Source of the DNA: Henricia sp. BOLD:AAB3569
Lineage: Eukaryota; Echinodermata; Asteroidea; Spinulosida; Echinasteridae
Reading direction: 5' to 3'
Assembly (NCBI GenBank): GCA_037783545.1
Contig: JBBELK010000096.1
Coordinates: 1,736,001-1,800,000 of the forward strand
Length of the DNA stretch: 64,000 nucleotides
The stretch's first letter is position 1, and every line of letters begins with the position of its first letter. The position numbers were made by a program, and so were the translations under genes. This document shows, piece by piece, positions 1 to 64,000 of this stretch. The notes below the pieces were generated by a model. That model saw only the letters and a program-made list of their open reading frames with translations, made no database searches and was not told the DNA's origin.

Positions 1-1998
1 CACGCCCCAGTTTGGGACGGGAATTTGGTCAAAGTGTAGTCCAAACGTCGGCAAATTTGGAGGTCGAAAAATTTTCCGACGAACTTCACATTTTGCATGC
101 TCCAAACACTCTATATTGCGCACTTGTCCTAAACAATTGACAGACTTTCGCCGGGAAATGGCAGAGAAATTTCAGAGTTTAGGGAAAACTGGGTTGGGGC
201 TTCCTGACTGCTCTCGCAAACCGTGGCTGTCTGTTCACTCCTCTTTGGTGTACTCCTGACTCGTGCGCATGCTCAGTCCTTCGGACTGTTGTTGACACGC
301 CCCAGTTTGGGACGGGAATTTGGTCAAAGTGTAGTCCAAACGTCGGCAAATTTGGAGGTCAAAAAATTTTTCGACGAACTTCAAATTTTGCATGCTCCAA
401 ACACTCTATATTGCGCACTTGTCCTAAAAAATTGACAGACTTTTCGCCGGGAAATGGCAGAGAAATTTCAGAGTTTAGGGAAAACTCGGTTGGGGCTTCC
501 TGACTGCTCCCGCAAACCGTGGCTGTCTGAACACTCCTCTTTGGTGTACTCCTGACTCGTGCGCATGCTCAGTCCTTCGGACTGTCGTTGACACGGCCCA
601 GTTTGGGACGGGAATTTGGTCAAAGTGTGGTCCAAACGTCGGCAAATTTGGAGGTCAAAAAATTTTCCGACGAACTTCAAATTTTGCATGCTCCAAACAC
701 TCTATATTGCGCACTTGTCCTAAAAAATTGACAGACTTTTCGCCGGGAAATGGCAGAGAAATTTCAGAGTTTAGGGAAAACTGGGTTGGGGCTTCCTGAC
801 TGCTCCCGCAAACCTTGGCTGTCTGTACACTCCTCTTTGGTGTACTCCTGACTCGTGCGCATGCTCAGTCCTTCGGACTGTCGTTGACACGGCCCAGTTT
901 GGGACGGGAATTTGGTCAAAGTGTGGTCCAAACGTCGGCAAATTTGGAGGTCGAGAAATTTTCTGACGAACTTCAAATTTTGCATGCTCTAAACACTGTA
1001 TATTGCGCACTTGTCCTAAAAAATTGACAGACTTTCGCCTGGAAATGGCAGAGAAAATTCAGAGTTTAGGGAAAACTAGGTTGGGGCTTCCTGACTGCTC
1101 CCGCAAACCTTGGCTGTCTGTACACTCCTCTTTGGTGTACTCCTGACTCGTGCGCATGCTCAGTCCTTCGGACTGTCGTTGACACGGCCCAGTTTGGGAC
1201 GGGAATTTGGTCAAAGTGTGGTCCAAACGTCGGCAAATTTGGAGGTCGAGAAATTTTCTGACGAACTTCAAATTTTGCATGCTCCAAACACTCTATATTG
1301 CGCACTTGTCCTAAAAAATTGACAGACTTTTCGCCGGGAAATGGCAGAGAAATTTCAGAGTTTAGGGAAAACTCGGTTGGGGCTTCCTGACTGCTCCCGC
1401 AAACCGTGGCTGTCTGAACACTCCTCTTTGGTGTACTCCTGACTCGTGCGCATGCTCAGTCCTTCGGACTGTCGTTGACACGGCCCAGTTTGGGACGTGA
1501 ATTTGGTCAAAGTGTGGTCCAAACGTCGGCAAATTTGGAGGTCGAAACATTTTCCGACGAACTTCAAATTGTGCATGCTCCAAACACTCTATATTGCGCA
1601 CTTGTCCTAAAAAATGTACAGACTTTCGCCGGGAAAAGGCAGAGAAATTTCAGAGTTTAGGGAAAACTAGGTTGGGGCTTCCTGACTGCTCCCGCAAACC
1701 GTGGCTGTATGTACACTCCTCTTTGGTGTACTCCTGACTCGTGCGCATGCTCAGTCCTTCGGACTGTCGTTGACACGCCCCAGTTTGGGACGGGAATTTG
1801 TTCAAAGTGTAGTCCAAACGTCGGCAAATTTGGAGGTCAAACAATTTTTTTCGACGAACTTCAAATTTTGCATGCTCCAAACACTCTATATTGCGCACTT
1901 GTCCTAAAAAATTGACAGACTTTTCGCCGGGAAATGGCAGAGAAATTTCAGAGTTTAGGGAAAACTGGGTTGGGGCTTCCTGACTGCTCCCGCAAACC
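1..1998 (+). repeat. HOR cycle 1: F-A-B-C-D-B'-E (7-mer, first monomer partial)
   Basis: Monomer types are told apart by shared variants: F has cttcacatttt and ctaaacaattg; A has ctgttcactcc and ctgttgttgac; B has ctgaacactcc; C and D have ccttggctg, with ctctaaacactgta in C; E has atttgttcaaag and a long T run. This cycle lacks H, G and I. The B' copy near 1405 carries gggacgtgaat and aaacattttcc and is followed by a gtacag/aaaagg junction. Confidence 0.85.
274..288. other. Hairpin motif present in every monomer (first example)
   Basis: The 15-base sequence cagtccttcggactg is a perfect inverted repeat: a 6-bp stem around a ttc loop. It occurs once per monomer across both arrays and is kept in all shortened monomers. 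Only a few copies vary, for example cagcccttcgg near 46550 and 48597, cagtcattcgg near 26886 and 52587, and an insertion giving cttcggagactg near 46256. A role in RNA folding, protein binding or recombination is possible but not shown. Confidence 0.8.
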
Positions 1999-3771
1999 GT
2001 GGCTGTCTGTACACTCCTCTTTGGTGTACTCCTGACTCGTGCGCATGCTCAGTCCTTCGGACTGTCGTTGACACGCCCCAGTTTGGGACGGGAATTTGGT
2101 CAAAGTGTAGTCCAAACGTCGGCAAATTTGGAGGTCGAAAAATTTTCCGACGAACTTCACATTTTGCATGCTCCAAACACTCTATATTGCGCACTTGTCC
2201 TAAACAATTGACAGACTTTCGCCGGGAAATGGCAGAGAAATTTCAGAGTTTAGGGAAAACTGGGTTGGGGCTTCCTGACTGCTCTCGCAAACCGTGGCTG
2301 TCTGTTCACTCCTCTTTGGTGTACTCCTGACTCGTGCGCATGCTCAGTCCTTCGGACTGTTGTTGACACGCCCCAGTTTGGGACGGGAATTTGGTCAAAG
2401 TGTAGTCCAAACGTCGGCAAATTTGGAGGTCAAAAAATTTTTCGACGAACTTCAAATTTTGCATGCTCCAAACACTCTATATTGCGCACTTGTCCTAAAA
2501 AATTGACAGACTTTTCGCCGGGAAATGGCAGAGAAATTTCAGAGTTTAGGGAAAACTCGGTTGGGGCTTCCTGACTGCTCCCGCAAACCGTGGCTGTCTG
2601 AACACTCCTCTTTGGTGTACTCCTGACTCGTGCGCATGCTCAGTCCTTCGGACTGTCGTTGACACGGCCCAGTTTGGGACGGGAATTTGGTCAAAGTGTG
2701 GTCCAAACGTCGGCAAATTTGGAGGTCAAAAAATTTTCCGACGAACTTCAAATTTTGCATGCTCCAAACACTCTATATTGCGCACTTGTCCTAAAAAATT
2801 GACAGACTTTTCGCCGGGAAATGGCAGAGAAATTTCAGAGTTTAGGGAAAACTGGGTTGGGGCTTCCTGACTGCTCCCGCAAACCTTGGCTGTCTGTACA
2901 CTCCTCTTTGGTGTACTCCTGACTCGTGCGCATGCTCAGTCCTTCGGACTGTCGTTGACACGGCCCAGTTTGGGACGGGAATTTGGTCAAAGTGTGGTCC
3001 AAACGTCGGCAAATTTGGAGGTCGAGAAATTTTCTGACGAACTTCAAATTTTGCATGCTCTAAACACTGTATATTGCGCACTTGTCCTAAAAAATTGACA
3101 GACTTTCGCCTGGAAATGTCAGAGAAAATTCAGAGTTTAGGGAAAACTAGGTTGGGGCTTCCTGACTGCTCCCGCAAACCTTGGCTGTCTGTACACTCCT
3201 CTTTGGTGTACTCCTGACTCGTGCGCATGCTCAGTCCTTCGGACTGTCGTTGACACGGCCCAGTTTGGGACGGGAATTTGGTCAAAGTGTGGTCCAAACG
3301 TCGGCAAATTTGGAGGTCGAGAAATTTTCTGACGAACTTCAAATTTTGCATGCTCCAAACACTCTATATTGCGCACTTGTCCTAACAAATTGACAGACTT
3401 TCGCCTGGAAATGGCAGAGAAAATTCAGAGTTTAGGGAAAACTGGGTTGGGGCTTCCTGACTGCTCCCGCAAACCGTGGCTGTCTGTACACTCCTCTTTG
3501 GTGTACTCCTGACTCGTGCGCATGCTCAGTCCTTCGGACTGTCGTTGACAATGCCCAGTTTGGGACGGGAATTTGGTCAAAGTGTAGTCCAAACGTCGGC
3601 AAATTTGGAGGTCAAAAAATTTTCCGACGAACTTCAAATTTTGCATGCTCCAAACACTCTATATTGCGCACTTGTCCTAAAAAATTGACAGACTTTTCGC
3701 CGGGAAATGGCAGAGAAATTTCAGAGTTTAGGGAAAACTGGGTTGGGGCTTCCTGACTGCTCCCGCAAACC
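1999..3771 (+). repeat. HOR cycle 2: F-A-B-C-D-G (6-mer)
   Basis: Six monomers spanning 1773 bp. It contains the D-to-G junction with cctaacaaattg and the G marker gacaatgccc, then returns directly to F, skipping I and E. H is also missing between B and C. Confidence 0.85.
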
Positions 3772-6433
3772 GTGGCTGTCTGTACACTCCTCTTTGGTGT
3801 ACTCCTGACTCGTGCGCATGCTCAGTCCTTCGGACTGTCGTTGACACGCCCCAGTTTGGGACGGGAATTTGGTCAAAGTGTAGTCCAAACGTCGGCAAAT
3901 TTGGAGGTCGAAAAATTTTCCGACGAACTTCACATTTTGCATGCTCCAAACACTCTATATTGCGCACTTGTCCTAAACAATTGACAGACTTTTCGCCGGG
4001 AAATGGCAGAGAAATTTCAGAGTTTAGGGAAAACTGGGTTGGGGCTTCCTGACTGCTCTCGCAAACCGTGGCTGTCTGTTCACTCCTCTTTGGTGTACTC
4101 CTGACTCGTGCGCATGCTCAGTCCTTCGGACTGTCGTTGACACGGCCCAGTTTGGGACGGGAATTTGGTCAAAGTGTGGTCCAAACGTCGGCAAATTTGG
4201 AGGTCAAAAAATTTTCCGACGAACTTCAAATTTTGCATGCTCCAAACACTCTATATTGCGCACTTGTCCTAAAAAATTGACAGACTTTTCGCCGGGAAAT
4301 GGCAGAGAAATTTCAGAGTTTAGGGAAAACTGGGTTGGGGCTTCCTGACTGCTCCCGCAAACCGTGGCTGTCTGTACACTCCTCTTTGGTGTACTCCTGA
4401 CTCGTGCGCATGCTCAGTCCTTCGGACTGTCGTTGACACGGCCCAGTTTGGGACGGGAATTTGGTCAAAGTGTGGTCCAAACGTCGGCAAATTTGGAGGT
4501 CGAGAAATTTTCCGACGAACTTCAAATTTTGCATGCTCCAAACACTCTATATTGCGCACTTGTCCTAAAAAATGTACAGACTTTCGCCGGGAAAAGGCAG
4601 AGAAATTTCAGAGTTTAGGGAAAACTGGGTTGGGGCTTCCTGACTGCTCCCGCAAACCTTGGCTGTCTGTACACTCCTCTTTGGTGTACTCCTGACTCGT
4701 GCGCATGCTCAGTCCTTCGGACTGTCGTTGACACGGCCCAGTTTGGGACGGGAATTTGGTCAAAGTGTGGTCCAAACGTCGGCAAATTTGGAGGTCGAGA
4801 AATTTTCTGACGAACTTCAAATTTTGCATGCTCTAAACACTGTATATTGCGCACTTGTCCTAAAAAATTGACAGACTTTCGCCTGGAAATGGCAGAGAAA
4901 ATTCAGAGTTTAGGGAAAACTAGGTTGGGGCTTCCTGACTGCTCCCGCAAACCTTGGCTGTCTGTACACTCCTCTTTGGTGTACTCCTGACTCGTGCGCA
5001 TGCTCAGTCCTTCGGACTGTCGTTGACACGGCCCAGTTTGGGACGGGAATTTGGTCAAAGTGTGGTCCAAACGTCGGCAAATTTGGAGGTCGAGAAATTT
5101 TCTGACGAACTTCAAATTTTGCATGCTCCAAACACTCTATATTGCGCACTTGTCCTAACAAATTGACAGACTTTCGCCTGGAAATGGCAGAGAAAATTCA
5201 GAGTTTAGGGAAAACTGGGTTGGGGCTTCCTGACTGCTCCCGCAAACCGTGGCTGTCTGTACACTCCTCTTTGGTGTACTCCTGACTCGTGCGCATGCTC
5301 AGTCCTTCGGACTGTCGTTGACAATGCCCAGTTTGGGACGGGAATTTGGTCAAAGTGTAGTCCAAACGTCGGCAAATTTGGAGGTCAAAAAATTTTTCGA
5401 CGAACTTCAAATTTTGCATGCTCCAAACACTCTATATTGCGCACTTGTCCTAAAAAATTGACAGACTTTTCGCCGGGAAATGGCAGAGAAATTTCAGAGT
5501 TTAGGGAAAACTCGGTTGGGGCTTCCTGACTGCTCCCGCAAACCGTGGCTGTCTGAACACTCCTCTTTGGTGTACTCCTGACTCGTGCGCATGCTCAGTC
5601 CTTCGGACTGTCGTTGACACGGCCCAGTTTGGGACGGGAATTTGGTCAAAGTGTGGTCCAAACGTCGGCAAATTTGGAGGTCAAAAAATTTTCCGACGAA
5701 CTTCAAATTTTGCATGCTCCAAACACTCTATATTGCGCACTTGTCCTAAAAAATTGACAGACTTTTCGCCGGGAAATGGCAGAGAAATTTCAGAGTTTAG
5801 GGAAAACTGGGTTGGGGCTTCCTGACTGCTCCCGCAAACCGTGGCTGTCTGTACACTCCTCTTTGGTGTACTCCTGACTCGTGCGCATGCTCAGTCCTTC
5901 GGACTGTCGTTGACACGCCCCAGTTTGGGACGGGAATTTGGTCAAAGTGTAGTCCAAACGTCGGCAAATTTGGAGGTCGAAAAATTTTCCGATGAACTTC
6001 AAATTTTGCATGCTCCAAACACTCTATATTGCGCACTTGTCCTAAAAAATTGACAGACTTTCGCCGGGAAATGGCAGAGAAATTTCAGAGTTTAGGGAAA
6101 ACTAGGTTGGGGCTTCCTGACTGCTCCCGCAAACCGTGGCTGTCTGTACACTCCTCTTTGGTGTACTCCTGACTCGTGCGCATGCTCAGTCCTTCGGACT
6201 GTCGTTGACACGCCCCAGTTTGGGACGGGAATTTGTTCAAAGTGTAGTCCAAACGTCGGCAAATTTGGAGGTCAAACAATTTTTTTCGACGAACTTCAAA
6301 TTTTGCATGCTCCAAACAATCTATATTGCGCACTTGTCCTAACAAATTGACAGACTTTTCGCCGGGAAATGGCAGAGAAATTTCAGAGTTTAGGGAAAAC
6401 TGGGTTGGGGCTTCCTGACTGCTCCCGCAAACC
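3772..6433 (+). repeat. HOR cycle 3: F-A/B-H-C-D-G/A-B-I-E (9-mer with two mosaics)
   Basis: Nine monomers over 2662 bp, but not in canonical order. The copy at 4068 begins as type A (ctgttcactcc) and ends as type B (ggcccag, gtggtcc, cttttccgac-like end) before H. The copy at 5249 begins as G (gacaatgccc) and ends as A (aaaaaatttttcgac), and is correctly followed by B. Both look like crossover monomers. Confidence 0.85.
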
Positions 6434-8206
6434 GTGGCTGTCTGTACACTCCTCTTTGGTGTACTCCTGACTCGTGCGCATGCTCAGTCCTTCGGACTGT
6501 CGTTGACACGCCCCAGTTTGGGACGGGAATTTGGTCAAAGTGTAGTCCAAACGTCGGCAAATTTGGAGGTCGAAAAATTTTCCGACGAACTTCACATTTT
6601 GCATGCTCCAAACACTCTATATTGCGCACTTGTCCTAAACAATTGACAGACTTTCGCCGGGAAATGGCAGAGAAATTTCAGAGTTTAGGGAAAACTGGGT
6701 TGGGGCTTCCTGACTGCTCTCGCAAACCGTGGCTGTCTGTTCACTCCTCTTTGGTGTACTCCTGACTCGTGCGCATGCTCAGTCCTTCGGACTGTTGTTG
6801 ACACGCCCCAGTTTGGGACGGGAATTTGGTCAAAGTGTAGTCCAAACGTCGGCAAATTTGGAGGTCAAAAAAAATTTCGACGAACTTCAAATTTTGCATG
6901 CTCCAAACACTCTATATTGCGCACTTGTCCTAAAAAATTGACAGACTTTTCGCCGGGAAATGGCAGAGAAATTTCAGAGTTTAGGGAAAACTCGGTTGGG
7001 GCTTCCTGACTGCTCCCGCAAACCGTGGCTGTCTGAACACTCCTCTTTGGTGTACTCCTGACTCGTGCGCATGCTCAGTCCTTCGGACTGTCGTTGACAC
7101 GGCCCAGTTTGGGACGGGAATTTGGTCAAAGTGTGGTCCAAACGTCGGCAAATTTGGAGGTCAAAAAATTTTCCGACGAACTTCAAATTTTGCATGCTCC
7201 AAACACTCTATATTGCGCACTTGTCCTAAAAAATTGACAGACTTTTCGCCGGGAAATGGCAGAGAAATTTCAGAGTTTAGGGAAAACTGGGTTGGGGCTT
7301 CCTGACTGCTCCCGTAAACCGTGGCTGTCTGTACACTCCTCTTTGGTGTACTCCTGACTCGTGCGCATGCTCAGTCCTTCGGACTGTCGTTGACACGGCC
7401 CAGTTTGGGACGGGAATTTGGTCAAAGTGTGGTCCAAACGTCGGCAAATTTGGAGGTCGAGAAATTTTCCGACGAACTTCAAATTTTGCATGCTCCAAAC
7501 ACTCTATATTGCGCACTTGTCCTAAAAAATGTACAGACTTTCGCTGGGAAAAGGCAGAGAAATTTCAGAGTTTAGGGAAAACTGGGTTGGGGCTTCCTGA
7601 CTGCTCCCGCAAACCTTGGCTGTCTGTACACTCCTCTTTGGTGTACTCCTGACTCGTGCGCATGCTCAGTCCTTCGGACTGTCGTTGACACGGCCCAGTT
7701 TGGGACGGGAATTTGGTCAAAGTGTGGTCCAAACGTCGGCAAATTTGGAGGTCGAGAAATTTTCTGACGAACTTCAAATTTTGCATGCTCTAAACACTGT
7801 ATATTGCGCACTTGTCCTAAAAAATTGACAGACTTTCGCCTGGAAATGGCAGAGAAAATTCAGAGTTTAGGGAAAACTAGGTTGGGGCTTCCTGACTGCT
7901 CCCGCAAACCTTGGCTGTCTGTACACTCCTCTTTGGTGTACTCCTGACTCGTGCGCATGCTCAGTCCTTCGGACTGTCGTTCACACGGCCCAGTTTGGGA
8001 CGGGAATTTGGTCAAAGTGTGGTCCAAACGTCGGCAAATTTGGAGGTCGAGAAATTTTCTGACGAACTTCAAATTTTGCATGCTCCAAACACTCTATATT
8101 GCGCACTTGTCCTAAAAAATTGACAGACTTTTCGCCGGGAAATGGCAGAGAAATTTCAGAGTTTAGGGAAAACTCGGTTGGGGCTTCCTGACTGCTCCCG
8201 CAAACC
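6434..8206 (+). repeat. HOR cycle 4: F-A-B-H-C-D (6-mer)
   Basis: Six monomers over 1773 bp. The last D does not carry its usual aacaaattg end but an A-like end and the aaaactcgg lead-in typical of B, then runs into F. G, I and E are missing. Confidence 0.85.
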
Positions 8207-10867
8207 GTGGCTGTCTGTACACTCCTCTTTGGTGTACTCCTGACTCGTGCGCATGCTCAGTCCTTCGGACTGTCGTTGACACGCCCCAGTTTGGGACGGG
8301 AATTTGGTCAAAGTGTAGTCCAAACGTCGGCAAATTTGGAGGTCGAAAAATTTTCCGACGAACTTCACATTTTGCATGCTCCAAACACTCTATATTGCGC
8401 ACTTGTCCTAAACAATTGACAGACTTTCGCCGGGAAATGGCAGAGAAATTTCAGAGTTTAGGGAAAACTGGGTTGGGGCTTCCTGACTGCTCTCGCAAAC
8501 CGTGGCTGTCTGTTCACTCCTCTTTGGTGTACTCCTGACTCGTGCGCATGCTCAGTCCTTCGGACTGTTGTTGACACGCCCCAGTTTGGGACGGGAATTT
8601 GGTCAAAGTGTAGTCCAAACGTCGGCAAATTTGGAGGTCAAAAAATTGTTCGACGAACTTCAAATTTTGCATGCTCCAAACACTCTATATTGCGCACTTG
8701 TCCTAAAAAATTGACAGACTTTTCGCCGGGAAATGGCAGAGAAATTTCAGAGTTTAGGGAAAACTCGGTTGGGGCTTCCTGACTGCTCCCGCAAACCGTG
8801 GCTGTCTGAACACTCCTCTTTGGTGTACTCCTGACTCGTGCGCATGCTCAGTCCTTCGGACTGTCGTTGACACGGCCCAGTTTGGGACGGGAATTTGGTC
8901 AAAGTGTGGTCCAAACGTCGGCAAATTTGGAGGTCAAAAAATTTTCCGACGAACTTCAAATTTTGCATGCTCCAAACACTCTATATTGCGCACTTGTCCT
9001 AAAAAATTGACAGACTTTTCGCCGGGAAATGGCAGAGAAATTTCAGAGTTTAGGGAAAACTGGGTTGGGGCTTCCTGACTGCTCCCGCAAACCGTGGCTG
9101 TCTGTACACTCCTCTTTGGTGTACTCCTGACTCGTGCGCATGCTCAGTCCTTCGGACTGTCGTTGACACGGCCCAGTTTGGGACGGGAATTTGGTCAAAG
9201 TGTGGTCCAAACGTCGGCAAATTTGGAGGTCGAGAAATTTTCCGACGAACTTCAAATTTTGCATGCTCCAAACACTCTATATTGCGCACTTGTCCTAAAA
9301 AATGTACAGACTTTCGCCGGGAAAAGGCAGAGAAATTTCAGAGTTTAGGGAAAACTGGGTTGGGGCTTCCTGACTGCTCCCGCAAACCTTGGCTGTCTGT
9401 ACACTCCTCTTTGGTGTACTCCTGACTCGTGCGCATGCTCAGTCCTTCGGACTGTCGTTGACACGGCCCAGTTTGGGACGGGAATTTGGTCAAAGTGTGG
9501 TCCAAACGTCGGCAAATTTGGAGGTCGAGAAATTTTCTGACGAACTTCAAATTTTGCATGCTCTAAACACTGTATATTGCGCACTTGTCGTAAAAAATTG
9601 ACAGACTTTCGCCTGGAAATGGCAGAGAAAATTCAGAGTTTAGGGAAAACTAGGTTGGGGCTTCCTGACTGCTCCCGCAAACCTTGGCTGTCTGTACACT
9701 CCTCTTTGGTGTACTCCTGACTCGTGCGCATGCTCAGTCCTTCGGACTGTCGTTGACACGGCCCAGTTTGGGACGGGAATTTGGTCAAAGTGTGGTCCAA
9801 ACGTCGGCAAATTTGGAGGTCGAGAAATTTTCTGACGAACTTCAAATTTTGCATGCTCCAAACACTCTATATTGCGCACTTGTCCTAACAAATTGACAGA
9901 CTTTCGCCTGGAAATGGCAGAGAAAATTCAGAGTTTAGGGAAAACTGGGTTGGGGCTTCCTGACTGCTCCCGCAAACCGTGGCTGTCTGTACACTCCTCT
10001 TTGGTGTACTCCTGACTCGTGCGCATGCTCAGTCCTTCGGACTGTCGTTGACAATGCCCAGTTTGGGACGGGAATTTGGTCAAAGTGTAGTCCAAACGTC
10101 GGCAAATTTGGAGGTCAAAAAATTTTCCGACGAACTTCAAATTTTGCATGCTCCAAACACTCTATATTGCGCACTTGTCCTAAAAAATTGACAGACTTTT
10201 CGCCCGGAAATGGCAGAGAAATTTCAGAGTTTAGGGAAAACTGGGTTGGGGCTTCCTGACTGCTCCCGCAAACCGTGGCTGTCTGTACACTCCTCTTTGG
10301 TGTACTCCTGACTCGTGCGCATGCTCAGTCCTTCGGACTGTCGTTGACACGCCCCAGTTTGGGACGGGAATTTGGTCAAAGTGTAGTCCAAACGTCGGCA
10401 AATTTGGAGGTCGAAAAATTTTCCGACGAACTTCAAATTTTGCATGCTCCAAACACTCTATATTGCGCACTTGTCCTAAAAAATTGACAGACTTTCGCCG
10501 GGAAATGGCAGAGAAATTTCAGAGTTTAGGGAAAACTAGGTTGGGGCTTCCTGACTGCTCCCGCAAACCGTGGCTGTCTGTACACTCCTCTTTGGTGTAC
10601 TCCTGACTCGTGCGCATGCTCAGTCCTTCGGACTGTCGTTGACACGCCCCAGTTTGGGACGGGAATTTGTTCAAAGTGTAGTCCAAACGTCGGCAAATTT
10701 GGAGGTCAAACAATTTTTTTCGACGAACTTCAAATTTTGCATGCTCCAAACACTCTATATTGCGCACTTGTCCTAAAAAATTGACAGACTTTTCGCCGGG
10801 AAATGGCAGAGAAATTTCAGAGTTTAGGGAAAACTGGGTTGGGGCTTCCTGACTGCTCCCGCAAACC
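8207..10867 (+). repeat. HOR cycle 5: canonical F-A-B-H-C-D-G-I-E (9-mer)
   Basis: All nine monomer types appear once in the reference order over 2661 bp, with starts at 8207, 8502, 8798, 9094, 9389, 9684, 9979, 10275 and 10570. H is marked by aaaaaatgtacag and aaaaggcagag. It is almost identical to 12936-15597 apart from scattered single-base differences, whereas neighbouring monomers inside the cycle differ at many sites. That contrast is the signature of a higher-order repeat. Confidence 0.92.
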
Positions 10868-12935
10868 GTGGCTGTCTGTACACTCCTCTTTGGTGTACTC
10901 CTGACTCGTGCGCATGCTCAGTCCTTCGGACTGTCGTTGACACGCCCCAGTTTGGGACGGGAATTTGGTCAAAGTGTAGTCCAAACGTCGGCAAATTTGG
11001 AGGTCGAAAAATTTTACGACGAACTTCACATTTTGCATGCTCCAAACACTCTATATTGCGCACTTGTCCTAAACAATTGACAGACTTTCGCCGGGAAATG
11101 GCAGAGAAATTTCAGAGTTTAGGGAAAACTGGGTTGGGGCTTCCTGACTGCTCTCGCAAACCGTGGCTGTCTGTTCACTCCTCTTTGGTGTACTCCTGAC
11201 TCGTGCGCATGCTCAGTCCTTCGGACTGTTGTTGACACGCCCCAGTTTGGGACGGGAATTTGGTCAAAGTGTAGTCCAAACGTCGGCAAATTTGGAGGTC
11301 AAAAAATTTTTCGACGAACTTCAAATTTTGCATGCTCCAAACACTCTATATTGCGCACTTGTCCTAAAAAATTGACAGACTTTTCGCCGGGAAATGGCAG
11401 AGAAATTTCAGAGTTTAGGGAAAACTCGGTTGGGGCTTCCTGACTGCTCCCGCAAACCGTGGCTGTCTGAACACTCCTCTTTGGTGTACTCCTGACTCGT
11501 GCGCATGCTCAGTCCTTCGGACTGTCGTTGACACGGCCCAGTTTGGGACGGGAATTTGGTCAAAGTATGGTCCAAACGTCGGCAAATTTGGAGGTCAAAA
11601 AATTTTCCGACGAACTTCAAATTTTGCATGCTCCAAACACTCTATATTGCGCACTTGTCCTAAAAAATTGACAGACTTTTCGCCGGGAAATGGCAGAGAA
11701 ATTTCAGAGTTTAGGGAAAACTGGGTTGGGGCTTCCTGACTGCTCCCGCAAACCGTGGCTGTCTGTACACTCCTCTTTGGTGTACTCCTGACTCGTGCGC
11801 ATGCTCAGTCCTTCGGACTGTCGTTGACACGGCCCAGTTTGGGACGGGAATTTGGTCAAAGTGTGGTCCAAACGTCGGCAAATTTGGAGGTCGAGAAATT
11901 TTCCGACGAACTTCAAATTTTGCATGCTCCAAACACTCTATATTGCGCACTTGTCCTAAAAAATGTACAGACTTTCGCCGGGAAAAGGCAGAGAAATTTC
12001 AGAGTTTAGGGAAAACTGGGTTGGGGCTTCCTGACTGCTCCCGCAAACCTTGGCTGTCTGTACACTCCTCTTTGGTGTACTCCTGACTCGTGCGCATGCT
12101 CAGTCCTTCGGACTGTCGTTGACACGGCCCAGTTTGGGACGGGAATTTGGTCAAAGTGTGGTCCAAACGTCGGCAAATTTGGAGGTCGAGAAATTTTCTG
12201 ACGAACTTCAAATTTTGCATGCTCTAAACACTGTATATTGCGCACTTGTCCTAAAAAATTGACAGACTTTCGCCTGGAAATGGCAGAGAAAATTCAGAGT
12301 TTAGGGAAAACTAGGTTGGGGCTTCCTGACTGCTCCCGCAAACCTTGGCTGTCTGTACACTCCTCTTTGGTGTACTCCTGACTCGTGCGCATGCTCAGTC
12401 CTTCGGACTGTCGTTGACACGGCCCAGTTTGGGACGGGAATTTGGTCAAAGTGTGGTCCAAACGTCGGCAAATTTGGAGGTCGAGAAATTTTCTGACGAA
12501 CTTCAAATTTTGCATGCTCCAAACACTCTATATTGCGCACTTGTCCTAACAAATTGACAGACTTTCGCCTGGAAATGGCAGAGAAAATTCAGAGTTTAGG
12601 GAAAACTGGGTTGGGGCTTCCTGACTGCTCCCGCAAACCGTGGCTGTCTGTACACTCCTCTTTGGTGTACTCCTGACTCGTGCGCATGCTCAGTCCTTCG
12701 GACTGTCGTTGACAATGCCCAGTTTGGGACGGGAATTTGGTCAAAGTGTAGTCCAAACGTCGGCAAATTTGGAGGTCAAAAAATTTTCCGACGAACTTCA
12801 AATTTTGCATGCTCCAAACACTCTATATTGCGCACTTGTCCTAAAAAATTGACAGACTTTTCGCCGGGAAATGGCAGAGAAATTTCAGAGTTTAGGGAAA
12901 ACTGGGTTGGGGCTTCCTGACTGCTCCCGCAAACC
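10868..12935 (+). repeat. HOR cycle 6: F-A-B-H-C-D-G (7-mer)
   Basis: Seven monomers over 2068 bp; I and E are missing and G leads directly into F. Confidence 0.88.
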
Positions 12936-15597
12936 GTGGCTGTCTGTACACTCCTCTTTGGTGTACTCCTGACTCGTGCGCATGCTCAGTCCTTCGGACT
13001 GTCGTTGACACGCCCCAGTTTGGGACGGGAATTTGGTCAAAGTGTAGTCCAAACGTCGGCAAATTTGGAGGTCGAAAAATTTTCCAACGAACTTCACATT
13101 TTGCATGCTCCAAACACTCTATATTGCGCACTTGTCCTAAACAATTGACAGACTTTTCGCCGGGAAATGGCAGAGAAATTTCAGAGTTTAGGGAAAACTG
13201 GGTTGGGGCTTCCTGACTGCTCTCGCAAACCGTGGCTGTCTGTTCACTCCTCTTTGGTGTACTCCTGACTCGTGCGCATGCTCAGTCCTTCGGACTGTTG
13301 TTGACACGCCCCAGTTTGGGACGGGAATTTGGTCAAAGTGTAGTCCAAACGTCGGCAAATTTGGAGGTCAAAAAATTTTTCGACGAACTTCAAATTTTGC
13401 ATGCTCCAAACACTCTATATTGCGCACTTGTCCTAAAAAATTGACAGACTTTTCGCCGGGAAATGGCAGAGAAATTTCAGAGTTTAGGGAAAACTCGGTT
13501 GGGGCTTCCTGACTGCTCCCGCAAACCGTGGCTGTCTGAACACTCCTCTTTGGTGTACTCCTGACTCGTGCGCATGCTCAGTCCTTCGGACTGTCGTTGA
13601 CACGGCCCAGTTTGGGACGGGAATTTGGTCAAAGTGTGGTCCAAACGTCGGCAAATTTGGAGGTCAAAAAATTTTCCGACGAACTTCAAATTTTGCATGC
13701 TCCAAACACTCTATATTGCGCACTTGTCCTAAAAAATTGACAGACTTTTCGCCGGGAAATGGCAGAGAAATTTCAGAGTTTAGGGAAAACTGGGTTGGGG
13801 CTTCCTGACTGCTCCCGCAAACCGTGGCTGTCTGTACACTCCTCTTTGGTGTACTCCTGACTCGTGCGCATGCTCAGTCCTTCGGACTGTCGTTGACACG
13901 GCCCAGTTTGGGACGGGAATTTGGTCAAAGTGTGGTCCAAACGTCGGCAAATTTGGAGGTCGAGAAATTTTCCGACGAACTTCAAATTTTGCATGCTCCA
14001 AACACTCTATATTGCGCACTTGTCCTAAAAAATGTACAGACTTTCGCCGGGAAAAGGCAGAGAAATTTCAGAGTTTAGGGAAAACTGGGTTGGGGCTTCC
14101 TGACTGCTCCCGCAAACCTTGGCTGTCTGTACACTCCTCTTTGGTGTACTCCTGACTCGTGCGCATGCTCAGTCCTTCGGACTGTCGTTGACACGGCCCA
14201 GTTTGGGACGGGAATTTGGTCAAAGTGTGGTCCAAACGTCGGCAAATTTGGAGGTCGAAAAATTTTCTGACGAACTTCAAATTTTGCATGCTCTAAACAC
14301 TGTATATTGCGCACTTGTCCTAAAAAATTGACAGACTTTCGCCTGGAAATGGCAGAGAAAATTCAGAGTTTAGGGAAAACTAGGTTGGGGCTTCCTGACT
14401 GCTCCCGCAAACCTTGGCTGTCTGTACACTCCTCTTTGGTGTACTCCTGACTCGTGCGCATGCTCAGTCCTTCGGACTGTCGTTGACACGGCCCAGTTTG
14501 GGACGGGAATTTGGTCAAAGTGTGGTCCAAACGTCGGCAAATTTGGAGGTCGAGAAATTTTCTGACGAACTTCAAATTTTGCATGCTCCAAACACTCTAT
14601 ATTGCGCACTTGTCCTAACAAATTGACAGACTTTCGCCTGGAAATGGCAGAGAAAATTCAGAGTTTAGGGAAAACTGGGTTGGGGCTTCCTGACTGCTCC
14701 CGCAAACCGTGGCTGTCTGTACACTCCTCTTTGGTGTACTCCTGACTCGTGCGCATGCTCAGTCCTTCGGACTGTCGTTGACAATGCCCAGTTTGGGACG
14801 GGAATTTGGTCAAAGTGTAGTCCAAACGTCGGCAAATTTGGAGGTCAAAAAATTTTCCGACGAACTTCAAATTTTGCATGCTCCAAACACTCTATATTGC
14901 GCACTTGTCCTAAAAAATTGACAGACTTTTCGCCGGGAAATGGCAGAGAAATTTCAGAGTTTAGGGAAAACTGGGTTGGGGCTTCCTGACTGCTCCCGCA
15001 AACCGTGGCTGTCTGTACACTCCTCTTTGGTGTACTCCTGACTCGTGCGCATGCTCAGTCCTTCGGACTGTCGTTGACACGCCCCAGTTTGGGACGGGAA
15101 TTTGGTCAAAGTGTAGTCCAAACGTCGGCAAATTTGGAGGTCGAAAAATTTTCCGACGAACTTCAAATTTTGCATGCTCCAAACACTCTATATTGCGCAC
15201 TTGTCCTAAAAAATTGACAGACTTTCGCCGGGAAATGGCAGAGAAATTTCAGAGTTTAGGGAAAACTAGGTTGGGGCTTCCTGACTGCTCCCGCAAACCG
15301 TGGCTGTCTGTACACTCCTCTTTGGTGTACTCCTGACTCGTGCGCATGCTCAGTCCTTCGGACTGTCGTTGACACGCCCCAGTTTGGGACGGGAATTTGT
15401 TCAAAGTGTAGTCCAAACGTCGGCAAATTTGGAGGTCAAACAATTTTTTTCGACGAACTTCAAATTTTGCATGCTCCAAACACTCTATATTGCGCACTTG
15501 TCCTAAACAATTGACAGACTTTTCGCCGGGAAATGGCAGAGAAATTTCAGAGTTTAGGGAAAACTGGGTTGGGGCTTCCTGACTGCTCCCGCAAACC
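12936..15597 (+). repeat. HOR cycle 7: canonical F-A-B-H-C-D-G-I-E (9-mer)
   Basis: Second complete cycle, 2662 bp, in the same order as 8207-10867. Starts are 12936, 13232, 13528, 13824, 14119, 14414, 14709, 15005 and 15300. Confidence 0.92.
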
Positions 15598-17669
15598 GTG
15601 GCTGTCTGTACACTCCTCTTTGGTGTACTCCTGACTCGTGCGCATGCTCAGTCCTTCGGACTGTCGTTGACACGCCCCAGTTTGGGACGGGAATTTGGTC
15701 AAAGTGTAGTCCAAACGTCGGCAAATTTGGAGGTCGAACAATTTTCCGACGAACTTCACATTTTGCATGCTCCAAACACTCTATATTGCGCACTTGTCCT
15801 AAACAATTGACAGACTTTCGCCGGGAAATGGCAGAGAAATTTCAGAGTTTAGGGAAAACTGGGTTGGGGCTTCCTGACTGCTCTCGCAAACCGTGGCTGT
15901 CTGTTCACTCCTCTTTGGTGTACTCCTGACTCGTGCGCATGCTCAGTCCTTCGGACTGTTGTTGACACGCCCCAGTTTGGGACGGGAATTTGGTCAAAGT
16001 GTAGTCCAAACGTCGGCAAATTTGGAGGTCAAAAAATTTTTCGACGAACTTCAAATTTTGCATGCTCCAAACACTCTATATTGCGCACTTGTCCTAAAAA
16101 ATTGACAGACTTTTCGCCGGGAAATGGCAGAGAAATTTCAGAGTTTAGGGAAAACTCGGTTGGGGCTTCCTGACTGCTCCCGCAAACCGTGGCTGTCTGA
16201 ACACTCCTCTTTGGTGTACTCCTGACTCGTGCGCATGCTCAGTCCTTCGGACTGTCGTTGACACGGCCCAGTTTGGGACGGGAATTTGGTCAAAGTGTAG
16301 TCCAAACGTCGGCAAATTTGGAGGTCGAAAAATTTTCCGACGAACTTCAAATTTTGCATGCTCCAAACACTCTATATTGCGCACTTGTCCTAAAAAATTG
16401 ACAGACTTTCGCCGGGAAATGGCAGAGAAATTTCAGAGTTTAGGGAAAACTAGGTTGGGGCTTCCTGACTGCTCCCGCAAACCGTGGCTGTCTGTACACT
16501 CCTCTTTGGTGTACTCCTGACTCGTGCGCATGCTCAGTCCTTCGGACTGTCGTTGACACGCCCCAGTTTGGGACGGGAATTTGTTCAAAGTGTAGTCCAA
16601 ACGTCGGCAAATTTGGAGGTCAAACAATTTTTTTCGACGAACTTCAAATTTTGCATGCTCCAAACACTCTATATTGCGCACTTGTCCTAACAAATTGACA
16701 GACTTTCGCCTGGAAATGGCAGAGAAAATTCAGAGTTTAGGGAAAACTGGGTTGGGGCTTCCTGACTGCTCCCGCAAACCGTGGCTGTCTGTACACTCCT
16801 CTTTGGTGTACTCCTGACTCGTGCGCATGCTCAGTCCTTCGGACTGTCGTTGACAATGCCCAGCTTGGGACGGGAATTTGGTCAAAGTGTAGTCCAAACG
16901 TCGGCAAATTTGGAGGTCAAAAAATTTTCCGACGAACTTCAAATTTTGCATGCTCCAAACACTCTATATTGCGCACTTGTCCTAAAAAATTGACAGACTT
17001 TTCGCCGGGAAATGGCAGAGAAATTTCAGAGTTTAGGGAAAACTGGGTTGGGGCTTCCTGACTGCTCCCGCAAACCGTGGCTGTCTGTACACTCCTCTTT
17101 GGTGTACTCCTGACTCGTGCGCATGCTCAGTCCTTCGGACTGTCGTTGACACGCCCCAGTTTGGGACGGGAATTTGGTCAAAGTGTAGTCCAAACGTCGG
17201 CAAATTTGGAGGTCGAAAAATTTTCCGACGAACTTCAAATTTTGCATGCTCCAAACACTCTATATTGCGCACTTGTCCTAAAAAATTGACAGACTTTCGC
17301 CGGGAAATGGCAGAGAAATTTCAGAGTTTAGGGAAAACTAGGTTGGGGCTTCCTGACTGCTCCCGCAAACCGTGGCTGTCTGTACACTCCTCTTTGGTGT
17401 ACTCCTGACTCGTGCGCATGCTCAGTCCTTCGGACTGTCGTTGACACGCCCCAGTTTGGGACGGGAATTTGTTCAAAGTGTAGTCCAAACGTCGGCAAAT
17501 TTGGAGGTCAAACAATTTTTTTCGACGAACTTCAAATTTTGCATGCTCCAAACACTCTATATTGCGCACTTGTCCTAAAAAATTGACAGACTTTTCGCCG
17601 GGAAATGGCAGAGAAATTTCAGAGTTTAGGGAAAACTGGGTTGGGGCTTCCTGACTGCTCCCGCAAACC
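15598..17669 (+). repeat. HOR cycle 8: F-A-B/I-E/D-G-I-E (7-mer with mosaics)
   Basis: The copy at 16189 starts as B (ctgaacactcc, ggcccag) and ends as I (gtagtcc, gtcgaaaaattttcc), followed by E as I normally is. That E (16484) ends with the D-type cctaacaaattg and cctgg, and is followed by G as D normally is. Two within-monomer exchanges explain the order. Confidence 0.85.
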
Positions 17670-20600
17670 GTGGCTGTCTGTACACTCCTCTTTGGTGTAC
17701 TCCTGACTCGTGCGCATGCTCAGTCCTTCGGACTGTCGTTGACACGCCCCAGTTTGGGACGGGAATTTGGTCAAAGTGTAGTCCAAACGTCGGCAAATTT
17801 GGAGGTCGAAAAATTTTCCGACGAACTTCACATTTTGCATGCTCCAAACACTCTATATTGCGCACTTGTCCTAAACAATTGACAGACTTTCGCCGGGAAA
17901 TGGCAGAGAAATTTCAGAGTTTAGGGAAAACTGGGTTGGGGCTTCCTGACTGCTCTCGCAAACCGTGGCTGTCTGTTCACTCCTCTTTGGTGTACTCCTG
18001 ACTCGTGCGCATGCTCAGTCCTTCGGACTGTTGTTGACACGCCCCAGTTTGGGACGGGAATTTGGTCAAAGTGTAGTCCAAACGTCGGCAAATTTGGAGG
18101 TCAAAAAATTTTTCGACGAACTTCAAATTTTGCATGCTCCAAACACTCTATATTGCGCACTTGTCCTAAAAAATTGACAGACTTTTCGCCGGGAAATGGC
18201 AGAGAAATTTCAGAGTTTAGGGAAAACTCGGTTGGGGCTTCCTGACTGCTCCCGCAAACCGTGGCTGTCTGAACACTCCTCTTTGGTGTACTCCTGACTC
18301 GTGCGCATGCTCAGTCCTTCGGACTGTCGTTGACACGGCCCAGTTTGGGACGGGAATTTGGTCAAAGTGTGGTCCAAACGTCGGCAAATTTGGAGGTCAA
18401 AAAATTTTCCGACGAACTTCAAATTTTGCATGCTCCAAACACTCTATATTGCGCACTTGTCCTAAAAAATTGACAGACTTTTCGCCGGGAAATGGCAGAG
18501 AAATTTCAGAGTTTAGGGAAAACTGGGTTGGGGCTTCCTGACTGCTCCCGCAAACCGTGGCTGTCTGTACACTCCTCTTTGGTGTACTCCTGACTCGTGC
18601 GCATGCTCAGTCCTTCGGACTGTCGTTGACACGGCCCAGTTTGGGACGGGAATTTGGTCAAAGTGTGGTCCAAACGTCGGCAAATTTGGAGGTCGAGAAA
18701 TTTTCCGACGAACTTCAAATTTTGCATGCTCCAAACACTCTATATTGCGCACTTGTCCTAAAAAATGTACAGACTTTCGCCGGGAAAAGGCAGAGAAATT
18801 TCAGAGTTTAGGGAAAACTGGGTTGGGGCTTCCTGACTGCTCCCGCAAACCTTGGCTGTCTGTACACTCCTCTTTGGTGTACTCCTGACTCGTGCGCATG
18901 CTCAGTCCTTCGGACTGTCGTTGACACGGCCCAGTTTGGGACGGGAATTTGGTCAAAGTGTGGTCCAAACGTCGGCAAATTTGGAGGTCGAGAAATTTTC
19001 TGACGAACTTCAAATTTTGCATGCTCTAAACACTGTATATTGCGCACTTGTCCTAAAAAATTGACAGACTTTCGCCTGGAAATGGCAGAGAAAATTCAGA
19101 GTTTAGGGAAAACTAGGTTGGGGCTTCCTGACTGCTCCCGCAAACCTTGGCTGTCTGTACACTCCTCTTTGGTGTACTCCTGACTCGTGCGCATGCTCAG
19201 TCCTTCGGACTGTCGTTGACACGGCCCAGTTTGGGACGGGAATTTGGTCAAAGTGTGGTCCAAACGTCGGCAAATTTGGAGGTCGAGAAATTTTCTGACG
19301 AACTTCAAATTTTGCATGCTCCAAACACTCTATATTGCGCACTTGTCCTAACAAATTGACAGACTTTCGCCTGGAAATGGCAGAGAAAATTCAGAGTTTA
19401 GGGAAAACTGGGTTGGGGCTTCCTGACTGCTCCCGCAAACCGTGGCTGTCTGTACACTCCTCTTTGGTGTACTCCTGACTCGTGCGCATGCTCAGTCCTT
19501 CGGACTGTCGTTGACACGGCCCAGTTTGGGACGGGAATTTGGTCAAAGTGTGGTCCAAACGTCGGCAAATTTGGAGGTCGAGAAATTTTCCGACGAACTT
19601 CAAATTTTGCATGCTCCAAACACTCTATATTGCGCACTTGTCCTAAAAAATGTACAGACTTTCGCCGGGAAAAGGCAGAGAAATTTCAGAGTTTAGGGAA
19701 AACTGGGTTGGGGCTTCCTGACTGCTCCCGCAAACCTTGGCTGTCTGTACACTCCTCTTTGGTGTACTCCTGACTCGTGCGCATGCTCAGTCCTTCGGAC
19801 TGTCGTTGACACGGCCCAGTTTGGGACGGGAATTTGGTCAAAGTGTGGTCCAAACGTCGGCAAATTTGGAGGTCGAGAAATTTTCTGACGAACTTCAAAT
19901 TTTGCATGCTCTAAACACTGTATATTGCGCACTTGTCCTAAAAAATTGACAGACTTTCGCCTGGAAATGGCAGAGAAAATTCAGAGTTTAGGGAAAACTA
20001 GGTTGGGGCTTCCTGACTGCTCCCGCAAACCTTGGCTGTCTGTACACTCCTCTTTGGTGTACTCCTGACTCGTGCGCATGCTCAGTCCTTCGGACTGTCG
20101 TTGACACGGCCCAGTTTGGGACGGGAATTTGGTCAAAGTGTGGTCCAAACGTCGGCAAATTTGGAGGTCGAGAAATTTTCTGACGAACTTCAAATTTTGC
20201 ATGCTCCAAACACTCTATATTGCGCACTTGTCCTAACAAATTGACAGACTTTCGCCTGGAAATGGCAGAGAAAATTCAGAGTTTAGGGAAAACTGGGTTG
20301 GGGCTTCCTGACTGCTCCCGCAAACCGTGGCTGTCTGTACACTCCTCTTTGGTGTACTCCTGACTCGTGCGCATGCTCAGTCCTTCGGACTGTCGTTGAC
20401 AATGCCCAGTTTGGGACGGGAATTTGGTCAAAGTGTAGTCCAAACGTCGGCAAATTTGGAGGTCAAAAAATTTTCCGACGAACTTCAAATTTTGCATGCT
20501 CCAAACACTCTATATTGCGCACTTGTCCTAAAAAATTGACAGACTTTTCGCCGGGAAATGGCAGAGAAATTTCAGAGTTTAGGGAAAACTGGGTTGGGGC

Positions 20601-22991
20601 TTCCTGACTGCTCCCGCAAACCGTGGCTGTCTGTACACTCCTCTTTGGTGTACTCCTGACTCGTGCGCATGCTCAGTCCTTCGGACTGTCGTTGACACGC
20701 CCAAGTTTGGGACGGGAATTTGGTCAAAGTGTAGTCCAAACGTCGGCAAATTTGGAGGTCGAAAAATTTTCCGACGAACTTCAAATTTTGCATGCTCCAA
20801 ACACTCTATATTGCGCACTTGTCCTAAAAAATTGACAGACTTTCGCCGGGAAATGGCAGAGAAATTTCAGAGTTTAGGGAAAACTAGGTTGGGGCTTCCT
20901 GACTGCTCCCGCAAACCGTGGCTGTCTGTACACTCCTCTTTGGTGTACTCCTGACTCGTGCGCATGCTCAGTCCTTCGGACTGTCGTTGACACGCCCCAG
21001 TTTGGGACGGGAATTTGTTCAAAGTGTAGTCCAAACGTCGGCAAATTTGGAGGTCAAACAATTTTTTTCGACGAACTTCAAATTTTGCATGCTCCAAACA
21101 CTCTATATTGCGCACTTGTCCTAACAAATTGACAGACTTTCGCCTGGAAATGGCAGAGAAAATTCAGAGTTTAGGGAAAACTGGGTTGGGGCTTCCTGAC
21201 TGCTCCCGCAAACCGTGGCTGTCTGTACACTCCTCTTTGGTGTACTCCTGACTCGTGCGCATGCTCAGTCCTTCGGACTGTCGTTGACAATGCCCAGTTT
21301 GGGACGGGAATTTGGTCAAAGTGTAGTCCAAACGTCGGCAAATTTGGAGGTCAAAAAATTTTCCGACGAACTTCAAATTTTGCATGCTCCAAACACTCTA
21401 TATTGCGCACTTGTCCTAAAAAATTGACAGACTTTTCGCCGGGAAATGGCAGAGAAATTTCAGAGTTTAGGGAAAACTGGGTTGGGGCTTCCTGACTGCT
21501 CCCGCAAACCGTGGCTGTCTGTACACTCCTCTTTGGTGTACTCCTGACTCGTGCGCATGCTCAGTCCTTCGGACTGTCGTTGACACGCCCCAGTTTGGGA
21601 CGGGAATTTGGTCAAAGTGTAGTCCAAACGTCGGCAAATTTGGAGGTCGAAAAATTTTCCGACGAACTTCAAATTTTGCATGCTCCAAACACTCTATATT
21701 GCGCACTTGTCCTAAAAAATTGACAGACTTTCGCCGGGAAATGGCAGAGAAATTTCAGAGTTTAGGGAAAACTAGGTTGGGGCTTCCTGACTGCTCCCGC
21801 AAACCGTGGCTGTCTGTACACTCCTCTTTGGTGTACTCCTGACTCGTGCGCATGCTCAGTCCTTCGGACTGTCGTTGACACGCCCCAGTTTGGGACGGGA
21901 ATTTGTTCAAAGTGTAGTCCAAACGTCGGCAAATTTGGAGGTCAAACAATTTTTTTTGACGAACTTCAAATTTTGCATGCTCCAAACACTCTATATTGCG
22001 CACTTGTCCTAACAAATTGACAGACTTTCGCCTGGAAATGGCAGAGAAAATTCAGAGTTTAGGGAAAACTGGGTTGGGGCTTCCTGACTGCTCCCGCAAA
22101 CCGTGGCTGTCTGTACACTCCTCTTTGGTGTACTCCTGACTCGTGCGCATGCTCAGTCCTTCGGACTGTCGTTGACAATGCCCAGTTTGGGACGGGAATT
22201 TGGTCAAAGTGTAGTCCAAACGTCGGCAAATTTGGAGGTCAAAAAATTTTCCGACGAACTTCAAATTTTGCATGCTCCAAACACTCTATATTGCGCACTT
22301 GTCCTAAAAAATTGACAGACTTTTCGCCGGGAAATGGCAGAGAAATTTCAGAGTTTAGGGAAAACTGGGTTGGGGCTTCCTGACTGCTCCCGCAAACCGT
22401 GGCTGTCTGTACACTCCTCTTTGGTGTACTCCTGACTCGTGCGCATGCTCAGTCCTTCGGACTGTCGTTGACACGCCCCAGTTTGGGACGGGAATTTGGT
22501 CAAAGTGTAGTCCAAACGTCGGCAAATTTGGAGGTCGAACAATTTTCCGACGAACTTCAAATTTTGCATGCTCCAAACACTCTATATTGCGCACTTGTCC
22601 TAAAAAATTGACAGACTTTCGCCGGGAAATGGCAGAGAAATTTCAGAGTTTAGGGAAAACTAGGTTGGGGCTTCCTGACTGCTCCCGCAAACCGTGGCTG
22701 TCTGTACACTCCTCTTTGGTGTACTCCTGACTCGTGCGCATGCTCAGTCCTTCGGACTGTCGTTGACACGCCCCAGTTTGGGACGGGAATTTGTTCAAAG
22801 TGTAGTCCAAACGTCGGCAAATTTGGAGGTCAAACAATTTTTTTCGACGAACTTCAAATTTTGCATGCTCCAAACACTCTATATTGCGCACTTGTCCTAA
22901 AAAATTGACAGACTTTTCGCCGGGAAATGGCAGAGAAATTTCAGAGTTTAGGGAAAACTGGGTTGGGGCTTCCTGACTGCTCCCGCAAACC
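17670..22991 (+). repeat. HOR cycle 9: expanded F-A-B-(HCD)x2-(GIE)x3 (18-mer)
   Basis: Eighteen monomers over 5322 bp, twice the canonical length. H-C-D occurs at 18557-19441 and again at 19442-20326. G-I-E occurs three times, starting at 20327, 21215 and 22103. The E copies at 20918 and 21806 have the D-type cctaacaaattg end that leads into G, so the expansion joins lie within E. Confidence 0.88.
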
Positions 22992-25947
22992 GTGGCTGTC
23001 TGTACACTCCTCTTTGGTGTACTCCTGACTCGTGCGCATGCTCAGTCCTTCGGACTGTCGTTGACACGCCCCAGTTTGGGACGGGAATTTGGTCAAAGTG
23101 TAGTCCAAACGTCGGCAAATTTGGAGGTCGAAAAATTTTCCGACGAACTTCACATTTTGCATGCTCCAAACACTCTATATTGCGCACTTGTCCTAAACAA
23201 TTGACAGACTTTCGCCGGGAAATGGCAGAGAAATTTCAGAGTTTAGGGAAAACTGGGTTGGGGCTTCCTGACTGCTCTCGCAAACCGTGGCTGTCTGTTC
23301 ACTCCTCTTTGGTGTACTCCTGACTCGTGCGCATGCTCAGTCCTTCGGACTGTTGTTGACACGCCCCAGTTTGGGACGGGAATTTGGTCAAAGTGTAGTC
23401 CAAACGTCGGCAAATTTGGAGGTCAAAAAATTTTTCGACGAACTTCAAATTTTGCATGCTCCAAACACTCTATATTGCGCACTTGTCCTAAAAAATTGAC
23501 AGACTTTTCGCCGGGAAATGGCAGAGAAATTTCAGAGTTTAGGGAAAACTCGGTTGGGGCTTCCTGACTGCTCCCGCAAACCGTGGCTGTCTGAACACTC
23601 CTCTTTGGTGTACTCCTGACTCGTGCGCATGCTCAGTCCTTCGGACTGTCGTTGACACGGCCCAGTTTGGGACGGGAATTTGGTCAAAGTGTGGTCCAAA
23701 CGTCGGCAAATTTGGAGGTCAAAAAATTTTCTGACGAACTTCAAATTTTGCATGCTCCAAACACTCTATATTGCGCACTTGTCCTAAAAAATTGACAGAC
23801 TTTTCGCCGGGAAATGGCAGAGAAATTTCAGAGTTTAGGGAAAACTGGGTTGGGGCTTCCTGACTGCTCCCGCAAACCGTGGCTGTCTGTACACTCCTCT
23901 TTGGTGTACTCCTGACTCGTGCGCATGCTCAGTCCTTCGGACTGTCGTTGACACGGCCCAGTTTGGGACGGGAATTTGGTCAAAGTGTGGTCCAAACGTC
24001 GGCAAATTTGGAGGTCGAGAAATTTTCCGACGAACTTCAAATTTTGCATGCTCCAAACACTCTATATTGCGCACTTGTCCTAAAAAATGTACAGACTTTC
24101 GCCGGGAAAAGGCAGAGAAATTTCAGAGTTTAGGGAAAACTGGGTTGGGGCTTCCTGACTGCTCCCGCAAACCTTGGCTGTCTGTACACTCCTCTTTGGT
24201 GTACTCCTGACTCGTGCGCATGCTCAGTCCTTCGGACTGTCGTTGACACGGCCCAGTTTGGGACGGGAATTTGGTCAAAGTGTGGTCCAAACGTCGGCAA
24301 ATTTGGAGGTCGAGAAATTTTCCGACGAACTTCAAATTTTGCATGCTCCAAACACTCTATATTGCGCACTTGTCCTAAAAAATGTACAGACTTTCGCCGG
24401 GAAAAGGCAGAGAAATTTCAGAGTTTAGGGAAAACTGGGTTGGGGCTTCCTGACTGCTCCCGCAAACCTTGGCTGTCTGTACACTCCTCTTTGGTGTACT
24501 CCTGACTCGTGCGCATGCTCAGTCCTTCGGACTGTCGTTGACACGGCCCAGTTTGGGACGGGAATTTGGTCAAAGTGTGGTCCAAACGTCGGCAAATTTG
24601 GAGGTCGAGAAATTTTCTGACGAACTTCAAATTTTGCATGCTCTAAACACTGTATATTGCGCACTTGTCCTAAAAAATTGACAGACTTTCGCCTGGAAAT
24701 GGCAGAGAAAATTCAGAGTTTAGGGAAAACTAGGTTGGGGCTTCCTGACTGCTCCCGCAAACCTTGGCTGTCTGTACACTCCTCTTTGGTGTACTCCTGA
24801 CTCGTGCGCATGCTCAGTCCTTCGGACTGTCGTTGACACGGCCCAGTTTGGGACGGGAATTTGGTCAAAGTGTGGTCCAAACGTCGGCAAATTTGGAGGT
24901 CGAGAAATTTTCTGACGAACTTCAAATTTTGCATGCTCCAAACACTCTATATTGCGCACTTGTCCTAACAAATTGACAGACTTTCGCCTGGAAATGGCAG
25001 AGAAAATTCAGAGTTTAGGGAAAACTGGGTTGGGGCTTCCTGACTGCTCCCGCAAACCGTGGCTGTCTGTACACTCCTCTTTGGTGTACTCCTGACTCGT
25101 GCGCATGCTCAGTCCTTCGGACTGTCGTTGACAATGCCCAGTTTGGGACGGGAATTTGGTCAAAGTGTAGTCCAAACGTCGGCAAATTTGGAGGTCAAAA
25201 AATTTTCCGACGAACTTCAAATTTTGCATGCTCCAAACACTCTATATTGCGCACTTGTCCTAAAAAATTGACAGACTTTTCGCCGGGAAATGGCAGAGAA
25301 ATTTCAGAGTTTAGGGAAAACTGGGTTGGGGCTTCCTGACTGCTCCCGCAAACCGTGGCTGTCTGTACACTCCTCTTTGGTGTACTCCTGACTCGTGCGC
25401 ATGCTCAGTCCTTCGGACTGTCGTTGACACGCCCCAGTTTGGGACGGGAATTTGGTCAAAGTGTAGTCCAAACGTCGGCAAATTTGGAGGTCGAAAAATT
25501 TTCCGACGAACTTCAAATTTTGCATGCTCCAAACACTCTATATTGCGCACTTGTCCTAAAAAATTGACAGACTTTCGCCGGGAAATGGCAGAGAAATTTC
25601 AGAGTTTAGGGAAAACTAGGTTGGGGCTTCCTGACTGCTCCCGCAAACCGTGGCTGTCTGTACACTCCTCTTTGGTGTACTCCTGACTCGTGCGCATGCT
25701 CAGTCCTTCGGACTGTCGTTGACACGCCCCAGTTTGGGACGGGAATTTGTTCAAAGTGTAGTCCAAACGTCGGCAAATTTGGAGGTCAAACAATTTTTTT
25801 CGACGAACTTCAAATTTTGCATGCTCCAAACACTCTATATTGCGCACTTGTCCTAAAAAATTGACAGACTTTTCGCCGGGAAATGGCAGAGAAATTTCAG
25901 AGTTTAGGGAAAACTGGGTTGGGGCTTCCTGACTGCTCCCGCAAACC
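22992..25947 (+). repeat. HOR cycle 10: F-A-B-H-H-C-D-G-I-E (10-mer)
   Basis: Ten monomers over about 2956 bp. H is present twice (23879 and 24174); the second H has the C-type ccttggctg start and an H end, so it is a C/H mosaic. This is the last well-ordered cycle before the array becomes irregular. Confidence 0.85.
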
Positions 25948-28900
25948 GTGGCTGTCTGTACACTCCTCTTTGGTGTACTCCTGACTCGTGCGCATGCTCA
26001 GTCCTTCGGACTGTCGTTGACACGCCCCAGTTTGGGACGGGAATTTGGTCAAAGTGTAGTCCAAACGTCGGGAAATTTGGAGGTCGAAAAATTTTCCGAC
26101 GAACTTCAAATTTTGCATGCTCCAAACACTCTATATTGCGCACTTGTCCTAAAAAATTGACAGACTTTCGCCGGGAAATGGCAGAGAAATTTCAGAGTTT
26201 AGGGAAAACTAGGTTGGGGCTTCCTGACTGCTCCCGCAAGCCGTGGCTGTCTGTACACTCCTCTTTGGTGTACTCCTGACTCGTGCGCATGCTCAGTCCT
26301 TCGGACTGTCGTTGACACGCCCCAGTTTGGGACGGGAATTTGGTCAAAGTGTAGTCCAAACGTCGGCAAATTTGGAGGTCAAACAATTTTCCGACGAACT
26401 TCAAATTTTGCATGCTCCAAACACTCTATATTGCGCACTTGTCCTAAAAAATTGACAGACTTTTCGCCGGGAAATGGCAGAGAAATTTCAGAGTTTAGGG
26501 AAAACTGGGTTGGGGCTTCCTGACTGCTCCCGCAAACCGTGGCTGTCTGTACACTCCTCTTTGGTGTACTCCTGACTCGTGCGCATGCTCAGTCCTTCGG
26601 ACTGTCGTTGACACGGCCCAGTTTGGGACGGGAATTTGGTCAAAGTGTGGTCCAAACGTCGGCAAATTTGGAGGTCGAAACATTTTCCGACGAACTTCAA
26701 AGTTTGCATGCTCCAAACACTCTATATTGCGCACTTGTCCTAAAAAATTGACAGACTTTCGCCGGGAAATGGCAGAGAAATTTCAGAGTTTAGGGAAAAC
26801 TCGGTTGGGGCTTCCTGACTGCTCCCGCAAAGCGTGGCTGTCTGAACACTCCTCTTTGGTGTACTCCTGACTCGTGCGCATGCTCAGTCATTCGGACTGT
26901 CGTTGACACGGCCCAGTTTGGGACGGGAATTTGGTCAAAGTGTGGTCCAAACGTCGGCAAATTTGGAGGTCGAAACATTTTCCGACGAACTTCGAATTTT
27001 GCATGCTCCAAACACTCTATATTGCGCACTTGTCCTAAAAAATGTACAGACTTTCGCCGGGAAAAGGTAGAGAAATTTCAGAGTTTAGGGAAAACTGGGT
27101 TGGGGCTTCCTGACTGCTCCCGCAAACCTTGGCTGTCTGTACACTCCTCTTTGGTGTACTCCTGACTCGTGCGCATGCTCAGTCCTTCGGACTGTCGTTG
27201 ACACGGCCCAGTTTGGGACGGGAATTTGGTCAAAGTGTGGTCCAAACGTCGGCAAATTTGGAGGTCGAGAAATTTTCTGACGAACTTCAAATTTTGCATG
27301 CTCCAAACACTCTATATTGCGCACTTGTCCTAAAAAATTGACAGACTTTCGCCTGGAAATGGCAGAGAAAATTCAGAGTTTAGGGAAAACTGGGTTGGGG
27401 CTTCCTGACTGCTCCCGCAAACCGTTGCTGTCTGTACACTCCTCTTTGGTGTACTCCTGACTCGTGCGCATGCTCAGTCCTTCGGACTGTCGTTGACAAT
27501 GCCCAGTTTGGGACGGGAATTTGGTCAAAGTGTAGTCCAAACGTCGGCAAATTTGGAGGTCAAAAAATTTTCCGACGAACTTCAAATTTTGCATGCTCCA
27601 AACACTCTATATTGCGCACTTGTCCTAAAAAATTGACAGACTTTTCGCCGGGAAATGGCAGAGAAATTTCAGAGTTTAGGGAAAACTGGGTTGGGGCTTC
27701 CTGACTGCTCCCGCAAACCGTGGCTGTCTGTACACTCCTCTTTGGTGTACTCCTGACTCGTGCGCATGCTCAGTCCTTCGGACTGTCGTTGACACGCCCC
27801 AGTTTGGGACGGGAATTTGGTCAAAGTGTAGTCCAAACGTCGGCAAATTTGGAGGTCGAACAATTTTCCGACGAACTTCAAATTTTGCATGCTCCAAACA
27901 CTCTATATTGCGCACTTGTCCTAAAAAATTGACAGACTTTCGCCGGGAAATGGCAGAGAAATTTCAGAGTTTAGGGAAAACTAGGTTGGGGCTTCCTGAC
28001 TGCTCCCGCAAGCCGTGGCTGTCTGTACACTCCTCTTTGGTGTACTCCTGACTCGTGCGCATGCTCAGTCCTTCGGACTGTCGTTGACACGCCCCAGTTT
28101 GGGACGGGAATTTGTTCAAAGTGTAGTCCAAACGTCGGCAAATTTGGAGGTCAAACAATTTTTTTCGACGAACTTCAAATTTTGCATGCTCCAAACACTC
28201 TATATTGCGCACTTGTCCTAAAAAATTGACAGACTTTTTGCCGGGAAATGGCAGAGAAATTTCAGAGTTTAGGGAAAACTGGGTTGGGGCTTCCTGACTG
28301 CTCCCGCAAACCGTGGCTGTCTGTACACTCCTCTTTGGTGTACTCCTGACTCGTGCGCATGCTCAGTCCTTCGGACTGTCGTTGACAATGCCCAGTTTGG
28401 GACGGGAATTTGGTCAAAGTGTAGTCCAAACGTCGGCAAATTTGGAGGTCAAAAAGTTTTCCGACGAACTTCAAATTTTGCATGCTCCAAACACTCTATA
28501 TTGCGCACTTGTCCTAAAAAATATGACAGACCTTTCGCCGGGAAATGGCAGAGAAATTTCAGAGTTTAGGGAAAACTCGGTTGGGGCTTCCTGACTGCTC
28601 CCGCAAACCGTGGCTGTCTGAACACTCCTCTTTGGTGTACTCCTGACTCGTGCGCATGCTCAGTCCTTCGGACTGTCGTTGACACGCCCCAGTTTGGGAC
28701 GGGAATTTGGTCAAAGTGTAGTCCAAACGTCGGCCAATTTGGAGGTCGAAAACTTTTCCGACGAACTTCAAATTTTGCATGCTCCAAACACTCTATATTG
28801 CGCACTTGTCCTAAAAAATTGACAGACTTTTGCCGGGAAATGGCAGAGAAATTTCAGAGTTTAGGGAAAACTGGGTTGGGGCTTCCTGACTGCTCCCGCA

Positions 28901-31219
28901 AACCGTGGCTGTCTGTACACTCCTCTTTGGTGTACTCCTGACTCGTGCGCATGCTCAGTCCTTCGGACTGTCGTTGACAATGCCCAGTTTGGGACGGGAA
29001 TTTGGTAAAAGTGTAGTCCAAACGTCGGCAAATTTGGAGGTCAAAAAATTTTCCGACGAACTTCAAATTTTGCATGCTCCAAACACTCTATATTGCGCAC
29101 TTGTCCTAAAAAATTGACAGACTTTTCGCCGGGAAATGGCAGAGAAATTTCAGAGTTTAGGGAAAACTGGGTTGGGGCTTCCTGACTGCTCCCGCAAACC
29201 GTGGCTGTCTGTACACTCCTCTTTGGTGTACTCCTGACTCGTGCGCATGCTCAGTTCTTCGGACTGTCGTTGACACGCCCCAGTTTGGGACGGGAATTTG
29301 GTCAAAGTATAGTCCAAACGTCGGCAAATTTGGAGGTCGAAAAATTTTCCGACGAACTTCAAATTTTGCATGCTCCAAACACTCTATATTGCGCACTTGT
29401 CCTAAAAAATTGACAGAGTTTCGCCGGGAAATGGCAGAGAAATTTCAGAGTTTAGGGAAAACTGGGTTGGGGCTTCCTGACTGCTCTCGCAAACCGTGGC
29501 TGTCTGTACACTCCTCTTTGGTGTACTCCTGACTCGTGCGCATGCTCAGTCCTTCGGACTGTCGTTGACAATGCCCAGTTTGGGACGGGAATTTGGTCAA
29601 AGTGTAGTTCAAACGTCGGCAAATTTGGAGGTCAAAAAATTTTCCGACGAACTTCAAATTTTGCATGCTCCAAACACTCTATATTGCGCACTTGTCCTAA
29701 AAAATTGACAGACTTTTCGCCGGGAAATGGCAGAGAAATTTCAGAGTTTAGGGAAAACTCGGTTGGGGCTTCCTGACTGCTCCCGCAAACCGTGGCTGTC
29801 TGAACACTCCTCTTTGGTGTACTCCTGACTCGTGCGCATGCTCAGTCCTTCGGACTGTCGTTGACACGGCCCAGTTTGGGACGTGAATTTGGTCAAAGTG
29901 TGGTCCAAACGTCGGCAAATTTGGAGGTCGAAACATTTTCCGACGAACTTCAAATTTTGCATGCTCCAAACACTCTATATTGCGCACTTGTCCTAAAAAA
30001 TGTACAGACTTTCGCCGGGAAAAGGCAGAGAAATTTCAGAGTTTAGGGAAAACTAGGTTGGGGCTTCCTGACTGCTCCCGCAAACCGTGGCTGTCTGTAC
30101 ACTCCTCTTTGGTGTACTCCTGACTCGTGCGCATGCTCAGTCCTTCGGACTGTCGTTGACACGCCCCAGTTTGGGACGGGAATTTGTTCAAAGTGTAGTC
30201 CAAACGTCGGCAAATTTGGAGGTCAAACAATTTTTTTCGACGAACTTCAAATTTTGCATGCTCCAAACACTCTATATTGCGCACTTGTCCTAAACAATTG
30301 ACAGACTTTCGCCGGGAAATGGCAGAGAAATTTCAGAGTTTAGGGAAAACTGGGTTGGGGCTTCCTGACTGCTCTCGCAAACCGTGGCTGTCTGTTCACT
30401 CCTCTTTGGTGTACTCCTGACTCGTGCGCATGCTCAGTCCTTCGGACTGTTGTTGACACGCCCCAGTTTGGGACGGGAATTTGGTCAAAGTGTAGTCCAA
30501 ACGTCGGCAAATTTGGAGGTCAAAAAATTTTTCGACGAACTTCAAATTTTGCATGCTCCAAACACTCTATAATGCGCACTTGTCCTAAAAAATTGACAGA
30601 CTTTTCGCCGGGAAATGGCAGAGAAATTTCAGAGTTTAGGGAAAACTCGGTTGGGGCTTCCTGACTGCTCCCGCAAACCGTGGCTGTCTGAACACTCCTC
30701 TTTGGTGTACTCCTGACTCGTGCGCATGCTCAGTCCTTCGGACTGTCGTTGACACGGCCCAGTTTGGGACGGGAATTTGGTCAAAGTGTGGTCCAAACGT
30801 CGGCAAATTTGGAGGTCGAAACATTTTCCGACGAACTTCAAATTTTGCATGCTCCAAACACTCTATATTGCGCACTTGTCCTAAAAAATGTACAGACTTT
30901 CGCGGGGAAAAGGCAGAGAAATTTCAGAGTTTAGGGAAAACTGGGTTGGGGCTTTCTGACTGCTCCCGCAAACCTTGGCTGTCTGTACACTCCTCTTTGG
31001 TGTACTCCTGACTCGTGCGCATGCTCAGTCCTTCGGACTGTCGTTGACACGCCCCAGTTTGGGACGGGAATTTGGTCAAAGTGTAGTCCAAACGTCGGCA
31101 AATTTGGAGGTCGACAAATTTTCCGACGAACTTCAAATTTTGCATGCTCCAAACACTCTATATTGCGCACTTGTCCTAAAAAATTGACAGACTTTTCGCC
31201 GGGAAATGGCAGAGAAATT

Positions 31220-32105
31220 TCAGAGTTTAGGGAAAACTGGGTTGGGGCTTCCTGACTGCTCCCGCAAACCGTGGCTGTCTCTACACTCCTCTTTGGTGTA
31301 CTCCTGACTCGTGCGCATGCTCAGTCCTTCGGACTGTCGTTGACACGGCCCAGTTTGGGACGGGAATTTGGTCAAAGTGTGGTCCAAACGTCGGCAAATT
31401 TGGAGGTCGAAACATTTTCCGACGAACTTCAAATTTTGCATGCTCCAAACACTCTATATTGCGCACTTGTCCTAAAAAATGTACAGACTTTCGCGGGGAA
31501 AAGGCAGAGAAATTTCAGAGTTTAGGGAAAACTGGGTTGGGGCTTCCTGACTGCTCCCGCAAACCTTGGCTGTCTGTACACTCCTCTTTGGTGTACTCCT
31601 GACTCGTGCGCATGCTCAGTCCTTCGGACTGTCGTTGACACGGCCCAGTTTGGGACGGGAATTTGGTCAAAGTGTGGTCCAAACGTCGGCAAATTTGGAG
31701 GTCGAAAAATTTTCCGACGAACTTCAAATTTGGAAAGCTCCAAACACTCTATATTGCGCACTTGTCCTAAACAATTGACAGACTTTCGCCGGGAAATGGC
31801 AGAGAAATTTCAGAGTTTAGGGAAAACTGGGTTGGGGCTTCCTGACTGCTCCCGCAAACCGTGGCTGTCTGTACACTCCTCTTTAGTGTACACCTGACTC
31901 GTGCGCATGCTCAGTCCTTCGGACTGTCGTTGACACGGCCCAGTTTGGGACGGGAATTTGGTCAAAGTGTGGTCCAAACGTCGGCAAATTTGGAGGTCAA
32001 AAAATTTTCCGACGAACTTCAAATTTTGCATGCTCCAAACACTCTATATTGCGCACTTGTCCTAAAAAATTGACAGACTTTTCGCCGGGAAATGGCAGAG
32101 AAATT
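31220..32105 (+). repeat. 886-bp three-monomer unit, copy 1
   Basis: Three monomers shared with the segment 886 bp downstream. Diagnostic variants are the rare tttggaaagctcc in place of ttttgcatgctcc (near 31730) and gtacacctgac in place of gtactcctgac (near 31890). Confidence 0.75.
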
Positions 32106-32978
32106 TCAGAGTTTAGGGAAAACTCGGTTGGGGCTTCCTGACTGCTCCCGCAAACCGTGGCTGTCTGAACACTCCTCTTTGGTGTACTCCTGACTCGTGC
32201 GCATGCTCAGTCCTTCGGACTGTCGTTGACACGGCCCAGTTTGGGACGGGAATTGGGTCAAAGTGTGGTCCAAACGTCGGCAAATTTGGAGGTCGAAACA
32301 TTTTCCGACGAACTTCAAATTTTGCATGCTCCAAACACTCTATATTGCGCACTTGTCCTAAAAAATGTACAGACTTTCGCCGGGAAAAGGCAGAGAAATT
32401 TCAGAGTTTAGGGAAAACTGGGTTGGGGCTTCCTGACTGCTCCCGCAAACCTTGGCTGTCTGTACACTCCTCTTTGGTGTACTCCTGACTCGTGCGCATG
32501 CTCAGTCCTTCGGACTGTCGTTGACACGGCCCAGTTTGGGACGGGAATTTGGTCAAAGTGTGGTCCAAACGTCGGCAAATTTGGAGGTCGAAAAATTTTC
32601 CGACGAACTTCAAATTTGGAAAGCTCCAAACACTCTATATTGCGCACTTGTCCTAAACAATTGACAGACTTTCGCCGGGAAATGGCAGAGAAATTTCAAA
32701 GTTTAGGGAAAACTGGGTTGGGGCTTCCTGACTGCTCCCGCAAACCGTGGCTGTCTGTACACTCCTCTTTGGTGTACACCTGACTCGTGCGCATGCTCAG
32801 TCCTTCGGACTGTCGTTGACACGGCCCAGTTTGGGACGGGAATTTGGTCAAAGTGTGGTCCAAACGTCGGCAAATTTGGAGGTCGAAAAATTTTCCGACG
32901 AACTTCAAATTTTGCATGCTCCAAACACTCTATATTGCGCACTTGTCCTAAAAAATTGACAGACTTTCGCCGGGAAAT
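32106..32978 (+). repeat. 886-bp three-monomer unit, copy 2, cut by the LINE
   Basis: Second copy of the unit, with tttggaaagctcc near 32616 and gtacacctgac near 32776. It ends at the LINE 3' junction, so the LINE entered the array at or after this duplication. Confidence 0.72.
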
Positions 32979-32998
32979 AATAATAATAATATAATAAT
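32978..32998 (-). repeat. LINE terminal microsatellite (TAA/TTA)n
   Basis: Trinucleotide run of taataataat type, with one interruption, at the 3' end of the element and abutting the satellite. Short 3' microsatellites instead of poly(A) are typical of L2/CR1-group LINEs. Its first bases overlap with the satellite aaat, so the junction could be placed a base or two differently. Confidence 0.85.
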
Positions 32999-33233
32999 AG
33001 TTAGTTCTTATATAGCGCGTTACATCATCAAAAATAACCTCAATGCGCTTTACAAAGATAATCACTACAACTAGATATCATTAGAATACAGTTAAAAGTA
33101 CAACAAACAAACAAAAACCTAAGCACATCAAACGCTAATTAGAGTAGACAATTAAATAAAATACATTTCATATCTAATGCAATATAAAAATGTTTACCGT
33201 TAATCTTGGCTATCAACACAGGGCTGACCTAAA
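32999..33233 (-). other. LINE 3' UTR with conserved tail
   Basis: Non-coding stretch after the ORF2 stop. Near its end, in element orientation, it has gtaaagcgcattgag followed by gcgctatataag, a GC-rich pairable segment of the type used by L2-group elements for 3'-end recognition by their reverse transcriptase. That function is known for the group and inferred here. Confidence 0.7.
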
Positions 33234-35249
33234 TTACTTAAAAACCTGACGGAAATAATGTGTTTTTAGTGCCGACTTAAAAGATGAAAAAGATGGTGCA
33301 TTACGGATAAAATAAGGAAGTTTATTCCATAAACTGGGTGCCGAGACAGAAAAGGCACGCCTGCCATAATGATCTTGCTTAAAACGAGGCTGAAGTAAGC
33401 GTGTTTCAGTAGAGGAACGAGTAGCAATAGAACACTCTCGAATGGTCAACAAATCTGACAAATAATCAGGTGCTTGCTTATGTAAAGTTTTGTAGACCAA
33501 AATAAGGATTTTGAACTCTATACGGTGTACCACAGGTATCCAATGAAGGCTTTTAAGAACAGGGGTGATGTGTTCATATTTCTTTGTGCGAGTAATAAGA
33601 CGAGCGGCTGAATTCTGGACTAATTGTAACCTTTGAATTAAATAATCCGGAAGACCGTAGAGAAGACTATTACAATAATCTAATCGTGACGTAATAAATG
33701 CATGGACAAGTCGTTCAGTAGTAATGCGGTCCAAGACATTACGAATTTTGCTAATTCGATACAAAGCATAATATCCAGATTGACAAATTTTAGAAACATG
33801 AGTGACCATACTAAAATGACAATCAAAGTACACACCGATGTTCCTAACAACTGTGGTAGGAGTAATCTCATTAATCCCAACATGTAAACCCGACAAAAAG
33901 TCACATTTACGAAACGAGGAGTAAAAATGAATCACCTCCGTCTTAGAATCATTAAGGACAAGCTTATTCAAAAGCATCCAGTGTCTAATTTCCTCAACAC
34001 ATGCTTCAAGTTGAACCCTTGAGTAATTAGCATTCTTACAAGTTACATACAGCTGGGTGTCATCTGCGTAACACATAAAATTGATGTCGTGTTTCTTAAA
34101 AATGTTATCAAGAGGTGCAAGGTACAGTGTAAACAAAATTGGCCCGAGAACGCTCCCCTGCGGTACACCAAAATGCAAAGGAGTCAACTCTGACCTCGCT
34201 GATCCAATGCAAATCCTTTGGGTACGACCCACTAAATAAGAGGTAAACCACTGAAGCGCTAAACCTTTAATCCCATATCTATTTTCAAGTCTATAGAGTA
34301 AAATGGAATGATCAATTGTATCAAAAGCAGCAGTTAGGTCAAGCATTACTAAAATCACCTCTTTCCGGTTGTCAAGTGAAAGCAAAATATCATTTTGAAC
34401 TTTTAATAATGCCGTCTCAGTGCTGTGATGCTGACGATAAGCAGACTGAAATTTAGATAATAATGAGAACCGAACCAGGTATGCACTAAGTTCGTGAGTG
34501 GCTATTTTCTCAATTAATTTACCAACAAAGGGTACATTCGACACAGGCCTATAATTAGACAACTCATTTGAATCCAGTTGGGGCTTTTTTAACAAAGGTC
34601 TTATGACAGCCGTTTTCAATTCTGATGGAAAAATACCCGTTAAAAACGACTTATTCACAATCGATAACAAATGCGTTGAAACACAGTGAAGACCTGATTT
34701 CAAAAAATAAGTCGGGATTGGATCTAAAACACACGATTTTGAATTCATTGATTTTATAAATTTAATGAGAGCCTGTTCATTAATTGTACTAAATTGCACA
34801 AATGAATGACCAGGTTCAGGGAAAACAAAAGGAACATCACTAGAAACATGCAGTTGCTCACGTAAACGAGTTATTTTGTTATTAACAAAGTCCAGAAACT
34901 GTTTAGCCAGTTTCCGATCATCATCGTGTTGTGGCAATTTCCTCGCTGTGGCTGCCTTCTCACCGATCATGTCATCTATTATGGAGAATAATTTTCTCTG
35001 CTGGTCACAGTCTTGGATTTTATGTCGGTAGTACGACTCCTTTATCTGATTCACAAGTCGATGGTGTGCTGATCGCTTAGCTTGAAATATCTGTTTATTT
35101 ACCTGCAAAGGATTTGCTTTCCAGTTTCGTTCCGACCTACGAGTTTCTTGTCTGCTCCGACGGATGTCGTCACAGAACCACGGTGCTCTGGGTTTAACCA
35201 CAAACAGCTTAGTAGTTTCTGGAGCAAGACAGTCCATGACTCGTCTCAT
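33234..35249 (-). CDS. LINE reverse transcriptase (ORF2 C-terminal two thirds), intact frame
   Basis: A 671-codon frame from the first ATG at 35249 to a TAA at 33234-33236; the frame is open a little further upstream to the TAA at 35325-35327. It encodes the RNA-dependent DNA polymerase that would copy the LINE RNA at the nicked target. Visible motifs are LDPIPTYFLK (residues 175-184), SNYRPVSN (231-238), AYRQHHSTE (270-278), motif A LDLTAAFD with Asp304 (303-310), GVPQGSVLGP (361-370) and the catalytic YADD (394-397). The C-terminal region has RLDYCNSLLYGLP (522-534), a LQLVQNSAARLI segment (541-552), HITPVLKSLHWIPV (560-573) and SAPSLWNKLP (636-645), as in L2/CR1-type ORF2 proteins. No RNase H domain or integrase is visible. 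All catalytic residues are kept, but the upstream endonuclease half is broken, so this copy is unlikely to be autonomous. As a fragment it may be untranslated. Confidence 0.92.
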   Translation of the reverse strand: MRRVMDCLAPETTKLFVVKPRAPWFCDDIRRSRQETRRSERNWKANPLQVNKQIFQAKRSAHHRLVNQIKESYYRHKIQDCDQQRKLFSIIDDMIGEKAATARKLPQHDDDRKLAKQFLDFVNNKITRLREQLHVSSDVPFVFPEPGHSFVQFSTINEQALIKFIKSMNSKSCVLDPIPTYFLKSGLHCVSTHLLSIVNKSFLTGIFPSELKTAVIRPLLKKPQLDSNELSNYRPVSNVPFVGKLIEKIATHELSAYLVRFSLLSKFQSAYRQHHSTETALLKVQNDILLSLDNRKEVILVMLDLTAAFDTIDHSILLYRLENRYGIKGLALQWFTSYLVGRTQRICIGSARSELTPLHFGVPQGSVLGPILFTLYLAPLDNIFKKHDINFMCYADDTQLYVTCKNANYSRVQLEACVEEIRHWMLLNKLVLNDSKTEVIHFYSSFRKCDFLSGLHVGINEITPTTVVRNIGVYFDCHFSMVTHVSKICQSGYYALYRISKIRNVLDRITTERLVHAFITSRLDYCNSLLYGLPDYLIQRLQLVQNSAARLITRTKKYEHITPVLKSLHWIPVVHRIEFKILILVYKTLHKQAPDYLSDLLTIRECSIATRSSTETRLLQPRFKQDHYGRRAFSVSAPSLWNKLPYFIRNAPSFSSFKSALKTHYFRQVFK

Positions 35250-35324
35250 TGTAAAATTGTAGTTCTGGACCAGTTGGTCAACAGAATCGCTGTCAGTATT
35301 TGGAATAGGGTTAGTTCCGAGACA

Positions 35325-35327
35325 TTA
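35325..35327 (-). other. In-frame TAA between LINE endonuclease and reverse transcriptase
   Basis: This stop separates the SDH-containing region from the long reverse-transcriptase frame. The positions 35747, 35558, 35327 and 35249 are all in one frame, so both stops interrupt what was a single ORF2. Confidence 0.85.
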
Positions 35328-35555
35328 TATTAATGATTCAGGGGAAACCGTAGATAGTTTCCGACTGACCCGCGTTACTCGAGTAACCTGTGATTTAATT
35401 ACGTCTGATGTGAAATGAATCACAGTGTGATCCGATAAAAGAGTATTTTCCATATCGAAGTTGAGAACAAAATTATCCATTGAACGAGTTATTACCAAGT
35501 CTAGTGTATGTCCTTTTTCGTGGGTGGGGCCATGGACATGCTGAACAAGGCCAAA

Positions 35556-35558
35556 TTA
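35556..35558 (-). other. In-frame TAA in the LINE endonuclease
   Basis: The stop falls between the GDFN and SDH motifs. The same frame continues on both sides with endonuclease-like sequence, so this is a nonsense mutation rather than a natural end. Confidence 0.85.
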
Positions 35559-35724
35559 AGTAATAAGTTCATGGAACTGCTTTACATCTGGCTTTGTTAA
35601 ATCTTCCATGTGAAAGTTAAAATCGCCCAAAATTACCAAACGACCCGGTCTAATAACAACTATTTCTAGCAGAGATGAAAATTCTCGCAGAAATCCGTTA
35701 ACTGTAGATCCGTTCTTGACAGAT

Positions 35725-35730
35725 GGGGGG
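35725..35730 (-). other. Homopolymer frameshift in LINE ORF2
   Basis: A run of six G on the plus strand (six C in the gene) lies where the endonuclease frame changes by one base, immediately after the conserved YRPP. The downstream frame resumes with a sensible protein sequence, so a single-base length change in the run is the simplest cause. A sequencing error in the homopolymer is an alternative. Confidence 0.8.
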
Positions 35731-36457
35731 AGGACGATAAACGGCAATAACGTGCATGAAGTCTGACAAATTCCTTATACCTAAATCCATCAGTTCAAAG
35801 GAATTATACGACGGAGTGCGATTTTTATTCACAGCCAGGTTCTGACGCACAATTACAGCAACCCCCCCACCTCTGGAGCTTCGTGAACAACTATGAAAAT
35901 CGTATCCAGTCAACATTGAACTAGACTGGCTCACAGTTAGCTGTTCATTTTTAGACGTTTTGAGCCAAGTTTCAGTTATCACGAACACATCCGTGCGATT
36001 TTCATAAATTGATGCACATACCGTGGAAAGTTTGTTGTTGATCGATCTGGCATTCCAAAGAGTAAAGGAGAGTTGGCGTTGATTAGTGAACGACGAAACT
36101 CTGTTAATCAATGTCAAATTATCCCTGTTGACTCCGGCACATCGTTTGGCGCGATCGGTACGGAGCGCTATAATAACGGGTATGCGATACAAATTATTGT
36201 CACAATTTTTACCACGGGGGTTATATGTAGGTACAAGTCCACACTTTCCACCTCTGCATCCACGTTTACGTTTGAGTACTCCGAGAACTTTCAAATAGTT
36301 GTAGCGGGACTTATCAATATAGCTGGTAGTGATACATGCGGCACGAAATGACAGAAGTTGTTCCTTGGTATAAACATGACGATGCATGGTATTGCTACCC
36401 ACATTGACAGCAAATGTAGTCTTATTAGAAGTCTGATGTTGAACATATTGAGTAATT

Positions 36458-37324
36458 TCAGAGTTTAGGGAAAACTGGGTTGGGGCTTCCTGACTGCTCC
36501 CGCAAACCGTGGCTGTCTGTACACTCCTCTTTGGTGTACTCCTGACTCGTGCGCATGCTCAGTCCTTCGGACTGTCGTTGACACGGCCCAGTTTGGGACG
36601 GGAATTTGGTCAAAGTGTGGTCCAAACGTCGGAAAATTTGGAGGTCGAAAATTTTTTCGACGAACTTCAAATTTTGCATGCTCCAAACACTCTATATTGC
36701 GCACTTGTCCTAAAAAATGTACAGACTTTCGCCGGGAAAAGGCAGAGAAATTTCAGAGTTTAGGGAAAACTGGGTTGGGGCTTCCTGACTGCTCCTGCAA
36801 ACCGTGGCTGTCTGTACACTCCTCTTTGGTGTACTCCTGATTCGTGCGCATGCTCAGTCCTTCGGACTGTCGTTGACACGGCTCAGTTTGGGACGGGAAT
36901 TTGGTCAAAGTGTGGTCCAAACGTCGGCAAATTTGGAGGTCGAACAATTTGGTCAAAGTGTGGTCAAAACGTCGGCAATTTTGGAGGTCGAAAAATTTTC
37001 CGACTTTCGCCGGGAAATGGCAGAGAAATTTCAGAGTTTAGGGAAAACTGGGTTGGGCTTCCTGACTGCTCCCGCAAACCGTGGCTGTCTGTACACTCCT
37101 CTTTGGTGTACTCCTGATTCGTGCGCATTCTCAGTCCTTCGGACTGTCGTTGACACGGCCCAGTTTGGGACGGGAATTTGGTCAAAGTGTGGTCCAAACG
37201 TCGGCAAATTTGGAGGTCGAAAAATTTTTCGACGAACTTTAAATTTTGCATGCTCTAAACACTCTATATTGCGCACTTGTCCTAAAAAAATTACAGACTT
37301 TCGCCAGGAAATGGCAGAGAAATT
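36458..37324 (+). repeat. 867-bp three-monomer unit, copy 1
   Basis: One full monomer with gtcggaaaattt and a gtacag/aaaagg end; one rearranged monomer; one 294-bp-type monomer with ggttgggcttcc (one G lost) and attcgtgcgcattctc. In the rearranged monomer ggtcaaagtgtggtc is duplicated with a 48-bp offset (36903 and 36951), and the sequence then jumps from ttttccgac straight to tttcgccggg. Confidence 0.85.
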
Positions 37325-38191
37325 TCAGAGTTTAGGGAAAACTGGGTTGGGGCTTCCTGACTGCTCCCGCAAACCGTGGCTGTCTGTACACTCCTCTTTG
37401 GTGTACTCCTGACTCGTGCGCATGCTCAGTCCTTCGGACTGTCGTTGACACGGCCCAGTATGGGACGGGAATTTGGTCAAAGTGTGGTCCAAACGTCTGA
37501 AAATTTGGAGGTCGAAAATTTTTTCGACGAACTTCAAATTTTGCATGCTCCAAACACTCTATATTGCGCACTTGTCCTAAAAAATGTACAGACTTTCGCC
37601 GGGAAAAGGCAGAGAAATTTCAGAGTTTAGGGAAAACTGGGTTGGGGCTTCCTGACTGCTCCTGCAAACCGTGGCTGTCTGTACACTCCTCTTTGGTGTA
37701 CTCCTGATTCGTGCGCATGCTCAGTCCTTCGGACTGTCGTTGACACGGCTCAGTTTGGGACGGGAATTTGGTCAAAGTGTGGTCCAAACGTCGGCAAATT
37801 TGGAGGTCGAAAAATTTGGTCAAAGTGTGGTCAAAACGTCGGCAATTTTGGAGGTCGAAAAATTTTCCGACTTTCGCCGGGAAATGGCAGAGAAATTTCA
37901 GAGTTTAGGGAAAACTGGGTTGGGCTTCCTGACTGCTCCCGCAAACCGTGGCTGTCTGTACACTCCTCTTTGGTGTACTCCTGATTCGTGCGCATTCTCA
38001 GTCCTTCGGACTGTCGTTGACACGGCCCAGTTTGGGACGGGAATTTGGTCAAAGTGTGGTCCAAACGTCGGCAAATTTGGAGGTCGAAAAATTTTTCGAC
38101 GAACTTCAAATTTTGCATGCTCTAAACACTCTATATTGCGCACTTGTCCTAAAAAATTGACAGACTTTCGCCTGGAAATGGCAGAGAAAAT
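37325..38191 (+). repeat. 867-bp three-monomer unit, copy 2
   Basis: Tandem copy of 36458-37324 with the same 48-bp internal duplication, the same ttttccgac-to-tttcgccggg jump and the same one-G deletion. Small differences include cagtatggg and gtctgaaaat. Confidence 0.85.
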
Positions 38192-39127
38192 TCAGAGTTT
38201 AGGGAAAACTGGGTTGGGGCTTCCTGACTGCTCCCGCAAACCGTGGCTGTCTGTACACTCCTCTTTGGTATACTCCTGACTCGTGCGCATGCTCAGTCCT
38301 TCGGACTGTCGTTGACACGGCCCAGTTTGGAACGGGAATTTGGTCAAAGTGTGGTCCAAACGTCGGCAAATTTGGAGGTCGAAAAATTTTCCGACGAACT
38401 TCAAATTTTGCATGCTCCAAACACTCTATATTGCGCACTTGTCCTAAAAAATTGACAGACTTTCGCCGGGAAATGGCCGAGAAATTTCAGAGTTTAGGGA
38501 AAACTGGGTTGGGGCTTCCTGACTGCTCCCGCAAACCGTGGCTGTCTGTACACTCCTCTTTGGTGTACTCCTGGTTCGTGCGCATGCTCAGTCCTTCGGA
38601 CTGTCGTTGACACGGCCCAGTTTGGGACGGGAATTTGGTCAAAGTGTGGTCCAAACGTCGGCAAATTTGGAGGTCGAACAATTTTCCGACGAACTTCAAA
38701 TTTTGCATGCTCCAAACACTCTATATTGCGCACTTGTCCTAAAAAATTGACAGACTTTCGCCGGGAAATGGCAGAGAAATTTCAGAGTTTAGGGAAAACT
38801 GGGTTGGGGCTTCCTGACTGCTCCCGCAAACCGTGGCTGTCTGTACACTCCTCTTTGGTGTACTCCTGACTCGTGCGCATGCTCAGTCCTTCGGACTGTC
38901 GTTGACACGGCCTAGTTTGGGACGGGAATTTGGTCAAAGTGTGGTCCAAACGTCGGCAAATTTGGAGGTCGAACAATTTTCCGACGAACTTCAAATTTTG
39001 CATGCTCCAAACACTCTATATTGCGCACTTGTCCTAAAAAATTGACAGACTTTCGCCGGGAAATGGCAGAGAAATTTCAGAGTTTAGGGAAAACTGGGTT
39101 GGGGCTTCCTGACTGCTCCCGCAAACC

Positions 39128-42100
39128 GTGGCTGTCTGTACACTCCTCTTTGGTGTACTCCTGACTCGTGCGCATGCTCAGTCCTTCGGACTGTCGTTGA
39201 CACGGCCCAGTTTGGGACGGGAATTTGGTCAAAGTGTGATCCAAACGTCGACAAATTTGGAGGTCGACAAATTTTCCGACGAACTTCAAATTTTGCATGC
39301 TCCAAACACTCTATATTGCGCACTTGTCCTAAAAAATTGACAGACTTTCGCCGGGAAATGGCACAGAAATTTCAGAGTTTAGGGAAAACTGGGTTGGGGC
39401 TTCCTGACTGCTCCCGAAAACCGTGGCTGTCTGTACTCTCCTCTTTTGTGTACTCCTGACTCGTGCGCATGCTTAGTCCTTCGGACTGTCGTTGACACGG
39501 CCCAGTTTGGGACGGGAATTTGGTCAAAGTGTGGTCCAAACGTCGGCAAATTTGGAGGTCGAAAAATTTTCCGACGAACTTCAAATTTTGCATGCTCCAA
39601 ACACTCTATATTGCGCACTTGTCCTAAAAAATTGACAGACTTTCGCCGGGAAATGGCAGAGAAATTTCAGAGTTTAGGGAAAACTGGGTTGGGCTTCCTG
39701 ACTGCTCCCGCAAACCGTGGCTGTCTGTACACTCCTCTTTGGTGTACTCCTGATTCGTGCGCATTCTCAGTCCTTCGGACTGTCGTTGACACGGCCTAGT
39801 TTGGGACGGGAATTTGGTCAAAGTGTGGTCCAAACGTCGGCAAATTTGGAGGTCGAACAATTTTCCGACGAACTTCAAATTTTGCATGCTCCAAACACTC
39901 TATATTGCGCACTTGTCCTAAAAAATTGACAGACTTTCGCCAGGAAATGGCAGAGAAATTTCAGAGTTTATGGAAAACTGGGTTGGGGCTTCTTGACTGC
40001 TCCCGCAAACCGTGGCTGTCTGTACACTCCTCTTTGGTGTACTCCTGACTCGTGCGCATGCTCAGTCCTTCGGACTGTCGTTGACACGGCCCAGTTTGGG
40101 ACGGGAATTTGGTCAAAGTGTGATCCAAACGTCGACAAATTTGGAGGTCGAAAAATTTTCCGACGAACTTCAAATTTTGCATGCTCCAAACACTCTATAT
40201 TGCGCACTTGTCCTAAAAAATTGACAGACTTTCGCCGGGAAATGGCACAGAAATTTCAGAGTTTAGGGAAAACTGGGTTGGGGCTTCCTGACTGCTCCCG
40301 CAAACCGTGGCTGTCTGTACTCTCCTCTTTTGTGTACTCCTGACTCGTGCGCATGCTTAGTCCTTCGGACTGTCGTTGACACGGCCCAGTTTGGGACGGG
40401 AATTTGGTCAAAGTGTGGTCCAAACGTCGGCAAATTTGGAAGTCGAAAAATTTTCCGACGAACTTCAAATTTTGCATGCTCCAAACACTCTATATTGCGC
40501 ACTTGTCCTAAAAAATTGACAGACTTTCGCCGGGAAATGGCAGAGAAATTTCAGAGTTTAGGGAAAACTGGGTTGGGCTTCCTGACTGCTCCCGCAAACC
40601 GTGGCTGTCTGTACACTCCTCTTTGGTGTACGCCTGATTCGTGCGCATTCTCAGTCCTTCGGACTGTCGTTGACACGGCCCAGTTTGGGACGGGAATTTG
40701 GTCAAAGTGTGGTCCAAACGTCGGCAAATTTGGAGGTCGAACAATTTTCTGACGAACTTCAAATTTTGCATGCTCCAAACACTCTATATTGCGCACTTGT
40801 CCTAAAAAATTGACAGACTTTCGCCGGGAAATGGCAGAGAAATTTCAGAGTTTAGGGAAAACTGGGTTGGGGCTTCCTGACTGCTCCCGCAAACCGTGGC
40901 TGTCTGTACACTCCTCTTTGGTGTACTCCTGACTCGTGCGCATGCTCAGTCCTTCGGACTGTCGTTGACACGGCCCAGTTTGGGACGGGAATTTGGTCAA
41001 AGTGTGATCCAAACGTCGACAAATTTGGAGGTCGAAACATTTTCCGACGAACTTCAAATTTTGCATGCTCCAAACACTGTATATTGCGCACTTGTCCTAA
41101 AAAATTGACAGACTTTCGCCGGGAAATGGCACAGAAATTTCAGAGTTTAGGGAAAACTGGGTTGGGACTTCCTGACTGCTCCCGCAAACCGTGGCTGTCT
41201 GTACTCTCCTCTTTTGTGTACTCCTGACTCGTGCGCATGCTTAGTCCTTCGGACTGTCGTTGACACGGCCCAGTTTGGGACGGGAATTTGGTCAAAGTGT
41301 GGTCCAAACGTCGGCAAATTTGGAGGTCGAAAAATTTTCCGACGAACTTCAAATTGTGCATGCTCCAAACACTCTATATTGCGCACTTGTCCTAAAAAAT
41401 TGACAGACTTTCGCCGGGAAATGGCAGAGAAATTTCAGAGTTTAGGGAAAACTGGGTTGGGGCTTCCTGACTGCTCCCGCAAACCGTGGCTGTCTGTACA
41501 CTCCTCTTTGGTGTACTCCTGACTCGTGCGCATGCTCAGTCCTTCGGACTGTCGTTGACACGGCCCAGTTTGGGACGGGAATTTGGTCAAAGTGTGATCC
41601 AAACGTCGACAAATTTGGAGGTCGAAACATTTTCCGACGAACTTCAAATTTTGCATGCTCCAAACACTGTATATTGCGCACTTGTCCTAAAAAATTGACA
41701 GACTTTCGCCGGGAAATGGCACAGAAATTTCAGAGTTTAGGGAAAACTGGGTTGGGACTTCCTGACTGCTCCCGCAAACCGTGGCTGTCTGTACTCTCCT
41801 CTTTTGTGTACTCCTGACTCGTGCGCATGCTTAGTCCTTCGGACTGTCGTTGACACGGCCCAGTTTGGGACGGGAATTTGGTCAAAGTGTGGTCCAAACG
41901 TCGGCAAATTTGGAGGTCGAACAATTTTCCGACGAACTTCAAATTGTGCATGCTCCAAACACTCTATATTGCGCACTTGTCCTAAAAAATTGACAGACTT
42001 TCGCCGGGAAATGGCAGAGAAATTTCAGAGTTTAGGGAAAACTGGGTTGGGCTTCCTGACTGCTCCCGCAAACCGTGGCTGTCTGTACACTCCTCTTTGG

Positions 42101-42369
42101 TGTACTCCTGATTCGTGCGCATTCTCAGTCCTTCGAACTGTCGTTGACACGGCCCAGTTTGGGACGGGAATTTGGTCAAAGTGTGGTCCAAACGTCGGCA
42201 AATTTGGAGGTCGAAAAATTTTCCGAAGAACTTCAAATTTTGCATGCTCTAAACACTCTATATTGCGCACTTGTCCTAAAAAATTGACAGACTTCCGCCA
42301 GGAAATGGCAGAGAAATTTCAGAGTTTAGGGAAAACTGGGTTGGGGCTTCCTGACTGCTCCCGCAAACC
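39128..42369 (+). repeat. 884-bp J-K-L higher-order unit, tandem block
   Basis: Three monomer types alternate: J with gtgatccaaacgtcgac, K with gtactctcctcttttgtg and gcttagtcc, L with ggttgggcttcc and attcgtgcgcattctc. J starts at 39128, 40012, 40896 and 41486; the first two steps are 884 bp and the last is 590 bp because one L is missing. The same J-K-L order returns at 44432-46199. Confidence 0.82.
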
Positions 42370-42664
42370 GTGGCTGTCTGTACACTCCTCTTTGGTATAC
42401 TCCTGACTCGTGCGCATGCTCAGTCCTTCGGACTGTCGTTGACACGGCCCAGTTTGGGACGGGAATTTGGTCAAAGTGTGGTCCAAACGTCGGCAAATTT
42501 GGAGGTCGAAAAATTTTCCGAAGAACTTCAAATTTTGCTTGCTCTAAACACTCTATATTGCGCACTTGTCCTAAAAAATTGACAGACTTCCGCCAGGAAA
42601 TGGCAGAGAAATTTCAGAGTTTAGGGAAAACTGGGTTGGGGCTTCCTGACTGCTCCCGCAAACC

Positions 42665-43842
42665 GTGGCTGTCTGTACACTCCTCTTTGGTATACTCCTG
42701 ACTCGTGCGCATGCTCAGTCCTTCGGACTGTCGTTGACACGGCCCAGTTTGGGACGGGAATTTGGTCAAAGTGTGGTCCAAACGTCGGCAAATTTGGAGG
42801 TCGAAAAATTTTCCGACGAACTTCAAATTTTGCATGCTCCAAACACTCTATATTGCGCACTTGTCCTAAACAATTGAGAGACTTTCGCCGGGAAATGGCC
42901 GAGAAATTTCAGAGTTTAGGGAAAACTGGGTTGGAGCTTCCTGACTGCTCCCGCAAACCGTGGCTGTCTGTACACTCCTCTTTGGTGTACTCCTGACTCG
43001 TGCGCATGCTCAGTCCTTCGGACTGTCGTTGACACGGCCCAGTTTGGGACGGGAATTTGGTCAAAGTGTGGTCCAAACGTCGGCAAATTTGGAGTTCGAA
43101 AAATTTTCCGACGAACTTCAAATTTTGCATGCTTCAAACACTCTATATTGCGCACTTGTCCTAAAACATTGACAGACTTTCGCCGGTAAATGGCAGAGAA
43201 ATTTCAGAGTTTAGGGAAAACTGGGTTGGGCTTCCTGACTGCTCCCGCAAACCGTGGCTGTCTGTACACTCCTCTTTGGTGTACTCCTGACTCGTGCGCA
43301 TGCTCAGTCCTTCGGACTGTCGTTGACACGGCCCAGTTTGGGACGGGAATTTGGTCAAAGTGTGATCCAAACGTCGACAAATTTGGAGGTCGAAAAATTT
43401 TCCGACGAACTTCAAATTGTGCATGCTCCAAACACTCTATATTGCGCACTTGTCCTAAAAAATTGACAGACTTTCGCCGGGAAATGGCAGAGAAATTTCA
43501 GAGTTTAGGGAAAACTGGGTTGGGCTTCCTGACTGCTCCCGCAAACCGTGGCTGTCTGTACACTCCTCTTTGGTGTACTCCTGATTCGTGCGCATTCTCA
43601 GTCCTTCGGACTTTCGTTGACACGGCCCAGTTTGGGACGGGAATTTTGTCAAAGTGTGGTCCAAACGTCGGCAAATTTGGAGGTCGAAAAATTTTCCGAA
43701 GAACTTCAAATTTTGCATGCTCTAAACACTCTATATTGCGCACTTGTCCTAAAAAATTGACAGACTTCCGCCAGGAAATGGCAGAGAAATTTCAGAGTTT
43801 AGGGAAAACTGGGTTGGGGGTTCCTGACTGCTCCCGCAAACC
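42665..43842 (+). repeat. 1178-bp four-monomer unit, copy 1 (M-N-J-L)
   Basis: M has ggtatactcc; N has ggttggagcttcc, gagttcgaaaa and gcttcaaac, with a ctaaaacattg end and ccggtaaatgg; J and L are as in the 884-bp unit. Equivalent points in the next copy lie 1178 bp downstream. Confidence 0.78.
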
Positions 43843-45020
43843 GTGGCTGTCTGTACACTCCTCTTTGGTATACTCCTGACTCGTGCGCATGCTCAGTCCT
43901 TCGGACTGTCGTTGACACGGCCCAGTTTGGGACGGGAATTTGGTCAAAGTGTGGTCCAAACGTCGGCAAATTTGGAGGTCGAAAAATTTTCCGACGAACT
44001 TCAAATTTTGCATGCTCCAAACACTCTATATTGCGCACTTGTCCTAAAAAATTGAGAGACTTTCGCCGGGAAATGGCTGAGAAATTTCAGAGTTTAGGGA
44101 AAACTGGGTTGGAGCTTCCTGACTGCTCCCGCAAACCGTGGCTGTCTGTACACTCCTCTTTGGTGTACTCCTGACTCGTGCGCATGCTCAGTCCTTCGGA
44201 CTGTCGTTGACACGGCCCAGTTTGGGACGGGAATTTGGTCAAAGTGTGGTCCAAACGTCGGCAAATTTGGAGTTCGAAAAATTTTCCGACGAACTTCAAA
44301 TTTTGCATGCTTCAAACACTCTATATTGCGCACTTGTCCTAAAACATTGACAGACTTTCGCCGGTAAATGGCAGAGAAATTTCAGAGTTTAGGGAAAACT
44401 GGGTTGGGCTTCCTGACTGCTCCCGCAAACCGTGGCTGTCTGTACACTCCTCTTTGGTGTACTCCTGACTCGTGCGCATGCTCAGTCCTTCGGACTGTCG
44501 TTGACACGGCCCAGTTTGGGACGGGAATTTGGTCAAAGTGTGATCCAAACGTCGACAAATTTGGAGGTCGAAAAATTTTCAGACGAACTTCAAATTTTGC
44601 ATGCTCCAAACACTCTATATTGCGCACTTGTCCTAAAAAATTGACAGACTTTCGCCGGGAAATGGCACAGAAATTTCAGAGTTTAGGGAAAACTGGGTTG
44701 GGGCTTCCTGACTGCTCCCGCAAACCGTGGCTGTCTGTACTCTCCTCTTTTGTGTACTCCTGACTCGTGCGCATGCTTAGTCCTTCGGACTGTCGTTGAC
44801 ACGGCCCAGTTTGGGACGGGAATTTGGTCAAAGTGTGGTCCAAACGTCGGCAAATTTGGAGGTCGAAAAATTTTCCGACGAACTTCAAATTTTGCATGCT
44901 CCAAACACTCTATATTGCGCACTTGTCCTAAAAAATTGACAGACTTTCGCCGGGAAATGGCAGAGAAATTTCAGAGTTTAGGGAAAACTGGGTTGGGCTT
45001 CCTGACTGCTCCCGCAAACC
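43843..45020 (+). repeat. 1178-bp four-monomer unit, copy 2 (M-N-J-K)
   Basis: Repeats the rare N variants ggttggagcttcc, gagttcg and ccggtaaatgg, then J. The fourth monomer is K rather than L, so the copy switches into the J-K-L order. Confidence 0.75.
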
Positions 45021-46199
45021 GTGGCTGTCTGTACACTCCTCTTTGGTGTACTCCTGATTCGTGCGCATTCTCAGTCCTTCGGACTGTCGTTGACACGGCC
45101 CAGTTTGGGACGGGAATTTGGTCAAAGTGTGGTCCAAACGTCGGCAAATTTGGAGGTCGAACAATTTTCTGACGAACTTCAAATTTTGCATGCTCCAAAC
45201 ACTCTATATTGCGCACTTGTCCTAAAAAATTGACAGACTTTCGCCGGGAAATGGCAGAGAAATTTCAGAGTTTAGGGAAAACTGGGTTGGGGCTTCCTGA
45301 CTGCTCCCGCAAACCGTGGCTGTCTGTACACTCCTCTTTGGTGTACTCCTGACTCGTGCGCATGCTCAGTCCTTCGGACTGTCGTTGACACGGCCCAGTT
45401 TGGGACGGGAATTTGGTCAAAGTGTGATCCAAACGTCGACAAATTTGGAGGTCGAAACATTTTCCGACGAACTTCAAATTTTGCATGCTCCAAACACTCT
45501 ATATTGCGCACTTGTCCTAAAAAATTGACAGACTTTCGCCGGGAAATGGCACAGAAATTTCAGAGTTTAGGGAAAACTGGGTTGGGACTTCCTGACTGCT
45601 CCCGCAAACCGTGGCTGTCTGTACTCTCCTCTTTTGTGTACTCCTGACTCGTGCGCATGCTTAGTCCTTCGGACTGTCGTTGACACGGCCCAGTTTGGGA
45701 CGGGAATTTGGTCAAAGTGTGGTCCAAACGTCGGCAAATTTGGAGGTCGAAAAATTTTCCGACGAACTTCAAATTGTGCATGCTCCAAACACTCTATATT
45801 GCGCACTTGTCCTAAAAAATTGACAGACTTTCGCCGGGAAATGGCAGAGAAATTTCAGAGTTTAGGGAAAACTGGGTTGGGCTTCCTGACTGCTCCCGCA
45901 AACCGTGGCTGTCTGTACACTCCTCTTTGGTGTACTCCTGATTCGTGCGCATTCTCAGTCCTTCGGACTGTCGTTGACACGGCCCAGTTTGGGACGGGAA
46001 TTTGGTCAAAGTGTGGTCCAAACGTCGGCAAATTTGGAGGTCGAACAATTTTCCGACGAACTTCAAATTTTGCATGCTCTAAACACTCTATATTGCGCAC
46101 TTGTCCTAAACAATTGACAGACTTCCGCCAGGAAATGGCAGAGAAATTTCAGAGTTTAGGGAAAACTGGGTTGGGGCTTCCTGACTGCTCCCGCAAACC
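44432..46199 (+). repeat. J-K-L unit, two further copies
   Basis: J starts at 44432 and 45316 (884 bp apart), each followed by K and L with the same diagnostic variants as at 39128-42369. The run is followed by an M/N mosaic near 46200 that has ggtatactcc at its start and gagttcg at its end. Confidence 0.8.
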
Positions 46200-47588
46200 G
46201 TGGCTGTCTGTACACTCCTCTTTGGTATACTCCTGACTCGTGCGCATGCTCAGTCCTTCGGAGACTGTCGTTGACACGGCCCAGTTTGGGACGGGAATTT
46301 GGTCAAAGTGTGGTCCAAACGTCGGCAAATTTGGAGTTCGAAAAATTTTTCGACGAACTTCAAATTTTGCATGCTTCAAACACTCTATATTGCGCACTTG
46401 TCCTAAAACATTGACAGACTTTCGCCGGTAAATGGCAGAGAAATTTCACAGTTTAGGGAAAACTGGGTTGGGGCTTCCTGACTGCTCCCGCAAACCGTGG
46501 CTGTCTGTACACTCCTCTTTGGTGTACTCCTGACTCGTGCGCATGCTCAGCCCTTCGGACTGTCGTTGATACGGCCCAGTTTGGGACGGGAATTTGGTCA
46601 AAGTGTGGTCCAAACGTCGGCAAATTTGGAGGTCAAAAAATTTTCCGACGAACTTCAAATTTTGCATGCTCCAAACACTCTATATTGCGCACTTGTCCTA
46701 AAAAATGTACAGACTTTCGCCGGGAAATGGCAGAAAAATTTCAGAGTTTAGGGAAAACTGGGTTGGGGCTTCCTGACTGCTCCCGCAAACCGTGGCTGTC
46801 TGTACACTCCTCTTTTGTGTACTCCTGACTCGTGCGCATGCTCAGTCCTTCGGACTGTCGTTGACACGGCCCAGTTTGGGACGGGAATTTAGTCAAAGTG
46901 TGGTCCAAACGTCGGCAAATTTAGAGGTCGAACAATTTTCCGACGAACTTCAAATTTTGCATGCTCCAAACACTCTATATTGCGCACTTGTTCCAAAAAA
47001 ATTGACAGACTTTCGCCGGGAAATGGCAGAGAAATTTCAGAGTTTAGGGAAAACTGGGTTGGGGCTTCCTGACTGCTCCCGCAAACCGTGGCTGTCTGTA
47101 CACTCCTCTTTGGTGTACTCCTGACTCGTGCGCATGCTCAGTCCTTCGGACTGTCGTTGACACGGCCCAGTTTGGGACGGGAATTTGGTCAAAGTGTCGT
47201 CCAAACGTCGACAAATTTGGAGGTCGAAAAATTTTGCGACGGACTTCAAATTTTGCATGCTCCAAACACTCTATATTGCGCACTTGTCCTAAAAAATTGA
47301 CAGACTTTCGCCGGGAAATGGCAGAGAAATTTCAGAGTTTAGGGAAAACTGGGTTGGGGCTTCCTGACTGCTCCCGCAAACCGTGGCTGTCTGTACACTC
47401 CTCTTTGGTGTACTCCTGACTCGTGCGCATGCTTAGTCCTTCGGACTGTCGTTGACACGGCCCAGTTTGGGACGGGAATTTGGTCAAAGTGTGGTCCAAA
47501 CGTCGGCAAATTTGGAGGTCGAAAAATTTTCCGACGAACTTCAAATTTTGCATGCTCCAAATACTCTATATTGCGCACTTGTCCTAAA

Positions 47589-48199
47589 AAATGTACAGAC
47601 TTTCGCCGGGAAATGGCAGAGAAATTTCAGAGTTTATGGAAAACTGGGTTGGGCTTCCTGACTGCTCCCGAAAACCGTGGCTGTCTGTACACTCCTCTTT
47701 GGTGTACTCCTGATTCGTGCGCATGCTCAGTCCTTCGGACTGTCGTTGACACGGCCCAGTTTGGGACGGGAATTTGGTCAAAGTGTGGTCCAAACGTCGT
47801 CAAATTTGGAGGTCGAAAAATTTGGTCAAAGTGTGATCAAAACGTCGGCAAATTTGGAGGTCGAAAAATTTGTCGACTTTCGCCGGGAAATGGAAGAGAA
47901 ATTTCAGAGTTTAGGGAAAACTGGGTTGGGCTTCCTGACTGCTCCCGCAAACCGTGGCTGTCTGTACACTCCTCTTTGGTGTACTCCTGATTCGTGCGCA
48001 TTCTCAGTCCTTCGGACTGTCGTTGACACGGCCCAGTTTGGGTCGGGAGTTTGGTCAAAGTGTGGTCCAAACGTCGGCAAATTTGGAGGTCGAAAAATTT
48101 TCCGACGAACTTCAAATTTTGCTTGCTCTAAACACTTTATATTGCGCACTTGTCCTAAAAAATTGACAGACTTTCGCCGGGAAATGGCAGAGAAATTTC
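47589..48199 (+). repeat. Third, diverged copy of the rearranged two-monomer block
   Basis: Shows the same internal ggtcaaagtgtg duplication (near 47822) and a jump from gtcgac to tttcgccggg (near 47876), followed by a ggttgggcttcc/attcgtgcgcattctc monomer, as in the 867-bp units about 10 kb upstream. It differs at several bases, so it is older or separately diverged. Confidence 0.75.
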
Positions 48200-48492
48200 A
48201 GAGTTTAGGGAAAACTGGGTTGGGGCTTCCTGACTGCTCCCGCAAACCGTGGCTGTCTGTACACTCCTCTTTGGTATACTCCTGACTCGTGCGCATGCTC
48301 AGTCCTTCGGACTGTCGTTGACAGTGCCCAGTTTGGGACAGAAATTTGGTCAAAGTGTGGTCCAAACGTCGACAAATTTAGAGGTCGAAAAATTTTCCGA
48401 CGAACTTCAAATTTTGCATGCTCCAAACACTCTATATTGCGCACTTGTCCTAAAAAATTTACAGACTTTCGCCGGTAAATGGCAGAGAAATT

Positions 48493-49307
48493 TCAGAGTT
48501 TAGGGAAAACTGGGTTGGGGCTTCCTGACTGCTCCCGCAAACCGTGGCTATCTGTACACTCCTCTTTGGTGTACTCCTGACTCGTGCGCATGCTCAGCCC
48601 TTCGGACTGTCGTTGATACGGCCCAGTTTGGGACGGGAATTTTGTCAAAGTGTGGTCCAAACGTCGGCAAATTTGGAGGTCGAAACATTTTCCGACGAAC
48701 TTCAAATGTTGCATGCTCCAAACACTCTATATTGCGCACTTGTCCTAAAAAATTGACAGACTTTCGCCGAGAAATGGCAGAAAAAAATTCAGAGTTTAGG
48801 GAAAACTGGGTTGGGGCTTCCTGACTGCTCCCGCAAACCGTGGCTGTCTGTACACTCCTCTTTGGTGTACTCCTGACTCGTGCACATGCTCAGTCCTTCG
48901 GACTGTCGTGGACACGGCCCAGTTTGGGACGGGAATTTGGTCAAAGTGTGGTCCAAACGTCGGCAAATTTGGAGGTCGAAAAATTTGAAGTTCGTCGGAA
49001 AATTGTTCGACCTCTAAATTTGCCGACGTTTGGGTTGGGGCTTCCTGACTGCTCCCGCAAACCGTGGCTGTCTGTACACCCCTCTTTGGTGTACTCCTGA
49101 CTCGTGCGCATGCTCAGTCCTTCGGACTGTCGTTGACACGGCCCAGTTTGGGACGGGAATTTTGTCAAAGTGTGGTCCAAACGTCGGCAAATTTGGAGGT
49201 CGAAACATTTTCCGACGAACTTCAAATGTTGCATGCTCCAATCACTCTATATTGCGCACTTGTCCTAAAAAATTGACAGACTTTCGCCGGGAAATGGCAG
49301 AAAAATT
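48493..49307 (+). repeat. 815-bp unit with microinversion, copy 1
   Basis: Contains a full monomer with accgtggctatctg and cagcccttcgg, then a monomer that ends in an inverted fragment, then a monomer with gtacacccctc. Offsets to the next copy are exactly 815 bp throughout. Confidence 0.88.
48953..49033. repeat. Inverted repeat made by a satellite microinversion, copy 1
   Basis: Arms 48953-48985 and 49001-49033 are 33 bp each, differ at two positions, and enclose a 15-bp spacer. The right arm and spacer belong to a 53-bp piece of the satellite in reverse orientation, the only reversed piece noticed in the window. Confidence 0.92.
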
Positions 49308-50122
49308 TCAGAGTTTAGGGAAAACTGGGTTGGGGCTTCCTGACTGCTCCCGCAAACCGTGGCTATCTGTACACTCCTCTTTGGTGTACTCCTGACTCGT
49401 GCGCATGCTCAGCCCTTCGGACTGTCGTTGATACGGCCCAGTTTGGGACGGGAATTTTGTCAAAGTGTGGTCCAAACGTCGGCAAATTTGGAGGTCGAAA
49501 CATTTTCCGACGAACTTCAAATGTTGCATGCTCCAAACACTCTATATTGCGCACTTGTCCTAAAAAATTGACAGACTTTCGCCGAGAAATGGCAGAAAAA
49601 AATTCAGAGTTTAGGGAAAACTGGGTTGGGGCTTCCTGACTGCTCCCGCAAACCGTGGCTGTCTGTACACTCCTCTTTGGTGTACTCCTGACTCGTGCGC
49701 ATGCTCAGTCCTTCGGACTGTCGTGGACACGGCCCAGTTTGGGACGGGAATTTGGTCAAAGTGTGGTCCAAACGTCGGCAAATTTGGAGGTCGAAAACTT
49801 TGAAGTTCGTCGGAAAATTGTTCGACCTCTAAATTTGCCGACGTTTGGGTTGGGGCTTCCTGACTGCTCCCGCAAACCGTGGCTGTCTGTACACCCCTCT
49901 TTGGTGTACTCCTGACTCGTGCGCATGCTCAGTCCTTCGGACTGTCGTTGACACGGCCCAGTTTGGGACGGGAATTTTGTCAAAGTGTGGTCCAAACGTC
50001 GGCAAATTTGGAGGTCGAAACATTTTCCGACGAACTTCAAATGTTGCATGCTCCAATCACTCTATATTGCGCACTTGTCCTAAAAAATTGACAGACTTTC
50101 GCCGGGAAATGGCAGAAAAATT
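49308..50122 (+). repeat. 815-bp unit with microinversion, copy 2
   Basis: Near-identical tandem copy of 48493-49307. The first monomer type (accgtggctatctg, cagcccttcgg) recurs again at 50713, outside the tandem pair. Confidence 0.88.
49768..49848. repeat. Inverted repeat made by a satellite microinversion, copy 2
   Basis: The same structure 815 bp downstream: arms 49768-49800 and 49816-49848. The left arm has one further change (gaaaactt). Confidence 0.92.
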
Positions 50123-53100
50123 TCAGAGTTTAGGGAAAACTGGGTTGGGGCTTCCTGACTGCTCCCGCAAACCGTGGCTGTCTGTACACTCCTCTTTGGT
50201 GTACTCCTAACTCGTGCGCATGCTCAGTCCTTCGGACTGTCGTTGACACGGCCAAGTTTGGGACGGGAATTTGGTCAAAGTGTGGTCCAAACGTCGGCAA
50301 ATTTGGAGGTCGAAACATTTTCCGACGAACTTCAAATTTTGCATGCTCCAAACATTCTATATTGCGCACTTGTCCTAAAAAATTGACAGACTTTCGCCGG
50401 TAAATGGCAGAGAAATTTCAGAGTTTAGGGAAAACTGGGTTGGGGCTTTCCGACTGCTCCCGCAAACCGTGGCTGTCTGTACACTCCTCTTTGGTGTACT
50501 CCTGACTCGTGCGCATGCTCAGCCCTTCGGACTGTCGTTGACACGGCCCAGTTTGGGACGGGAATTTGGTCAAAGTGTGGTCCAAACGTCGGCAAATTTG
50601 GAGGTCGAACAATTTTCCGACGAACTTCAAATTGTGCATGCTCCAAACACTCTATATTGCGCACTTGTCCTAAAAAATTGACAGACTTTCGCCGGGAAAT
50701 GGCAGAGAAATTTCAGAGTTTAGGGAAAACTGGGTTGGGGCTTCCTGACTGCTCCCGCAAACCGTGGCTATCTGTACACTCCTCTTTGGTGTACTCCTGA
50801 CTCGTGCGCATGCTCAGCCCTTCGGACTGTCGTTGATACGGCCCAGTTTGGGACGGGAATTTTGTCAAAGTGTGGTCCAAACGTCGGCAAATTTGGAGGT
50901 CGAAACATTTTCCGACGAACTTCAAATTTTGCATGCTCCAAACATTCTATATTGCGCACTTGTCCTAAAAAATTGACAGACTTTCGCCGGTAAATGGCAG
51001 AGAAATTTCAGAGTTTAGGGAAAACTGGGTTGGGGCTTCCTGACTGCTCCCGCAAACCGTGGCTGTCTGTACACTCCTCTTTGGTGTACTCCTGACTCGT
51101 GCGCATGCTCAGTCCTTCGGACTGTCGTTGACACGACCCAGTTTGGGACGGAAATTTTGTCAAAGTGTGGTCCAAACGTCGGCAAATTTGGAGGTCGAAC
51201 AATTTTCCGACGAACTTCAAATTTTGCATGCTCCAAACACTCTATATTGCGCACTTGTCCTAAAAAATTGACAGACTTTCGCCAGGAAATGGCAGAGAAA
51301 TTTCAGAGTTTAGGGAAAACTGGGTTGGGGCTTCCTGACTGCTCCCGCTAACCGTGGCTGTCTGTACACTCCTCTTTGGTGTACTCCTGACTCGTGCGCA
51401 TGCTCAGTCCTTCGGACTGTCGTTGACACGGCCCAGTTTGGGACGGGAATTTGGTCAAAGTGTGGTCCAAACGTCGGCAAATTTGGAGGTCGAAACATTT
51501 TCCGACGAACTTCAAATTGTGCATGCTCCAAACATTCTATATTGCGCACTTGTCCTAAAAAATTGACAGACTTTCGCCGGGAAATGGCAGAGAAATTTCA
51601 GAGTTTAGGGAAAACTGGGTTGGGGCTTCCTGACTGCTCCCGCAAACCGTGGCTGTCTGTACACTCCTCTTTGGTGTACTCCTGACTCGTGCGCATGCTC
51701 AGTCCTTCGGACTGTCGTTGACACGGCCCAGTTTGGGACGGGAATTTTGTCAAAGTGTGGTCCAAACGTCGGCAAATTTGGAAGTCGAACAATTTTCCGA
51801 CGAACTTCAAATTTGGCATGCTCCAAACACTCTATATTGCGCACTTGTCCTAAAAAATTGACAGACTTTCGCCGGGAAATGGCAGAGAAATTTCAGAGTT
51901 TAGGGAAAACTGGGTTGGGGCTTCCTGACTGCTCCCGCAAACCGTGGCTGTCTGTACACTCCTCTTTGGTGTACTCCTGACTCGTGCGCATGCTCAGTCC
52001 TTCGGACTGTCGTTGACACGGCCCAGTTTGGGACGGGAATTTGGTCAACGTGTGGTCCAAACGTCGGCAAATTTGGAGGTCGAAACATTTTCCGACGAAC
52101 TTCAAATTTTGCATGCTCCAAACATTCTATATTGCGCACTTGTCCTAAAAAATTGACAGACTTTCGCCGGGAAATGGCAGAGAAATTTCAGAGTTTAGGG
52201 AAAACTGGGTTGGGGCTTCCTGACTGCTCCCGCAAACCGTGGCTGTCTGTACACTCCTCTTTAGTGTACTCCTGACTCGTGCGCATGCTCAGTCCTTCGG
52301 ACTGTCGTTGACACGGCCCAGTTTGGGACGGGAATTTGGTCAGAGTGTGGTCCAAACGTCGGCAAATTTGGAGGCCGAAAAATTTTCCGACGAACTTCAA
52401 ATTTTGCATGCTCCAAACACTCTATATTGCGCACTTGTCCTAAAAAATTGACAGACTTTCGCCGGGAATTTGCAGAGAAATTTCAGAGTTTAGGGAAAAC
52501 TGGGTTGGGGCTTCCTGACTGCTCCCGCAAACCGTGGCTGTCTGTACACTCCTCTTTGGTGTACTCCTGACTCGTGCGCATGCTCAGTCATTCGGACTGT
52601 CGTTGACACGGCCCAGTTTGGTACGGGAATTTGGTCAAAGTGTGGTCCAAACGTCGGCAAATTGACAGACTTTCGCCGGGAAATGGCAGAGAAATTTCAG
52701 AGTTTAGGGAAAACTGGGTTGGGGCTTCCTGACTGCTCCCGCAAACCGTGGCTGTCTGTACACTCCTCTTTGGTGTACTCCTGACTCGTGCGCATGCTTA
52801 GTCCTTCGGACTGTCGTTGACACGGCCCAGTTTGGGACGGGAATTTGGTCAAAGTGTGGTCCAAACGTCGGCAAATTTGGAGGTCGAAAAATTTTCCGAC
52901 GAACTTCAAATTTTGCATGCTCCAAACACTCTATATTGCGCACTTGTCCTAAAAAATTGACAGACTTTCGCCGGGAAATGGCAGAGAAATTTCAGAGTTT
53001 AGGGAAAACTGGGTTGGGGCTTTCTGACTGCTCCCGCAAACCGTGGCTGTCTGTACACTCCTCTTTGGTGTACTCCTGACTCGTGCGCATGCTTAGTCCT

Positions 53101-53406
53101 TCGGACTGTCGTTGACACGGCCCAGTTTGGGACGGGAATTTGGTCAAAGTGTGGTCCAAAAAATTGGCAGACTTTCGCCGGGAAATGGCAGAGAAATTTC
53201 AGAGTTTAGGGAAAACTGGGTTGGGGCTTCCTGACTGCTCCCGCAAACCGTGGCTGTCTGTACACTCCTCTTTGGTGTACTCCTGACTCTTGCGCATGCT
53301 TAGTCCTTCGGACTATCGTTGACACGGCCCAGTTTGGGACGGGAATTTGGTTAAAGTGTGGTCCAAAAAATTGACAGACTTTCGCCGGGAAATGGCAGAG
53401 AAATTT

Positions 53407-54356
53407 CAGAGTTTAGGGAAAACTGGGTTGGGGCTTCCTGACTGCTCCCGCAAACCGTAGCTGTCTGTACACTCCTCTTTGGTGTACTCCTGACTCGTGC
53501 GCATGCTCAGTCCTTCGGACTGTCATTGACACGGCCCAGTTTGGGACGGGAATTTGGTCAAAGTGTGGTCCAAACGTCGGCAAATTTGGAGGTCGAAAAA
53601 TTTTCCGACGAACTTCAAAATTTGCATGCTCCAAACACTCTATATTGCGCACTTGTCCTAAAAAATTGACAGACTTTCGCCGGGAAATGGCAGAGAAATT
53701 TCAGAGTTTAGGGAAAACTGGGTTGGGGCTTCCTGACTGCTCCCGCAAACCGTGGCTGTCTGTACACTCCTCTTTGGTGTACTCCTGACTCGTGCGCGTG
53801 CTCAGTCCTTCGGACTGTCATTGACACGGCCCAGTTTGGGAAGGGAATTTGGTCGAAAAATTGTGCATGCTCCAAACACTCTATATTGCGCACTTGTCCT
53901 AAAAAATTGACAGACTTTCGCCGGGAAATGGCAGAGAAATTTCAGAGTTTAGGGAAAACTGGGTTGGGGCTTTCTGACTGCTCCCGCAAACCGTGGCTGT
54001 CTGTACACTCCTCTTTGGTGTACTCCTGACTCGTGCGCATGCTTAGTCCTTCGGACTGTCGTTGACACGGCCCAGTTTGGGACGGGAATTTGGTCAAAGT
54101 GTGGTCCAAAAAATTGGCAGACTTTCGCCGGGAAATGGCAGAGAAATTTCAGAGTTTAGGGAAAACTGGGTTGGGGCTTCCTGACTGCTCCCGCAAACCG
54201 TGGCTGTCTGTACACTCCTCTTTGGTGTACTCCTGACTCTTGCGCATGCTTAGTCCTTCGGACTATCGTTGACACGGCCCAGTTTGGGACGGGAATTTGG
54301 TTAAAGTGTGGTCCAAAAAATAGACAGACTTTCGCCGGGAAATGGCAGAGAAATTT
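53407..54356 (+). repeat. 950-bp higher-order unit of full and deleted monomers, copy 1
   Basis: Made of monomers of 295, 241, 207 and 207 bp. The first has accgtagctg and cggactgtcattgac. The 241-bp one has a gtgcgcgtgctc variant and ggtcgaaaaattgtgc. The two 207-bp ones have ccaaaaaattg in place of the AT-rich segment. Confidence 0.85.
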
Positions 54357-55306
54357 CAGAGTTTAGGGAAAACTGGGTTGGGGCTTCCTGACTGCTCCCG
54401 CAAACCGTAGCTGTCTGTACACTCCTCTTTGGTGTACTCCTGACTCGTGCGCATGCTCAGTCCTTCGGACTGTCATTGACACGGCCCAGTTTGGGACGGG
54501 AATTTGGTCAAAGTGTAGTCCAAACGTCGGCAAATTTGGAGGTCGAAAAATTTTCCGACGAACTTCAAAATTTGCATGCTCCAAACACTCTATATTGCGC
54601 ACTTGTCCTAAAAAATTGACAGACTTTCGCCGGGAAATGGCAGAGAAATTTCAGAGTTTAGGGAAAACTGGGTTGGGGCTTCCTGACTGCTCCCGCAAAC
54701 CGTGGCTGTCTGTACACTCCTCTTTGGTGTACTCCTGACTCGTGCGCGTGCTCAGTCCTTCGGACTGTCATTGACACGGCCCAGTTTGGGAAGGGAATTT
54801 GGTCGAAAAATTGTGCATGCTCCAAACACTCTATATTGCGCACTTGTCCTAAAAAATTGACAGACTTTCGCCGGGAAATGGCAGAGAAATTTCAGAGTTT
54901 AGGGAAAACTGGGTTGGGGCTTCCTGACTGCTCCCGCAAACCGTGGCTGTCTGTACACTCCTCTTTGGTGTACTCCTGACTCGTGCGCATGCTTAGTCCT
55001 TCGGACTGTCGTTGACACGGCCCAGTTTGGGACGGGAATTTGGTCAAAGTGTGGTCCAAAAAATTGGCAGACTTTCGCCGGGAAATGGCAGAGAAATTTA
55101 AGAGTTTAGGGAAAACTGGGTTGGGGCTTCCTGACTGCTCCCGCAAACCGTGGCTGTCTGTACACTCCTCTTTGGTGTACTCCTGACTCTTGCGCATGCT
55201 TAGTCCTTCGGACTGTCGTTGACACGGCCCAGTTTGGGACGGGAATTTGGTCAAAGTGTGGTCCAAAAAATTGACAGACTTTCGCCGGGAAATGGCAGAG
55301 AAATTT
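54357..55306 (+). repeat. 950-bp higher-order unit, copy 2
   Basis: Same monomer lengths and the same rare variants as 53407-54356, offset 950 bp. The order breaks after 55306, where a 295-bp monomer is followed by a 296-bp one with gggaaaaact. Confidence 0.85.
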
Positions 55307-56311
55307 CAGAGTTTAGGGAAAACTGGGTTGGGGCTTCCTGACTGCTCCCGCAAACCGTGGCTGTCTGTACACTCCTCTTTGGTGTACTCCTGACTCGTGC
55401 GCATGCTCAGTCCTTCGGACTGTCATTGACACGGCCCAGTTTGGGACGGGAATTTGGTCAAAGTGTGGTCCAAACGTCGGCAAATTTGGAGGTCGAAAAA
55501 TTTTCCGACGAACTTCAAAATTTGCATGCTCCAAACATTCTATATTGCGCACTTGTCCTAAAAAATTGACAGACTTTCGCCGGGAAATGGCAGAGAAATT
55601 TCAGAGTTTAGGGAAAAACTGGGTTGGGGCTTCCTGACTGCTCCCGCAAACCGTGGCTGTCTGTACACTCCTCTTTGGTGTACTCCTGACTCGTGCGCAT
55701 GCTCAGTCCTTCGGACTGTCGTTGACACGGCCCAGTTTGGGACGGGAATTTGGTCAAAGTGTGGTCCAAACGTCGGCAAATTTGGAGGCCGAAAAATTGT
55801 CCGACGAACTTCAAATTTTGCATGCTCCAAACACTCTATATTGCGCACTTGTCCTAAAAAATTGACAGACTTTCGCCGGGAAATGGCAGAGAAATTTCAG
55901 AGTTTAGGGAAAACTGGGTTGGGGCTTCCTGACTGCTCCCGCAAACCGTGGCTGTCTGTACACTCCTCTTTGGTGTACTCCTGACTCGTGCGCATGCTTA
56001 GTCCTTCGGACTGTCGTTGACACGGCCCAGTTTGGGACGGGAATTTGGTCAAAGTGTGGTCCAAAAAATTGGCAGACTTTCGCCGGGAAATGGCAGAGAA
56101 ATTTCAGAGTTTAGGGAAAACTGGGTTGGGGCTTCCTGACTGCTCCCGCAAACCGTGGCTGTCTGTACACTCCTCTTTGGTGTACTCCTGACTCTTGCGC
56201 ATGCTTAGTCCTTCGGACTGTCGTTGACACGGCCCAGTTTGGGACGGGAATTTGGTTAAAGTGTGGTCCAAAAAAATGACAGACTTTCGCCGGGAAATGG
56301 CAGAGAAATTT

Positions 56312-58050
56312 CAGAGTTTAGGGAAAACTGGGTTGGGGCTTCCTGACTGCTCCCGCAAACCGTAGCTGTCTGTACACTCCTCTTTGGTGTACTCCTGACT
56401 CGTGCGCATGCTCAGTCCTTCGGACTGTCATTGACACGGCCCAGTTTGGGACGGGAATTTGGTCAAAGTGTGGTCCAAACGTCGGCAAATTTGGAGGTCG
56501 AACAATTTTCCGACGAACTTCAAATTTTGCATGCTCCAAACACTCTATATTGCGCACTTGTCCTAAAAAATTGACAGACTTTCGCCGGGAAATGGCAGAG
56601 AAATTTCAGAGTTTAGGGAAAACTGGGTTGGGGCTTCCTGACTGCTCCCGCAAACCGTGGCTGTCTGTACACTCCTCTTTGGTGTACTCCTGACTCGTGC
56701 GCATGCTCAGTCCTTCGGACTGTCGTTGACACGGCCCAGTTTGGGACGGGAATTTGGTCAAAGTGTGGTCCAAACGTCGGCAAATTTGGAGGTCGAACAA
56801 TTTTCCGACGAACTTCAAATTTTGCATGCTCCAAACACTCTATATTGCGCACTTGTCCTAAAAAATTGACAGACTTTCGCCGGGAAATGGCAGAGAAATT
56901 TCAGAGTTTAGGGAAAACTGGGTTGGGGCTTCCTGACTGCTCCCGCAAACCGTGGCTGTCTGTACACTCCTCTTTGGTGTACTCCTGACTCGTGCGCATG
57001 CTCAGTCCTTCGGACTGTCGTTGACACGGCCCAGTTTGGGACGGGAATTTTGTCAAAGTGTGGTCCAAACGTCGGCAAATTTGGAGGTCGAAAAATTTTA
57101 CCGACGAACTTCAAATTTTGCATGCTCCAAACACTCTATATTGCGCACTTGTCCTAAAAAATTGACAGACTTTCGCCGGGAAATGGCAGAGAAATTTCAG
57201 AGTTTAGGGAAAACTGGGTTGGGGCTTCCTGACTGCTCCCGCAAACCGTGGCTGTCTCTACACTCCTCTTTGGTGTACTCCTGACTCGTGCGCATGCTCA
57301 GTCCTTCGGACTGTCGTTGACACGGCCCAGTTTGGGACGGGAATTTGGTCAAAGTGTGGTCCAAACGTCGGCAAATTTGGAGGTCGAAAAATTTTCCGAC
57401 GAACTTCAAATTTTGCATGCTCCAAACACTCTATATTGCGCACTTGTCCTAAAAAATGTACAGACTTTCGCCGGGAAATGGCAGAGAAATTTCAGAGTTT
57501 AGGGAAAACTGGGTTGGGGCTTCCTGACTGCTCCCGCAAACCGTGGCTGTCTGTACACTCCTCTTTGGTGTACTCCTGACTCGTGCGCATGCTCAGTCCT
57601 TCGGACTGTCGTTGACACGGCCCAGTTTGGGACGGGAATTTGGTCAAAGTGTGGTCCAAACGTCGGCAAATTTGGAGGTCGAAAAATTTTCCGACGAACT
57701 TCAAATTTTGCATGCTCCAAACACTCTATATTGCGCACTTGTCCTAAAAAATGTACAGACTTTCGCCGGGAAATGGCAGAGAAATTTCAGAGTTTAGGGA
57801 AAACTGGGTTGGGGCTTCCTGACTGCTCCCGCAAACCGTGGCTGTCTGTACACTCCTCTTTGGTGTACTCCTGACTCGTGCGCATGCTCAGTCCTTCGGA
57901 CTGTCGTTGACACGGCCCAGTTTGGGACGGGAATTTGGTCAAAGTGTGGTCCAAACGTCGGCAAATTTGGAGGTCGAAACATTTTCCGACGAACTTCAAA
58001 TTTTGCACGCTCCAAACATTCTATATTGCGCACTTGTCCTAAAAAATTGA
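56312..58050 (+). repeat. 2.78-kb segmental duplication, copy 1
   Basis: Shares rare variants with a segment about 2782 bp downstream: accgtagctg, an inserted a in ttttaccgac (57097), ggctgtctctacac (57248) and ttttgcacgctcc (58003). The spacing of all four is kept. Confidence 0.75.
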
Positions 58051-59093
58051 CAGACTTTCGCCGGGAAATGGCAGAGAAATTTCAGAGTTTAGGGAAAACT
58101 GGGTTGGGGCTTCCTGACTGCTCCCGCAAACCGTGGCTGTCTGTACACTCCTCTTTGGTGTACTCCTGACTCGTGCGCATGCTCAGTCCTTCGGACTGTC
58201 GTTGACACGGCCCAGTTTGGGACGGGAATTTGGTCAAAGTGTGGTCCAAACGTCGGGAAATTTGGAGGTCGAAAAATTTTCCGACGAACTTCAAATTTTG
58301 CATGCTCCAAACACTCTATATTGCGCACTTGTCCTAAAAAATTGACAGACTTTCGCCGGGAAATGGCAGAGAAATTTCAGAGTTTAGGGAAAACTGGGTT
58401 GGGGCTTCCTGACTGCTCCCGCAAACCGTGGCTGTCTGTACACTCCTCTTTGGTGTACTCCTGACTCGTGCGCATGCTCAGTCCTTCGGACTGTCGTTGA
58501 CACGGCCCAGTTTGGGACGGGAATTTTGTCAAAGTGTGGTTCAAACGTCGGCAAATTGACAGACTTTCGCCGGGAAATGGCAGAGAAATTTCAGAGTTTA
58601 GGGAAAACTGGGTTGGGGCTTCCTGACTGCTCCCGCAAACCGTGGCTGTCTGTACACTCCTCTTTGGTGTACTCCTGACTCGTGCGCATGCTCAGTCCTT
58701 CGGACTGTCGTTGACACGGCCCAGTTTGGGACGGGAATTTGGTCAAAGTGTGGTCCAAACGTCGGCAAATTTGGAGGTCGAAAATTTTTTCGACGAACTT
58801 CAAATTTTGCATGCTCCAAACACTCTATATTGCGCACTTGTCCTAAAAAATTGACAGACTTTCGCCGGGAAATGGCAGAGAAATTTCAGAGTTTAGGGAA
58901 AACTGGGTTGGGGCTTTCTGACTGCTCCCGCAAACCGTGGCTGTCTGTACACTCCTCTTTGGTGTACTCCTGACTCGTGCGCATGCTTAGTCCTTCGGAC
59001 TGTCGTTGACACGGCCCAGTTTGGGACGGGAATTTGGTTAAAGTGTGGTCCAAAAAATTGACAGACTTTCGCCGGGAAATGGCAGAGAAATTT

Positions 59094-60831
59094 CAGAGTT
59101 TAGGGAAAACTGGGTTGGGGCTTCCTGACTGCTCCCGCAAACCGTAGCTGTCTGTACACTCCTCTTTGGTGTACTCCTGACTCGTGCGCATGCTCAGTCC
59201 TTCGGACTGTCATTGACACGGCCCAGTTTGGGACGGGAATTTGGTCAAAGTGTGGTCCAAACGTCGGCAAATTTGGAGGTCGAAAAATTTTCCGACGAAC
59301 TTCAAAATTTGCATGCTCCAAACATTCTATATTGCGCACTTGTCCTAAAAAATTGACAGACTTTCGCCGGGAAATGGCAGAGAAATTTCAGAGTTTAGGT
59401 AAAACTGGGTTGGGGCTTCCTGACTGCTCCCGCAAACCGTGGCTGTCTGTACACTCCTCTTTGGTGTACTCCTGACTCGTGCGCATGCTCAGTCCTTCGG
59501 ACTGTCGTTGACACGGCCCAGTTTGGGACGGGAATTTGGTCAAAGTGTGGTCCAAACGTCGGCAAATTTGGAGGTCGAACAATTTTCCGACGAACTTCAA
59601 ATTTTGCATGCTCCAAACACTCTATATTGCGCACTTGTCCTAAAAAATTGACAGACTTTCGCCGGGAAATGGCAGAGAAATTTCAGAGTTTAGGGAAAAC
59701 TGGGTTGGGGCTTCCTGACTGCTCCCGCAAACCGTGGCTGTCTGTACACTCCTCTTTGGTGTACTCCTGACTCGTGCGCATGCTCAGTCCTTCGGACTGT
59801 CGTTGACACGGCCCAGTTTGGGACGGGAATTTTGTCAAAGTGTGGTCCAAACGTCGGCAAATTTGGAGGTCGAAAAAATTTTACCGACGAACTTAAAATT
59901 TTGCATGCTCCAAACACTCTATATTGCGCACTTGTCCTAAAAAATTGACAGACTTTCGCCGGGAAATGGCAGAGAAATTTCAGAGTTTAGGGAAAACTGG
60001 GTTGGGGCTTCCTGACTGCTCCCGCAAACCGTGGCTGTCTCTACACTCCTCTTTGGTGTACTCCTGACTCGTGCGCATGCTCAGTCCTTCGGACTGTCGT
60101 TGACACGCCCAGTTTGGGACGGGAATTTGGTCAAAGTGTGGTCCAAACGTCGGCAAATTTGGAGGTCGAAAAATTTTCCGACGAACTTCAAATTTTGCAT
60201 GCTCCAAACACTCTATATTGCGCACTTGTCCTAAAAAATGTACAGACTTTCGCCGGGAAATGGCAGAGAAATTTCAGAGTTTAGGGAAAACTGGGTTGGG
60301 GCTTCCTGACTGCTCCCGCAAACCGTGGCTGTCTGTACACTCCTCTTTGGTGTACTCCTGACTCGTGCGCATGCTCAGTCCTTCGGACTGTCGTTGACAC
60401 GGCCCAGTTTGGGACGGGAATTTGGTCAAAGTGTGGTCCAAACGTCGGCAAATTTGGAGGTCGAAAAATTTTCCGACGAACTTCAAATTTTGCATGCTCC
60501 AAACACTCTATATTGCGCACTTGTCCTAAAAAATGTACAGACTTTCGCCGGGAAATGGCAGAGAAATTTCAGAGTTTAGGAAAACTGGGTTGGGGCTTCC
60601 TGACTGCTCCCGCAAACCGTGGCTGTCTGTACACTCCTCTTTGGTGTACTCCTGACTCGTGCGCATGCTCAGTCCTTCGGACTGTCGTTGACACGGCCCA
60701 GTTTGGGACGGGAATTTGGTCAAAGTGTGGTCCAAACGTCGGCAAATTTGGAGGTCGAAACATTTTCCGACGAACTTCAAATTTTGCACGCTCCAAACAT
60801 TCTATATTGCGCACTTGTCCTAAAAAATTGA
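59094..60831 (+). repeat. 2.78-kb segmental duplication, copy 2
   Basis: Carries ttttaccgac near 59880, ggctgtctctacac at 60031 and ttttgcacgctcc near 60783 in the same order as the upstream copy. It has private changes, including gacacgcccag (one base lost near 60106) and gtttaggaaaac (one base lost near 60578). The first monomer differs at its end from the upstream copy, so the duplicated block may start one monomer later. Confidence 0.72.
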
Positions 60832-61371
60832 CAGACTTTCGCCGGGAAATGGCAGAGAAATTTCAGAGTTTAGGGAAAACTGGGTTGGGGCTTCCTGACT
60901 GCTCCCGCAAACCGTGGCTGTCTGTACACTCCTCTTTGGTGTACTCCTGACTCGTGCGCATGCTCAGTCCTTCGGACTGTCGTTGACACGGCCCAGTTTG
61001 GGACGGGAATTTGGTCAAAGTGTGGTCCAAACGTCGGCAAATTGACAGACTTTCGCCGGGAAATGGCAGAGAAATTTCAGAGTTTAGGGAAAACTGGGTT
61101 GGGGCTTCCTGACTGCTCCCGCAAACCGTGGCTGTCTGTACACTCCTCTTTGGTGTACTCCTGACTCGTGCGCATGCTCAGTCCTTCGGACTGTCGTTGA
61201 CACGGCCCAGTTTGGGACGGGAATTTGGTCAAAGTGTGGTCCAAACGTTGGCAAATTTGGAGGTCGAAAAATTTTCCGACGAACTTCAAATTTTGCATGC
61301 TCCAAACACTCTATATTGCGCACTTGTCCTAAAAAATTGACAGACTTTCGCCGGGAAATGGCAGAGAAATT

Positions 61372-61760
61372 TCAGAGTTTAGGGAAAACTGGGTTGGGGC
61401 TTCCTGACTGCTCCCGCAAACCGTGGCTGTCTGTACACTCCTCTTTGGTGTACTCCTGACTCGTGCGCATGCTTAGTCCTTCGGACTGTCGTTGACACGG
61501 CCCAGTTTGGGACGGGAATTTGGTCAAAGTGTGGTCCAAAAAATTGGCAGACTTTCGCCGGGAAATGGCAGAGAAATTTAAGAGTTTAGGGAAAACTGGG
61601 TTGGGGCTTCCTGACTGCTCCCGCAAACCGTGGCTGTCTGTACACTCCTCTTTGGTGTACTCCTGACTCTTGCGCATGCTTAGTCCTTCGGCCTGTCGTT
61701 GACACGGCCCAGTTTGGGACGGGAATTTGGTCAAAGTGTGGTCCAAACAATTGACAGACT
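61372..61760 (+). repeat. Pair of 207-bp deleted monomers (block repeated at 54892 and 63394)
   Basis: Two successive short monomers, the second with aaatttaagag and ctcttgcgcatgc. The same pair with the same variants lies at 54892-55273 and, slightly changed (aaatttaacag), at 63394-63775, showing spread of a block to three places in about 9 kb. Confidence 0.78.
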
Positions 61761-64000
61761 TTCGCCGGGAAATGGCAGAGAAATTTCAGAGTTTAGGGAA
61801 AACTGGGTTGGGGCTTCCTGACTGCTCCCGCAAACCGTGGCTGTCTGTACACTCCTCTTTGGTGTACTCCTGACTCGTGCGCATGCTCAGTCCTTCGGAC
61901 TGTCGTTGACACGGCCCAGTTTGGGACGGGAATTTGGTCAAAGTGTGGTCCAAACGTCCGCAAATTTGGAGGTCGAAACATTTTCCGACGAACTTCAAAT
62001 TTTGCACGCTCCAAACATTCTATATTGCGCACTTGTCCTAAAAAATTGACAGACTTTCGCCGGGAAATGGCAGAGAAATTTAAGAGTTTAGGGAAAACTG
62101 GGTTGGGGCTTCCTGACTGCTCCCGCAAACCGTGGCTGTCTGTACACTCCTCTTTGGTGTACTCCTGACTCGTGCGCATGCTCAGTCCTTCGGACTGTCG
62201 TTGACACGGCCCAGTTTGGGACGGGAATTTGGTCAAAGTGTGGTCCAAACGTCGGCAAATTTGGAGGTCGAAAAATTTTCCGACGAACTTCAAATTGTGC
62301 ATGCTCCAAACACTCTATATTGCGCACTTGTCCTAAAAAATTGACAGACTTTCGCCGGGAAATGGCAGAGAAATTTCAGAGTTTAGGGAAAACTGGGTTG
62401 GGGCTTCCTGACTGCTCCCGCAAACCGTGGCTGTCTGTACACTCCTCTTTGGTGTACTCCTGACTCCTGCGCATGCTCAGTCCTTCGGACTGTCGTTGAC
62501 ACGGCCCAGTTTGGGACGGGAATTTGGTCAAAGTGTGGTCCAAACGTCGGCAAATTGACAGACTTTCGCCGGGAAATGGCAGAGAAATTTCAGAGTTTAG
62601 GGAAAACTGGGTTGGGGCTTCCTGACTGCTCCCGCAAACCGTGGCTGTCTGTACACTCCTCTTTGGTGTACTCCTGACTCGTGCGCATGCTCAGTCCTTC
62701 GGACTGTCGTTGACACGGCCCAGTTTGGGACGGGAATTTGGTCAAAGTGTGGTCCAAACGTCGGCAAATTTGGAGGTCGAACAATTTTCCGACGAACTTC
62801 AAATTGTGCATGCTCCAAACACTCTATATTGCGCACTTGTCCTAAAAAATTGACAGACTTTCGCCGGGAAATGGCAGAGAAATTTCAGAGATTAGGGAAA
62901 ACTGGGTTGGGGCTTCCTGACTGCTCCCGCAAACCGTGGCTGTCTGTACACTCCTCTTTGGTGTACTCCTGACTCGTGCGCATGCTCAGTCCTTCGGACT
63001 GTCGTTGACACGGCCCAGTTTGGGACGGGAATTTGGTCAAAGTGTGGTCCAAACGTCGGCAAATTGACAGACTTTCGCCGGGAAATGGCAGAGAAATTTC
63101 AGAGTTTAGGGAAAACTGGGTTGGGGCTTCCTGACTGCTCCCGCAAACCGTGGCTGTCTGTACACTCCTCTTTGGTGTACTCCTGACTCGTGCGCATGCT
63201 CAGTCCTTCGGACTGTCGTTGACACGGCCCAGTTTGGGACGGGAATTTGGTCAAAGTGTGGTCCAAACGTCGGCAAATTTGGAGGTCGAACAATTTTCCG
63301 ACGAACTTCAAATTTTGCATGCTCCAAACACTCTATATTGCGCACTTGTCCTAAAAAATTGACAGACTTTCGCCGGGAAATGGCAGAGAAATTTCAGAGT
63401 TTAGGGAACACTGGGTTGGGGCTTCCTGACTGCTCCCGAAAACCGTGGCTGTCTGTACACTCCTCTTTGGTGTACTCCTGACTCGTGCGCATGCTTAGTC
63501 CTTCGGACTGTCGTTGACACGGCCCAGTTTGGGACGGGAATTTGGTCAAAGTGTGGTCCAAAAAATTGGCAGACTTTCGCCGGGAAATGGCAGAGAAATT
63601 TAACAGTTTAGGGAAAACTGGGTTGGGGCTTCCTGACTGCTCCCGCAAACCGTGGCTGTCTGTACACTCCTCTTTGGTGTACTCCTGACTCTTGCGCATG
63701 CTTAGTCCTTCGGACTGTCGTTGACACGGCCCAGTTTGGGACGGGAATTTGGTCAAAGTGTGGTCCAAAAAATTGACAGACTTTCGCCGGAAAATGGAAG
63801 AGAAATTTCAGAGTTTAGGGAAAACTGGGTTGGGGCTTCCTGACTGCTCCCGCAAACCGTGGCTGTCTGTACACTCCTCTTTGGTGTACTCCTGACTCGT
63901 GCGCATGCTCAGTCCTTCGGACTGTCATTGACACGGCCCAGTTTGGGACGGGAATTTGGTCAAAGTGTGGTCCAAACGTCGGCAAATTTGGAGGTCGAAA

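Follow-up and report, generated by a model that had tools for sequence, protein, structure and literature searches.

Does the first part of this satellite array form a true higher-order repeat (HOR), with nine kinds of monomer in a fixed order, and how regular is it? The window, by which we mean the whole 64-kb stretch of DNA analysed, is a tandem 295-bp satellite of about 207 monomers with one LINE interrupting it. TRF reported a period of 295 with 165 copies over 1-48986, and more arrays up to the window end. The monomers belong to one family and lie head to tail, as in a HOR, and the ~295-bp satellite proposed in the initial annotation is thereby confirmed. The features of the window are collected in Table 1.

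Monomers were anchored by a conserved 15-mer with at most 3 mismatches, which gave 209 anchors, one of them spurious (inside the LINE). We aligned 203 of the 208 inter-anchor intervals, namely those of 150-400 bp; the five omitted comprise two forming the LINE stretch and three in the third domain (519, 519 and 589 bp). The 110 monomers left of the LINE were clustered without supervision. The 87 whole monomers between 191 and 25915 were painted by the m1-m9 consensus, with or without an order prior, the m1-m9 reference being the nine monomers of the first complete cycle. Ten hybrid monomers were excluded from the same-type and adjacent pair statistics. HOR blocks were defined in a TRASH-like manner as at least 3 monomers with at most 5 differences per monomer, the TRASH default (excerpts of PMC10199239), or with a stricter limit of at most 2, a run of indels counting as one difference. 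Near-identical diagonals were extended only at shifts (150-39999) where 400 or more bases in a row matched exactly, and passes through the nine types were counted visually on the painted string.

Table 1. Features of the 64-kb window
Feature	Position	Strand	Basis
HOR domain, 87 whole monomers (191-25915), nine ordered types m1-m9, roughly ten passes, two complete m1-m9 cycles	1..25947	+	clustering, painting
Complete m1-m9 cycle, 2661 bp (earlier given as 8207-10867; rotated by 32 bp)	8175..10835	+	clustering, painting
7-mer m1-m7, without m8 and m9, 2068 bp	10836..12903	+	clustering, painting
Second complete m1-m9 cycle, 2662 bp (earlier given as 12936-15597; rotated by 32 bp)	12904..15565	+	clustering, painting
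Hybrid monomer m9/m6, in register; same kind at 20886-21182 and 21774-22070	16452..16748	+	painting, also without order prior
All nine types in succession, frame rotated (m7-m8-m9-m1 to m6)	16749..19409	+	painting
Nascent trimer (m7, m8, m9/m6 hybrid), 888-bp shift, inside the HOR	20182..22900	+	20182-22012 vs 21070-22900, 99.78%
Margin of this array: 23 monomers, a good many resembling the nine types, without higher-order blocks	25916..32714	+	block count 0; order P = 0.1
Non-LTR retrotransposon (LINE) inside a monomer; (TAA)n-like 3' tail	32979..36453 (about)	-	sequence, frames, Pfam, junctions
Second domain: more diverged monomers, weak HOR of its own (shift 4420 bp), a 48-bp internal duplication in three monomers of 277/278 bp	36454..48792	+	TRF, alignment, block count
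Third domain: 295-bp monomers interspersed with truncated ones of 207, 214 and 241 bp (20 of these aligned)	48793..64000	+	TRF, alignment
950-bp HOR unit (207-207-295-241), 99.4%	52914-55617	+	self-match in third domain

Nine monomer types were resolved at an average linkage of 3 differences, in agreement with the number claimed before. Unfused copies of one type are 99.78% identical (mean 0.64 differences per 295, range 0-3, 294 pairs), whereas adjacent monomers are 97.09% identical (mean 8.57 per 295, range 4-13, 68 unfused pairs). Monomers at the same position in different units are thus closer than neighbours within a unit, the relation expected of a HOR, and a periodicity above one monomer, on which the earlier claim depended, does exist. 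The near-identity of same-type copies against diverged neighbours was therefore correctly described, and higher-order repeat is the right name. The "many diagnostic sites" of the initial annotation are to be taken in a relative sense: neighbours do differ (by about 8.6 in 295), but the nine consensus sequences have 31 differing columns in total, and m1 and m8 are only 2 columns apart and merge at a cut-off of 4. Each type has 7 to 10 unfused copies. The difference between same-type copies does not grow with their separation (correlation -0.07), which suggests recent amplification across the whole block, and the types, about 3% apart, are young.

Painted without the order prior, 76 of the 86 steps follow the series m1 to m9 and then m1, compared with a mean of 9.45 and a maximum of 15 in 20 shuffles of monomer order; the fixed order is thus beyond chance, again as in a HOR. 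With the prior, 79 of 86 steps are ordered. The mutual information between successive types is 2.49 bits (maximum in 1000 shuffles, 1.12). The unsupervised clusters of the 110 monomers also have preferred successors, cluster C being followed by D in 9 of 10 cases, H by E in 8 of 9 and G by B in 8 of 9. Successors of cluster A are split between C (8/19) and F (7/19), since the cut-off used leaves m1 and m8 in one cluster. HOR blocks within 1-25.9 kb number 63 at up to 5 differences, where 200 shuffles reach at most 25, and 50 at up to 2 differences, where they reach at most 7.

The period is a different matter. Both complete cycles located by the initial annotation were recovered at the lengths and in the rotated register listed in Table 1. 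They are the only two in the m1-m9 frame, with one rotated nine-type run besides, and are set 4729 bp apart, not 2661, because the 7-mer lacking m8 and m9 lies between them. Among the remaining passes some are shorter, some longer and some contain fusions (examples are 2-3-5-6-7-1; 2-3-4-5-6/9-1; 2-3/8-9/6-7-8-9-1; 7-8-9/6-7-8-9/6-7-8-9), and for this reason lag 9 fails as a period. Its mean difference is 9.01 against 8.94 at lag 1, no better than neighbours, so that the prediction that monomers nine apart would be clearly more alike than neighbours fails if read literally. Pairs within 3 differences make up 12/78 at lag 9 and 28/71 at lag 16. Label identity over the whole first array is 0.13 at lag 9, below the maximum of 500 shuffles (0.22), and 0.32 at lag 16, above it, lag 16 being the strongest among lags 2-29. 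Base-level autocorrelation of 1-26 kb, computed for shifts 1-8999, is highest at 295, 591, 296 and 4730, and 2661 ranks 21st. A fixed order with a period of about 2661 bp had been proposed; its first half stands, but a steady period was not found. A regular n-mer has a constant unit length and its canonical copy is the commonest. Here two complete cycles and one rotated run occur among the roughly ten passes, and the array is a mosaic of unequal passes, not a regular 9-mer array.

How did such a mosaic arise? The types, their order, the near-identity between cycles, the type changes within monomers and the register are read directly from the sequence. Near-identical blocks of 1.2-3.3 kb occur at many shifts, the longest block at each of the shifts 2069, 2661, 4434, 4730, 5322 and 6802 bp being 99.4-99.9% identical; thus 8061-10424 matches 10722-13085 at 99.75%, and 8425-11679 matches 13155-16409 at 99.69% (shift 4730). 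All 110 monomer spacings of the first array (176 to 32700) are 295-298 bp, and therefore its skips, repeats and fusions stay in monomer register. Monomers switching type internally number 8 of 87 without the order prior and 10 of 87 with it, two of the ten changes disappearing when the prior is removed. With 31 columns in total, the diagnostic sites behind these internal changes are few, and some of the changes could be independent mutations.

Rearrangements in register, together with breaks inside monomers, point to unequal homologous exchange. The best explanation is very probably a nine-monomer block that was amplified and later reshuffled when misaligned copies underwent homologous exchange. 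The nine monomers of 295 bp, neighbours that already differed by about 3%, would have been amplified as one unit, and repeated reshuffling would have followed via unequal crossover, gene conversion or break-induced replication. Misalignment in the 295-bp register would drop or repeat whole monomers, as in the 7-mer without m8-m9, or would fuse two types in one monomer (m9/m6, m6/m2, m2/m3), and fused monomers may have been amplified in turn, as in the 888-bp trimer with m7 and m8. Any of the three, crossover, conversion or replication-based copying, would produce this mosaic. We infer that exchange was the mechanism and that the location is heterochromatic, perhaps at a centromere.

An alternative with no true HOR, in which a monomeric satellite underwent a handful of ordinary segmental duplications (2-5 kb), would fit the presence of only two complete m1-m9 cycles and one rotated nine-run, the position of the longest near-identical block at a shift of 4730 bp, the length of the longest blocks (2-3 kb) and the fact that lag 9 is not special. 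However, 7 to 10 unfused copies for each of nine types and fixed successors through 1-25.9 kb require many rounds of duplication, which is to say a HOR, and we hold this alternative to be improbable. It could also be argued that the assembly mis-joined near-identical blocks of a simpler array and so created the skipped and fused monomers, since short or noisy reads have difficulty with exact repeats as long as 1330 bp and with a 3.3-kb block of 99.7% identity. Yet private variants distinguish the blocks, the m9/m6-type hybrid is found in three places, the window has no N bases, and the longest exact repeat found, those same 1330 bp, is far below usual long-read lengths. An assembly artefact is accordingly quite improbable.

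The order might instead be kept by selection, the types alternating a binding site or a structure for centromere or chromatin function. In keeping with this, two stretches able to form hairpins (GTACAC...GTGTAC and CAGTCC-TTC-GGACTG) are located within or beside the 60 bp of lowest variation, short inverted repeats show some enrichment (6 vs 1.7 expected, with 2% of 300 dinucleotide shuffles as high), and the CENP-B box core with two mismatches has raw counts of 169 and 211 on the two strands, which amounts to about one per monomer. The low-variation block, nevertheless, is not significant (P = 0.17) and was rejected as a conserved functional block. Folding of a single monomer gave an unremarkable energy (z = -1.7), and the CENP-B box core has no exact match on either strand of the window and a single match with one mismatch. 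The edge at 25.9-32.7 kb, moreover, lacks type order. Selection for the order thus seems very improbable, and we retain the amplified nine-monomer block reshuffled by exchange between misaligned copies.

The best known HORs are the chromosome-specific n-mers of primate alpha satellite, whose monomer measures about 171 bp and which carries a CENP-B box in part of the monomers. The present array, with its 295-bp monomer and no exact CENP-B box core, differs from alpha satellite in both respects. In the excerpts of PMC11050224, alpha satellite HORs have types in fixed order, near-identical copies between cycles, and cycles with deleted monomers beside full ones, and in all these respects our array is alike. 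It is unlike them in monomer length (295 vs 171 bp), in the divergence between types (~3% vs ~20-40% between neighbouring monomers) and in number of copies, with two complete units here and, as an example, 429 copies of a 15mer there (excerpts of PMC11050224). Human chromosomes 13 and 15 have irregular HORs in which short and long runs of the same types are intermixed (excerpts of PMC10199239 and PMC11050224), and the cascading alpha HOR of chromosome 15 has 15 monomers of 9 types (excerpts of PMC11050224). Our array shares with that cascading HOR nine ordered types and interspersed shorter and longer runs, lag 16 being 9 + 7. Unlike there, the 16-monomer unit is not amplified as such: we found no canonical unit with repeated types amplified many times, the 28/71 pairs at lag 16 coming about via different 7-monomer stretches, and those after the two complete cycles stem from different deletions.

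Outside animals, centromere HORs are described in sorghum and switchgrass, in the latter with full and truncated monomers of 175 bp (excerpts of PMC4053949). The 950-bp unit of our third domain also combines full and truncated monomers; monomer length differs, the centromere location was demonstrated for the grass HORs, and the likeness is one of described structure. Invertebrates offer further parallels. The Drosophila ananassae subgroup has pericentromeric satellite HORs with monomers of 99-411 bp and few transposons, which our array resembles, by description, as invertebrate HORs in long arrays; Arabidopsis HORs are mentioned there by comparison (excerpts of PMC11917152). HORs are also described in Chrysolina beetles (excerpts of PMC8122249) and in another insect, Tribolium castaneum (Vlahovic et al. 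2016, as cited in excerpts of PMC5615363). No paper on HORs in coral, sea anemone, cnidaria or hemichordate was found among the matches listed, and the literature search returned no description of a 295 bp centromeric satellite monomer.

The type order ends near 25.9 kb, which makes the end coordinate given earlier (25947) about right: the next 23 monomers, up to 32.7 kb, have 0 HOR blocks and an order that is not significant. Beyond them, the LINE has two separate frames, an open one of 696 aa for reverse transcriptase and another for endonuclease (Pfam PF00078 and PF03372). The interrupted monomer resumes across it with about 8 monomer bases missing, and no target-site duplication is evident at its junctions. 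The closest relative of the reverse transcriptase among the matches listed has 57% identity. Among the best 120 of 7892, four carry organism names, at 43-50% identity: Ptychodera flava (acorn worm), Oculina patagonica (coral, two) and Patella caerulea (limpet). The LINE points to an animal, and these relatives are consistent with a marine invertebrate but place the host no more closely; the non-vertebrate host that the LINE had suggested is plausible at that level of placement.

To the right of the LINE, the second domain has a mean of 13.4 pairwise differences and, at up to 5 differences, 8 HOR blocks where shuffles reach at most 3 (at up to 2 differences, 1 block where they also reach 1). 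In the third domain, where the 20 aligned short monomers miss parts of alignment columns 141-242, blocks number 51 against a shuffle maximum of 59 at up to 5 differences and 5 against 2 at up to 2. Over the 180 full-length monomers of the 203, divergence at CpG positions is 0.033, twofold that elsewhere (0.016), so that CpG decay may have contributed to the diagnostic sites.

Sequence searches added little. The window contains no Rfam match at the gathering threshold and no tRNA. Open frames of 123-132 aa recur over the array, apparently as by-products of its repetition, and the one searched (8170-8538) matched no protein at E <= 0.001. Five 15-base pieces of the satellite, two of them also as reverse complement, had no match in the literature text searched. 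An 18-base piece had no match in viral contigs; its 5 matches in prokaryote contigs were judged chance because each stretch holds a single one.

HORs are already known outside primates, in beetles, fruit flies, sorghum, switchgrass and Arabidopsis, and the present array is a further case. The phenomenon is well known in animals and plants, and this array alone changes no picture. It is conceivable, although rather unlikely, that we are looking at a very young centromeric HOR still taking shape, in a marine invertebrate lineage from which none has been described, with its 3% types, unequal cycles and fused intermediates preserved. In any case, the array provides a sequence-resolved example, at low type divergence, in which the likely intermediates of HOR formation (deleted cycles, in-register hybrids and a newborn trimer) are directly readable.

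Two of the three monomers carrying the 48-bp duplication lie in a repeated 867-bp trimer (295-278-294). The 950-bp higher-order repeat (HOR) is similar to the HORs with truncated monomers reported for switchgrass (PMC4053949).

Features of the satellite array and its LINE
Feature	Window position	Strand	Description
277/278-bp monomers (n = 3)	36772, 37639, 47646		each with a 48-bp internal tandem duplication
LINE	32979-36453	-	site inside a monomer
950-bp HOR	52914-55617		unit of four monomers, of 207, 207, 295 and 241 bp

The LINE has an open reverse transcriptase frame of 696 aa. About 8 bases of the monomer are missing at its insertion site, and no clear target-site duplication was found at its junctions. 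Two satellite domains meet at the position of this element.

Two short hairpin-forming stretches were observed at positions 43-63 (GTACAC...GTGTAC) and 84-98 (CAGTCC-TTC-GGACTG) of the monomer consensus. Both lie within or beside the stretch of the monomer that varies least; this low variation is not significant (P = 0.17). Among 180 full-length monomers, variability at consensus CpG sites is about twice that at other sites (0.033 vs 0.016), which hints at germline methylation.
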